In this document: one piece after another, positions 1 to 64,000 of the stretch
Numbering within the stretch: the first letter of the stretch is position 1
Layout: each line of letters opens with the position of its first letter
Source: Diplocarpon mali
Taxonomy: Eukaryota; Ascomycota; Leotiomycetes; Helotiales; Drepanopezizaceae
Length of the DNA stretch: 64,000 nucleotides
Reading direction: 5' to 3'
Assembly (NCBI GenBank): GCA_024741835.1
Contig: JAENRP010000243.1
Location: 1 to 64,000 of the forward strand
The notes under the pieces: model-generated
The model's input: the letters and a program-made list of their open reading frames with translations, nothing else
Databases searched by the model: none
What the model was told of the DNA's origin: nothing
Made by a program: the position numbers and the translations under genes

Positions 1-1348
1 TATATTATATAACTAGTATTACTATATTAGTCGGATTTAAAGATCTTATAAAAATCGGCTTTTAAGATATAAGTATCTTTATTATAATTATCATTTAAAT
101 TATCAAAAGTGGATTTAGGTTTAAATAACCTACTATTATTATTAGAGGTATTTGCTAAAGTTCTGGCTAAATAGCCTTTTCCTTTGCCTTTCCTTAATAG
201 TTATAGTCTTTAATAGGATAAGGGTAGTTTGCTTCTTAACTTTTACTTTAATTGCTTCTTAATATTAAAGCTAGCAACTATATTAATCAATTGCCTTTCA
301 ACTTTACAATTAGTAATATTATAAGTACTATTATAAAAGTAGTATTCCTAATAAGCTTAAGGGCTTGTCCTACGCTCCTTCCTCTTCTTAGGCTTATTAT
401 TACCTTATAATACGGCATTTGCTAATTTAAAGCGTCCTTTAAGGTCTTATTTAATAGTTTAAAGGAGGTCGATCTTCTTATAGATCTTAAGGTTAGGTTA
501 GATAAGAAGAGATTGTTTTATAATAGCGAACTTAAGAGAGAGGCTATTAAATAGGAAACTAAAAAGCTAAGTTTCCTTAAAAGTTATAGTTATCCTAGGA
601 TCTATAGCTTTTACTTTCCTCTTTACTTTATATAATATAAATTAAGCAAAGTCTATATTTATATTTATATCCTTACTATCTTTATCTTTTCTATATTAAA
701 ATAAAGTGATCTACTATAATAGATGCTAGGTATTAAGGGCAATTGTCTTAGAGTATTTTGTCTTTAAAGTATCCTATCTTATCTTTATATTATTATAAAC
801 TTAAATAAAATCTTGATCTTTATCGCTTAAACCTCTATTAATCTTAAGCTTGCATTTAGCTAAGGCTAGCCTATACTCCTTCTCCTTTTCCATATTTAAA
901 ATCTACCTTTAGGATTCTCGGTTATTATCTACTAAAGCTCTTAGGCTAAGCTTATTCAGTATATCTGGCAAATCCTTAATAGTTATATTAGCTATTAAAG
1001 TGGAAGTAGACGAATTAGTAGAAGGAGTATAAGGGGCTGTTTTCGCGTATTTAATAAGTGTCTTTTAAATCGCTATTTCAATACCTTTGCTCTTGAAGTA
1101 AAGCTCTAAATCGTCGAACCATTATTGCTAGTTCTTCCGAGAGAGTTAGAGGTCTCTAAGCTTAGTATTTCAATTGGAATCGGATGCTATTACCATTTCA
1201 AATAGAATTGCGTTTAAAATCAAATAAATTAAATAGTTAAAGGTACTCCTCCTATTGAAAAGTTGAAATGATTAAATAGTAGGTATTATAGAAGTATTAA
1301 ATAGGGAGGAAGTCCTCTTATCGAAAAGGGTTTTTAGGCTATAACGCA

Positions 1349-1478
1349 GGGAATTATACCTCCTACGAAACACAGTAAAGCAAAGAATCACACCTCTTAT
1401 AGTACCAAAGGGTTATAGAGCAAGGAATCACACCTCTTGCAATATAGGTTGGCTAAATAGAGAATCACACCTCCTATT
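1349..1478 (-). repeat. Family B leader repeat, four copies of a GGAATCACACCTC-like motif
   Basis: Four spaced copies of a motif reading GGAATCACACCTCTTA or close variants occur at about 1349, 1384, 1422 and 1461, with spacings near 35-40 bp. They lie in the untranslated leader between the primer-binding site and gag. The same block recurs in the old fragment (about 2160-2290), in B2 (about 39736-39865) and in B3 (about 58287-58425), so it is a property of the family. Confidence 0.75.
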
Positions 1479-1582
1479 TGCCAATTGCTCGCCTTTTACT
1501 ATAAGTCTCGTTCAACTTCCTACTAACAGTTGCAGCGCAAGTACTTTCTAAAGGAAGTTAATAATCTATTATTAGTCTATCC

Positions 1583-1595
1583 AAGGCTTATAACC
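1583..1595 (-). promoter_or_regulatory. B1 primer-binding site (initiator-tRNA half-molecule type)
   Basis: Directly inside the LTR, the minus strand reads GGTTATAAGCC. Allowing one RIP change (GAG to AAG) this is complementary to the GGGCTCATAACC anticodon-loop region of fungal initiator tRNA-Met. Copia and Ty5 elements are known to prime from such half-tRNAs. Confidence 0.7.
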
Positions 1596-1790
1596 TATTG
1601 AGCTTAAGTAAGTCGGCGCAATAGGTATAGGAAACTTCTAGAAGTCGATAGTCGATATATTAGTAAGAGTTAAGGAAGGAAGGTTACCCCTTTCTTCCCT
1701 ATAGCTATATATATATCAATATCCTACTGACTAAGCAGTAGGGTCACATGATAATACATCGGAGTGATAGCTGTATCACCCATCTCAACA
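1596..1790 (-). repeat. LTR of B1 (5' LTR in coding sense), 195 bp
   Basis: The LTR begins TATTGAG on the plus strand (TGTTGAG before RIP) and ends CTCAACA. Its 195-bp length is identical to the four LTRs of B2 and B3. It is flanked inside by the primer-binding site. The outer end (towards 1790) keeps CpA-containing words such as CATCTCAACA, while the inner half is richer in TpA. The matching 3' LTR and the target-site duplication lie outside the window. Confidence 0.9.
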
Positions 1791-2436
1791 AATAGTTGTA
1801 TTAGCTATTAAAGTAAAAGTAGACAAATCGGTAGATAGAGTATAAGAGGCTATTCTTATATATTTAATAAGTGTCTTTTAAATCGCTATTTCAATGCCTT
1901 TGCTTTTAAAGTAAAGCTCTAAATTATCGAACTATTATTACTAGTTCTTTTAAAAGAGTTAGAGGTCTCTAGGCTTAGTATTTCAATTAGAATTAGAAGC
2001 TATTGCCATTTCAAATAGAATTGCGTTAAAATCAAATAAATTAAATAGTTAAAGGCACTCCTCCTATCGAAAAGTCAAAATGATTAAATAGTAGGTATTA
2101 TAAAAGTATTAAATAAGGAGGAAGTCCTTTTATCGAAAAGGGTTTTTTAAACTATAATGCAAGGAATCACACCTCCTATGAAATATAGTAAAGCAAGGAA
2201 TCATACCTCTTATAGTACCAAAGGGTTATAAAGTAAGGAATTATACCTCTTATAATATAGGTTAGCTAAATAGGGAATTATACCTCTTATTCGCCAATTG
2301 CTCGCCTTTTACTATAAGTCTCGTTCAACTTCCTTTTAATAGTTGCAGCGTAAGTACTTTATAAAGGAAGTTAATAATCAATTATCGGTCTAACTAAGGC
2401 TTATAACCTATTAAGCTTAAGTAAGTCGACGCAGTA
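1791..2436 (-). pseudogene. Older family B fragment (gag start, leader, 26 bp of LTR) hosting B1
   Basis: This segment repeats the B interior from inside gag through the leader and primer-binding site, then stops about 26 bp into an LTR. A gag ATG is visible at 2007-2009 on the minus strand. The sequence at 1791 (AATAGTTGTATTAGC) corresponds to an internal gag position near 975-990 of B1, so B1 appears to have integrated into the gag of another copy of its own family. The truncation at 2436 joins unrelated DNA. Confidence 0.75.
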
Positions 2437-2722
2437 TATTGGTACGCAGATTCCTATGCAGGAGGCAAGCTGCCCTTGTTCCTAGGGTCATCCTATACAG
2501 CTGTACCATATGCGATATAAGGGGTTTCGTATGTATTTCGAACGGCTATTCAGCCGGAGGACTTTGGAAGGATATCTATATGCGGCTAGGAGGGATTATA
2601 GGAGGGAGGACATTTATAAGTATAAAGGTACTATCTTAGTTATATAAAGATAGATAGATATTATAATAGATTCTTTTTAATAATAAGTACTTAACTATAT
2701 TTATATGAATATCGATTACTAG
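2437..2722. other. Short, weakly mutated non-repeat segment; no supported gene
   Basis: About 160 bp (2437-2600) has ordinary base composition, with CpA and TpG words retained, unlike its surroundings; the rest is AT-rich. A 66-codon open frame at 2439-2639 on the plus strand has no recognisable motif, and I do not call it a gene. No other copy is visible in the window. It may be left flank of A1, and so possibly part of the outermost element E, but nothing proves this. Confidence 0.4.
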
Positions 2723-2727
2723 TATAG

Positions 2728-2924
2728 TATGGTGCGGTCGGCTGGAGGGCCTTCATTGGGTCGCTTAGGAGGCTCGCAGAAGTAGGAGAAGATGATTAAT
2801 TGTATTATTATCTAGTATATATATGGTAAGGAGACTTCGGAAAGAAAAGGGAGAGTCTATGACTTAGTAGAGTCATATAGAGGGTCTTTAGAATAAGTAG
2901 AGACTCCGCCTATTTTGCATAATA
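2728..2924 (-). repeat. A1 3' LTR (coding sense), 197 bp
   Basis: It begins TATGGTGCGG and ends TGCATAATA; the unmutated solo LTR at 12573 shows the ancestral ends TGTGG and GACA. Its outer half (from 2728) is close to the ancestor, whereas the inner half has lost most CpA words. A purine tract read on the minus strand (CTAAGGGGTA) sits at about 2925-2936. Confidence 0.92.
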
Positions 2925-3229
2925 TACCCCTTAGTTAGGCGATGCTTTTAGAATCGCTTAGTTATATAGATAAAATAAAAGAAAGAATAGCAGTTGTAAA
3001 GAAAAGAGGCTCTATCTTATATGCTGCCCCTTTAGAGGTTGTTCCTTTTAGAATAAGAAGGGTTGCTATAGGCAATAAGCGCACTTAAGAATCTTTGCAA
3101 TTCTATGCTAGTATTCTATTAGGCTTCCTATAGAGTATTTCTATCGTAAAGGTTCTCCTTTCCTTCTTTTAAAAATAACCCTCCTTTATTATTTAAAATA
3201 TCGTCTTTATATTAATAATTTTTAAATAT

Positions 3230-4230
3230 AAAAGGAACTCCTACTTATTATAGCCCTGGCCGCCCTTGTAAAGTAAGACCTTTGGAGTCCTTATACCCTG
3301 CATTATTATACTAACTTTGCGCTAGGTCGCTAGCGCTCCCTTAGGAGCTAGAACCTTGTCCTAGTCCTCCTAGCGCCTACTAGGTAATGAGCTGCCGCTG
3401 CTGTCCTTGCTGCCGCCGCCGCCCCTGCTATTGCTGCTACTACCTAAGAGCCCTGCTCCTGCTGCGTGCTATATGCCTAAGCCTATAATAGAGTGCGACG
3501 ACGCGTATATACGTTATATCGCACCCAAGAGTATTAATAATCCCGATTATTAGTACTTTAATAATACCTTTAGTATACGTTGTATTTATTATATAGTATT
3601 AAGTAACGGCTGCTAATAGGCCAGCAGACCTCTTCTTGCCTCTTAAGAGGCTATTGTATTAGCCTACGCCTGCGGTACTTTTAAAGAGGAGGTGGCACTA
3701 CTACTTAATATAGTAAAGGGTGCGCTTTAGAGCTTCTATAGTATATTTTATTAAGTCTTATTAAGTTCTAGGCTAATTTTAAAAGGTAGGAGCGATTAGA
3801 CCCTAGTATTAAGAGGGCCTGCTACTCTTATAAGTGGTAGTACTACTGCCTCCTTTGCTCTTAGCGTACTATTCCTATTCGCTCCTAGCCCCTTTGGCTT
3901 AGACCCGTTCGCCCTTATTGCCGCCGCCGCTGCTCCTATTCCCTTTGCCTCTGCTATTATAGCTGCTGCTATAGTCTTCCTATTTGTCTCCTCGGCCCTT
4001 ATTGCTACTGCACCTATCCTCGCCCTTGCCGCCCTCGCCTCTATCGCCCTTGCCGTACCCCTTGCCTTTGCCCCTACTATCGCTAGTATATTCGCCGGCA
4101 GGCCTTTGGCCAAGGGAGTACTAGTAGGCCTCTCTTAGGAGGAGATCTATATAGAGCTTTTAACTATAGCGTCCTAGCTCCTAGCCTTAGCTAGGAGAAT
4201 CTAAGAGAAGGTCGCGCCTTATAATAGCGG
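3230..4230 (-). pseudogene. A1 extra 3' ORF region: Gly/Lys/Arg/Ser-rich and Ala/Gln-rich remnants
   Basis: Between the end of RNase H (about 4250) and the 3' LTR lies 1.3 kb that ordinary Copia elements lack. It is the most GC-rich part of A1. Read on the minus strand, 3790-4130 gives a Gly-, Lys-, Arg- and Ser-rich run with repeated R-G-K-G and G-D-R-G-E-G-G words, like an RNA-binding RGG or nucleocapsid-type domain. Another segment, 3390-3460, gives an Ala-rich stretch. A different minus-strand frame over 3796-4113 is open for 105 codons and very Ala-rich, but I read it as a by-product of the GC-rich composition. No known family is recognised; an accessory ORF or a captured host fragment are both possible. 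Confidence 0.4.
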
Positions 4231-4499
4231 CTTAGGAACGTTACCTATTCTATATTTTAAAAAAGGAGAGCTTTTATAGTATGCTTTATAAGAGAAAATA
4301 ATAAATGTAATTATAAGAGAGTAGGAGCTTATAAGTATGAGTCTTTTAGTAATAAGTGACTACTTGTTAATAAGTGCGAGTTGCTAAACGATTATTTAAA
4401 AGCTCTAGAGGTTTAATAAACGAATAAAGCTTTTAAACTTCTAGTAGTCTAGGTTTTTAATAAGCCTATTTGCGTATATCTCCTTAGTAAGGAGGTAGA

Positions 4500-6900
4500 T
4501 TATTTAAAAGCTTCTTCTTTAGTACTCTTAGCAGATCTATATATTATTGATTTTAATATATTAAAGGCTTGTTTTAATCTTCTTATTCTCTATAATAATT
4601 AGCCGAATCGTTTATTAGTTATTATAATATATATTCCATTTAAAGAGGGAGTCTATGCGAATCTCTTTAAAGAGGCATTTTATAGCTATTATCTCCTTTG
4701 TAGTAGAAATTATACTATAGAGTTCTGCTTTAATAGAGGAGAGCGTAATAGTCGCTTGACGATTTGCTTTCTAAATAATCAGTCCTTTAAATAGAAAGAA
4801 GATATATCCTTAAGAGGATTTGCAAGTCTTTTGATTATCTTTAAAAGAAGCATTTAAAGATGCGACCAATTGGTATTCCTTAGCCTTAAAGCTATAGGCA
4901 ATTCTTAAGAAGCGCGTGCTATATAGGTATTAAAGTATTTAATCTGCAGTTAAGAGGTACTTAAAGCTTGGATTAATTAGGAAGAAAGATAGTTAAGAGG
5001 CTGCGAATGCAACGTCCAAGCGTATTATAATCGCTATATAGAAAATAAAGTCTATTTTTTCTTAGTACTCCTTTACCTTTTCTAAGGAAGCTTGCCTTAA
5101 GTTCTTAATAAACTCCTTCTTTAATAATAGAGTACTAGGTACTCTTCTTATATTAGTTCCGAACTTTTAAGCGATCTTCTTAATATAAGTATTATAAATT
5201 AAGGAGATCCTCTTTGCCTTCCTATTTTAAATAATCCTTACTTTAAGGAACTAGGAGATATCTCTTATAATAGTAAGCTTATATGCCCTCTTTAGGTCTT
5301 TAATTAGATAAGTCGCCTAATTTAAGTTAAAGGCCTTATATAACACTTGAATATCGTCGATATAAAATGCTATAAAGACTATGCGATCCTTTATTATAAA
5401 AATACAAGGCTCCTTATTTAGTAGCTTAAGTTAAAGGCCCTTAAGCGTTCCTACGAAGTTCCTATACTATAGTATCAGAGAGTCTTTTAGCCTATAAAGC
5501 GCGCGGTCCAGTTCTACTACTATATTAGGGCGCTTAAAGCCATTTAGTAGGAAGTATATGACTAGAGCACTCCTTAGGTCTTTAAGAGTATTAATAAATG
5601 CATTAATAACGTCGAACTACTTTACTTCTATATCAAAATACGCGGTAAGCGCTATTAGTACTTTAAAAGATCTTACTATAAGCGTAGCTGTATAGGTTGA
5701 GAAAATTAAAGCTTTATCTTAGAGATCCCTTTGTATAATTAGCTATAATCGGCACTTTAGAAGCTCGCTAGAGCTATTAACCTTATAGGTAAAAACCTAT
5801 TTTAATAGTATTGGCAAGGGCTTTGAATAATCCCTTTATATAATTCTTTAGCAACTTTAAGATTCTAAATTCCTAATCTCCTAGCGCCCTCCTTCTTTAA
5901 ATCGTTTGCTAAAAGGGTACTTTTTTAAGTCTAGCTATCCTTTCAAAGGCTTTAGTAAAGAGCCTTAGTGCTATAGGTAGTTAGGAGACTGCGCTCTATC
6001 CTTTGCCTAACTATTAATTATAGCTTTAATAACTATATAAACTATCAAATGGTCCTTCTTATCCTCCTTTATCTATTCATTCACTTAAAAGGTTAATACA
6101 AACTCTTACGCATATAAGAAGTAGGGTAAATTAATATTACTTTAAAAGAGTATATACTTTAGAGCAATAGTATATACTTTTAAAGTCTCCTATTGCTTAA
6201 TACTTAAGTGTTTTATTCTCTTTTACTTAAGAAGAGGGAGTTCCTCTTTGCGCTTTTCTTTATAAGTCTCTTCCTCTATTTTTATTATTGCTAAAGGTTC
6301 CTTTAAAAGTCTAGGTAGCTTTATCTTTTAAGCCTATAGTTTCTAAGCTAGTATTATAACTTAAGGTATTATATTATTAGGGCTTACTCCTCTTACTAGG
6401 TCGCTTTTTATAAGACTATTAGAGCTCCTCCTAGATCTTGGCGGTAGTGCCTTTAGCCTTTTACTAGAGTTTATTAAGGCCTGCCTTTATAATTAAAGAC
6501 TCTATTTTAAAGCCCTTAAGCTATCTCTATTCTTATATAAAATAGCGGCTAAAGATCTGCCAATCGCCCTATAGAACTCGTCTCTAAAGACTCTTTTAAA
6601 GTTATCTACTGTTTCTTCTTTAGTAGGGCCTCTATAGGGAATTATCACCCTTAAGCTCTAGTTGCTATTTGCCTTCTTAAAGACTGGCGAAGTGGCTTCT
6701 AGTTCGCTTGCTTCTACCTTTAAGTTTTTAAGCGGGTTACTTAAAGAATTTGGATTTAAATTAAGGCCTTTTATATTATTAGTTAGAGGCTATAGAGTAG
6801 CATTAGTCTATAATATAGGCTCTTTTTATATAGCGGCTTCTTTTGCAGTAATTGCGTTCGGCCTTGCGATAAGCTTTGATTCTTTGAAAATGCTTTTGAA
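4500..6900 (-). pseudogene. A1 pol: reverse transcriptase and RNase H
   Basis: This is the catalytic half of the Copia polyprotein, which copies element RNA into cDNA in virus-like particles. On the minus strand the polymerase motif reads F-Y-I-D-D-I at 5353-5364, so both catalytic aspartates survive. Downstream, the RNase H region shows A-S-x-D-A-S-F-K-D-N, an F-L-F-K-G-L-I-(W) stretch and L-S-S-x-K-A-E-L at 4720-4743, all typical of Copia RNase H. Many TAG codons stand where Gln or Trp is expected. N-terminal RT motifs extend to about 6900 but are increasingly eroded. An open frame on the opposite strand at 6662-6913 is a shadow. Confidence 0.82.
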
Positions 6901-8480
6901 CTTAGCGTCTTAAGCTCCTTCTCCCTTTTTAATCAATTAGAGGGTCGTCTTAAGTTCTTAATACGATATAGGATTTGCGCGCTTAGCTTTTAGACTATAG
7001 AAGAAAGACTTATCGAATTCGATATTATAAGTTATTATTACTTACTAAAGTATAAGAACCTAGATTCTATAAACATTAGAGGTAATATATCTAATTAAAT
7101 AACTTAGGTACCCTTATAGTTTAATTTTAAAGGTTCGGCGGTCCTTCTCTACCTCCCTTTCCTTAATTAAAGGGTATGCGTAAGCATTATATATATAAAT
7201 GCAACTCTAGTTGGGCTTTAAGCTTACTATTATCTGCTTAATAAGTAGCGGCTTATAGAATCGAAAATACTACTTAAACTAACTATAGAGAGCCTCGCTT
7301 AATAAGATCATCTTCTTTCTAGCGAGTAGGGAGATATTATAAAGGTATATAGTAGCCTTTATAACCTTTGGCCAAAGGCTTACTAAAAGCCTAGCGTAGA
7401 TCCTTATTTTAATAGAGCATTTAATCAACTCCCTTTTTACTCGCTCTACGCCTCTATTAGGTTAGTATATATAAGTAAAAGTAAACTCTAAATCAATTCC
7501 TTCCTCTTTTACCTATCTCTGGTACTTTATAAGAGAGTCTTCCTTTAAGGAGATTATTAAAGTATTATTATCTTACCTAATCTTGCAAATAGAAAGCCTA
7601 TATTAGCGTTTCACTTATGCTTTAAAGGCCTAGAGGACCTTTATAACTATATCTCTACCTTTCGATCTTAATAGGAACGTCTAGAGTATACTACTATACT
7701 TGTCCTTAATTAAAAGAACCTATAAGCAACTATTATATAAGTTATTTAAAAAGTTAAAGAGATCCTAGGAGATCTTAAAGAAGGGCCTTAAAGATCGGTT
7801 CTTAAAGGTAGCGTAAGAAATAACTTGCTTAGCAGACGCTATTGCGCATATAAGGCACTCTAGTCTTTATATTCTCCTAATCTTTACTCCTTTAGTGCAT
7901 TTGATTAGCGCTTAGAGAGCCTCTGCGCCTAGGTGGCTAGCGCAAAGGTGCTAAGTATACGCATTATTATCCCGCACCTTAATAGGTATATAGCTAGACT
8001 AGAACCTATTATAAAGCGTTGTCTTAGCTATAGGGAATGCTATTAAGGCAGAGAAGTTATATTAAAGTATATTTAAAAGATCTAAATAGTTGATAGGCTT
8101 ATATTTAAAGAAAACGAGATTATAGCAACGCTTTAACTAAACTTACTTTATAGAATCTTTAATGCTCTTAAAGCGCAAAGTAAGGTCTACTCTAAAGTAT
8201 TAAAAACCCTTATCTATAAGGAGCCTCTTTAAGATAATATTAGTAGTAAACTCTTTTATAATAGTAATATTGCAAAGCGTTATCCCTATAGGAGAGCTAT
8301 TATGTTATAAAAGAGAGTCTGCTATATATCTATTACCTCTTTTAATAATTGGGAGTCTCGAGGTACCTACTTTAATATATTACTGCAAATCGCTAAAAGG
8401 CTTAAAGGTGCCTATAATAAGTAAATCCTTCGAATTAACGATATAAGTAGCTGCGCAATTGTTAAGGAGCGTACTTAAGG
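6900..8480 (-). pseudogene. A1 pol: protease and integrase
   Basis: The aspartic protease active site appears at 8417-8466 on the minus strand as N-N-C-A-A-T-Y-I-V, a mutated D-S-G-A-T. The integrase zinc-binding domain is clear at about 7845-7950: H-L-C-A-S-H-L-G (the H-x4-H part), and about 30 residues later C-L-I-C, followed by S-A-K-Q. The catalytic core should follow towards 6900 but is heavily eroded, and I could not place all of its acidic residues. Protease-integrase-RT order confirms Copia rather than Gypsy. Confidence 0.78.
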
Positions 8481-8699
8481 AGAGCGGGTAGCATTTTAGC
8501 TTAAAGAGGTAGTAGACGTTAAACGATTCTTTAAAAGCGTTAAAGGTAGAGGGATCTATTATTATAAAGACTGGTAAGTTCTCCCTTTTATTACTTAAAG
8601 TATCCTCCTTAAAGGCTAAAGCCTTTCCCTTGAATTTATCAATCGCTATTACTATAATATTATTCTCCTTAAGCTATACTTAAAGACCTTTGAACTAGT

Positions 8700-10050
8700 C
8701 TCTTGCGTTTAACGCCTTTTATATTTATAAGACCTCCTCTTATAAGGGGAGAACCTTTATATTTTCCTTGCGCCTGTTTATAGTATATAATAGTTTCCGA
8801 TAGTCCTAGGGCTTCTAATAGTGATTTTTAGAGCCTTTATAAGAGTACTTAGGCCTGATCTCCCTCTTAGAGCTTGTAGAGCGATTTCGGGAGCTGCTTG
8901 CTAGAGCCTGCGAAGGAGTTTCGGCATTTAAGAGAGACTCTTAAGTAGTAAAAACTACTAGCCCTTTATTATCAATTGCTTTATTAGATTTAATGCTTAT
9001 TAAGGCGCGGCTTAGCTATATTAGGTCGTGCTTATATAGGGTTCCTATTTGCTTATTAGTGATGATTTCCTCCTTTAAGCGAATCGCTTAATTTAGATTA
9101 ATCTTTACTATAATTGAGTTTAAAAAGTCAATTACTCTTAGTCTCCCTTTAATCTTAAGAAGACTATATTATTCTACTAGGCGGTACGCCTCCTACTACT
9201 CCTGGATTTACTACTAAGTATTAGTCCTTTTAGTCTTACCTTAGCATAGTATATCGCGGTATTAGAGCCTTATCTGAGACTGAATAGCCTTATCGGAAGG
9301 CGTAATATCACGCTTTAAAATAGATACTAGGCCTTAGAGTAAGAGTTATTGATTTACTAAATTGACATACGGGTTGTTAGTAGTAGTTTCACTTATGGGA
9401 GTATCTCTATTAAGTATTAAGAAGAAGAGCTTCTTAGCTTGGATTTGTACTTAAGCTATCGCAGAAGCTAAGAGCGTTCTATCGACGGTCTTAGAGACCT
9501 ATTTTAATAGTAGCTTATAATGTTTGCGTTAGGTCTTTCAAGTTTCCTTACGCATATAGTACTCCTTTATTAGGATTTTATATTTATCTTTAATATTTTT
9601 ATAAGAAGCCTATAAAGGAGGAGCCTTTAACAGATCTCCTAAGGGAAAGCGGGTATAAATCTATTCGGATAAAGTCGCTGTATACTTTTTATAAGACCTT
9701 GCGTATACTATATAAAGGTTAGCCGTTTCCAGTTCCTTAAGCTCCTATATAGAAGGAGCTTAAGGCTCGGTCTTTATAATTGACTTAAATAAGAGTCTTG
9801 GATCGGCAAAAATAGTAATATTATAAAGCTTAATAAAGAATATATATTTACTAAACTACTTCACTTAAGAGGCAGAAGTATTAAAGCAAGGCTTAAAGAT
9901 ACTTAAAGAGTTAGATATATTAAATAGAGTCTAATAAAAAAGGTTAGGTATATAAATAGAGTTTGCAAATGAGGTTCGATCGGAAATTGGAGATTTATTA
10001 ATTAAAAATAAAGGTCCTTTGAGTTATTATAAATACTCGAAAAGTCGGTT
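8700..10050 (-). pseudogene. A1 gag
   Basis: This is the Gag portion, read on the minus strand from just inside the 5' LTR. A helical Gag-like stretch with W-K-T-W-R-K-H-Y can be read near 9520-9560 once TAG is taken as former Gln or Trp. Near 8797-8860 a degraded CCHC-like knuckle reads K-Y-S-Y-K-G-S-K-N-H-Y, preceded by a Ser/Arg-rich tail; tyrosines there probably replace cysteines (TGC to TAC). The start codon cannot be fixed. Gag would form the particle shell. Confidence 0.6.
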
Positions 10051-10108
10051 AAGAGCTTAAAAGGCCCTTTAGCCGGTTGTATGCGAAGAGAAAGCATATT
10101 AAAGTACT

Positions 10109-10123
10109 TACAGGGCTTATAAC
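10109..10123 (-). promoter_or_regulatory. A1 primer-binding site (initiator-tRNA half-molecule type)
   Basis: Adjacent to the 5' LTR the plus strand reads CAGGGCTTATAAC, one RIP change from the CAGGGCTCATAAC of the initiator tRNA-Met anticodon loop. This is the same priming scheme as families B and F. Confidence 0.7.
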
Positions 10124-10320
10124 TATAGTACGGTCGGCTGAAGGGCCTTTATTAGGTCGCTTAGGAGGCTCGCAGAAGTAGGAGAAGATGATTGATTATA
10201 TTATTATCTAGTGTATATATGGTAAGGAGACTTCGGAAAGAAAAGGGAGAGTCTATGACTTAGCAGAGTCACGTGGAGGGTCTTCAGAATAAGTGGAGAC
10301 TCCGCCCATTCTGCACGACA
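10124..10320 (-). repeat. A1 5' LTR (coding sense), 197 bp
   Basis: It starts TATAGTACGG and ends CTGCACGACA. Its outer half retains words such as CACGTGGAGGG and TTCTGCACGACA that are mutated in the left LTR, while its inner half is more mutated than the left LTR's outer half. Confidence 0.93.
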
Positions 10321-10325
10321 TATAG

Positions 10326-11577
10326 AACCTATATTGATTAGTAGTAGTACCTTTACTATAGATAGTAAGGTTATTAAACTGAAGAATTCTTTCTTGATTT
10401 AAGGAGTACTTGATTGTATTTCCGGCTTACCTTAAATACTAATCTAAATGTACGAAGTAATATTAGTTATTACTAAAGGGGAAAAGGCGAAAGGTACGCA
10501 AATCAAGCTAGAGTTATTACTTTAAAGGTAGATACTATCCTCTTCTACTTGCGTTCTATTATATATTATAATTAGGGTAAAACTAGAGTGCAATTAGTAT
10601 CTTAACTATAATTAGATAATAGCGTAATAATATATAAAATATAATTATATTAGACTTCTTTTGGACCCTATTAGGGCGCAGAGCAATATTTGGATAATAT
10701 TAGGAAATGATTAAAGGGGGACTATTAATGCTGCTTAATCTAAAGCAACCTTAGATACTAAGGGACTTTAAAAGGGATATAATACCTTAGGAGGATCAAT
10801 CTAGTAAAGAGGCCCTTAGATTAAAAGACCTATATATAAAGAACTTTCGGAAGATACTATAAGATGGTAAAAGGAGAGGGTTATACCTTATTAAGGACTT
10901 TTAAAAGGAGTTCTAAGATTAGATAGTTAGCGATTTTAAATCGCTAGATAAGGACGTTCGATAACGCCTAAGGGACGACCTTTAGTACTATAGAGTATAC
11001 ATTTAGCGTAGGAAGGGCGTTTCGATCGACTAGGCACTTTTTAATATAGTATACTAAGAAGGGAATGAGTAGCTAGAAGATTAGCTAGAATCATAGACTT
11101 AAGAAGTACTAAACTTAGTTATAGTATAATCTTTAAGATATGGAATAAGGTCTACTTTAAAATTTGCTAAATCTATGCGAATAAGCAAGCCACCTACTTA
11201 AAGGGTTACTATAGCTGAATAGGAGATACTATATTAAGACTCGCTTTAATAAGGATACCTTAGATATAATAATAATACTTCGTAAGATAACCTATATAAA
11301 GCAGATACTTTAAGATAAATAATCGAATAATATAACTTTAAAAGAATACTATATTAACCTTAGTTAGGATAAACCTTAGTTATATAATACCTAGAGATCT
11401 TAAATCTAATACTAATGCCGCTAATCTAACTAAGAGACGGATCATTGCTACCCTTTGCTATAAAGAGGAATTTAAGAGCACTTTTAGACCTAAACCGGAG
11501 CGACGCTTAACTATCTTAGTATATTATAGAACCTTTAACTTTAGATTAGGCTAAAACTCTTGTAAATCTAAGTAAGA
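10326..11577 (+). pseudogene. Element E: leader and N-terminal gag
   Basis: This plus-strand segment lies between the A1 and G1 insertions. From about 10720 it reads as a decayed Gag frame. Its end (…N-L-S-K-M-Y) joins in frame, across G1 and its TGTAC duplication, to T-K-E-T-Q-Y-L-G-G-K-D-H-F-N at 19066. K-M-Y-T-x-E-x-x-Y-x-G-x-x-D-x-F is a signature of a common fungal Copia-type Gag. The first 400 bp hold no recognisable ORF. No LTR for E was found, so its left end is unknown. Confidence 0.7.
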
Positions 11578-11582
11578 TGTAC

Positions 11583-11823
11583 TGTTATAGCCGCATTATA
11601 TGCACGGTTATATCACGTGTCGAAGTCAGGTGCACGCTAAGGTAGCAAGGTGGCTGGATCACGTGCACGCTAGTAAAGCACCTGTACTTATTCTAGAGGA
11701 GCTCTACTAGAGACTCTCTCTTCTTTATCTTTTCTTCTCTATTATATAGTATACCTCTTGAGGTAATATAGTCAGCGTTACTCGATTATCGCCCCTCTGT
11801 ACGCTCTAGAGCAAGTTATAATA
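11583..11823 (+). repeat. G1 5' LTR, 241 bp
   Basis: It begins TGTTATAGCC and ends AGTTATAATA, with ancestral ends TGTTA and TAACA. The outer part keeps TGCACGGTTATATCACGTG, whereas the same positions in the 3' LTR are changed to TpA. Confidence 0.92.
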
Positions 11824-12572
11824 TAAGAAAAGATCAACTCAACCTCTGCTAAGAAGCTTGATATCTACCCCCTTTAGAATCGTTACTTCGAATTGCCTTA
11901 AGCAACTCGATCTCTCGATCTCGACTCTTTTACTACGAACTGCCCTAAGCAACTCGTATATAGCGCCTAGATCTTACTAATCTAGTTTTCAAAGAGAGCT
12001 GAATAATAACCCTCGAATACAAGATCAGCTCGTTATTTCGACCCCTTACCTACTCTATTCTGCAAATAGAAACTTACCTTCAATTTCAATTCGAAAAAAT
12101 ATATTTATTATACCCTTGCTTTGCTAGCGTAGGCTGCTGCCTAGAGTAGTATAATAACTTTTCTCTTCTTAACTCTCTCCCTCCCTTATAAACACTCTAT
12201 ACTATATCGACCTATACTTGTCGATAACTCTCCTTATACTCTTCGAAGCTCCTTACTCCTTCCTTCGAAACCCTCGAATACAATTCGACTCTTCGAAAAA
12301 CCCTCCTTGCGAATAAGTCATCGACCTTCTCTATACTCCCTATCGACCTATACTTATCGACTCTGCCTTATACTCTTCGAAGCTCCTTACTCCTTCTTTC
12401 GAATACTTAGGTACAAAACTAGGGGACCTATACCTATATATATACGTAGAGACTTAGTTAGCCTTAATAGGTCATACTATACCGTTGGAGATTAGGTCAA
12501 CTTTGATAGAGTAATAAGCTTTGGATCCCTGGACCCTACTTCCCCAGATTTGCACTGCACCCTTAGATAACC
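11824..12572 (+). other. G1 leader with a roughly 130-bp tandem duplication
   Basis: No gene is supported. The leader is pyrimidine-rich and full of TTCGAA, TCGA and CGAC words. A block of about 62 bp running from CGACCTATACTT to CTTCCTTTCGAA-like sequence occurs at about 12209-12270 and again at about 12339-12400. The 62-codon open frame at 12307-12495 lies in this repeat and has no recognisable motif. Confidence 0.6.
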
Positions 12573-12769
12573 TGTGGTGCGGTCGGCTGGAGGGCCTTCA
12601 TTAGGTCGCTCAGGAGGCTCCCCGAAGTAGGGGAAGATGATTGATTGTATTGTTATCTAGTGTATATATAGTAAGGAGACTTCGGAAAGAAAAGGGAGAG
12701 TCTATGACTCAGCAGAGTCACGTGGAGGGTCTCCAGAATAAGTGGAGACTCCGCCCATTCTGCACGACA
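12573..12769 (+). repeat. Solo LTR of family A, nearly unmutated
   Basis: A 197-bp copy of the A LTR runs from TGTGGTGCGG to TGCACGACA and is flanked by the exact duplication TAACC (12568-12572 and 12770-12774). No A interior is attached, so it is a solo LTR left by LTR-LTR recombination after insertion into the G1 leader. Its CpA and TpG words are mostly intact, so it shows the ancestral LTR far better than either A1 LTR. The orientation of its ends is given as read on the plus strand. Confidence 0.93.
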
Positions 12770-12893
12770 TAACCTTATTGCAACTCCTGATTAGTAAAGA
12801 GATATGATCCCGAAGTAAAACCTTCTTTCTTAAGATCTATAAACCTATAATACCTTAATATATACTTTACTAGAAGGCTTTAAGAACGTATAT

Positions 12894-13141
12894 TGTGGAG
12901 ACCTGAGATGGATAGGTCTCGTGACATATATCACATGATCGACGCAGGACGGTGGGAGGATAAAAGGGCCATCTTCTGTACATAGAGACAGCGCGTGTCG
13001 CCATAGTACTGAATATACCCCATACTTGGGACTTGTTCCCAACATCTTGTCTAAGAGAGCCCGCTTGTGGTGCTTCCTCCTCTTGTTTTTGGGTCTTCCC
13101 TTAGGCCTATTCTTGTGTTGTCTCCCCTCAGTTTTATAATA
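12894..13141 (+). repeat. Solo LTR of family D, weakly mutated
   Basis: This 248-bp stretch, from TGTGGAGACC to GTTTTATAATA, is the reverse complement of the D LTR at 49013-49261 and much less mutated. It also shares its core (a CAACACAAGAA…AGCGGGCTCTC region on the minus strand) with the C LTRs. No D interior is attached. I could not find an exact target-site duplication, so the solo-LTR reading rests on similarity. The minus-strand open frame at 12845-13045 is a shadow of it. Confidence 0.8.
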
Positions 13142-13240
13142 TAGCTCCGCCTATACTAATCTTCCCCCTTTTAAATAGGTCACTATTTAGCATTAGGTCC
13201 CTTTAGACTAAACTAGATAATATATAAAGAGTTAATACTT
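13142..13240 (+). other. End of G1 leader
   Basis: No feature beyond leader sequence leading to the gag ATG at 13241. Confidence 0.5.
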
Positions 13241-14560
13241 ATGACCTCTAATCTTATACCACTTAAGAGAAGTGAAAGGTTAACCGCACCTCTACTACTA
13301 GGCCTTACTGCTACTAGTTCTATAGGCCTTACTGCTAACCTTAGTCCTAGAGATATTCCCCTTCTTAAGCCTATTTAAGAAGCTACCTCCCCTAGTACAG
13401 ATTCTACTCCTAGGCCCGGCCTATAAGTGGATTCTCGAAATACCCTATTACTATTAATTAAAGTTAAGGAAGAAGATATACTCTCCTTAAAGACATCTAT
13501 CTTTACTATATTAGCCCCTCTCTTTTCAGCTGCTTAATAGGCCGAAATCGCAAACCTTATTAATACTGCTATAGCCGCCGCTTTTTAAAATAATACTACT
13601 GCCCCTTCTTCCTTAAGTGCTAGCCCTTAGAACACTTAGTCCCTTACTGCCGACTTACTACCTCCCTTAGACTACTACCTCTTAATCATCCGACCTTTAG
13701 TCTTAGCCGTCGACCCTTATTAGATTAAGTACCTTTAAACCTATTTTAGCAACTACTAAAGCGAAATCACTTATAACGCTTAGAAGATAGCTATAAAGGT
13801 ATTTATTTAAAAGTACTTAGGCAACTTCACTTTAAAAAAGGACTAAATCACTGCCTACTTTAAGTATATAATAGGTAAAGCTTAGAACTTAATCTTATAA
13901 TATATAGATCCTATCTTTACTAATGAATTTATATATACTACTAATATCCTTAGGGTCTTAGATTAAAGGTTCTTTAATTATAACTATATTCAGTCCGCTA
14001 AGCTTAAATATAGCAAGCTAACTATAGGCTTAATATTATATAACAAGTTCTAATCTAAGTTTATTACCCTTACTATAGCTAGTAAGATCAATCAGTCTTG
14101 CTAGTTCGATAACATTTATAAAAAGGTCTCCTTAGCCTTAAAGAACGACCTTTAAGTAAAGAAGTATAAAATAAATAATAATTATATTACTTTAGATAAG
14201 TTCTTAGCTATTGCAAACCGCGAGGCCTATAATATTAAGTAAGAAGAAGCCTATAACGCTCGATAAGTCGCCCCTGCTATCGCATTCTCCCTTTTAAAGG
14301 ACCGCATCCTTAGCATATTAAAAAGGGAGTTATAGAGACCTATAGTTATAGCTACCTCCTTAGCTCCTTGCACTTATTCCCCTTTGCTAGTAGCCTATTA
14401 AGAAAGGTCTGCCAGCTTAAAGCCGTTATTTAATCTCTATTATAATTGCAAAGCCCTTAGTTACTATATAATAGACTGCCTTAAGCTAAAGAAGCAAGGC
14501 GAGTTTATAATAGCTAAAGTTAAGATAGAAAACAACCTATTATTAGGAAACTGCTAAGCT
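13241..14560 (+). pseudogene. G1 gag
   Basis: The Gag frame opens with ATG at 13241 (M-T-S-N-L-I-P-L) and remains readable, with TAG/TAA at Gln or Trp positions, to a CCHC knuckle at about 14434-14485. There the sequence reads Y-Y-N-C-K-A-L-S-Y-Y-I-I-D-C, where Y replaces the first Cys and the His (TGC to TAC, CAC to TAC), so two of four zinc ligands are lost. One copy of the 23-bp palindrome lies in the N-terminal part (13406-13428), encoding T-P-R-P-G-L-x-V. Gag would form the particle; the knuckle binds RNA. Confidence 0.82.
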
Positions 14561-14599
14561 ATAGCAAAGACTCTTACTATAGCATAGGTTATAATTTAT

Positions 14600-15700
14600 A
14601 AAAAGACTTAGATTTTAATTCCTACCTATTAATAGGCGGCCGCCAGTTCTTAGTTCTTATAGAACTAGCTTAAAATAGATCATTTATTAAAATAGTTGCC
14701 TATATTAATAGTAGAGCTAATATTTTCGGTATTATTAAGACGTCTTTAGTATACTAGCTCTTTTAAAAACTTAGGGTAAAGTTCATTAAACTGCTTAAAC
14801 CAATTACCCTTATTAGCTATAATAGCCTTAAGGGAGAAACCATTCGATTTGCTATCTTACTTACCTTTATAATTAATAGGCGATAAATAAACTTCCCTTT
14901 CCTAATTATAAGCTTAAGAGCAATTAATATTTTAATCAATAGGAAGTTCTTAAAGTACTATAACCTTAAATAGTCTTATAAAAGGGGGAAAAATAGTATC
15001 TTTTAACTTAAGGATATGCCTATTATTTCCTACTTTAATTAACGTATATTAATCGATCTCTTATAGCTAATAAAACCCCTAATAGCTTAGTAAGATATCA
15101 ATCGTTAAGCAGCTATAATAGACGCTAAGGATAAAGACCTAAGAATAGCCTAAGCCTAGCTCTTAGTACTAGTAAGTAATAACTCGAATTCCACTCCTAG
15201 GCCTGGCCTACAAGTAAAAACTGCAAACTCAAATTCCATTCCTAGGCCTGGCCCGCGAGTGGCCTCTTGCAAACCTAAGGATAGCAGTTTCTTTAAAGAC
15301 TTAAAAAGAGATCTGAACTATATAAAGAAGGCCTTACTAAGAGTACTAGACCCTTTGCTTCCTCTTTTAGTAAATAGAAACGCCCTTTTAAAGATAGCTT
15401 ACTAGATTAGCTTAATCTTAGCCTTAGTAATCGGCGCCCTTTACTATTACTTTATAACTAAGGTAAGATAAGCTATATAAACTTAGGAACTAGCACTTAA
15501 AGAGTTTATATTTGTAAGCTCTATTTATAATTTAAATTAAGAAATCAATCGCTAAGAAATCAATCGCCGAGAATCGGTTAGGCAAGCTGAAATTAGCTCC
15601 CTTGGCCTTAGTTCGGCGCTATAAGCTAAGTATAAGAGTAATAATAAGCTAATAGACCAGAAGCTCTTGCCTTAATACACTAAGTTTAAGAATATCTTTA
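14600..15700 (+). pseudogene. G1 protease and protease-RT linker
   Basis: The retroviral-type protease active site is seen at about 14669-14730 as A-Y-I-N-S-R-A-N, a mutated I-D-S-G-A. A linker follows with Asn/Ser-rich sequence and two tandem T-x-R-P-G-x-x-V repeats (15193-15260). Next come a basic helix (K-D-L-K-R-D-L-N-Y-I-K-K) and a hydrophobic stretch of about 18 residues (I-S-L-I-L-A-L-V-I-G-A-L-Y-Y-Y-F) near 15405-15460 that would suit a membrane segment. Such a segment between protease and RT is unusual, and I do not know its role. G2 has the same linker. Confidence 0.65.
15193..15260 (+). repeat. Two palindromic RPG repeats in G1 pol (45-bp period)
   Basis: Two copies of the 23-bp palindrome start at 15193 and 15238, exactly 45 bp (15 codons) apart, and read T/I-P-R-P-G-x-x-V. 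The homologous position in G2 (48077-48189) has three copies at the same 45-bp spacing. Confidence 0.9.
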
Positions 15701-17100
15701 ATCGCTAGGCCTTTAATTAGCTACTAGAACCCAGGCTAAAGGTAGATTATAAAATCGAGCTAATAAGCGAGAATAACTTAACAATTGAACCCCTTTACCG
15801 CTTTACTAATAAATAGCTCTCAAAGGTCAAGAGCTATATTCTCAAGAACTTATATAAAGGATTTATCAAAGCTTCGAGTTCCCCTTAAGCAGCCCTAATC
15901 CTCTTTATTAGAAAAGCTAATAGCTCCTTATATCTATATATCGATTACTAGAAACTGAATGCCTTAATAAAGAAAGACCCCTATCTAATTCCACTTATTA
16001 ATAAGATAATAATACGTATATTAAAAGCTTATGTTTTTATAAAAATCGATATATAATAAGCCTTTTACTATATTTGCATATTAGCTAATACTAAAGACCT
16101 AACTACCTTTCGCATATGCTATAGGACTTATAAGTATAAGGTTTTACTATTTAAGCTAAAAAATAGGCCTGCTACCTTTTAAAGGTTTATTAATAATATT
16201 CTTCTTAAGTACCTCGACGATTTCTACTCTACTTACTTAAATAATATTCTAATCTACTTAGAAAACTCCCTTAACTATAGGATTTATATTAAGAAGATCT
16301 TAGGAATTCTCTAACGCTATAGCCTTTAAGTAAATATTAAGAAAAGCAAGTTTAAAGTTACTAAGACTAGATTCCTAAGGTTTATTATTAGAGTTTATAA
16401 AATTAAGGTAGACCCTAATAAGGTCTTAGTCATTTAAGAGTAGAAATACGCTAAGAATATATATAGTATATAAAGCTTCTTAAGGTTTTATAACTTCTAC
16501 TAAAGGTTTATTCAAGGCTATAGCTATATCTGCCGACCTTTAATAGCTCTTATAAGAAACGTTCCTTTTAATTTTAATAATGCTTATAAAGAAGCTTAGG
16601 AAGCTTTGCGCTTAAGCCTTTAAATAACCCCGATTTTATACTACTATTACCTTTAAAAGTAGATAAGGCTTAAGACCAACGCCTTTAATAGCGTAATTAC
16701 TAGCGTACTTTCTTAACTCCAAGAAGATGATAACTATTACCTAATCAGGTACTTCTTAAAGATAATGAATAATACTAAGCTAAATTACCTTATTTATAAT
16801 AAAGAGCTCTTAGCGATTTTTAAATCGTTCTACTAGTATAAGGCAGAGCTACTTAAGGCTTAGAGAATAGTATATATATATATAGATTATAAAGTCCTTA
16901 AGTACTTTATAATAATTAAGGACTTAATAGCCTAGTAGGCTCGCTAGGCGGAGTTCTTCGCTAACTTTAACTTCCTTATTATATATCAAATAGGTATAAT
17001 GAATACGCTAGCTAATACACTCCTATATTAAGACCAGGAGCTAACCTCTTTTAAGGCCAGGAAATGAGCTTTATACTACTAGCAGCTCTTGCCCGACGAC
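15700..17100 (+). pseudogene. G1 reverse transcriptase and RNase H
   Basis: RT motifs are legible in order: I-D-Y-x-K-L-N-A-L, the (Q/R)-A-F-Y region, and the catalytic box Y-L-N-N at 16234-16245, in which both aspartates have become Asn (GAC/GAT to AAC/AAT). The thumb and RNase H follow with Y-N-K-E-L-L-A-I at about 16797 and Y-I-D-Y-K-V-L-K-Y-F. This matches Ty3/Gypsy RT-RNase H of fungal chromoviruses. In G2 the same catalytic box reads Y-L-N-D, so damage is independent in the two copies. Confidence 0.88.
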
Positions 17101-18500
17101 AAGCTTTCTATAGAAGTACTTGCTACTAAAGGCGGTTCCATTCGCGGGCCTAGCCTATAAGTGATAAGTATGCCAATCGCACTAATAGAAGCACCTGCCG
17201 ACCTAATGTCTAAGGTTAAGTATAATATAGCGAACTATCATATTATTAATAAGGTCATTTAAGCTAATAAGACCTCCCTTAAGCTATAGAAGTTCTAAGA
17301 CAAGGCGTAGAGCCACAGCCTCGACTATAAACTCAGCTAAGGCAAACTCTTCTTTTAAGGTAGACTTATTATACTATTATAACCTCCTGAACTATAAACA
17401 GCCCTAATTCGTTATATGCATAAGCAACCTTGCGTCGCATACGCTAGAATCGGGAAAATAAGGCTTTTAATAGGAAGAAAATACTATTAGAAAAGCCTTA
17501 CTAGCGATATTAGTACTTATATCTAAAACTATTATTATTCGAGAATAAAAGCTTATTATAATAAAACCCTAGGTTTCCTATAACCCTTGCCAATTCCTAA
17601 ATAAGCATACTAACACTTGACTATGGATTTTATAAAGCTCCTACTTAATAAACTTAGCTATAACTTTATACTAATGATAATAGACCGATTATTAAAGAAG
17701 GTAGTATTAATCCTATGCTATAAGACAGTTGATGCAAAAGGCCTTGCAAAGTTGTTTTTAATTTATTAAATACGCTATTTCAATATGCCCGACTCGATTC
17801 TATTAAATAGAGGCGCCCAATTCGTCTCTACCTTTTAAAAAGAGCTCTATTAGATACTAGGTATAAAGGTTAAGCTAACTTTAGCTTATAACCCTAACGT
17901 CGATAGCTAAACTAAGATTATAAACTAGTACTTAAAATAATGCCTTAGACTATTCTACTTATACTACTAAGATAATTGGAATTATCTCTTACCTTTAATA
18001 GATATTACCCAATTGACCTTGCCTTATAAATCCCTAGGGCAAATTTCCCCTTTCCAAGTGCTAAACAGCTATAAAGCTCGCTCCTCTTAGAATTTAATTA
18101 ACCTAGAGCCTTTATAGATAGCAATTAAGAGATTAAATTATAAAACGGCGCTTCGCATAGCTACTAGAGCTTAAAAAGTAGTCCAATTCGCTTAATTATC
18201 TCTTTAAGTATAATAGGCTAAAATGAAACGGCTTATAGACCTTTATCGCTAGCCAGTTGATTAGACTATAGGAGATAATATACTAATTAGTATTAAAAAC
18301 TAGAAGCTCGATCGGCCGAGCCGAAAGCTCTCTAATAAATAGTATAGCTTAGTAAAAGTACTAGAAAAGCTAGGAGAAAGCTAAAAGCTACAATTGCCTT
18401 ATTCGCTCTATTCAATCTACCCTATATTCTACTCCCACTTACTATATAAATACATTCCTAACCCTCTGCCAGGCCAAGCTTAAGAACCTCCTACCCTAAT
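17100..18500 (+). pseudogene. G1 integrase
   Basis: The integrase inserts cDNA into chromatin. The core starts with H-L-T-M-D-F-I at about 17611-17630, retaining the first Asp. The second acidic site reads N-R-G-A-Q-F (about 17806), Asp changed to Asn. The third reads D-S-Q-T-K-I-I-N, where the usual T-E is T-K. The zinc domain near 17400-17540 has lost its Cys pair (Y-Y-Y-S). The C-terminal domain shows D-x-T-I-G-D-N-I-L-I-S and D-R-P-S-R-K-L-S. One palindrome copy (17140-17162) sits in the RNase H-integrase linker; G2 has two there. Confidence 0.85.
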
Positions 18501-18529
18501 TAAAGTACTATTAGAATAAGAAGAGTAGG

Positions 18530-18800
18530 AGATAAAAGAAATAATTAGATCTTGTATTCGAGCTAAGAAGCTCGAATATCAGATTAAGTAGAAAAGAGCT
18601 AATAAAGACCTCGAATAGTACCTATGCTCTAACGCTATAATAGCGCTATATACTATTTAAGATTTCTATCTAAAGAACCCTTAAGCTAAGGGGCTACCAA
18701 AGGCGCTATTAAGCTAGCTTAAGTCATATAACAATAGAGTTAACAATTATAAGGACCTAGAGGATAATACGCCTATAGATACAACTGCGCGAGTGCAGTT
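18530..18800 (+). pseudogene. G1 chromodomain
   Basis: The C terminus reads as a chromodomain: R-A-K-K-L-E-Y-Q-I-K-x-K followed by D-L-E-x-Y-x-C-S-N-A and D-F-Y-L-K-N-P-x-A-K-G-x-P-K-A-L-L. This is the layout of fungal chromovirus integrase chromodomains, which steer integration to methylated-histone chromatin. Aromatic-cage tryptophans are replaced by TAG. It ends just before the polypurine tract. Confidence 0.8.
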
Positions 18801-18802
18801 TT

Positions 18803-18819
18803 TCAAAGGGGGAAGGTAG
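18803..18819 (+). promoter_or_regulatory. G1 polypurine tract
   Basis: The purine run CAAAGGGGGAAGGTAG immediately precedes the 3' LTR and is the expected plus-strand primer. The equivalent in G2 is on the minus strand at 34702-34720. Confidence 0.75.
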
Positions 18820-19060
18820 TATTACGGCCGCATCATATGCATAGTTATATTATATATCGAAGTCAGGTGTACGCTAAGGTAGTAAGGTGGCTAGATCATA
18901 TGCACGCTAGTAAAGCACCTATACTTATTCTGGAGAAGCTCTACTAAAGACTCTCTCTTCTTCATCTTTTCTTCTCTATTATATAGCATACCTCTTGAGG
19001 TAATACAGTCAGCATTACTCGATTATCGCCCCTCTGTACGCTCCAGAGCAAGTCGTAATA
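18820..19060 (+). repeat. G1 3' LTR, 241 bp
   Basis: It begins TATTACGGCC and ends AGTCGTAATA. The inner part carries more TpA changes than the 5' LTR, and the outer part fewer. Confidence 0.92.
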
Positions 19061-19065
19061 TGTAC

Positions 19066-20000
19066 ACTAAGGAAACTCAGTACTTAGGCGGTAAAGATCA
19101 CTTTAATAAGAAGCTTTATATATTTGCCGATTTATGCTAAAGAGCCTTTGTAGACTAGAGTATATATTATAAAGCGTTTCCTTTTATACTATAAGACTTA
19201 GCCTTAACCTACTACTATTAGTACTTATAAAATAAGAACTTCAAGTTTGCCGACCTAGTAGAGGCCATTCGGGCCAATTACGAGACCGAAGAGAGAAGTA
19301 GTAGATTCTTAAGGAGGTGGTTTCGGCTGATATTTGACCTATTCTAATAAGAGGACTACTAAAGGGGGAAACCGATCCTAACCTAACTTAAGAACTATAC
19401 TAAGGAGCTATAAAACCTGCAATTGGGCCTATATACTAGTATAAGGAATGATCGATCGATTAGACACAGACTTATATAAGGTGTTTTTGAGAATCAGCTA
19501 TTTTAGATGGCACTTTTTAAGCTATTAGCGATGTTCCTAGCTCTATTAGATAGCTTACAGGCTTGCGTAGGAGTAGTTGCCTAGGATAGACTATCTAAAT
19601 CCTAGCACCTTAGTTTAGCTATTAATAGACCCTGATATTATTTAGCTAAAGAGTAAAGGCAATCTATAGTATACTTTTCAAATAGAAAGATAAAGTTTGC
19701 TTAAGGTAATAAGAGAGAAATAACCTTTTAACTAAAACCAGGCTATATAGGGTGTATTATATACTAGAAAAAGGACTGCTATAGTAGCAAGCACTTAGAA
19801 GAAGAAAGAGCCGCCTAGAAGTCTTGCTATATAGTAAGCTAATAAGCCGAAGGCTATAAGCCAATAGATAAAATATATAAGGTATACTTAGCTTAAGAGG
19901 ATAATAGAGTATATTCGGAAGGCAATAGGACTGATAAGGATGAATAGGAAACGTCTTTAGAAGAGGAGGACTAGGCAAATAGCAACCTTAAAGATAGTGA
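19066..20000 (+). pseudogene. Element E: gag, C-terminal part
   Basis: The frame continues from 11577 across the G1 insertion. It reads Y-L-G-G-K-D-H-F-N-K-K-L-Y-I-F-A-D-L-C, then K-A-F-P-F-x-L-x-D-L-A-L-T-Y-Y-Y, then R-A-N-Y-E-T-E-E-R-S. This pattern (F-D-x-K-L-x-I-F-x-D-x-C, A-F-P-x-M-L, L-A-x-x-Y-Y, E-T-E-E) is a widespread fungal Gag. Towards 20000 the sequence becomes acidic. The 73-codon open frame on the minus strand at 19757-19978 is a shadow. Confidence 0.8.
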
Positions 20001-20079
20001 TATTAACTTTATTATAGTATTCCTAGCTTTTGATTAGGAATATAACTTAAGAACTATGCTTGACTAGCTTAAAAAGCAG

Positions 20080-21600
20080 AAGGCTAAATACCTTTTAATA
20101 ATAAGGGTTAATAAACTAATACAAACGGACCTTAAGGTATTTATAACCTAGTGGATGGATCAATTCTTTTAAAGATTCCTAATTGATATAGGCGCTTTAA
20201 ATAAAAATATAAGAGGAATTAACTAATTCAAAGCCTTGTAAAATATATAGGATGCAGTTCTGGCTTTACTTAGCGCTGAAAAGTATAAAATTACCTTTAG
20301 GGCAGGTTTGTAAAATGCAATTGGCAAGACAACTATTCAAATACTAGTAGGCCTTATAGAGTTCTTAATTATAAAGGCAGATATACTATTTTTAGTCTGC
20401 TTATAATAACTCGATAAAATAGGAGCTAAATATGACAATCTGCGCAATTTGCTTATAATCGGTAAGGAGAAATACTTAATTGTTAGAAAATATAAGTACC
20501 TATAGCTCCTACTTAATATAATAGAGCAACTTCTGATAACTTCAAAGGGTATAATTAATATATGCCACTTAATAGAAATAGAGATCCGAAGGCTATATAA
20601 AAGATTCGGATATCCTTTAATAAAACGCTTTAAATACCTCTTAAATTAGGCTGGTTATAATATAGACTCTAGCATTATGGCAAGAGTAAAGGAAATATGC
20701 TAATACTGCTAATTCTATACTAACGCCCCTTATAGATTCCGATTTAAGCTATAAGATAATATCGACTTCAATTATACTATATATATCGATATTGCTTAGT
20801 TCGGTAGAAGAAACGCCCTCTATATAGTTGACGAAGCAATAGGATTTAAAGCTATAAGGTTCTTATAAAAGGGAATAGGAGTATATTCGGCCGATATAGT
20901 ATTTTAAGCCTTCAAATTGGCTTAGCTGAATATATATATTAGACCTTCTGATTTTATAGTATACGACTATAGCACTAACTTCAACTCGGCAGAGTTTAAG
21001 AGCTCTTTAAGATCTATAGGAATAACCCTTAAACTGGTTCTTATAGAGGCATACTACTCTATTAGCAAAGTCAAATGGTATTATCGCCCTTTAAGATATG
21101 CCTTTGAGATAATGATAGCTAAATACCCTTGATTAAGCGACAATAAGAGGCTGCAAATGGCCGTTAAAGCAGTTAATAATATAGCAAGGCCTAATAGGAT
21201 GATTCCTACCCTACTTGTTTTTAGGGCATATCTAAAGCTAATTGAATTAGATCTACCAAATCTGTCGGTAGAATAAAGGGCAGTAATAATTAAGAAGGCT
21301 ATAAAGGAAGTTAGGAAGATCTATACTACTCGTAAGGTCAACGATACTTTAGGCATAAGGAATGGCCTTAGAACCACTTATATCTACGATTTAAGGCTAA
21401 AAGACCTAGTATTAGTATATTAAGAGAAGGGAGGATAGATAGGCCTATTTAAGTTCTTAGGCTTAAAGAACGAAACCTATATAATCAATATTAGCGGTAG
21501 AATAAAGCACTTTAGATCGATAAGCATACGCCTATTTAAAATCGATAATAAAGAAAACTACTTAAAGGAAACTAGAGGAATTGAACCTAAGGATCGAACG
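20080..21600 (+). pseudogene. Element E: protease and integrase
   Basis: The protease site reads F-L-I-D-I-G-A-L-N at about 20176-20205 (from D-T-G-A-S). The integrase zinc domain follows at about 20580-20715: R-R-L-Y-K-R-F-G-Y-P, with both His now Tyr, and a surviving C-x2-C (E-I-C-x-Y-C). The catalytic core keeps all three acidic positions: Y-I-D-I-A (about 20785), V-Y-D-Y-S-T-N-F (about 20970) and I-E-A-Y-Y-S-I (about 21040). The C-terminal domain has D-L-V-L-V-Y and N-I-S-G-R-I-K-H-F-R-S. Protease-integrase followed by RT gives Copia order. Confidence 0.85.
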
Positions 21601-21699
21601 ACTATTAAAAGGGAGTAGAACGCAACTAATATTAATAAAGAAGTAGAGCCCTCTCGCTTAGTTGAGCCGCAACTTAATAGCTATAAGCAATCGCTAAGA

Positions 21700-21930
21700 G
21701 TAGAGGCTCCCTTTGTTAAGCCTATTCCTAGCCTTCCTATAATTAATAATAACTATAATACTAAGATATAGATATCCTTTAGAGTAGACGATAAGCTATA
21801 TATGGCCAAATCGGAGGTATTCCTAATAGAGAAGGAGAATAGGGACTAGGAACTATCGCAGAAGCTATAGGCAGAAGGCAAGATCACTACCCTTAGGTGC
21901 CCTTTCTAGCAATCTCGCCTAAAGGAGTAC
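21700..21930 (+). pseudogene. Element E: reverse transcriptase N-terminal part, cut by F
   Basis: The segment reads Y-M-A-K-S-E-V-F-L-I and then L-S-x-K-L-x-A-E-G-K-I-T-T-L, the entry to the RT domain in this fungal Copia lineage (usually L-R-x-E-G-x-I-T-T-P-G). It ends at K-E-Y-C where element F is inserted. The RT resumes at 30372 with L-M-N-K-G-V-F, so F splits one frame. Confidence 0.8.
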
Positions 21931-22177
21931 TGTAGCAAGGAGGTTCTCTGATAGTGAACTTGATAGTAAACTAGAAGAGGGCACGAAGAAGTATAAGGTG
22001 CAAACGACGATATTGGGTATCTTGATTCATAAGAGCTCTCTAACTAGGAGCTATTTAAGGTAAGCGGCCTTCTTAGTAAAGGCGCTAAGTCATATGGCAA
22101 GTCATATAACATATCATATATATGATATATTATATGACAGATCATATGATAAACATATGATAGGCATACCTGCAACA
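21931..22177 (-). repeat. F 3' LTR (coding sense), 247 bp, rich in CATATG palindromes
   Basis: It begins TGTAGCAAGG and ends CCTGCAACA. About 22086-22163 is a string of CATATG-centred inverted repeats (TCATATGA, CATATCATATATATG). The right LTR shows the same array less mutated. It is 18 bp longer than the right LTR because of an extra segment near 21958. Confidence 0.92.
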
Positions 22178-22460
22178 CACCCCTTTAGGGAGACCTTTAA
22201 AGGTACTCGCCAGCAATATATATAATGTTATAACTTTTGTTATAATCTACAGTTTCGCATGAAAAATCAACCTGCAGATATAGGAAATAGAATAGAGTTC
22301 GCTAGTGCGAAATCCACCCCTTAGTAAGTCAAAATCAACTCGCGGGCCCGGCCCGGGAGTAAAAAAAATCACCCCTTAATGGAAGTGTAAAAAAAATCAC
22401 CTTATAATAGAGGTATAAAAAAAAATCACCCCTTAATCGAGGTGCAAAACCTTTATATTT
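22178..22460 (-). repeat. F 3' non-coding region: purine tract, palindrome and 28-bp tandem repeat
   Basis: A tract read on the minus strand as CTAAAGGGGTG (22178-22192) abuts the LTR as the likely polypurine tract. A GC-rich palindrome copy lies at 22338-22360. Three tandem units of about 28 bp follow (22361-22388, 22389-22416, 22417-22445), each with an A8-9 run, then ATCACCCCTTAAT-like sequence and a short variable tail. On the minus strand these resemble extra copies of the purine tract. Confidence 0.7.
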
Positions 22461-23085
22461 AACAATTTGATAAAGGCGGCGTGGTTAGAGCTATTTAAGC
22501 TCTTAGTAAGTCTATTAGCGGCGTTATCTTTGGTATTAGTATACTAGAGGTCCAAATGGCCTTTCCAAAGCTCTTGCCGAATATAATAGAACTTAATATC
22601 GATATGCTTTATTCTCTAATAATATTCGGGGTTTTCGGTAAGATAAAGGGCTCCTTAGTTATTGCAGATTATCTCGACTTTAGTAGCGTTATTACTAGCA
22701 TAGCCCATGTCCTTAAGTACCTGGCGTATCTAAGAGGCCTCTTATGCGAATTTGCATATAGCGATATACTCTACTTCTATAAATAAGAGAGCGATAATAG
22801 TCTATCGCTTAAAGGAGGCGGTAATTACGCTATTATTAAGGAAGAAGACGGCCCCAGAATAGGAGGCTCTACTTCCTCTATTACTTGCCTAGTCAGAATC
22901 GCAGTAGCCGTGCAATTTCTAAAGCTCTAGGTTAATTGTTTTACTTCCAAAGGTAGTATAATAGAATCGCGTTCCTTGCAAGTACTATAAAACTCGTTTT
23001 AAAGCTGCTATATATTATAGCAAAGGGTTAGTAAGGAATTTACTAAGAATAGAGCAGTAGTATAGTATATCCTAACGCGTATAGT
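22460..23085 (-). pseudogene. F RNase H, cut from RT by element C
   Basis: On the minus strand the Copia RNase H signature is legible: a Y-C-D-S-D-x-A-like start, R-A-S-Y-S-G-A-V-F-F, A-L-S-S-I-E-A-E-Y-I-A, and then K-H-I-D-I-K-x-Y-Y-I-R-Q-E, ending near 22460. The RT to which it belongs ends at 25998 on the other side of C. The plus-strand open frame at 22556-22786 is antisense to it. Confidence 0.82.
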
Positions 23086-23327
23086 ATAAGAGGAAGCAGG
23101 AACAACACAAGAATAGGCCTATATGAAGACCAAAGACAAGAGGGAGGAAGCACTATAAGCGGGCTCTCCGAAGATAAGAACTAGGATAATTTACTAGTTA
23201 AGGGTAGAATAGGTAGTTGGCATTGCGCGCTGTTTCTAAGTATAATAGTAGTCCTATATATACCCCTTTCTCGGTCCTCTGACTATATGACCTATATTAC
23301 GAGATCCTCTACTTCTAGGTCTCTATA
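23086..23327 (-). repeat. C 3' LTR (coding sense), 242 bp
   Basis: It runs from ATAAGAGGAAGC to GGTCTCTATA. The inner end (towards 23327) is clearly more TpA-rich than the same region of the right LTR. Confidence 0.85.
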
Positions 23328-23499
23328 TACGCCCTAACTAACTTAAGTAGCGGCCTCCGCTACTATTAGCAAAGAATATAAGACTCTTATAGGTTGAGAA
23401 TACCAATCCCTATTTGTAAAAACAATAAGTGTAAGTAAGGTTAGTACCTAAAGTCGTAAAGGTAAGGAGAAAAGAGAGGGTTTTTTTTTAATTCGCAAG

Positions 23500-25340
23500 T
23501 CAGGCCCGCGAGTGGATTTCAAAGAAATATATAAAGGGAGAGGGGAAAGGGAAAGGGGAGAGGTATAGTAGTAAATGAATAAAAATGATAAAAACTCCTT
23601 TTCCTCCTTTGGTAATCCGACTCCTAGTCTAGGACTGCGAGTTAAAAGCTTAAAGTTGTTAAAGCTATTAAATCGCAATTTCAAAGAAAATTTAATAATA
23701 ATTTCAAATAGTCCTAAGTATATATGCCCTAACCAACTTAAGAGGCGTTCTTGCTAAAGAAAATCCAGGCTTTATATAGAATTCGATTAATAATCTAGGA
23801 ATTCCTTTAATATAGCTGTTTATCAAGCCTTTCTAAGGTGGCAACTCGCTTATTTAACCTAAGGGAAGCTGGATTTAGGTATTCAGAGTTTGCGTATTAG
23901 TTTTTACCTTTTAAAGCCTATCGATTACTAAATTAAAGGGCGCGATAAGTTTCCTAAAGAAGGCCTTCAATTGAGGTTTCCAAATATTAAATGCGGAGTT
24001 TAGAAAACTAGGCTTCAAGTTCCTTGATTTTTAAGGCAGATTTCACTCTTAAGCTAAGACCGCGAGTAAAAGGAATCACTACTGGATTTCTCTTTGCCTC
24101 TTTAATAACCTCTAGAGCCTTTAAATGTTCTTGCACCAGGCTTTTAAGATCTTTAATAAAAGAGGAGGTAAGCTCTTTCTCCTTTTCTATTACTTTAATA
24201 GTCCTTTCGCTAAGGTCTGCTTTTAAAGCAAAGGTTAAGAAGTCTTCGAATTAAGCATATATTATAGGATTACGCTTATCAATTCTAAAATGCTTAATGA
24301 TTTTATTTTAAAGGCTAGTAGGCAATCTAAGTAAGAATAGGCATCCTCTTTCAACTTTACTAAGAATCTTCTAATCGATTAAGGTATTCGACACTTAAGT
24401 AAAGGTCCGATAGTAGTTTTTAAGTTCCTTAAGAGTGCGAGTAATAAGAATAAACTCCTTTAGAAAGGCTAAAGTATTATAAATCTGCTATCTATCAAAT
24501 TCCTAAAATTCAGCTTTAAAAGCCTTAATAAATAGTTCTTAAGACTTGCGAAGCTTCTACTTAAGTAGAGATTTAATAATATCTTTACTAATTTAATTGC
24601 AATAGTAGGAAAGTCAATTAATCATCTTATAATATTTAATATCGAAATTATAATAAGTCTCCTTATATTATTTAAGGAAATTAGTAATATTAGCTCTAAA
24701 GAAATAAGGAGCGCTAGGAGAACTAGGGAAGGGAAAATGATTAGTAATAGCTTTAAAAGCGGCTATTATTACTTTATTTGTTTTAATAAGAAGGAGGGAG
24801 TCAGATCGAATATAAGGCTTATAGTATTCTAAAGAGTTTTCAAAATCCGAATCAATCTTAAAGTAATTAAGGCGAGCTTGAAAAGATTTAGGCAAAGGGT
24901 TAATAGGAGGTTTAAAATTGATGTTTTTAAGTATTAATATTAAAAAAGCAAGTATAGTTATCGAAAGGGAAGATAAAGAACTTAAGTTATATAAAATTGT
25001 ATTTTTATATTCCTACTCGCAGGCCTGGCCTAAGAGTGAAAATCCGGCTTCTATAAAAAGTTTATTTATACTTTGCTAAGACTTCTTTAGTAGGTATAAA
25101 GTAATAAATAAAGGTACTATAATTACTAGCAGTAAGAAAAGGTTTATTAAATCAAAGACTAATTTCTATAATAAAGTTTCTAAGAAAGATTCATCTTAGC
25201 TTTTAAGACAATTCCTATTAGTTCTTAGAATAAAGGGGTCTTTAGAGATGATTCTAAGGCAGTTTTCAAAGTCCTATTGAATAGGGGTAGCTGAAGTATC
25301 CGATTTAACTTTTTAAAAAAGCTAAGGAGACACTCCCGAT
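23500..25340 (-). pseudogene. C gag
   Basis: The minus strand encodes a long helical frame, best preserved at 24668-24895 (M-P-K-S-F-Q-A-R-L-N-Y-F). From there to about 24340 it reads F-L-K-x-Y-K-E-T-Y, then I-x-R-L-S-Y-Y-C, then A-F-K-A-E-F-Q-E-F-D-R-Q-Q-I-Y-N-T-L-A-F-L, and L-I-D-x-K-I-L-S. This matches the recurrent fungal retrotransposon Gag pattern (F-L-x-x-Y-E, F-x-x-x-D-x-x-Q, Y-T-x-x-x-L). Four palindromes lie here (23491, 23620, 24045, 25015), read as T-x-x-P-x-L-x-V variants. Small plus-strand open frames here (23575-23757, 24024-24254) are shadows. Confidence 0.68.
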
Positions 25341-25750
25341 TAGAGCTTTCGTTTAGTATTATATAAATACTCGAAACTGCTATTATTTAAAGTAGCTATC
25401 GTAGCTAATTAAACTTCTTCGTATCGGAAAGGCTAGAAATCCGATAATCGTATTAATAAGCTGATAATTCAAGCTTATTAAATCAAAAGTAGGGGAGGCG
25501 AAATAGGGACCGAAATAGGAAAATCTAAGGTTATTAATAGTAGAGAGTGGCAATCGATAGCTCTAAATAACTAAGTGATTGCAAGGTCGATAATAGAGGA
25601 ATAACAACCGGCAATTATAAATAACTAAATGATTGTTATCTTAAGAGGTTTTCAAAGGGTTGATCTCTTGTCTGTAAACTAAGAGAATCAAGAGGAGAAG
25701 TCGTATAAAGACGAAATCTTAAAGGAATCGTCCCTGCGTAAGTCACTAAT

Positions 25751-25992
25751 ATAAGAGGAAGCAGGAACAATACAAGAATAGGCCTACGTAAAGACCAAAG
25801 ACAAGAGGGAGGAAGCACTACAAGCGGGCTCTCCGAAGATAAGAACTAAGACAATTCACTAGTTAGGGGTAGAATAGGTAGTTGGCATTGCGCGCTATCT
25901 CTAAGTACAACAGTGGTCCTATATATACCCCTTTCTCGGTCCTCTGACCATGTGACCTATGTCACGAGATCCTCCACTTCCAGGTCTCTACA
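25751..25992 (-). repeat. C 5' LTR (coding sense), 242 bp
   Basis: It ends GGTCTCTACA on the plus strand. Its outer half keeps CATGTGACCTATGTCACGAG, which is mutated in the left LTR. The open frame at 25636-25818 overlaps it by chance. Confidence 0.88.
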
Positions 25993-25997
25993 ATAGT

Positions 25998-27400
25998 GCG
26001 CAAGGTACTATAAAGAACCGCAGATTTCTTAGTATAGCTTCACTTCCTATAGAGTGGCTTAGCCTTTAAATTTGACCATATGAACTTCATAGCCATTAGC
26101 AAAAGGCGTTAGTACGCTCTTGCAATTAGTTATATGAAAACGTTTAAGAACCTTATCAATATAAGCGTTTTAACAAAGTGAGATCATTCTATTTTATCGA
26201 TCTTTAACTATATATACTCTTAAGAAGTAGTCAGCCGGTTTGCTACTTATAATCTCAAAGAGGTTACAAAGATCTCTCTTAAACTTATTATATATATCAC
26301 CTTTCTTAGCTACTATAAGGAAGTTATTAATATAAGTGACAATAAGAATCCGAAAGGCGCAGTTGATATATATGCAATTGTCAATATCAAAAGGTTGAAA
26401 ATCGAGCTTTTATAGCTCGGACCGTAGCTTTTCTTACTATAGTTATAGAGATTGCTTTAAGCTATATAAGGCCTTAAGAAGCTTAAGATAGTATTCTTAA
26501 GATAAAAGAACGACCTTATCTTAAGTATATCTAAGAAGTAACTTAATATAGATATTAGAGTTAGCTTCTGAATTAAGGAAAGCTATTTTAATATTAAACT
26601 AATTTAGCTCAAAGTCATATAGTACTATAAGTGCAATTGCGATCTTTTAAACCGCAGATTTGCATACTCTAGCAAATGTCTGGTTATAATCTTAACCTTA
26701 TTATTACATATAGCCTTATATAATAAATCTGACCTTCTATTAGGAGATTTCCCTATTTTAGTCTCTTTTTATTTTAAAGACAAGCCTTGATCTGAGTACT
26801 CTATTGTCTTTAAAGAGTTTTAAGCGTTTTACTACTACCTATATATTCTTATAAGCGAGGGAATTATACTTAAAGTTGATCGCAGATCGCCATTTATTAG
26901 CATTAGCGTAAGAGAAGGCTTATTCAACTGTTTTCGGGTTATTTAAGTAAGGAGAGTCGAGTAAGGCCATTTGAAAGGCGCTTAAATAGGCTTCCTTATC
27001 ATTAGAGTTATCAGCTTTAAATCCAAGAGCAATAGAGCAAGTAGCTCTCTTCTCGGAAGGCTAAGGGTAAGCCTTGTTCTTTAAACTAGAAGGTCTTCCT
27101 CTCTTTTTTAAAGTTGGAAGCTTAGCTTTTCCTAAATCAGAATTGACTCCCGGTCCTGGCCTAGGAGTAAAATCATTGTAAGAGTCAGTATTGACTTGCG
27201 GTCCCGGCCTAAGAGTGAAATCACCTCTCAATTGCAGCTCTATAATTAGGCCGTCTTTATCAAATCGAACGTAAGATAATCGAATAATCTTTTTACCTAT
27301 TTGCAATAGTATATAGATTTGATAGATACTTCTACTATCAAATCTGATAAGAGTACCTACTTTTGCTCTTAAAGCGAGTTTATTACTTTAAATTCGCCTT
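25998..27400 (-). pseudogene. F reverse transcriptase
   Basis: On the minus strand the catalytic box reads V-T-Y-I-N-N-F-L at 26323-26334, a RIP-altered Y-V-D-D with both aspartates lost. The C-terminal RT follows as F-L-R-V-Y-I-V and C-Q-N-A-Y-I-D-K-V-L-K-R-F, then C-G-S-L-x-Y-L where C interrupts. Two palindromes (27146-27168 and 27194-27216, 48 bp apart) lie at the integrase-RT junction and encode T-L/P-R-P-G-P-x-V-N-x-D. Confidence 0.82.
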
Positions 27401-27449
27401 TCTTTCTCAATTAGCACATAGATATAATAGCCTAATACTCGAAGATGCT

Positions 27450-28580
27450 TGACTAAGGGAGTATACAGCTTATTAGGCTCGATATTATCCTAAAAGACCT
27501 TATATAAAATCTTGCTGCTAAGAATATTAAAGGCGGTAAGATTAATAATATATATTACTAAAAGAAGGAGGTAAGACTAGAGAAAGGAGGGGATATTTTA
27601 ATCAATTACAGCTATTCGCAACTTTTCTATTAGTATGCGAATTAATCGTTCCAATCTGCTATCTTATTCTAGCATATATAGAGTAGATTCTTCTAAAATC
27701 ATACTAAGGTTTTCTATAAGTATTCGCATCTATATAAGAGAGTACTCCTTACCTCTATTAGTTCTCTAACACTTGATTATACAATTATATTAAGTTTATA
27801 AGAGGCTGATCATCTTCTTATTTGCCTTAAAGGCATTAGATTTATTTATATAGGTCTATTTCCACTTAGCTATTATAGCTGCGCAAGTGAAGATAGAAGC
27901 GTATTTATAGCTGTTAAGGCCAGTTGGCTTTAGATGAACTATATCGATATATAGCTTGTCAAGTGCCTTTATAAGTCGAGGGCAAGCTAAACGTTTATTA
28001 ATATATTAGAGAGGTCTGCCTTTTTCGCAAGGAGCGCAGATTCGCGTCTTCCTTAATTTTATTTCCTTAATCTGCATATTAATAATAATAGATTAGGTCT
28101 TTCTAACCGTTTATAAGCTAGCATAGCCTAATCGATAGTACTAGAGCTTAATATCAAAAGGTCTATTCTTAATAGTAGCTAGGAGAGCATATCCACTTAT
28201 ATAACTAAAGGAGTCAATAGAAGACTATTCCTTATTAATATATATATTATTATCAATAGTGCAAATTTCCTTCTCATTAGATAAGAATAGCTTACTATTT
28301 CAATAGAAGCCTTTGATTTTATTAAGTTTACTACCTAAGTATAGGCAGATAGGTAATTAAGGTATATAGAGAGTATTAATTAACTTAAGAATATATACCT
28401 TTCTATTAGATTTAAGTGCATTGACTTTATAAGTGCTAATACTAAGAGGTTAAATAAATCCATTAACTATACTTAAGGAGGGTAGATTATCTTAAGCAGT
28501 ATAAGAAGTAAACTTAAAGAGATCATTAGAGATATGCTTACTAGCACCTATATTGTATAGCTAATAATTCCTCAATTTTG
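27450..28580 (-). pseudogene. F protease and integrase
   Basis: Protease site: N-I-G-A-S-K-H-I-S-N at about 28520-28560 on the minus strand (from D-T-G-A-S-K-H). Integrase zinc domain: a Y-R-L-G-Y-A-S start (His now Tyr) and an intact C-A-P-C-E-K-G-R-P at about 28010-28040. The core begins D-K-L-Y-I-D-I-V-H-L (about 27930-27965), with the first Asp intact, and R-T-N-R-G-K-E-Y-S marks the second acidic position, changed to Asn. The order fits Copia. Confidence 0.82.
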
Positions 28581-28599
28581 ATAAGAAGCAAGAGGTAGA

Positions 28600-30090
28600 A
28601 GAACTGACTCCTAGGTCCGGTTTGCGAGTGGAAATTGGCCCTAGGGAAGAGTCGGAATTGAGTCCTAGGCCCGGCTCGCGAGTGAGAATTGGCCCTAGGG
28701 TTAGTAATAGCATAGTATGCCTAAAAAGGTCATTATCTAACTCTTTATCTTCCTTCTGAGTCTTCTTAAAAGGCTTCTTACCTTTTGGTAATAATAATGA
28801 TAGCAAGGACTTATCGTCCTTACCTTTAAGGTGATAGAATACGTACTTCTTCCTTGAATCCTTCTCCTAGGCCTCTCTTTTCGATTTGTTAATTGTAAAG
28901 CAATCTTCTGCCTTATGGTATAGCTCTAGTTACTTATAATAAGGATAGGGGGAGTTAGGGGAGGAGGTAGTAGTATTCCTAGAGGTACTTTTCTTTAAGT
29001 CTTTAAAACCTCCCTTGTTCTCTAACTTCTTATAATTAGAGGAATATAGCTTACTAGCCGATTTATTACTATATAAGACGGTTCCGTTTATTTTTAAACT
29101 TTGTAAGGCTCGAGCTTTATTAGTAATATCTTTAATAAGAGCTTTAAGCGTGATCTCTGATTTTCGTCCAGCTACTATAGCTAAGCGAAGGTTAGAGCGT
29201 TATCGATCTGCCTAAATAGGCCATTTATTAGAACAGCTAATAATAAATATAATAGGGTACTAGTAAAAGGGAGGGGCAGAGTCGAGAGCTTTTAATTTAG
29301 TAATTGAAAGCCTAAAGGCGACGACGTAAGCTTTAAGTGAGTTAAAGTCGTCATATTTAATAGTAACGTAGGTCTGTATAGCATTATATTCAAGTACTAT
29401 TCCAGATCCTTTGTACTATTTTTAAAGAGCTTCCTATATATCTAAGGCAGATTTATCGCCTTTTATATAAGCTAGTAGGCCTGGTTTGCATTTAAGTATA
29501 ATAGCAAGCTTCATTTGAGATTCCTTAGCTTTTTATCTAATCCAATTATCCCTTTCCTTAAGTATAATAGAACGGTCCTATAAGTCAACCTTAAGTAGAG
29601 CATATGTTTTAGCTTTTATATAGAGATATATAGTCAAAGGGTTTGACTTTGCAAGGTTTAAAACCTTATTCCTCTATTAGCTATAGTCCTCTGCGCCTTT
29701 AAGCTTTTGAGACTTAAGGAGGCTAAGGGCAGCCGAAGACAACGACGATATCTTATTTATATATATATATATAGAGTTGTCAAAAGGAGAAGGAGGAGAA
29801 GGAGGAGATAAACTATTGAATTCGAGTTTAAGGTACTATATATTAGTCCCTTTAAAATTAGGTAATTCAGGCAATAGAGTACTTTTAGCAATTAAGCTAG
29901 TAATCTCAGCTATTAGTCCTAATGATTCAGCTATAATAACAAATCTTGCGTAAGCTTGGATTATTGCATAGCGCTCCAGAAGGGGAGTAGCCACTGTTTT
30001 ATTATTAAAATGACGCTTTTTTATATATCGTTAGTTGAGTAAAACTCAAAATATCGATTAGCCTTTTCGTTTATAAGGGAGACTCTGATT
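28600..30090 (-). pseudogene. F gag with CCHC knuckle and two RPG palindromes
   Basis: Gag reads on the minus strand from inside the 5' LTR. The knuckle at about 28895-28945 is Y-P-Y-Y-K-x-L-E-L-Y-H-K-A-E-D-C, so His and the last Cys remain and the first two Cys are now Tyr. Two palindromes at 28607-28629 and 28661-28683, 54 bp apart, lie between knuckle and protease and encode T-R/L-x-P-x-L-G-V-like repeats with an intervening G-P-I-x-T-R. An alternating AT run (29758-29771) lies in the gag region. Confidence 0.75.
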
Positions 30091-30122
30091 AATAGAATTT
30101 GTCGAATGCTATTTATAGGCAT

Positions 30123-30137
30123 GCGGGGCTCATAACC
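30123..30137 (-). promoter_or_regulatory. F primer-binding site (initiator-tRNA half-molecule type)
   Basis: The plus strand reads GCGGGGCTCATAACC directly inside the 5' LTR, identical to the anticodon-loop region of initiator tRNA-Met and unmutated here. It confirms the priming scheme read in mutated form in A1 and B. Confidence 0.82.
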
Positions 30138-30366
30138 TATAGCAAGGAGGTTCTTTAATAGTGAAGAGGGCACAAAGAAGTATAAGGTGCAAACGACGAT
30201 ATTAGGTGTTTTGATTCATAAGAGCTCTCTAACTAAGAGCTATTTAAGGTAAGCGGCCTTCTTAGTGAAGGCGCTAAGTCATATAGCAAGTCATATGACA
30301 TATCATATGTATAATATGTCATATGACAGATCATATGACAAACATATGACGGGCATACCTGCAACA
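30138..30366 (-). repeat. F 5' LTR (coding sense), 229 bp
   Basis: It begins TATAGCAAGG and ends CCTGCAACA. The CATATG-rich array at about 30281-30350 is better preserved than in the left LTR (GTCATATGACATATCATATG). Confidence 0.92.
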
Positions 30367-30371
30367 AGTAC

Positions 30372-31890
30372 TAAGGGCTAATGAATAAGGGGGTATTTAT
30401 ACTGATAAATAAAAAATGACCTTATTATAAAAGGCAAGAGGATCTTCAAATCGAGAATAGTTGATAAGATAAAGGGAAAGGAAATAGACTACCTATTCGA
30501 AAAATCAAGGCTAGTTATATAAGCCTAGAACGATACTAGCAAAAAGGAGGAAGGCATAATCACTTAATTCCCAACTATCTAATAAGTAAGCTAACGCCTT
30601 TTGGTATCACTTTTAGCATTAATCTAGGAACACTTTAAGGAATAAGGTAAAAAGGGCATTCTCGGCCTATAGGATATTATATAAGCATATACCTAAGCAG
30701 CTTCGAAGCTACTATAAGATATATTTGTATTTCCTTTATAAGATATTACTAAGCTATTCCCTATAGGTATAGTCTTTAAAGTAGTACTGCTACTCTATAG
30801 TATTCCCAAATTAGGAAACTACTAGTTTAGCACCTATTACAAGTACTATTACAGCAATCTCGATATAGTCAACTCAACTTATAACCCCTATCTATTAGTA
30901 ACCTTAAGCACTTCTCCCCTTTTCGGCATAATAGGAATACAGATAGACGATACTTTAATACTTAAAGAAGCAGACTTCTTGAAAAAGGAAGAGAATAAGA
31001 TCAAAAGGGTAGGATTCCTTATAAAGCTAATATAGTACCTATTGAGCACCGAATTACTAGCTTTTAATAAGTGTATTATTTCCTAGGAAGGGGATATAGT
31101 ATATATATAATAAAAGGGCCAAGGCCAAAGGCTAGAACTAGTCGATACTTCTTAAGAGGACTATAAGTAATAATACTTAGAGCAAAGAGCAAGGGGAGCT
31201 TATTTAACTATAATCTGCCAGCTAGAAGCTTCCTTCGATTTATTAGCTATAGCCTAATACTAGGATCTAATAGTTTAAGATGCAGAGAATTTGAATAAGC
31301 GACTTAAATGGATCTGAAACAACCTTAAAAGAGGCCTAACCTACTTTGCTATCAATTTATAAAACGCTAAGCTATTTGCATTTGTTGATAGATCTTTTGC
31401 TAATAATAAGGATTTAAGCTCGCAGATCGGCTATATTATCGTATTAGCTATTAAAGAAGAAGGAGAATCGCAGTTTACTTTAAAAGGTAATATTCTATAC
31501 TATAGCTTAACGAAGTATAAGGGAGTAATAAGAGCTATACTAGCCTTCGAACTATACGCTATAGTAGCAGGTATTAATATGCTAGTTTCTATAGCTATAA
31601 AAATCGATATAGTAATAGCTAAGCTAAGTCTACCCTGCCTCCTTACCGTAATATATATAAATTCCCTCTCTTTATATAAGTGTATTATCAAATTGGGCAC
31701 TATAAAGGAGAAGCGATTAATGATTGATATAATAGCTATTCAATAATCGTACGAGAATAGGGACCTTATAAAGATACATTAGATTGATAGCGCTAGCAAT
31801 CCTATTGACGCTATAATAAAAGCTAATCTAAATTAGGCCCTTTAGCAGCTGGTAGATACTAATTCGATAACTATTAAGAAGGAGGGATAG
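30372..31890 (+). pseudogene. Element E: reverse transcriptase (remainder) and RNase H
   Basis: The RT frame of E resumes after F. It reads L-F-E-K-S-R-L-V-I, I-I-T-x-F-P-T-I, V-F-K-V-V-L-L-L-Y-S-I-P and S-T-Y-N-P-Y-L-L-V, then the catalytic I-Q-I-D-D-T-L-I-L at about 30937-30963, with both Asp intact. RNase H follows: F-V-D-R-S-F-A-N-N (about 31380), L-S-S-Q-I-G-Y, L-A-F-E-L-Y-A-I-V, N-S-L-S-L-Y, G-T-I-K-E-K-R-L-M-I-D-I, and D-S-A-S-N-P-I-D-A near 31785. It ends close to 31890. The minus-strand open frame at 31500-31700 is antisense to it. Confidence 0.88.
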
Positions 31891-32099
31891 GTATAAAGGC
31901 CTATTAGGGCATAACCAGACTTAAAAAGGTCTTAGATTGACGATATCTGATATTTTTAATTGCAAGCTATTAGCAAATTCTTTTATTTTTTATTTTACTA
32001 TAAGATATATTCCTATACTTATTATTACTGCCTTCTTTTATCTTTTCCTTACTTACCTGCGAGTATTTGCATTTTTATCACTTAAGTAGTATTTAAGAA
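31891..32099. other. AT-rich stretch downstream of E RNase H; no feature seen
   Basis: This should contain the 3' untranslated end and LTR of E, but no repeat partner is visible elsewhere in the window, so the LTR could not be recognised. Confidence 0.4.
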
Positions 32100-33167
32100 A
32101 GGGGATTATGGCAAAGTAGCAATTATCATATTATTAAAAATAATAATCTACTAACGATTCTACCCCTAACGAGTACCTATCCTAAGTACTAGGATTTCTA
32201 AGGCATAGATCCCTAGCCCCTTAAGGCCTAGAAGCCTTACTACTTAAAATAGTAACTAAGTTGGCCTGCTTCTCTTAAGCTTGCACCTAAGTAAGAGCGG
32301 CTGCGATCTCCTTTAGATTCGGTTTATCTAAATTATTAAGATCTAGATCCCTACCTTTTAAAGAGCCCTTAGAAGGGACCTATCTACCCTTATCCTTTTG
32401 GCAGCAGATATTATTAAAGGGAGCTTAAGAGCGACCCTTAGCTAAGCTAGATAGCCCCTCTATACATTAGAGGGAGCCGAGCACCTTAGCGCCTTAAGTC
32501 TTAAGATGCCTAAGGGTAGTATTGCTACCTTAGATAGCGCGTAATAAATCCTATGAATAGTTAGTTATTGATATTAGATAGATTTAAGGGCACTTATAGC
32601 TTGCTAAGTATTTGCAAAGTCAATACTATAGTAGAGGGCATAAGCTTTATTTAGCTAAGCTAGCTAAAGGGCATCTTAAGTCTTTAGGACTATAGAGATT
32701 TATATCTAAGTCTCTTTAAATAGGATTCGGGCCGCCTCTTAGATTGCATTAACGTTACTGCTAACCTAAGCATCTTAAAAGATAATATACTTATCCTAAG
32801 CTTAGATAGGTATTTAGAATAGACATCTATTAAAGGTTATTAAAGTATAAGGATATTAAAGGGTACTTACTAAGATATACTTTACCTATTGCGCAATGTA
32901 ATAGTTATACTTCTTAAAAGTGAGAGTATTAAATGCGTATATATGGCTGGTATTATTCTTACTAGCCTCCTTTCTCAATATTATATACGCATAATATATA
33001 TATAGCATTCGAAAGGCCTTAGGCAGATCTTCTAGGTTGCATTCAAGTACTATCCAGTTAGCGATATATATATTAGAGGGGGTCGGCCAACTATTAAGGC
33101 ACTTACTAATAATAATAATATTAGTAATAAGATAATATGGGATAAGATCTACTAAAGGGTTAATCAA
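32100..33167 (-). pseudogene. Unrecognised minus-strand ORF remnant
   Basis: A frame opens with ATG at 33167 and runs 93 codons without a stop (M-I-N-P-L-V-D-L-I-P-Y-Y…L-P-K-A-F-R-M-L-Y-I-Y-Y-A-Y). With a frame change it continues, with TAG codons at probable Gln positions, to about 32110, including a Leu/Arg/Gln-rich tail. About 350 codons would be covered. I recognise no domain and see no second copy in the window. Gag-like composition and the absence of host-like sequence make a transposon origin likely, but this is inference. Confidence 0.4.
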
Positions 33168-33427
33168 CTTAGAAGTAAGAGGGGAAAATCGACCTACTTA
33201 TAAGAAGTGGAAGTTAAAGTTAAGAGATCAAGGGAAGAGAGAAGCTTAATATATATGCCTTCTCAAAGGCCCCTCTTTTCCCTTTTACAAATTATTATGA
33301 TTTATAGCTATAGTGGATTACAACTCCAGGTAACTCTTTAATAAAGAGTCTCAAACCTACTAGAACGCAACCGGACTATAATCGCACTACTATAAGGCTC
33401 GAATAAAAGACTTTAGATTGCTTCTAT
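33168..33427. other. Stretch with no supported gene
   Basis: AT-rich DNA with patches of ordinary composition (about 33310-33420). It abuts the H LTR; no repeat or ORF is recognised. Confidence 0.4.
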
Positions 33428-33557
33428 TATGACGGTCGGGTATAGTATAAGAATAATCAATTAGGGAGCAGGTATGCTACGGTGCCTCTACGTATAGATA
33501 TACACCTATAGTACGCGCACGGGCCACGCTTACCTAAGCGGGTGACGAATCGTCATA
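33428..33557 (-). repeat. Probable LTR of Gypsy-like element H, 130 bp
   Basis: The segment begins TATGACGGTCGG and ends CGAATCGTCATA, with inverted ends TATGACG and CGTCATA. It is followed by CTACCCTCCCCTTTG, which on the minus strand is a purine tract like those beside the G LTRs. Only one LTR of H is in the window, so the assignment rests on ends plus purine tract. Composition is less mutated than the surroundings. Confidence 0.6.
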
Positions 33558-33639
33558 CTACCCTCCCCTTTGAAAAAGCGAGCTATCCCTAGCTTGTAAA
33601 GAATAATAATAAGGAAATAAAAGCGTATTAAAAAATTAA

Positions 33640-34450
33640 ATTAAAAATCCTCATCTTCTTCCGACGACGCAGATTCCTAAGCTTTATATCAGCTGCGTAG
33701 CTCTTTTAAGCTAATAACCTTATATTAATATAGGCATTCGTTTGCCTAATAGTTATAATTGCTGCAATTCATACAATTGCCTTAATAGCGCTATCGCTCT
33801 TATTGCAAAGGAGAGGCGTACCTTCGGCCTTCGATTATATTAAGCCTTGACTGCGTATCTTCTATAATCGTATTTATACCTAGTTTCGGTATTAATATCT
33901 CTTTAAGGTAGTTGATCTTAATTGTTAAAATCTCTATACTATTATTGCTAGCAGTTTCTACCTGCCTTAATGATGTATCTATAGGGTCGTTGCGAGGCTA
34001 AGAGTGCGATCGAGAGTAAGGCTAGGGGTATATTGTATAAGGCGTAAAAGAAGACGAAGACGAAGACGCAGACGGTCTAAAGTGTATAAAGCGCATAGAA
34101 AGCTATTGTATAGTCGAAAGGTATTCCGTATAATCGGAGGGAAGCTTAAGCTGCGTAGCGAGTCGATTTCGTATTATTGAGTTTAAGCCTTGCTTGAAAA
34201 TTGCGATTTTGGTATAGTCGGCAAGACCTTGATTTCGAGCTTCGAAAAGAAGACGCTCGAAACGTGCGATATATATAAGAATCGAATCGCTACCTTAGCT
34301 GTACTTGTATAGCTTATCTTTTGCTTCTTATACCTTATTCGGCGAATAGTAGGCTAGCGATAGTTGGTTAAGAATCGAATTATAATTCTATATATTTAAA
34401 GCTTCTGCGGCCGTGAGCTAGGGGAGTATAAGAGCTTGCGCCGTAGATTT
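33640..34450 (-). pseudogene. H gag, C-terminal half with CCHC knuckle
   Basis: The minus strand reads a Gag frame cut at 34450 by G2. It includes A-Y-Y-S-P-N-K-V, D-K-L-Y-K-Y, Y-I-A-R-F-E-R-L-L-F and F-K-Q-G-L-N-S-I-I-R-N-R-L-A, a typical Gag core, then a Ser-rich region. The knuckle near 33770-33810 is C-M-N-C-S-N-Y-N-Y-x-A-N-E-C, with three Cys intact and His changed to Tyr. An acidic tail (S-A-S-S-E-E-D-E-D-F) ends the frame just before the LTR. Nothing encoding pol lies between gag and the LTR, so H may be a gag-only element. Confidence 0.72.
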
Positions 34451-36404
34451 TGTTACGACTTGCTCTGGAGCGTACAGTAGGGCGAGAATCGAACGCTGAC
34501 TGTATTACCTCAAGAGGTACGCTATATAATAGAGAAGAAAAGATGAATAAGAAGAGAGAGTCTCTAGTAGAGCTCCTCCAGAATAAGTACAGGTGCTTCA
34601 CTAGCGTGCATATGATCTAGCCACCTTGCTACCTTAGCGTGCACCTGACTTCGACATATGATATAACTATGCATAACTGTGCATATGATACGGCTGTAAT
34701 ACTACCTCCTCCCTTTAAAAAACTGCGCCCGCGCAGTTGTATCTATAGGCGTATTATCCTTTAGGTCCTTATAATCGTTAACTCTATTGTTATATGACCT
34801 AAGCCAGCTTAATAGCGCCCTCGGTGGCCCCTTAGCTTAAGGGTTCTTTAGATGGAAATCTCGAATAGTATGCGGCGCTATTATAGCATTAGAGCATAGG
34901 TACTATTCGAGGTCTTTATTAGCTCCTTTCTACTTAATCTGATATTCGAGCTTCCTAGCTTAAATATAAGATCTAATTATTTCTTCTATCTCCTATTCCT
35001 CTTATTTTAATAATACTTTAATTAGAGCAGGAGGTTCCTAAGCTTGGCCTAGCAGAGGGTTAGGAACATATTTTTATAGTAAGTAGGAGTAGAATACAAG
35101 GTAGATCGAATAGAGCGATTCAGGCAATTATAGCTTCTAGCTTTCTCTTAGCTTTTCTAATACTTTTACTAGGCTATACCACTTGTTAGAAAGCTTTCGG
35201 CTCGGCCGGTTCAGTTTCCAATTTTTAATACTAATTAATATATTATCTCTTATAGTTTAATTAACTGGCTAGCGGTAGAGATCTATAAGCCGTTTTATTT
35301 TAGCTTATTGTACTTAAAGAGACGATTGAGCGAATTGGACTACTTTTTGAGCTCTAATAGCTATATAGAGCGCCGTTTTACGATTTACTCTCTCGGTTGC
35401 TGTCTATAAAGGCTCTAGGTTAATTAAATTCCAAGAGGAGCGAGCTTTATAGCCGTTTAGCACTTAGAAAGGGGAAATTTACCCTAGGGATTTATAAGGC
35501 AAGGTCAATTGGGTAATATCTATTAAAGGTAAGAGACGATTCTAATTATCTTAATAGTATAAATAGAACGGTCTAAGGCGTTATTTTAAGTATTAGTTTA
35601 TAATCTCAGTTTAGCTATCGACGTTAAGGTTATAAGCTATAGTTAGCTTAACCTTTATACCTAGTATTTAATAGAGTTTTTTTTAAAAGGAAGAGACGAA
35701 TTAGGCGCCTTTATCTAATAGAATCGAGTCGGGTATGCTAAAATAGCGTATCTAGTGAATTAAAAACAACTCTGCAAAGCCTTTTGCGTCGATCGAATTA
35801 TAGTATAGAATCGAAACTGCCTTCTTTAATAACCTATCGATAATTATAAGGGCAAAATTATAACCGAATTCGTTAAGCGGAAGCTTTATAAAATCCATTA
35901 TCAAGTATTAGTAGGCTTATTTAGGAATTGGCAAGGGTTATAGGAAACCTAAGGTCTTATTATAATAAGCTTTTATTCTTAAATAACAATAGTTCTAGAT
36001 ATAAGTACTAATATCGCTGCTAAGGCTTTTCTAATAGTATTTTCTTCCTACTAGAAGCCTTATTTTCCCGATTCTAGCGTATACGACGCAAGGTTACTTA
36101 TATATATAACGAATTAGGGCTATTTGTAGTTTAGGAGATTATAATAGTATAATAAGTCTACCTTAAAAGAAGAGTTTGCCTTAGCTGAGTTTATAATCGA
36201 GGCTATAGCTCTACGCCTTATCTCGGAACTTCTATAGCTTAAGGGAGGTCTTATTAGCTTAAATAACCTTATCAATAATATAGTAGTTCGCTATATTATA
36301 CTCGACCTTAGACATTAGGTCAGTAGGTGCCTCTATTAGCGCGATTGGCATACTCGTTACTCGTAGGCTGGGCCTAGGAGTGGAATCGCCTTTATTAATC
36401 TGCG
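34451..36404 (-). mobile_element. Chromovirus G2, 3' portion (LTR, chromodomain, integrase)
   Basis: This is the second copy of family G, on the minus strand, colinear with G1 17120-19060. The 3' LTR occupies 34451-34701 (TGTTACGACT to CTGTAATA). A purine tract lies at 34702-34720, the chromodomain at about 34790-34980 (tail K-N-P-x-A-K-G-P-P-R-A-L-L), and the integrase at 35100-36200. Element I interrupts it after 36404 (duplication CTGCG); G2 resumes at 46162. The open frame at 34380-34601 overlaps the LTR by chance. Confidence 0.9.
36359..36381 (-). repeat. RPG palindrome copy in G2 integrase linker (left of I)
   Basis: It starts ACTCGTAGG and ends CCTAGGAGT. With I removed, a second copy (46175-46197) lies 54 bp away; G1 has only one copy at this place (17140-17162). 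Confidence 0.9.
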
Positions 36405-36708
36405 TATGACGGCGGAAGCAAGGCACAAGTCGATAAAGTCACTAAGATCAAGGCTGCCAAATTGTATAGAATTCAAAGCTAAGGAGTGTGTATAAAGTAG
36501 GAAGCCTTCCTCCTAATATGCTCTCCTTAGCCTACGACTCTTAGAAGTCGATTTCTATTAATAAGTTATATTCTATCTATTAAAGGAAAGGTATAGTAAA
36601 GGTGCAGCGTATCTATTGCATTAGTCTATTTCGCCTCTATTTATACTACTATCTGCTTTAATAGTTCTTATGCTTTTATTACAACTATATTACAACTATG
36701 CTATAATA
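36405..36708 (-). repeat. I 3' LTR (coding sense), 304 bp
   Basis: It begins TATGACGGCGGAAGC and ends ATGCTATAATA. The left, outer part is well preserved; the right, inner part has lost CpA words that remain in the other LTR (for example GTTACGACCATG). Confidence 0.93.
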
Positions 36709-36724
36709 TCACCCCTTCCCTTTT

Positions 36725-38200
36725 AAGAAGCGAGGTGCCCTTATCTTAACCTATTCTTAGATAAAGTCGTATATAATTCGATTTTCGGCTCTATTGATAA
36801 AGCCCTTTATCTTTTCGCTCGTTGGATCCCCTTTTGCTTAGATAGTCTTAATAGCGGTCTCGACCAGTTTATTAAGATTATCGAATACACTAATCAACTT
36901 TCAATTATAAAGGTCTTTAAGTTCGCGATATTATTATTGATTTTCGTATATTTGCTTTAGCTAACTTATCTGATTTGACTTTTAGCATTTGGTAAAGGTG
37001 CTAGCAGTAGTAGTAGGGGTGGCCTTTCTCTTTTATATAATAGTATAAGTAGCGACTTGCCTCTGCAGTTTATTATAGTCGTCCTTTAAAGCTTAGAGCT
37101 TTGCGCATAGTATTTCTAATTCGCGTGACTTTTTATTAAAGTTATTATATAAGCAGTTGAATTCGACTACCTTAAATAGTATAATAAAAACTATATATCT
37201 ACCTTATATAAAAGTTCCTCCTTTAGCCTCGATCTTAGCGACTACCTTATTTATATTAGCGGGTAAGCGTTCCTTGCTCTATATAGCTTTAACAACCGTC
37301 TTCTAGATGCGCTATTCGAATGCTCTAAATCTAGCAGGCCTTAGGTTGACCTACGTTTCGCCTTAGTTAGTGATATTTTAGTATAGCTATCTTTAAAGGT
37401 TATTTCTTAATAGCCTTAACTTACTAGGTTGCGACTCCCGAATTATTGCGCTATCCTTTCTCTTTATTAGTATACTATCCCTCTTTATCTTAATAGGTAT
37501 AGGTCGGTTATCTTTATCGTTTTCGTTCTTTGACTTATTGTAAAGCCAATTGAGAGGGACTTTTTTATTAAAGGTAGTACTGCTTTTAAATAGGAAGGGG
37601 GTTAGGATTAGGGTTAGTAAAGCGGTAGGTTCGTTCATTTCGTCGTCTATTAAGAGTGGTATTAGCGATAGCAAGGCAGTAGGCTTAATATCTTTATTAT
37701 TGTTAGAGTCGTTAGAGTCGCTATTTATATCACTTGCAAATAGCAATCGGAAATCTGCTTATTCTATTCTAATAGGCGTAGTAGGTTAGTCGTCTATTAC
37801 TTATTAGGCGAGGGCGGCTTACATAAGGTCTACCTCTATTAGAAATGCTATTGCGTTATTAATACCGATTATAGAATCGTCTTATATATTAAAGGAGTCG
37901 GTAAGTATAATAGCAGGTATAGTGGTCTTATTGTTAGAGGGAAGGGGGTTATTTATTAGTTCGCTTATAGTAATAGTTAGCTAAGTAGTTCAATTTGATA
38001 ATATAATATATAGCAATAGGGCGGTAGGTCAGAAGAGCGAATTGATTAATTTATAAAAGCAAAGCGAAGGTAGTAAGAAGGAGAAGTATTTATAGGAAAA
38101 TAGATCTAGGCAGAAGTACTAGTATAGAACTAAGAACAAAGGAATAGAATAGTAAAGAATAGCAAGTAGTAAGGCAGTAAATCATAAGAATAGTTCAAAG
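36725..38200 (-). pseudogene. I accessory ORF: Asn/Ser-rich N-terminal part and coiled-coil C-terminal part
   Basis: Between the chromodomain and the 3' LTR the minus strand carries about 1.4 kb of former coding sequence. Best preserved is 37393-37746 (F-A-S-D-I-N-S-D-S-N-D-S-N-N-N, P-T-A-L-L-S-L-I-P-L-L, then a Lys/Arg-rich tail). Further on, after stops, come A-N-I-N-K-V-V-A-K-I-E-A-K-G-G-T-F, then heptad-like S-R-E-L-E-I-L-C-A-K-L-x-A-L-K-D-D-Y-N-K-L, and finally A-P-R-F-L-K-G-K-G. I recognise no family. It could be a displaced Gag or a true accessory protein. The plus-strand open frame at 37550-37789 is its shadow. Confidence 0.5.
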
Positions 38201-38329
38201 GGAGAGTGGTCTTTATTATACGTTTTAGATAAGTGCATTAGCGTTTAGCGCTTTATTCCTAGTCTCTATTAAGGTTGAATTGTTATAAGGGTATCTACTA
38301 TTATTGCTAGCGCATTTAATAATAACCTT

Positions 38330-39400
38330 TATTCTTAAGGGCATTATCTAATAGGTAGTCTAGGTCGAGTTCGTCTTTAAAGGCAGCTTCTAACTAGGTC
38401 TGCAATCTCGCTAGGGGCCTAAGGGCGTCAGGGTAGTCGGAGTAGAACTTCTTAAGTAGTATAGCCGCGTTCTTAAAGTTGCTAGCAAGGTACTATTAAT
38501 CGTCAGGATCCTATCCTACCTAGCTGACTTTATAATAGAGTTGCTTTTGCTATATATCAGACGCTAAGATTTAATCGACTTCCTATTTTATATAGGTATT
38601 AATAATAATAGGTTCTACTAGTAGGTTAATCTACCTAAGTAAGGGATTATTAGCAGCTTTCCTTAGTCTATTAGCGTAGAAGATATTATATATTTAATAG
38701 GATAGGGGTAGGTTTACCTTATAGGAGTAGTAGATTAGACTGATGATTTTAAAGGGGCCTATAATAAGGAAGTCGAGCTTATTAAAGGGCCGGTCTATTT
38801 TCCAAGCTCTCTTTATAATATATACTAGGTCTCCTAGGCTGAAGTCGGGTTAGCGTCGCTTTTTATTTGCTTATTTGGATTGTCTCTCCTAAGCTGCTAG
38901 CATAGATTCTCAGGCAAACTAGACTGCTTTATCGATTCTCCTAGCCTATGCTTACGCTTCTTCCCTATTTAGCTTCTCCTAAGGGTTCGAGTGCTTAGTA
39001 GTATAGGCGGTCCAGTCAAAATCCAAGCGGGGTTTATAGCTATAATCGATTATAGAAAGAGAGAGGCCAGTTGACTTATTCGGGCAAGCGGCATCGGCGG
39101 CGTCTATAGTAGGGAGTAAGTCGGCCTAATCATCCTAGAAGTAGTTGACAAAGGGGCGTAGTTGTATATCGATTATCTAGTTGATGATCTTAGTCTGTCC
39201 GTCCGTCTGAGCGTATTCGGAGGTCGATAGCTGGCAGAGTCGGCCGGTGTAGGGGATTCGTCTTCCGCAGGGTTTTAAGGGGTATCCTCTCTGATTAAGA
39301 GGTTGCTCGACTCGGGAGGTGCTAGCGTCGTCATCTTAGGGTTGATTCTCCTAAAGTAAGAGGTCCTTGTATAACGTTTTCGTCCTACTAGGGGCTGTGG
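38330..39400 (-). pseudogene. I integrase C-terminal half with chromodomain
   Basis: The minus strand reads E-Y-A-Q-T-D-G-Q-T-K-I-I-N near 39190-39240 (the third acidic site, T-E changed to T-K). It continues D-F-S-L-G-D-L-V-Y-I-I, D-R-P-F-N-K-L-D-F, G-P-F-K-I-I and Y-A-N-R-L-R-K-A-A. A chromodomain follows at about 38390-38620: E-V-D-x-I-L-A-S-D-I, L-Y-Y-K-V-S-x-V-G, Y-x-A-S-N-F-K-N-A, F-Y-S-D-Y-P. The upstream part of integrase is missing. Much of 38880-39400 is less mutated than its surroundings. Confidence 0.82.
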
Positions 39401-39418
39401 TCGGGAAATACCTTAACT

Positions 39419-39613
39419 TATTGAGATGGGTGATACAGCCATCACTCTGATGTATTATCATATGACCCTACTGCTTAATCAGTAGGATATTGACACATAT
39501 ATAGCTATAGGTAAGAAAGGGGTAACCTTCCTTCCTTAACTCTTACTAATATATCGACTATCGACCTCTAGAAGCCTCCTTTACCTACTGCGCTGACTTA
39601 CTTAAGCTTAATA
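39419..39613 (+). repeat. B2 5' LTR, 195 bp
   Basis: It runs from TATTGAGATGGG to CTTAAGCTTAATA. The outer (left) part retains GATACAGCCATCACTCTGATG, which in the 3' LTR is changed to TpA forms. Confidence 0.94.
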
Positions 39614-39630
39614 GGTTATAAGCCTTAGAT
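39614..39630 (+). promoter_or_regulatory. B2 primer-binding site
   Basis: GGTTATAAGCC immediately follows the 5' LTR, one RIP change from the complement of the initiator tRNA-Met anticodon loop. Confidence 0.72.
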
Positions 39631-39735
39631 AGACCGATAATAGATTATTAACTTCCCTTAGAAAGCACTTGCGCTGCAACTATTAATAGAAAGTTAAATA
39701 AGACTTATAGTAAGAGGCGAGCAATCGGCGAATAG

Positions 39736-39865
39736 GAGGTGTGATTCCCTATTCAGCCAACCTATATTATAAGAGGTGTGATTCCTTACTTTATAACCCC
39801 TTTAGTACTGCAAGAGGTATGATTCCTTGCTTTACTATATTTCGTAAAAAGTATAATTCCCTACG
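39736..39865 (+). repeat. B2 leader repeat, four motif copies
   Basis: Four copies of AGGTGTGATTCC-like sequence with variable 24-30 bp spacers lie between the primer site and gag, as in B1 and B3. The 65-codon open frame at 39741-39938 is in this leader and is not a gene. Confidence 0.75.
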
Positions 39866-40009
39866 TTATAGCCTAAAAACCCTTTTCAATAAGAGGACTT
39901 CCTTCCTATTTAATACTTTTATAATACCTGCTATTTAATTATTTCGACTTTTCAATAGAAGGAGTGCCCTTAACCATTTAATTTATTTGATTTTAACGCA
40001 ATTTGATTT

Positions 40010-41400
40010 GAAACGGCAATAGCTTCCGATTCCAATCGAAACACTAGACCTAAAGACCTCTAACTCTCTCGAAAGAACTAGCAATAATAGTTTAACGATT
40101 TAAAGCTTTACTTTAAGAGTAAAGGCATTAAAATAGCGATTTAAAAGACACTTATTAAATACGCAAGAATAGCCCCCTATACTCCTTCTATAGATTCGTC
40201 TAATTCTACTTTAATAACTAATACAACTGCTAAGGATTTGCTAGATATACTAAACAAACTTAGCCTAAGAGCTTTAATAGATAATAACTAAGAATCTTAA
40301 AGGTAGATTTTAAATATAGAAAAGGAGAAGGAGTATAAGCTAGCCTTAGCCAAATGCAAGCTTAAGATTAACAAAGGTTTAAGCGATAAAGATTGAGATT
40401 TTATTTAAGTTTATAATAATATAAAGATAAGATAGGATACTTTAAAGGCAAAATACTCTTAAATAACTGCCCTTAATACCTAGTATCTACTATAGTAGAT
40501 CACTTCATTTTAATATAGAAAAGATAAAGATAGCAAAGATATAAATATAAATATAGATTCTGCCTAGTCTATATTACGCAAAGCAAAGAGGAGAGTAAGA
40601 GCTATAGATCCTAAGATAATTATAACTTTTAAGGAAACTTAACTTTTTAATTTCCTATTCAATAGCCTCCTTTCTAAGTTTACTATTATAAAACAATCTC
40701 TTCTCATCTAACCTAACCTTAAGATCTATAAGAAGATCGACCTCCTTCGAATTATTAAGCAAGACCTTAAAGGATGCTCTAAATCGGCAAATGCCGCATT
40801 ATAAGGCAAAGATAAGCCTAAGAAGAGGAAGGAGCGTAGGACAAGCCCTTAAGCTTATTAGGAATACTACTTCTATAATAGTACTTATAATATTACTAAT
40901 TATAAAGTTAAAAGGCAACTGATCGATATAGTCGCTAGCTTTAATATTAAGAAGCAATCGAAGCAGAAGTTAAGAAGCAAACTGCCCTTATCCTACCGAA
41001 GGCTGCAACTATTAAGGAAAGGCAAAGGAAAAGGCTATTTAGCTAAAACTTCAGTAGATACTTCTAATAATAATAATAGGTTATTTGAACTTAAATCCAC
41101 TTCTAATAATTTAAATGATAATTATAATAAAGATGCTTATATCTTAAAAGCCGATCTTTATAAAATCCTTAAATCCGATTAGTATAGTAATACTAATTAT
41201 ATAGTATATATGATTAATAAACCCTACCTATTTAAAGGCCTGCTTATTAAAATAAAAAGGCGCTTTATTAAGGTTAATAGTAAAAGGTTATATATAAACT
41301 TAATAAGTATAAAAGAGATGAATATCGCTAGCGTTTCTTTCCTTTTATAAAATGTTCTCCTTATACTTAGCTTAAGTATTAATCTTTTATTTAGCTATAA
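40010..41400 (+). pseudogene. B2 gag
   Basis: The frame starts near 40012, where B1 and B3 have ATG but B2 has ACG (A-I-A-S-D-S follows). It reads L-K-L-Y-F-K-S-K-G, A-P-Y-T-P-S-I-D-S-S-N-S, L-L-D-I-L-N-K-L-S-L-R-A-L, and a degraded zinc knuckle at about 40860-40905 (E-Y-Y-F-Y-N-S-T-Y-N-I-T-N-Y, all ligands now Tyr or Asn). A basic R-K-G-K-G-K-G-Y run follows. The protease probably lies at 41150-41300 but its active site is not legible. Confidence 0.72.
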
Positions 41401-41539
41401 GATTTATATAGAATTGAATTATATAAGAGTTTTTAATAATTAATTCATATGATTTATAAATAATAATTATAAAGTGATTTTTAAAACTAAAATCAAAGAT
41501 AGACTTTATATTATTTTAAAGGTAATATTATAGAAATTA

Positions 41540-42009
41540 ACTCTTAAGCTAGACTTATAAGTAGATTCCTTTAAGGAAAGTGCACTCTTTGCCTTAATAT
41601 AATTAAGCAAGGATAAGGAGAATAGATAGACTCTTAAGCTAAGATCGTAAGTAAAATTCGCGAAAATGACTCTTAAGCCAGGACTATAAGTAGATTGTAA
41701 GGTATCCTTAAAGATGACTCCTAAGCTAGGATTATAAGTGAATTTAGTAGAAATGACTCTTAAGCTAGGACTGCAAGTAGATTTTGCAAATTCGCTAATA
41801 ATGACTTTTAGGCTAGGATCGCAAGTGAAATTCGCAGAAATGACTCTTAAGCTAGGATTATAAGTGAAATTCGCGAATTTATTAAAGACAACTCTTAAGC
41901 TAGGACTGCGAGTAGATCTTACTATTTTTAAGAAATCGACTTTTAAGCTAGGACTGCGAGTAGATCTTGCAGTTTTATTAAAAACGACTCTTAAGCTAGG
42001 CTTGCAATT
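41540..42009 (+). repeat. B2 array of ten RPG palindromes
   Basis: Ten 23-bp units start at 41540, 41630, 41669, 41717, 41756, 41804, 41843, 41891, 41939 and 41987. Spacings are 90, 39, 48, 39, 48, 39, 48, 48 and 48 bp, all multiples of three. In the plus frame each reads T-L-K-L-G-L-x-V or close; the minus strand is open for 171 codons and reads S-P-S-L-R-V repeats. It lies between the gag-protease part and integrase. Confidence 0.92.
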
Positions 42010-42019
42010 AGAAAACGGC

Positions 42020-45000
42020 AAAACCTTAAACTACTATTACTAGTCCTTTCTAGCCGCTGATAATAAAGTATCGATTAATAATAGGCTATTAAAGCTATTA
42101 GAAGTCGAAAGCCTATTAAGGTATTAGCTAATATATAAAAGATTCGTATATTTAAGGCTAAAGAAATTGAAAGGCTTGCATAAGATCTTGACCCTAAAAC
42201 AGAAGATCTAAGTACTAAAGGATCGCCTAGTATACCGAATTTGCAAGCTAATAAAACTTCGAAATCGGATGCGAACTAAGCTTAGTTTATAGAAAGATTC
42301 GATATTAGCGCTAATATCTATTAATACTACTAAACTATTTATAACTTTAATCAAAGGAAATAATTAGTTTTCTTAAATAATAGATAACTCTACTTAGCAG
42401 ATATAGACCATTTGCGCTAAGACTAAATCTAAGCTTATAAAAAAGCTAAAAACTTAAAAAGTGATAGAGGAACGCTAGACCTAGTTAAAGCTAATAGCTA
42501 TTAGGTCTAATAATGCATTAGAGATTAAGGCAAAGCTTAATAATTAGGCAAAATAAGGAGTTTATTATAAACCAACTATAATATACGAAGGTTCTTATTA
42601 AAATAGCATCACTAAGCGAAGCATTTAGCAAGTAGAGACTAACTATTACGCTCTATTATAAGATGCTAACTTACTATTGGAATTCTAAGACTTTGCAGTT
42701 AAGGCAGATATATACTTGCGAAATAGAATAGGTAATAGACTAATAGTTAATAGTACCCGAATATTACTATATAAGGCATATCTTAAATAGAAATTAAGCC
42801 TAGACTATATTTGCGTTTTTAAAAGCATCTGCTACTCTTATATTAGCCTAAAGTCCTAGCCTATAGGTATAAAGAGTAAGAAGCTAATAGATTAAGGTAG
42901 AGAATATATATTTATTAAGTATATTAAATAGATAATAAAGCAATAGATAGTATATATGCTAGATCTAGGGCAAGTAATCACATCCTTAATAGTTGAGTTC
43001 GACGAATCTCGAAATAGGAAGGAGCTATCCTTAAAGCTCTATATACTTAAAGATTCGCAAGGTATACCACTCGATAGTAATACTATTAAGCCGAATTAAT
43101 AACCCCTTTCTCTTAGCTTAAGTATATTAAGTGCACCTATTGATTAACGACCTACTAGTCGCCTAAAGGCCAAATAGACCATTCTTATTATCTGCGAACT
43201 GCTTAAAGTATAGAATAACTTTAATATTATCATCCCTTTAATTAAAGCACTTAAAGTAAAGGATATTCCTAAAATAGGTATAAGTAATAACGAGCCTCTA
43301 CTATTAGAAAGCGGTTCCTTAAATAATAAGCCTACGGAACCTATAGCTGAACCTACGTCTTTAAAAAGGAATAGAGACCTAGAACTAGAAGATACCTTAG
43401 ACGAACGCAAGTCTAAGCGTATCTAAGCTATAATAGCGCATAGGATCTATGAGCTCGAACTTTAATAGAGCTTTAATAAAGATAATGCGTTTTTAGCCGC
43501 TAAGGGGATAATGAAAATCTCTCTTCTAAAGACGTACGATAAAGCTATTAATAACCTAGAGAATAGAGTAGTATAGAATAAGGCAATCTAAGAGGAGATA
43601 AGCTCTTTTATTGCAAATAGCATATAAATAGAGGAACCGACGCTAAAGGATATAAACCTAGTATTAATAAAGTAGGTCTTTATAATTAAGATATATATAG
43701 ATAGGACCTTAGAATATTATAAGGTAAGGCTTATAGCTAAGGGCTTCTTCTAATAGTATGGAGAAGACTACTTTAATATATTCGCGCCGATAGTTTGCAT
43801 AAATACCCTTTACATATTTATAGCAATAGTAGCTACTAAGGACCTTGAATGCAAATAGTACAATATTAAAAATGCATTTACTAAAGCGACTATAAAGGAA
43901 TGGATTTTTCTCTCTTAACCTAATAGTATTCCTATACGCGCTAGCCACTCTCTCTATATACTTCGCAGTATTTATAAGCTTAAACAATCAGCCTATAATT
44001 AGAACCTTTTATATAGCTCTACTTTAGTAAAAATAGGATTCGTTTAAAGCCTAGCTAACCCTTATCTATTTACCTATACTAAGCGTAGAATTAAGTTGCT
44101 ACTATATATTAATAATATTACTATAGCTATAAAAACGACTACTCAATTAGATTGGTTCTTTATAATAATTTAGAAACGTTTTAATACTAAGGATCTAGGG
44201 GGAATTTATAAGATCCTTAGTATCTGCGTCATAAGGAACTGCTCTACTTAAGAACTCTAGTTAAACTAAGAGCAGTATATTAAGAAGATCCTAAACCGAA
44301 TAGGACTCTCCGCTTATACTCCCAACTTTAAGCCAAAGCGTACTCTAATCGAAGGAAAGTATAATAAGTTAGAGCCTACTAATGAAAATGAGTAAAAAGG
44401 AGATCTAAAGAAGTACTAATAGGACATTAAAGCAATTATATATACTATAGTATATATAAGACCAAATATCGCCTTTATTATTAGGCAACTTAATCAGAAC
44501 TTAAAGGATCCGACGATTCGATATAAGAATATAATCAAGCGACTTAAAAGATACCTTCGATCGATAATCATATAAAAGGTAAGATATAGATTAATAAAAT
44601 ATATAAGCGTAAAGCTTAAGGTATATACCGATTCCAATTAAGCAAATATAAAAGGTCGGAAAAGTATATTTAAAAGCGTAGTAGTACTATATAGCAGACC
44701 TATATTATAAGGAAGTAGGAAGTAGAAATTAATAGCTATCGCAAGCACTAAGGCCGAATATATATTAATATTATCAAATTGCAAGTAAGGATTATAGATC
44801 GCCTAAGTTCTAAAAGATATAGGTTTCGCTAAGTATATTAAATAAGATAGGAATTATATTAATCTTTAAGTAGATAATATAAGGGCGATTGCACTCGCAA
44901 AGAATCTACACTTATATAAGCGATCGAAATACATTAATATTACTTACTACTTTATCCGCGACCTTATTATAAAGAATAAGTTATCGATCACTTATATTCC

Positions 45001-45120
45001 AATCGATCAAATAGTAGCAGATAGATTTATAAAGCTATTAAAGACAGTTACAAAGTTCAAAGCATTTAAAGATATACTAGGGTTATAGAAGATAGTAGGA
45101 GCTTAGCAGGCTTAAGGATA
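42020..45120 (+). pseudogene. B2 pol: integrase, reverse transcriptase, RNase H
   Basis: Integrase residues are faint: a linker (L-K-K-L-K-G-L-H-K-I-L) and core fragments at 42100-42900. RT is clear from about 43670: A-K-G-F-F-x-Q-Y-G-E-D-Y-F-N-I-F-A-P-I-V, K-N-A-F and L-Y-K-L-K-Q-S, with catalytic L-L-Y-I-N-N-I at about 44098-44115, both Asp changed to Asn. RNase H shows Y-T-D-S-N-x-A, S-I-F-K-S-V-V-V-L-Y, A-S-T-K-A-E-Y-I (about 44740) and H-L-Y-K-R-S-K-Y-I-N-I. Minus-strand open frames at 43144-43410 and 43709-43987 are antisense shadows. Confidence 0.85.
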
Positions 45121-45270
45121 ACTCCTAGGCCCGCCTTGCGAGTTAGGTTATATAGTCTTATAAAAGAAATTTTTTTTAAATTAACTCCTAGGCCTAGACC
45201 GTAAGTCAAGTCATATAGTCTTATAAAGGAACGCTTTTAGAAATTTAACTCCTGGTCCTACCTTATAAGT
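45121..45270 (+). repeat. Three palindromes in the B2 3' non-coding region
   Basis: Copies lie at 45121-45143, 45184-45206 and 45248-45270, spaced 63 and 64 bp, after the pol stop. The spacing need not keep a reading frame here and does not. B3 has the same three (52882, 52947, 53009; spacing 65 and 62). Confidence 0.88.
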
Positions 45271-45408
45271 AGGATTAGTGATTTTAATAGAGGTTGCTAT
45301 TAATTGATTATTTTTAATTTAAAGAGATACTTAAAAGTTAGATTAGCGCAAAAGGATAGTTGTTATTTTCCTAACTATAGGTCAATCGGAGTAAGGTCTA
45401 AGTAGGGA

Positions 45409-45603
45409 TATTAAGATAAGTAATATAGCTATTACTCTAATATATTATTATATAACCCTACTGCTTAATTAGTAGGATATTAATACATATATAGCTATAA
45501 GTAAGAAAGGGGTAACCTTCCTTCCCTAACTCTTACCAATATATCGACCATCGACCTCTAGAAGCCTCCTTTACCTACTGCGCCGACTCACTTAAGCTCA
45601 ATA
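45409..45603 (+). repeat. B2 3' LTR, 195 bp
   Basis: It starts TATTAAGATAAG and ends CTTAAGCTCAATA. The inner (left) half is almost free of CpA, while the outer half keeps ACTGCGCCGACTCACTTAAG. Confidence 0.94.
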
Positions 45604-45857
45604 TAACTCATAGATTCTACAATTTCTTTTAGAGTCAGCCGAGAGCTACTGACTATCGATAGTTATTCTAGCTAAGTCCACTAGCTCTTCTTTCGATTCT
45701 TAAGTTTAAGAAGGGACCGAACGTCGAGGCCGTTCTTTAAGTTGCTTTTATATATTGTAGGAGTCGGTCGGAAGAAGGGTCTTTAAGGGGGTACTAGTCC
45801 TCTGCTAGGTATATTATATCGCCTTATAAGGCCGGAGGGGGTATGAGCTTTAAATTA
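45604..45857 (-). other. Element I 5' leader
   Basis: About 250 bp between B2 and the right LTR of I. No ORF is recognised. On the minus strand it begins TATAATTTAAAGCTCATACCCC next to the LTR, where a primer site should be; I could not match it to a tRNA with confidence. Confidence 0.5.
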
Positions 45858-46161
45858 TATAACGGCAGAAGCAAGGCATAAGTCGATAAAGTCACTAAGA
45901 TCAAAGCTACTAAATCGTATAGAATTCAAAGCTAATGAGTGTATATAAAGTAGGAAGCCTTCCTCCTAATATGCTCTCTTTAGCCTACGACTCCTAAAAG
46001 TCGATTTCTACTAATAAGTCATATTCTGTCTACTAAAGGAAAGGTATAGTAAAGGTGCGGCATATCTATTGCATCAGTCTGTTTCGCCTCTATTTGTACT
46101 ACTATCTGCTCTAACAGTTCTCATGCTTCTGTTACGACCATGTTACAACCGTGCCGTGATA
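45858..46161 (-). repeat. I 5' LTR (coding sense), 304 bp
   Basis: It begins TATAACGGCAGAAGC and ends CCGTGCCGTGATA. It is mutated at its inner (left) end and well preserved at its outer (right) end, the mirror image of the left LTR. Confidence 0.93.
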
Positions 46162-46174
46162 CTGCGCTGAAGTC

Positions 46175-46197
46175 ACTCGTAGGCTGGGCCCGGGAGT
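46175..46197 (-). repeat. RPG palindrome copy in G2 linker (right of I)
   Basis: ACTCGTAGG…CCCGGGAGT, the second unit of a pair split by the insertion of I. Confidence 0.9.
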
Positions 46198-48076
46198 AGA
46201 ATCGCCTTTAATAGCGAGTACTTCTATAGAAAGCTTATCGTTAGGTAAGAGCTACTAGTAGTATAAAGCTCGTTTCCTAGCCTTAAGAGGGGTCAGCTCC
46301 TAGTCTTAACGTAAGAGTATATTAGCCAGCGTATTTGTTATACTTATTCGGTATATGATAAGGAAGTTAAAGTTAGTAAAGAACTCCGCCTAGCAAGCCT
46401 GCCAGGCTATTAAGTCCTTAATTATTATAAAGTACTTAAGGGCTTTATGATCTATATATATATATACTGTTTTCTAGGCCTTAAGTAGCTTTGCCTTATA
46501 CTAATAGAACGATTTAAAAATCGCTAAGAGCTCCTTATTATAAATAGGGTAATTCATCTTAGCGTTATTTATCGTCTTTAAGAAGTACCCGATTAGGTAG
46601 TAGTTATTGTCTTCTTAGAGTTAGGAGAGTACGCTAGCGATTACGCTATCAGAGGCGTTAGTCTTAAGCCTTATCTACTTCTAAAGGTAATAGTAGTATA
46701 AAATCGGGGTTATTTAAAGGCTTAAGCGCAAAGCTTCCTAAGCTTCTTTATAAGCATTATTAAAATTAAAAGGAACGTTTCTTATAAGAGCTATTAAAGG
46801 TCGGCAGATATAGCTATAGCCTTGAATAAACCTTTAGTAGAAGTTATAGAACCTTAAGAAGCTTTATACACTATATACATTCTTAGCGTATTTCTACTCT
46901 TAAATGATTAAGACCTTATTAAGGTCTACCTCAATTCTATAAACTCTAATAATAAACCTTAAGAACCTAGTCTTAGTAACCTCGAACTCGCTTTTCTTAA
47001 TATCTACTTAAAGGCTATAGCATTAAAGAATTCCTAAGATCTTCTTAATATAAATCTTATAGTTAAAGGAGTTTTTTAAATAAATTAGAATATCATTTAA
47101 GTAAGTAAAGTAGAAATCGTTAAAGTGGTTAAGGAGAATATTATTAATAAACCTTTAAAAGGTAGCAGGCCTATTTGTTAGCCCGAATAGTAAAACCTTA
47201 TATTTATAGGTCCTATAACGCGTGCGAAAGGTAGTTAGGTCCTTAGCGTCAGCTAATATACAAATATAGTAGAAGGCTTATTATATATCGATTTTTATAA
47301 AAACATAAGCTTTCGATATATATACTATTATCTTATCGATAAGTAGAATTAGGTAGGGGTCTTTCTTTATTAGGGCGTTCAGTTTCTAGTAATTAACGCA
47401 TAACTATAAGGAGCTATTAGCTTTTTTTATAAAGAGGATTAGGGCTACTTAAAGGGAACTTAAAGCTTTAATAAATCCTTTATATAGGTTCTTAAGAATA
47501 TAGCTCTTAACCTTTAAAAGCTATTTATTAGTAAGGCAGCAGAAGGGTTCGATTATTAAGTTATTCTTACTTATTAGCTCGATTTTATAATCAACCTTTA
47601 GTCTAGGTTCTAGTAGCTAATCAAAGGCCTAGCGATTAAAGACGTTCTTAAATTTAATATACTAAGGCAAGAGCTTCTAATCTATTAGCTTATTATTGCT
47701 CTTATACTTAGCTTATAGCGTCGAACTAAGGCTAAGGGAGCTAATTTCAACTTGCTTAACCGATTCTTAGCAATTGATTTCTTAGCAATTAATTTCTTAA
47801 TCTAGATTATAAATAGAGCTTATAAATATGAACTTTTTAAGCGCCAGTTCTTAAGTTTATATAGCTTATCTTACCTTAATTATAAAGTAGTAATAGAGGG
47901 CGCCGATTACTAAGGCTAAGATTAAGCTAATCTGGCAAGCTATCTTTAAAGGAGCGTTTCTCTTTACTAAAAGAAGGAGTAAGAGGTCTAATACTCTTAG
48001 TAAGGCCTTCTTTATATAGTTCAGATCTCTTTTTAAGTCTTTAAAGAAACTGCTATCCCTAGGTCTGCAAGAGGCC

Positions 48077-48189
48077 ACTTGCAGGCCAGGCCTAAGAGTG
48101 GAATTCGAGTTCGCCATTTTCACTCGCAAGCTAGGACTAAGAGTAGAATTCGAGTTTGCCGTTTTTACTCGCAGGCCAGGACTAGGAGT
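48077..48189 (-). repeat. Three RPG palindromes in G2 pol linker (45-bp period)
   Basis: Copies start at 48077, 48122 and 48167, exactly 45 bp apart. G1 has two units here (15193 and 15238). The linkers between units are also alike, so the unit of change is 45 bp (15 codons). Confidence 0.92.
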
Positions 48190-49012
48190 AGAATTCGAGT
48201 TGTTATTACTTGCTAGCATTAAGAGCTAGGCTTAGGCTATTCTTAGGTCTTTATCCTTAGCGTCTATTATAGCTGCTTAACGATTGATATCTTACTAAGC
48301 TATTAGGGGTTTTATTAGCTATAAGAGATCGATTAATATGCGTTAATTAAAGTAGGAAATAATAGGCATATCCTTAAGTTAAAAGATACTATTTTTCCCC
48401 CTTTTATAAGACTATTTGAGGTTATAGTACTTTAAGAACTTCCTATTGATTAAAATATTAGTTGCTCTTAAGCTTATAATTAGGAAAGGGAAGTTTATTT
48501 ATCGCCTATTAATTATAAGGGTAAGTAAGATAGCAAATCGAATGGTTTCTCCCTTAAGGCTATTATAGCTAATAAGGGTAATTGGTTTAAGCAGTTTAAT
48601 AAACTTTACCCTAAGTCTTTAGGAGAGCTAGTATACTAGAGACGTCTTAATAATACCGAAAATATTAGCTTTATTATTAATATAAGCAACTGTTTTAATA
48701 AATGATCTATTTTAAGCTAATTCTATAGGAACTAAGAACTAGCGGCCGCCTATTAATAAGTAGGAATCAAAATCCAAGTCTTTTTATAAATTGTAACCTA
48801 TATTATAGTAAGAGTCTTTATTATAGCTTAGCAGTTTTCTAATAGCAGGTTGTTTTCTATCTTAACTTCAGCTACTATAAACTTGCTATACTTCTTTAGC
48901 TTAAGGCAGTCTATCGCATAGTAATTAAGAGCTCTGCAGTTATAGTAGAGACCAGACAATAGCTTCAGGCTAGCAGACCTTTCTTAATAAGCCGCTAGCA
49001 AAGGGGAACAAG

Positions 49013-49261
49013 TATTATAAAACTGAGGGGAGACAACACAAGAACAGGCCTAAGGGAAGACTTAAAAACAAGAGGAGGAAGCACTATAAGCGGGCTCTCT
49101 TAGACAAGATGTTAAGAACAAGTCCTAAGTATAAGGTATATTTAGTACTTATAGCGACGCGCGCTATCTTTATATATAGAAGATAGCCCTTTTATCCTCT
49201 TACCATCTTGCGCCGATTATATAATATATATTATAAGACCTATCTATCTTAGGTCTTTATA
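49013..49261 (-). repeat. D 3' LTR (coding sense), 249 bp
   Basis: It begins TATTATAAAACTGAGG and ends GGTCTTTATA. The solo copy in G1 (12894-13141) shows less mutated ends, TGTGGAGACC on the opposite strand. Its core resembles the C LTR. The outer (left) half keeps GAGACAACACAAGAACAGG, while the inner half is AT-rich. Confidence 0.85.
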
Positions 49262-49652
49262 TATATCCTAAATAATAAAAGTAGTAGCCCTTACTACTTT
49301 TAGTAAAGAATATAAAATAATATAGGTTAAGGCAATAGTATATCAATTACTAGCAAACCCTAAGTGTAAGAAAACTAATATATTAAAAGGCTTAAACTAG
49401 GGCTATATTATTATTAAAGGTAAAAGAAAAAAAAGAAGAGGGTTTTTNNNNNNNNNNNNNNNNNNNNNNNNNNNNNNNNNNNNNNNNNNNNNNNNNNNNN
49501 NNNNNNNNNNNNNNNNNNNNNNNNNNNNNNNNNNNNNNNNNNNNNNNNNNNNNNCCTATAGGCTAGGCCTAAGAGTTAAAAAACGAAACTATTAAAACAA
49601 ATAAATAGGCTATAGAATTATAAAAACAATTAAAATAGAACCAACTTAGGTA
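49262..49652 (-). other. D 3' non-coding region with assembly gap
   Basis: The first part matches the same position in C (23328-23490), including a TTTAGTAAAGAATATAA-like word and the GAGGGTTTTT run. An assembly gap of 107 N spans 49448-49554. The base after the gap starts a partial palindrome copy (CCTATAGGCTAGGCC…), which fits an assembly break at a GC-rich hairpin. Confidence 0.7.
49448..49554. other. Assembly gap (107 N)
   Basis: A run of N. It ends at the edge of a palindrome copy, so the true sequence may contain additional palindromes. Confidence 0.99.
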
Positions 49653-49848
49653 TCAGTTTTCCTTAGTTCTCTTTAAAGAATAAGGAGAACTATCGCCAGA
49701 TAATACTCTCTTTACTAAACGACTACTTCTTCTTATAGTATTACTATTAGTATCCGATAAGATAGGTCTTAGTATAGTAGGAGCTTTAGTAGTTTAGGCA
49801 AATACTAATATACTTTAGCAGCTTCTATTAATAGGAAGAGAGACTTAT

Positions 49849-49881
<33 letters not shown>

Positions 49882-52548
49882 TCCTTAAGGGAATTATCGA
49901 TAATAGAGGAAGGGGAGGCAGGAGATTCTATAGATACTACTTCCTTAGCCTTACCCTTTGCTAAATCAAATTGCAGGCCAAGCCTAGGAGTTATATCAGG
50001 TGTCTTTATATAGGATTTCTTAATACTATACTTCTTAAACAGAATCGTCTTATTAATTATATTATTAGCTTTAATATTATCTTCTATATCTTTAGTCTTT
50101 ATCTAAGACTTATCGCTATATAACTATAGCTCCAATTATTAAACTAGCTTCTAAGTACTAGCAAAATCTTTAAAAAGTTCTTATTTATACTTCTTTAGAT
50201 ATACTATTAGCTAAGATATATCTTTTATAAACAAATCCTTTATAGTCATTACTATTAATAGATCGTTCTATAATCTTTTGCCTATAAGGGCTTCTAATAA
50301 TAGACTACCTTTTATCATTTCGATTATTGCTTAAAATCTTATAAAAGATTTATAAACTACGCCCTATCTTAACAATTAAGGCTTTTTTATATTAATAGAG
50401 TCGATAAGGAAATCTTCTAAATCAGCTCTATTCTTAAGCATATTATTGCTAATAACTTCTATATAATTATTGCTAATAGTAAGAAAACCACCCTTCCTAA
50501 GCTCTCTATCGGAATCCAGGTTAATAAAAGTGCCTTATCTTATAAATATAAAGAATGGAGTAGTCTTATTAGAGATATACTCCTTTAGAATTATTCTATC
50601 CTTAGTATTTAATTCTTTTTATTAAGCTACGCTTTATACTAAGTTTAGTAAGATCTATTAAGAGTTTTTAAAGCAATAGGATATAAGTATAAATGACTTA
50701 TAAGACTTTTCCTATATAGTAAATTCCCTAGTCGATTGTTTAATAGTAGGAATCATATAATAGTCAATAGTTCTACTATTAGGAGAATTAACCTGCGAGC
50801 TAAGCCTAAGAGTCAACCTTACGAATCTTAAGTTAGCGTTAATCTTAATAGAAATAATTCGCAAATAGTAGTTAATACTTATAAACTATACAAGCTTAGG
50901 ATATACTACTAGCTTATATAAAGAATTATAATAAGTCAATAGAGCACTAAGATATAGACTATAGTATATCCTTAAGGTCTGCTATATTAAGCTATAAGTT
51001 ATATTATAAAGGAAGGCGGAGGAGGGGCTTGGCTTCTTATCTAAGGTCCGGAAATAGTATTAGTATATTTCTAGCTCCTCTTATACTAATATTAAAAATG
51101 AATTCTTTTTACAATTACCATGACTATATATACGCATAGTGCTTAAAAAGGCATAGCTAAGCAACTTAGGCATATTTAAAAAGCCTTTGCTATAAAGTGA
51201 TATTAAGCTATTATTAATTAGTATAGCATTATATCAGGCTAGGGTCCAAGTGATATTATAAAACAATTTAAAGGCTTTAGGTACTACTTTGAACTTAGAG
51301 AAGCCTAATAATATATCCTTTTTAACTTAATTCGCTATTCTATTACCAATAGCTATAATAGTATAATTTCCAAGATGTAGTAAGAATAATTTCAAGTCTA
51401 GAGCTATATAAAATTTATAGATATTAGATGATATATCTTTATTATTAAGGCCTATTAATACTAACCTATAGTACTGCGCATATTATCTTTTATAAAGAGT
51501 ATAAAATTTTTCATTATTAATATCTTTAGAAATTCCTATTACAAATCTGCCTAGTTGTATCTTTATTTCTAATATTACTATAATCTTAAATCTATCGCTA
51601 TACTATAGTATTATCTTAATATTAAAGGGGACTTTATAGTACTTTATAAAGATGGTTATTATACTATTATCTGATTTTTCTTTAAGAATATAATAATCAC
51701 CCTTTAGCTTTTTATATTTAATAAAAAACTGCATAATATTATTAGTAGAAAATCCATCTTCTTAAAGCTTTATAATCTATTTAATAGCTCTTACCATCCC
51801 TTCTTACGCTAATAAAACTTCTTCTTAATCTTCCTTTTTCAAATACTTTATTATAAACTTGTAAAATTCTAATATAAACTTTTGCAAGTCTTTAGGAAAA
51901 GTCTATATAAGGTTAGATATATCTTTTTTACTATTATTAAAAATTTCTAATATATTAGTAGCTATACTATTATCTTTATCTATTAAATCACTATTTAAGT
52001 TAATAATATTACGTATATCAACCTATAGGCTAGGCTCGCGAGTCGATTTTATCCCTATAGGTATTTAAGGGATTTCGAGAGATAGGGAATCAAAGTCGTC
52101 TAACTCAGATGATTAGCGGTCAAAGTGGTCTATTGTTTATACATAAGGTATTATAGGCAACTTATACTTAAGGGCATCTTTATCACATAGCGCTTCCACT
52201 TATAGGCCAGGCCTATAAGTCAAATTTAGCTCGTTAGTTAAATCTGCCAAAGGTAGCAGCATTTTCTAAGCGGTAGGTATAACAAACTCCTATCTTTCTA
52301 TCTTATTATTAAAGTAATTTATAGTATACTTAACCAAATAGACCATCTTCTCCCTTACTATAAATAGACTATATTATAACTATTATAAGCCAAGGGTATT
52401 TAAAATAGTCTAATTAAGGAGTATAAAATTATTATACTATAAGGGATCATCTTTTATAGTCTAAATAGTAGAGTATATAATAGTACTTAAGAACCTTATA
52501 AATTTCTTACTTCTGATATTATTTCCTTACAGCTTTTTTATTCCTTCC
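49653..52548 (-). pseudogene. D accessory ORF X2, C-terminal part
   Basis: The minus strand has a continuous former reading frame from the B3 junction to a TGA at 49653-49655. It reads R-E-K-M-V-Y-L-V-K-Y-T-I-N-Y-F and L-A-D-L-T-N-E-L-N-L-T-Y-R-P-G-L. A long helical middle follows (I-S-N-L-I-x-T-F-P-K-D-L-x-K-F-I; F-Y-I-A-L-D-L-K-L-F-L-L-H-L-G-N-Y-T; L-L-S-Y-A-F-L-S-T-M-R). After a region with frame breaks come an Asn run and a basic C terminus, R-R-S-S-R-L-V-K-R-V. Stops are TAG/TAA at Gln or Trp sites. Palindromes at 49979, 50791, 52021 and 52198 are in frame as T-x-x-x-x-L-x-V. No family is recognised. Confidence 0.6.
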
Positions 52549-52743
52549 TATTGAGCTTAAGTGAGTCGGGGCAGTAGGTAAAGGAGGCTTCTAAAGGTCG
52601 ATAGTCGATATATTAGTAAGAGTTAAAGAAGGAAGGTTACCCCTTTCTTCCCTATAGCTATATATATATCAATATCCTACTGATTAAGCAGTAGGGTCAT
52701 ATGATAATATATTAGAGTAATAGCTATATTACCTATTTTAATA
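52549..52743 (-). repeat. B3 3' LTR (coding sense), 195 bp
   Basis: It runs from TATTGAGCTTAAGTG to TATTTTAATA. The outer (left) end is well preserved; the inner end has lost almost all CpA. Confidence 0.94.
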
Positions 52744-52881
52744 CCCCTACTTAAACCTTACTCCAATTAACCTATAGTTAGGAAAATAACAACTATCCTT
52801 TTGCGCTAATCTAACTCTTAAGTATCTCTTTAAATTAAAAATAATTAATTAATAGCAACCTCTATTAAAATCACTAACCCT

Positions 52882-53031
52882 ACTCATAAGGTAGGACTAG
52901 GAGTTAAATTTCCTAAAAGCGTTCCTTTATAAGACTATATAACTTAACTCGCAGTCTAGGCCTAGGAGTCGATTTAAAAAACTTTCCTTTATAAGACCAC
53001 GTGACCTGACTTATAAGGTAGGCCTAGGAGT
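52882..53031 (-). repeat. Three palindromes in the B3 3' non-coding region
   Basis: Copies lie at 52882-52904, 52947-52969 and 53009-53031, matching B2. Both spacers contain the word TTCCTTTATAAGAC. Confidence 0.88.
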
Positions 53032-53034
53032 TAT

Positions 53035-56000
53035 CCTTAAGCCTATTAAGCTCCTACTATCTTTTGCAACCTTAGTATATCTTTAAACGCTTTGAACTTT
53101 ACAACTATCTTTAGTAGCTTTGTAAATCTATCTACTACTATTCGATCGGTTAGGATATAAGTGATTAATAACTTATTCTTTATAATAAGGTTGTAGATAA
53201 AGTGGTAAGTAATATTAATATATTTTAATCGCTTATATAAGTATGGATTCTTTATAAGTGCAATCGCCCTTATATTATCTACTTAAAGATTAATATAATT
53301 CCTATCTTATCTAATATACTTAGCGAAACCTATATCTTTTAGAACTTAAGCGATTTATAATCCTTACTTGCAATTTGATAATATTAATATATATTTGGCC
53401 TTAATGCTTATAATAGCTACTGATTTCTACTTCTTATTTCCTTATAATATAAGTCTACTATATAGTACTACTACACTTCTAGATATACTTTTCCAACCTT
53501 TTATATTTGCCTAATTGGAATTAGTATATACCTTAAGCTTTGCGCTTATATATTTTATTAGTCTATATCTCACCTTTTATATAATTGTCAATTAAAGGTA
53601 TCTTTTAAGTCGCTTAACTATATTCTTATATTAAATCGTTAGATCCTTTAGGTTTTGACTAAGTTACTTAATAATAAAGGCGATATCTAGTCTTATATAT
53701 ACTATAGTATATATAATTGCTTTAATATCCTATTAGTACTTCTTTAGATCTCCTTTCTACTTATTTTTATTAATAAGCTTTAATTTATTATACTTTCCTT
53801 CGATTGGGGTATACTTTAGCTTAAAGTTAGGAGCATAAGTAAAGAGTCCTATTCGGTCTAGGATCTTCTTAATATACTACTCTTAGTCTAACTAGAGTTC
53901 TTAAGTAGAACGGTTCCTTATAACGCAGATGCTAAGGATCTTATGAATTCCCCTTAGATCCTTAGTATTAAAACGTTTCCGAATTGTTATAAAGAACCAA
54001 TTTAATTAAATAGTTATTTTTATAGCTATAGTAATATTATTAATATATAGTAGCAACTTGATTCTACGCTTAATATAGGTAAATAGATAAGGGTTAGCTA
54101 GGCTTTGAATAAATCCTATTTCTACTAAAGCAGAGCTATATAAGAGGTTTTAATTATAGGCTGATTATTTGAGCTTATAGATACTATAGAGTATATAAAA
54201 AGAGTGGCTAGCGCGTATAGGAATATTATTAGGTTAGGAGAGAAAAATCCGTTCCTTTATAGTCGCTTTAGTAAATGTATTTTTAATATTATACTATCTG
54301 CATTTAAGGTCCTTAGTAGCTACTATTACTATAAATATGCAAAGGGTATTTATATAAACTATTAGTATAAATATATCGAAGTAGTCTTTTCTATACTATT
54401 AGGAAAAGCCCTTAGCTATAAGCCTTGCCTTATAACATTCTAAGGTCCTATTTATATATATCTTAATTATAAAGACCCACTTTGTTAATACTAAGTTCAC
54501 GTCCTTTGGCATTAGTTCTTCTATCTATATACTATTTGCAATAAGAGAGCTTATCTCCTCTTAGATTGCCTTATTCTATACTACTCTATTCTCTAGATTG
54601 TTAATAGCTTTATTATACGTCTTTAGAAGAGAGATTTTCATTATTCCCTTAGTGGCTAAGAATGTATTATCTTTATTAAAGCTTTATTAAAGTTTGAGCT
54701 TGTAGATCCTATATACTATTATAGCCTAGATACGCTTAGACTCGCGTTTATCTAAGGTGTCTTTCGGTTTTAGGTCTCTATTCCTCTTTAAGGACGTAGG
54801 TTCAGCTGTAGGTTCTATAGGCTTATTATCTAAGGAACCGCTTTCTAATAGTAAAGGCTTATTATTACTTATACCTATTTTAAGAATATCCTTTACCTTA
54901 GGTACTTTAACTAAAGGGATAATAATATTAAAGTTGTTTTATACTTTAGGTAGTTTGCAGATAATAAGAATAGTCTATTTAGCCTTTAGGCGATTAGCAG
55001 GTTATCGATTAGCAGGTGCGCTTGATATGCTTAAGCTAAGAGAAAGGGGTTATTAGTTCGACTTAATAGTATTACTATTAAGTAGTATACCTTGCGAATC
55101 TTTAGGTATATAGAGTTTTAAAGATAGTTCCTTCCTATTTCGAGATTCGTTAAGCTTAACTATTAAGGATATAATTACTTGCTTTAGATTAGGTATATAT
55201 ACTATCTATTGCTTTATTATCTATTTAATATATTTAATAAATATATACTCTCTTCCTCAGTCTATTAGCTTCTTACTCTTTATACCTATAGGCTAGGACT
55301 TTAGGCTAATATAGGAGTAGTAGACGCTTTTAAAAATGCAAATATAGTTTAGGCTTAGTTTCTATTTAAAATATACCTTATATAGTAATATTCAGGTGCT
55401 ATTGACTATTAGTCTACTACCTATTCTATTTCGCAAGTATACGTCTGCCTTAACCGCAAGGTCCTAGAATTCCAATAGTAAGTCAGCATCTTATAGTAGA
55501 GTATAATAATTAGTCTCTGCTTGCTAGATGCTTTGCTTAATAATACTATTCTAATAGGAACCATTATATATTATAATTGGTTTATAACAAACTCCTTATT
55601 TTACTTATTTATTAAGCTTTACCTTAATCTCTAATACGTTATTAGACTTAATAGCTATTAGCTTTAACTAGGTCTAGCGTTCCTTTATCACTTTCTAAGT
55701 TTCTAGCTTTTTTATAAGCTTAGATTTAGTCTTAGCGCAAATAGTCTATATTTGCTAAGTAGAGTTATTTACTATTTAAGAAAACTAATTATTTCCTTTA
55801 ATTAAGGTTATAAATAGTCCGGTAGTATTAATAGATATTAGTGCTAGTATTAAATCTTTCTATAAACTAAGCTTAATTTGCGTCCGATTTTAAAGTTTTA
55901 TTAGCTTGCAAATTTAATATACTAAGCGATCCTTTAGTACTTAGATCTTCCGTTTTAGAGTCGAGACCTTATACAAGCCCTTTAATTTCTTTAGCCTTAA

Positions 56001-56130
56001 ATATGCGAATCTTCTATATATTAGCTAATACCTTAATAGGCTTTTAGCTTTTAATAGCTTTAATAGCCTATTATCAATTGATACTTTATTATTAGCGGCT
56101 AGAAAGGACTAGTAATAGCAGTTTAAGGTT
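53035..56130 (-). pseudogene. B3 pol: integrase, reverse transcriptase, RNase H
   Basis: The minus strand is colinear with B2 pol. RNase H has A-S-x-K-A-E-Y-like residues near 53390, and RT has the catalytic Y-I-N-N at about 54035-54050, both Asp lost as in B2. Fragments match B2 residue for residue (F-K-D-V-G-S-A-V-G-S-I-G on the opposite strand at 54757-55056 is an antisense shadow). Integrase fragments lie at 55200-56100. Confidence 0.83.
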
Positions 56131-56142
56131 TTACCGTTTTCT

Positions 56143-56612
56143 AGTTATAAGCCTAGCTTAAGAGTCGTTTTTAATAAAACCGCGAGATCTACTTGCAGTC
56201 TTAGCTTAAGAGTCGATTTCCCAGAAATAGTAAGATCTACTTACAGTCTTAGCTTAAGAGTTATCTTTAATAAATTTGCGAATTTCACTTGCAGTCCTAG
56301 CCTAAGAGTCATTTTTGCAAATTTCACTTGCGATCTTAGCTTAAGAGTTATTATTAGCGAAATTATAAAATCTACTTATAGTCTTAGCCTAAGAGTTATT
56401 TCTATCAAATTCACTTATAATCCTAGCTTAAGAGTTATTTTTAAAGACACTTTATAATCTATCTATAGTCCTGGCTTAGGAGTTATTTTTGCGAATTTTA
56501 CTTATAATCCTAGCGTAAAAGTCTATCTATTCTCTTTATCCTTATTTAATTATATTAAGGTAAAGAGTGCACTTTCCTTAAAGGAATCTACTTATAGGTT
56601 TAGCCTAAGAGT
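56143..56612 (-). repeat. B3 array of ten RPG palindromes
   Basis: Units start at 56143, 56191, 56239, 56287, 56326, 56374, 56413, 56461, 56500 and 56590. Spacings 48, 48, 48, 39, 48, 39, 48, 39 and 90 are the exact mirror of B2, so the array existed in their common ancestor. Confidence 0.92.
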
Positions 56613-56749
56613 CAATTTCTATAATATCACTTTTAAGATAATATAAAGTCTATCTTTAATTTTAACTTTAAAGATCACTTTATAATTATTATTTATAAAC
56701 TATATAAATTAATTATTAAAAACTCCTATATAATTCAACTTTATATAGA

Positions 56750-58139
56750 TCTTGCAGCTAGATAAGAGATTAATACTTAAGCTAGGTATAAGGAGAACAT
56801 TTTGCAAAAGGAAAGAAATGCTAGCGATATTTATCTTTATTATACTTATTAAGTCTATATATAACCTTCTATTACCAATCTTAATAAAGCGCCTTTTTAT
56901 TTTAATAAGTAGGCCTTTAAATAAGTAGGGTTTATTAATTATATATACTATATAACTAGTATTACTATACTAATCAGATTTAAAGATCTTATAAAGATCG
57001 GCTTTTAAAACGTAAGTATCTTTATTATAATTATTATTTAAATTATTAGAAGTGGATTTAGGTTTAGATAACCTATTATTATTATTAAAGGTATTTGCTA
57101 AAGTTCTAACTAAATAGCCTTTTCCTTTACCTTTCCTTAGTAGTTATAGCCTTTGGTAGGATAAGGGCAGTTTACTTCTTAACTTTTGCTTCGATTACTT
57201 TTTAATATTAAAGCTAATAACTATATTAATCAATTGCCTTTTAACTTTATAATTAGTAATATTATAAGTACTATTATAGAAATAGTATCCCCGATGAGCT
57301 TAAGGGCTTATCCTACGCTCCTTTCTCTTTTTAGGCTTATTATTGCCTTATAATATAGCATTTGCCGATTTAAAGCGTCCTTTAAGGTCTTACTCAATAG
57401 TTCGAAAGAGGTCGATCTTCTTATAGATCTTAAGATTGGGTTAGATAAGAAGAGATTGTTTTACAATAGCGAACTTAAGAGGGAGGCTATTAAGTAGGAA
57501 ACTAAAAAGCTGAGTTTCCTTAAAAGTTATAGCTATTTTAAGATCTGCGGCTTTTACTTTCCTTTTCGCTTTATATAGTATAGATTAGGTAGAGTTAATA
57601 TTTATATTTATATCCTTGCTATCTTTATCTTTTCTATATTAAAATGAAGTGATTTACTATAGTAGATACTAAGTATTAAAGGCAGTTGTTTAAGAGTATT
57701 TTGCCTTTAAAGTATCCTATCTTATCTTTATATTATTATAAATTTAAATAAAATCTTAGTCTTTATTACTTAAACCTCTATTAATCTTAAGCTTGCATTT
57801 AGCTAAGGCCAACTTATACTCCTTCTCCTTTTCTATATTTAAAATCTGCCTTTAGGATTCTCGGTTATTATCTACTAAGGCTCTTAAGCTAAGCTTATTT
57901 AATATATCTGGCAAATCCTTAGCAGTTATATTAGCTATTAAAGTAGAAGTAAACGAATCGGTAGAGGGAGTATAGAAGGCTATTCTTGCGTATTTAATAA
58001 ATGTCTTTTGAATTACTATTTCGATGCCTTTGCTCTTAAAGTAAAGCTCTAAATCGTTAAACTATTATTGCCAATTCTTTCGAAAGAGTTAGAGGTCTTT
58101 AGGCTTAGTGTTTTAATCAGAATCGGAAGCTATTGCCAT
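56750..58139 (-). pseudogene. B3 gag
   Basis: The gag ATG is at 58137-58139 on the minus strand (M-A-I-A-S-D-S-D). The frame follows B2 gag through the degraded knuckle region (about 57250-57295) and the basic run near 57110-57140. RIP stops are frequent. Confidence 0.78.
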
Positions 58140-58286
58140 TTCGAATAGAATTGCGTTGAAAAATCAAATAAATTAAATGGTTAAGGGCACTCTTCCTATT
58201 GAAAAGTCGAAATGATTAAATAGCAGGTATTATAGAAGTATTAAATAGGGAGGAAGTCCTCTTATCGAAAAGGGTTTTTTAGACTA

Positions 58287-58425
58287 TAACGCAGGGAATC
58301 ACACCTCTTACGAAATATAGTAAAGTAAGGAATTATACCTCTTATAGTATTAAAAGGGTTATAGAGCAAGGAATCATACCTCTTGCAATATAGGTTAGCT
58401 GAATAAGGAATTACACCTTCTATTT
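58287..58425 (-). repeat. B3 leader repeat, four motif copies
   Basis: Copies of GGAATCACACCTCTTA-like sequence between gag and primer site, as in B1 and B2. Confidence 0.72.
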
Positions 58426-58528
58426 ACCGATTGCTCGCCTCTTACTACGAGTCTTATTCAACTTCCTACTAATAGTTGCGGCGCAAGTGCTTTCTAAGGG
58501 AAGTTAATAATCTATTATCAGTTTATCT

Positions 58529-58541
58529 AAGGCTTATAACC
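58529..58541 (-). promoter_or_regulatory. B3 primer-binding site
   Basis: The minus strand reads GGTTATAAGCC directly inside the 5' LTR, complementary to the initiator tRNA-Met anticodon loop apart from one RIP change. Confidence 0.72.
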
Positions 58542-58736
58542 TATTAAGCTTAAGTGAGTTAGGGCAATAGGTAAAGGAGGCTTCTAAAGGTCGATAGTTA
58601 ATATATTAGTAAGAGTTAAGGAAGGAAGGTTACCCCTTTCTTCCCTATAGCTATATACGTATCAATATCCTACTGACTAAGCAGTAGGGTCACATGACAA
58701 TACATCGGAGTGATGGCTGTATCACCTATCTCAATA
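58542..58736 (-). repeat. B3 5' LTR (coding sense), 195 bp
   Basis: It runs from TATTAAGCTTAAG to CTATCTCAATA. The outer (right) part keeps CACATGACAATACATCGGAG, which is mutated in the left LTR. Confidence 0.94.
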
Positions 58737-59202
58737 CTTCCTATATAATAAAATGATTTAATACCTATATCGCTCTTGCTATAGGTTAATATATCTTAAA
58801 AATCTTACTAAGTCCCCGCAAAGCATTATTAGCTATAATATTATTTATAAAGTGGCTTCGAAAGAGCGTTTTATATATTCTATTTATAAATTGCATTAGT
58901 CTTTTTATATACTTATTTTTCTTATCTCAATTCTTTTAAAACAAATCAATCGAATTAGCATACCCCTAATATTCTTATAAAAACTTCTCCCGATCGATTC
59001 CCTTAGTCTTAAGCTCTTTCTTAAGAAAATCGTCGAACCTTAAAAATCCTTCTTTAATAGTAGAAATTCTGTAGTTTAGTACTTCAATAGACGAATTTAG
59101 GAATACTTATTACTCTGTTTCACCTAATGTTCTATAGGTAGTTATAATATCTTCTAATAATCTTAAAGCTTTTCCATCTTATAAAAAGCTACCCTTTAAC
59201 AT
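58737..59202 (-). pseudogene. D accessory ORF X2, N-terminal part
   Basis: A start is possible at the ATG 59200-59202 (M-L-K-G-S-F-L), though coding-like sequence continues upstream to about 59400. It reads G-K-A-L-R-L-L-E-D-I-I-T-T-Y-R-T-L, L-R-F-D-D-F-L-K-K-E-L-K-T-K-G-I-D and A-R-A-I-x-V-L-N-H-F-I-I-x-E, where B3 cuts. Joined to 52543 without B3 and one CTTCC, the frame continues unbroken in length: 3,357 bp to the stop, or 1,119 codons. It resembles the N terminus of X1. Function unknown. Confidence 0.62.
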
Positions 59203-59850
59203 TAGTTCATTGCTGGCGGTATTTATTAACTAGCTGCCTAAGGTAATAATTAATATATTTTTCTTAAGTATAGCCTTTTTGCTTAAGCTCAATAGTGCTA
59301 TAATGAATTATTTAGCAAGGATAAGATAATAGAACTTATAGAAGCTTATTTAAGGTAGATTAATAAGATAGTAAGCTTGTATTAAGAAAGAATTGATGAT
59401 AGAAGATAGTAGTAGTAGTATTACTAGTACTAGTACTAAGGTTTAATAGGGTTATAAAAAAAAAAAAAAAAAAAGTATGATTATAATATAAAAAGAGGTT
59501 TATTTATAAAGATAGAATCATACTAGTATATAAAGAAAAAGTAGGTATAAAGAGGCTAGAAGTAGGAACAAAAGTAAGGTATGACGTATATAAGGACCTA
59601 CAATTAGTAAATAATAATTTATCAAAAGTAAAGATAATATTTCAAAGGTAAGTATTAGAAAGTTGCATACAAAGGGAATAATCGAAGAATGAATTATATA
59701 AAGAGTAAAGTAAAATAAAGAATATATATAGAATAGAATAATAGGTTAAAAATAAAGGGATATAAGTATATAGGAAGTAGATAATCTTAAAAATTCAACT
59801 TCTAATTTGCAATTTCTTTAAATAGTTTTTAAAAAAAAAGGGAGGTAGAC
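59203..59850. other. Spacer between X1 and X2 with simple repeats
   Basis: No gene is supported. A run of about 18 A (59457-59474) is preceded by an AGTAGTAGTAGTATTACTAG simple repeat (about 59409-59440). It may contain the 5' untranslated part of X2. Confidence 0.5.
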
Positions 59851-62800
59851 TTAATTCTCTAAATCATCTGACTCAATTATCAATTATATTATTACTTTAG
59901 AGTCTTCTTCTCTTATATTAGTTCTTACTTCTTAGCGATTTCTTAGCTTCAGGGACCTCTCTTAAAGGATCTTCTATTAGTATCCCTAGATTTGGTAACT
60001 AAGGTTCATTTGAATTATCTTATAGGCTTAAGCCAGCCGAGTCCAACCTCACTCGCAGGCCAGGCTTATAAGTTAGTCTTAGCGTTTCTAAGCTTAAGGG
60101 TAAAAATAGGAGATTGGTTCTTAAATTAGGGTCTAATGCTATAATAGCATCTTAATTCGTCTCTTTTCCGAATTTTCTTATAATAATGCCTTTATTAATT
60201 AGTATATTAGGCTCTTAGATAGCATTTACTTTATTGCATTATCCCTAAGACTTAAGTCTATAAAGAAGCGACTTAATATTTGTAATATTTGTCTAGGCCT
60301 TAATAAGGGCATTAAAGAGCTTTTAATTATATTTTATAAAGTAGATTTTCAATTCGTCTTTATTAAGAAGAAATAACTCCTATACTTTAATTATAACCGA
60401 CGGATCTGTCTAAGAGTATTAACTAATAATAGCTTTAAAGAGGCTGCTATAGTTCTCAAGATGAAAAGCTGCCTTAAAAGGTATAGTAGTTCTATTTATA
60501 TTAATCTATCTAAGTACTAGAGGTTACTTTAAAGCAAAGATTGAAAAGATAAGATCGGAGATTTAAGTCTTATTTTCTAAGGTATTCTTATTGCAAATAG
60601 CCGTATAGTTATTGCAAAAGGCTATAAAGCTACTAATTCTATAAAGTTTATTTAAGCGCATTTTAAGAAGGTGCCCTTATTTTATTATTACTATAATAGG
60701 GTTACTATTATTAATAATAGGCTATAAGATCTCTTTTTACTTTATTTTTATAGTTATATAAGCTAGTTAAGATTTTGAACTAAGTGCTTAAGAAGTCTAT
60801 CGACTTATCTTCTTTGCGGATAGAGTGAGTTTTATATTCGACTAAGAGCCAACCTACCTATTAAGACTTTTAGTAGCTGGCCCTTATCTGATTAATAGGA
60901 TCTAATAATCTAAGACTTGCTTTCTAATAAAATTGACTCGCAGGCTAGGACCGTAAGTGAAAATCGGAATTTCTTTATTAATAGCACTTGTATCTCTCTT
61001 TATTAAAACGACTTAATTGTAAAGACTAAGGCTAATCAATTAAGGAGGTTTAAAGTAGGCTATAAGCTAATAGGCTCTTCTACTTTTCGCTATTATAGCT
61101 AAGAGGTAAAGTCTATAATACATTTGAAGGACTTATTAAGTAAGATTGAATATTATATTATAAAGAAAATAAGAAGGTATAAAGGTTGCATTATCTATAA
61201 GGTGGAAGTAATAAAGGTACATCTTTACTTTTTATCTTATAATAGAGAGGAATATACCTATAAAGGTACTATTATTAGTAGTAAAATTGTCGGTTAGGAA
61301 GCGGCATCTAAAGGGTTTAGGCATTATAATTGACCCTTCTTCCTTTATTTCCTCTTACTATTTATTACTTAATAATATCGAAAAGAAGGAATTGTTCCAT
61401 TTAATCGGCTCTAATGCCTTTAAGGCTTTAGGATTAGCCTTGAATTTTATAGTACTTAAAGATGCCTCTATTATTAATAGGTTAGATTTGCATATCCTTA
61501 AAGAGATAAAGAATTGATTATTAAAGTGGATTAGAAAAAGATCGACATCTTTTATTATATAAAAAAGTTTAAGGTATTTAATAGTTTTATTAATATCAAA
61601 TCCTTTATAATTAAGACTATAGTAAATTGAAAGAGAGCGAATATAAAGGTCGCAAAGTCTTTTCCCTTCGATTCTTACGCTAGGAAGATACTATCGAAAG
61701 TGAGTTTTTATTATAGAAAATACTTAAATATTATATCATTCTCTAAGCTTAAGGTTAAGAATAACTAATTAAGGCATATTGCTATAATTATAAATGTCTT
61801 AATTAATAGATTCCTCTTTGTGTTCTCTTTCTTATAAAATAAAATAGTCTCGCTTAGCATCTAAAAGACTAGGTTCTTAACTTTTATAATTATTAAAGAA
61901 TTAAATAATATCTATAAGGGCGAACTCATTTAAGATAAGCTATTAAATCTATCTAATAGCTCTTTTACTTATCTTTAAAGTAGTAGAAATAGGGTCTTCC
62001 CTTATATTATCATTTCTAAAACAGTTGCATATAGATATAAAGAAGTCAAGAACTAGCTCCTTTAAGTTATTAAAGAAGGAGTTTAAGTAAGCGTGCAATC
62101 CTTTAGTTTTAAATTGCAAATTAGCTAAAGTAGCTATTAAACGATCTATCCTTCTTAAAGGTTAAGCTAAAATAGGTCGTTTAGCTAAAGGAAAGTCCTT
62201 TAAAGATTCTGAAAACTCCAAAGAGACTATATTAAGCGTTTAAGTAATTTGTTTAATAGCGGTTTTTAAAATCATTTTAATAAAAGGCAAGTTAAGTTTA
62301 ATTTTAAAATTCTTATTTCTAACTCTTAGTTTAAGACCGCAAGTCAAATTATATAGTTTAGTACTTATTATATCTTTAAGTTAAAAAGCGAATTTCAAAG
62401 CAGGCTTAACTATAAATAACCAATTCCCTTCTTTATTATTAAAAAAATCTCGTCTAAACCCTATTATAGGAGTCTAGTTCTCTTTTAAAATAAGCAAACT
62501 ATAAGTAGAAGCGCAAAGCCTTAGCATATTAATAATAGTACTATTAAGTAAGGTAATATCTATAGCCCAATTTGATCTTTTTATAGTCCTATTAGCTGCT
62601 ATAAGTACTACATTAGATAGGCCTATAAATCTGCGACCGCAAATTCGATTACTTTAAAATTTTACTACTCTTTCTTAAATAATAAAGAAATTAAGAATCT
62701 AAATAGCTCTAGTAGTAAGAGTATTTTCCTTAAGAATTTTTAATAATACTTATCTTCTATTATTAAAATCAATATTTGTCAAGAAGCGCAAACGAAATAG

Positions 62801-63190
62801 GAGTCCTCTTTTATTAATAGCTAAATTATCCAATTATTAAATAGATTCTTCTCTTTTATCTTAATCTATTTTAAAAGTATTAGCTAAGGTTATATATTGA
62901 TTTGCATCGGCTAAGAATTCCTCTTTAAAGATTCCCTTTAATCTTAATTCTTCAATTAAGAAGTTGTCAAATTAGAGAATTCCAAGGGCTACTTAGGTTA
63001 AAAGGTTATTAATAGCATTCGCATAAGCTAAAAGGAGTTTTTATTACTTTATATCTCTTAAGGCTACGTAGGTTGATTTAAAGTTCTTTAATAATGCAAT
63101 AGCTCTACTATCCTAAGAGAAGTTTATAACTAGTATTTATTTATCCCCTATTATAATAGGCAAAACCATTTGTAAGTTCTTTAAAGGCAT
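59851..63190 (-). pseudogene. D accessory ORF X1
   Basis: A former ORF of about 1,113 codons runs on the minus strand from an ATG at 63188-63190 (M-P-L-K-N-L) to TAA at 59851-59853. The length is not a multiple of three, so at least one indel is present. It reads I-L-x-F-D-N-F-L-I-E-E-L-R-L-K-G-I, T-R-A-I-x-I-L-N-F-F-I-I-x-E and F-I-V-K-P-A-L-K-F-A-F, then a helical middle and an acidic C terminus (I-I-E-S-D-D-L-E-N). Its first 170 residues parallel X2. Palindromes at 60051, 60935 and 62322 are in frame. The plus-strand open frame at 61287-61517 is antisense. No known family; it sits where env-like or accessory ORFs lie in some Gypsy elements. Confidence 0.58.
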
Positions 63191-63499
63191 ATTGCTTATA
63201 AAAGATAGGAAGTATAAATAAGAGAGTTTAATAGGATATAAGAATTAAAAGGGCATATAAGCTATAATAGGTTTACTATATATATATTAAGGAAATTAGA
63301 CTTTTTTTTTATTTATTATTTAAGGAAAGTAATAGGAATGCTATAATTAAAGGCTAATATTAAGAATGTAAAATAAGTCAGAGTAGGCAAGAATTTAAAG
63401 TGATCCTAAAAGATCTATATCTTAAATAATAAAAGAGGCGACTTTGCCGAAAATGTAAAAATAAGGATTATAAGAAGGCAGGATAATTAATAGGCTAGG

Positions 63500-64000
63500 A
63501 AATCGCTTAATATTCCCGCTTATATTCTTTGGATATTTTAAGAATAATAACTTAAGGTCGCGATTAGTTAGGTATTTTAATATTCTTTACTTGCAGGACT
63601 AGCTTATAGGTTAAGTTGGAAAAATCTTGGTCTTTATCTAAGGGTTTAAAATTGCTTATATTGCTATCGGTTCCTATAGAGGATTCGGAGGTTATATTAA
63701 TTTCTAATTCGATTTCCAAAGGGAATAAGGTCTAATTATATTAATAAAAGCACTTTAGTCGGTTAGCTGCAAAGGTTCCTTTAATATTAACTCTATTAAG
63801 TTCCTAAAGAGAATAGTATCCCTTTTCTTTCTACTTAAACTTAACCTTAAATAGACTAAGCTATTAATAGTCAAGTTTAGTATCTACTGATATATTAATA
63901 CTTCTTATAATATTATAAACTAGGATAAGATCATCTTTTCAAATAGGGTGCGTTTTAAGTACTTTAGAAGCAGCCTATGCTTCTTTAGCTTTTTCCTAAT
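63500..64000 (-). pseudogene. D integrase, C-terminal end (continues beyond window)
   Basis: The minus strand from the window edge reads K-D-D-L-I-L-V-Y-N at about 63900-63930, then L-F-K-V-K-F, then G-Y-Y-S-L-x-E-L-N-R-V-N-I-K-G-T-F-A-A-N-R-L-K about 63750-63830. This is the Gypsy integrase C-terminal pattern (G-D-L-V-L-V-R-N, Y-x-L-x-E-L-D-G, F-A-A-x-R-L). A further palindrome (63589-63611) is in frame as T-Y-K-L-V-L-x-V near the end. It anchors D as Gypsy and shows that X1 and X2 lie downstream of pol. Confidence 0.72.

Follow-up and report, generated by a model that had tools for sequence, protein, structure and literature searches.

Which described sequences most resemble a short palindrome scattered through fungal retrotransposons? 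MITEs are short and dispersed and have an inverted-repeat structure. Both organelles and bacteria are reported to carry short mobile palindromes (PMC10969869, PMC7218506, PMC4478555). The GC clusters of yeast mitochondria (GC42) are short, GC-rich, dispersed palindromes with many copies and conserved arms, for which partly RNA-mediated copying is suspected (PMC4478555), and the PstI palindromes of Neurospora are likewise short, GC-rich and dispersed (PMC7218506). The Rickettsia palindromic elements (RPEs) are bacterial and about 150 bp long; many of them add an in-frame peptide within unrelated proteins, and they are reported in metabolic genes (PMC10969869). Finally, work on Ty3 describes PAL6, 6-nucleotide palindromes near the 5′ end of the LTR-retrotransposon RNA (PMC11381356).

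We analysed a stretch of 64,000 nucleotides from the ascomycete Diplocarpon mali (contig JAENRP010000243.1; hereafter the window), for which the original prediction had described about 53 scattered copies of a GC-rich, almost self-complementary 23-bp unit. That count was accurate: an iterated profile gives 54 window sites above 9 bits, where five block-shuffled windows average 0.4, and 27 sites have at most 3 mismatches among the 16 fixed bases, where shuffles expect 0.04. The genome scan that had been suggested finds 315 exact sites (reversed control, 0) and 2,289 sites when transitions are permitted at eight fixed positions (control, 1). Every one of the 315 exact sites also has Y at −2 and R at +2, which extends the core from 23 to 27 bp: YN-ACTC-NNN-GGCC-N-GGCC-NNN-GAGT-NR, a pattern that 50 of the 54 window sites fit and that can be refined to YN-ACTC-NYR-GGCC-N-GGCC-YRN-GAGT-NR. 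Extension of the palindrome to 35 bp, with AATT at its ends, is rare (3 sites). The dyad leaves the bases free at its centre and at ±12 and has pyrimidine/purine at ±13. Self-complementarity is incomplete, positions 5/19 being usually C/C, so that the unit has a direction. The half-sites are always 1 bp apart; the genome count stays at 315 when the gap is allowed to vary from 0 to 9 bp. Half matches in the sampled loci (both halves, both strands) fall within a full unit in 309 of 332 cases, some of the other 23 being decayed units, and on these grounds we rejected the idea that the units are the ends of a longer transposon. Unlike MITEs, the unit has neither internal sequence nor a longer relative ending in half-units; target duplications, which RIP may blur, fell short of significance. 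A comparison of the window with the curated families of Rfam gave nothing at the gathering score, and literature searches for the same kind of unit found no match.

Five families hold 53 of the 54 window sites: two Copia (C and F), two Ty3-like (G and P) and one unclassified (K), for which Pfam searches of its pieces and a protein search with one piece gave nothing informative. Relatives of the host elements are fungal, and the source, apparently a plant pathogen, looks similar to Diplocarpon coronariae. Where the domains are known, units lie in gag, in interdomain linkers or in untranslated ends. For example, Ty3 element G (copy 13139-19061, + sense) carries one unit in its gag region (13406-13428; the equivalent unit at locus L023 lies in the gag/zinc-knuckle frame, phase 0), two in the PR-RT linker (15193-15260; RT frame in L023) and one in the RH-IN linker (17140-17162; RT/IN frame in L023). 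A second G copy, split by later insertions (34449-36388 and 46157-49013), has a unit in the RH-IN linker (36359-36381), one on the other side of the split (46175-46197) and three at 45-bp spacing in the PR-RT linker (48077-48189, − sense); there may be a nested insertion near the unit at 36359 / 46175. A weak profile match at 46296-46318 (15.5 bits) is doubtful. Copia C (− sense) has one unit in its 3′ untranslated part (22338-22360), past the pol stop and, in L018, in phase 2 with respect to pol, two in the IN-RT linker (27146-27216) and two, in the opposite orientation, in the gag-PR linker (28607-28683; TREPGLGL and TRKPDLGV). The nested Ty3-like P (LTR copy 23082-25990, − sense) carries two units starting at 23491 and 23620 (23491-23642), one in gag (24045-24067, the equivalent of that at 5313 in L015) and one 5′ of gag, probably in the 5′ untranslated part (25015-25037).

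Arrays occur in Copia F (39418-45603, + sense), where ten units spaced by 39, 48 or 90 bp lie between PR and the pre-integrase region (41540-42009; PR frame in L014) and three more lie near the 3′ end at spacings of 63 and 64 bp, not in one frame (45121-45270). A second F copy (52549-58736, − sense) likewise has a 10-unit array (56143-56612) and three units near its 3′ end (52882-53031). In K, one unit at an end adjoins a run of N (49554-49576); four (49969, 50791, 52021 and 52198; 49969-52220) have equal position modulo 3, as do three others (60051, 60936 and 62322; 60051-62344). A weaker match at 63589-63611 (19.4 bits) lies outside the mapped families. Three intervals are free of profile sites (everything before 13,406, 28,684 to 36,358, and 36,382 to 41,539), which agrees with the original statement that some elements lack units. 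Four gene-like or flanking stretches scanned at up to 4 mismatches also contained no unit. Units sit in retroelements on contigs of up to 560 kb, and gene-like stretches lie near several of them. Many window copies are equivalents of one another, recurring at one position across sister copies of an element. In the sampled loci, 205 sites reduce to 29 flank contexts, 28 after leaving out one chance match, and these are not 28 independent events because several belong to one array.

In coding DNA the unit keeps one phase. Every landmark-framed coding position is in phase 0, as are 68 of the 71 units within stretches of 75 or more codons free of stops, a strong bias that upholds the predicted fixed frame. 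Rescored on the flanks alone, phase 0 is best in 17 of 23 flank clusters against a flat null (the clusters are not all independent: four come from the F array and one is the chance match), and on this basis we rejected an artefact arising from stop codons within the unit. The peptide first predicted for both strands, T-x-R-P-G-L-x-V, is that of bleached copies, whereas those bleached less read T-[PR]-G-P-G-P-[RG]-V. Could the peptide be what matters? A flexible linker, protease cleavage site or similar function in retroelement polyproteins, spread by selection with the palindrome secondary, would suit the phase, the restriction of units in pol of C, F and G to positions between enzyme domains, and the fact that, under the unbleached reading, a transversion at position 9, 12 or 15 leaves the peptide unchanged. 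We consider this unlikely. The peptide alone cannot explain the unit, because two units in untranslated regions do not share the phase of the adjacent gene and because no otherwise exact genome site has a synonymous transversion at position 3/21 (0, compared with 293 otherwise exact sites with A at position 15); in addition, residues 2 and 7 change in inverted copies. A further 157 sites, counted irrespective of genes, are changed at position 14 and are neutral on this alternative. The 2A ribosome-skipping motif is DxExNPGP; a 2A peptide was rejected by eye, since the units read T-[PR]-G-P-G-P-[RG]-V without DxExN. One unit (P0003) reads TTNPGPRV, with no upstream DxE.

Selection could also act on the nucleic acid itself, keeping in several families a protein-bound dyad or an RNA dimerisation or packaging palindrome whose phase is merely tolerated. 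The symmetric pattern of free bases at the centre and ±12 with pyrimidine/purine at ±13, the fixed spacing and the presence of several units per element, in coding and untranslated parts alike, are what such a site might look like, and palindromes are reported to drive genomic RNA dimerisation of Ty3 in yeast (PMC11381356). A strong hairpin was found in two of six folded unit examples; the other four were unremarkable. Between contexts the centre base is free and the arms are fixed, yet the 5/19 mismatch persists in most of them (pairing in 3 of 28 contexts versus 3.1 expected from the columns), and across the 28 contexts no pair covaries clearly beyond what its column composition predicts. 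An RNA hairpin supported by covariation was rejected accordingly, leaving the predicted hairpin function, like the peptide function, weakened. Binding, moreover, would not require phase 0. We regard a selected nucleic-acid site as rather doubtful. The Ty3 palindromes share with the unit their place in LTR-retrotransposon RNA; the unit differs in being 27 bp long, dispersed along the element and usually mismatched at 5/19.

How did the unit come to occupy so many places? The predicted sharing between unrelated families, in both orientations, is supported: the domain pairs on either side of the units differ between Copia and Ty3-like elements, as do the untranslated regions that carry them, and the unit flanks cluster apart (blastn). 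The coding DNA of a single Copia element (L018) has both orientations, with TREPGPGV and TRGPGPGV in gag-PR and TPGPGPRV in IN-RT. Common descent of all unit positions, named beforehand as what would undo a mobile reading, is therefore unlikely. Old descent combined with recombination between families, for instance gene conversion at a unit that is itself immobile, would accommodate the end sequence D14 common to P and K and the presence, in both Ty3-like G and L015, of units in gag as well as between PR and RT; set against the differing domain pairs, untranslated regions, flanks and orientations, it strikes us as quite improbable. Descent, and likewise a selected nucleic-acid site, would also suit K, whose ORF1 and ORF2 are paralogues with 293 identities in 986 aligned codons (30%). 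With units masked, two of three unit pairs still map within 3 codons of each other, the third being unmapped. Across the three aligned unit pairs, amino-acid identity is 12/24 versus 295/962 elsewhere (p 0.04) and nucleotide identity 45/72 versus 1,343/2,886 (p 0.005, or 0.15 for third positions only). That such divergent ORFs have units in corresponding places suggests old, retained units rather than recent insertions.

Direct traces of insertion were sought as well. Among 85 aligned copies from eleven contexts outside three variable arrays there was no empty site, and thus none of the anticipated filled/empty pairs; the copies are not all independent and the sampling is biased against empty ones, most loci having been fetched for an exact unit. 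Nor was any of the suggested target duplications significant: over the 28 contexts, 600 tests gave a best z of 2.75, and RIP may blur duplications. The 13 best target-repeat scores are all direct repeats, a weak hint.

Unit-bearing DNA is RIP-bleached. The fixed words ACTC, GGCC and GAGT lack CpA and TpG and are thus RIP-inert, which explains part of the contrast between the unit and the AT-rich DNA around it. In alignment-based recounts, dead copies have little or no extra conservation of the unit. Distant pairs of dead copies show transversions at 27/828 positions in the unit versus 906/19,902 in the flanks, so that the unit drifts about like its surroundings; this speaks against a selected nucleic-acid site, with little bearing on live elements. 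Single-unit coding contexts give 146/6,877 in the unit versus 951/67,625 in the flanks, the opposite of conservation. Untranslated contexts give 2/14,559 versus 980/144,272, a comparison dominated by the C 3′ context, whose copies were fetched through exact matches. A much lower rate obtained for the unit (19/2,530 versus 337/5,280 in the flanks) was withdrawn, because array registers had been mixed and the sites chosen by the unit itself.

We propose that the unit, whose sequence, extent, spacing rule, positions, phase, two orientations and array steps are observed, is a retrotransposon-borne palindromic cassette of 27 bp that is copied to new positions within and between families, a reading to which we give a probability of roughly 0.4. 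Its carriers would be at least four LTR-retrotransposon families and one unclassified repeat family in a single ascomycete. The directional, dyad-symmetric DNA would be copied in either orientation into new sites, perhaps when reverse transcription switches template from one co-packaged RNA to another, and would persist where harm is small: in untranslated ends, in gag and in linkers between PR, RT, RH and IN. A 27-bp insertion would preserve the frame, and selection may have fixed the single coding phase. Arrays would then arise by local tandem duplication (45, 48, 39 or 54 bp), and later RIP would bleach the surroundings and leave ACTC, GGCC and GAGT standing out. Several observations favour the cassette: a near-identical unit in 28 flank contexts over five families and between different domain pairs; identity at the level of DNA (the 315/315 flanking bases, the fixed gap, the missing 3/21 transversions); the rarity of lone half-units; both orientations within one element's coding DNA; and the distribution of phases, with untranslated units out of phase, coding ones in phase 0 and none in the four gene-like or flanking stretches. 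Against it stand the 85 copies with no empty site, the lack of a significant target duplication and the apparent age of the K units. Selection is also not an obvious cause of the phase, because phases 1 and 2 are readable too. To our knowledge, no enzyme is known that would copy such a cassette. By the criterion set for the mobile mini-element first predicted, the phase bias is strong, and we infer mobility rather than demonstrate it.

Short, GC-rich, dispersed and present in many copies, with arms that are fixed between contexts but mismatched at 5/19, the unit recalls the mitochondrial GC clusters and PstI palindromes. In contrast to the GC clusters, which are mitochondrial DNA, it is nuclear, resides in retrotransposons, has a 27-bp core and is frame-locked in coding DNA; it also shows no filled/empty pair in the filled-biased sample, no significant target duplication and no covariation. 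With RPEs it shares palindromic structure, and its phase 0 at coding positions would match their in-frame peptides if it was inserted there; it differs in its 27-bp length, fungal host, location in retrotransposons and tandem arrays. Tentatively, we suggest that this 27-bp dyad represents a novel class of nuclear micro-element, one that may spread, in either orientation but one fixed phase, along unrelated LTR retrotransposons, in their coding linkers and at their ends, with DNA word and peptide both constrained. With approximately 2,300 copies in a single genome, strains could feasibly be compared for filled and empty sites. If the cassette reading is true, the unit would offer a test bed for how palindromes multiply, and a nuclear frame-locked palindrome in Copia and Ty3-like elements would imply that retroelement superfamilies exchange DNA. 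Should the unit prove to be a binding or dimerisation site, competing transposons would have a cis-signal in common.

What kind of sequence is the GC-rich near-palindrome scattered through the window? The original prediction put its copies at about 53, and this estimate is borne out. The pattern ACTC(3)GGCC(1)GGCC(3)GAGT has 27 matches in the window at up to three mismatches, versus 0.04 in shuffles, and with an iterated symmetric profile the tally rises to 54 sites, where a block-shuffled window yields 0.4. The genome (49.37 Mb, 676 contigs) holds 315 exact sites and none of the reversed pattern. When transitions are allowed at eight fixed positions and a flank rule is imposed (a pyrimidine at the second base ahead of ACTC, a purine at the second base beyond GAGT), the counts become 2,289 and 1. 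Allowing transitions is the right choice because the window bears a strong RIP signature: its TpA/ApT ratio is 1.49 and its (CpA+TpG)/(ApC+GpT) ratio 0.59, where two gene-like stretches outside this contig give 0.67-0.71 and 1.23-1.25. RIP-like bleaching runs along the entire window (TpA/ApT 1.38-1.61 per 8-kb block). Among the stop-to-stop stretches listed for the 64-kb window, only one reaches 150 codons.

The unit had been described as almost self-complementary and 23 bp long; the dyad stands, and the length does not. Every exact genome site (315/315) obeys the flank rule, as do 50 of the 54 window profile sites, against a background of 0.25, and extending the palindrome to 35 bp with AATT ends leaves just 3 sites. 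Varying the gap between the two GGCC words from 0 to 9 bases leaves the count at 315, and the gap is therefore always one base. Half-units are seldom found alone: 309 of 332 half matches in the retrieved loci, counting both halves and strands, lie inside a full unit; some of the other 23 are decayed units, and one is truncated where its locus stops. These results give a core of 27 bp in which the central base and those at ±12 are free to vary. The unit also has a direction: across 28 oriented contexts C predominates at both position 5 and position 19, and the two can pair in just 3, which is what the columns predict.

With the exception of one site, all 54 window sites lie within five repeat families. 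Family C is assigned to Copia on sequence matches: its pieces in locus L018 match gag_pre-integrs (E 2e-8) and, under the cut-off, SH3_retrovirus (E 1e-5), RVT_2 is found at the equivalent genome place (C21:6211-6957), and the RNase H end was identified by eye. F is likewise classed as Copia, from a weak Pol_BBD match (E 0.08) and reading by eye. The zinc knuckle, RT, RNase H and integrase motifs of G, read by eye, occur in the order that marks it as Ty3. P is classed as Ty3-like through locus L015, to which it is about 68% identical in DNA along 2 kb. In L015 an aspartyl protease was matched, and the start of RT was recognised by eye, Pfam returning nothing there but a weak, unrelated match. 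The distances of 1,009 and 2,078 bp that separate units in L015 recur on contigs C1, C4 and C7 of the genome set, and the L015-type element therefore probably has several copies. K (L005:1-7745; window 49014-52548 and 58737-63032) is unclassified. It has two ORFs in tandem, each of about 1,000 codons and sharing one frame, which are 30% identical (293 identities in 986 aligned positions, with an alignment score of 872 versus at most 59 in 20 shuffles); the K pieces tried gave no family match above cut-off, and a database search with one piece gave no match. For ORFs of two elements, database searches at E ≤ 0.001 found relatives in Diplocarpon coronariae only, 82%, 81% and 77% identical across roughly half the query in each case; the genome of that fungus is put at 51.2 Mb, with 34% repeats and 20.7% Copia, in PMC11527701.

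The elements are also nested. A 2.9-kb copy of P (23082-25990), with 244-nt direct terminal repeats 91% alike, lies within Copia C, and its end resembles that of K (repeats D10 and D14). Two mutually inverted F copies (39418-45603 and 52549-58736) are 89% alike; one is nested within K, and the other lies between direct repeats (36405-36704 and 45858-46157) that split a G copy.

C carries units in its gag-PR and IN-RT linkers and in its 3' untranslated part, and G carries them in gag and in two linkers, PR-RT and RH-IN. In F they lie close to the 3' end and also between PR and the pre-integrase region. L015 has units in gag, upstream of it, and in the stretch from PR to RT; the gag and upstream units are also present in the window's P copy. 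The K frame holds seven, counted at up to five mismatches, and an eighth K unit falls outside that frame. As predicted, Copia and Ty3-like (Gypsy) elements have the unit in common. No unit was seen within a recognised enzyme domain of C, F, G or L015, and four gene-like or flanking stretches hold none at up to four mismatches. The fixed frame claimed for coding DNA likewise holds against chance. Of the 71 units located in stop-free runs of 75 codons or more, 68 are in the phase beginning at ACT (phase 0), the exceptions being a chance match in locus L011, the upstream-of-gag unit of L015 and one in an antisense stretch across the gag region of G; when flanks only are scored, phase 0 comes out best for 17 of 23 clusters, where the null is flat. 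Wherever a protein landmark (from Pfam or by eye) or the K paralogue alignment sets the frame, the phase is 0: this holds for C gag-PR and IN-RT, for G gag, PR-RT and RH-IN, for F, for gag of L015 and for the seven positions in the K frame. The C 3' untranslated and L015 upstream units read in phase 2 relative to the adjacent gene.

Is it the DNA word or the peptide that is conserved? Changing T3 to A or G, or the mirror change at 21, is synonymous in phase 0, yet no otherwise exact genome site carries it, versus 315 normal sites. C15-to-A, likewise synonymous, has 293 sites (154 + 139), and a change at position 14, replacing Gly, occurs at 157 (68 + 89, a whole-genome count irrespective of gene position); C stands at this position in window sites towards the 3' end of F. 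Synonymy thus fails to predict the variable positions. Moreover, inverted units in the coding DNA of C have changed residues (TREPGPGV and TRGPGPGV versus TPGPGPRV). Peptide conservation is by itself insufficient to explain this, although the phase lock indicates that the peptide is also constrained. A functional peptide is an unlikely candidate for the origin of the unit, and a nucleic-acid binding or dimerisation site a somewhat unlikely one.

The original prediction also raised insertion of a small mobile element, and the traces sought did not appear: none of 85 aligned copies lacks the unit in eleven contexts outside three variable arrays (two of the eleven hold 2-3 neighbouring units), empty copies being under-sampled because most loci were retrieved for holding an exact unit, and no target duplication around units is significant. 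In the three arrays, a unit is missing from 4/13, 5/19 and 13/21 copies, many by 45-bp steps, and one unit of the G PR-RT array is shortened, perhaps by a 15-base deletion. Dead copies show the unit decaying at about the rate of its surroundings, which has no bearing on selection in live elements. Two units of the K paralogues, with units masked, lie at matching places within 3 codons (chance 0.0005); old descent of the unit nevertheless seems to us improbable. Mitochondrial GC clusters and Rickettsia palindromic elements are among the closest published relatives found, and by membership tests the unit belongs to neither; a literature search, with subscription papers mostly outside its reach, found no description of it. 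We tentatively propose, at a probability of about 0.4, that the unit originated as a copied, retrotransposon-borne palindromic cassette.
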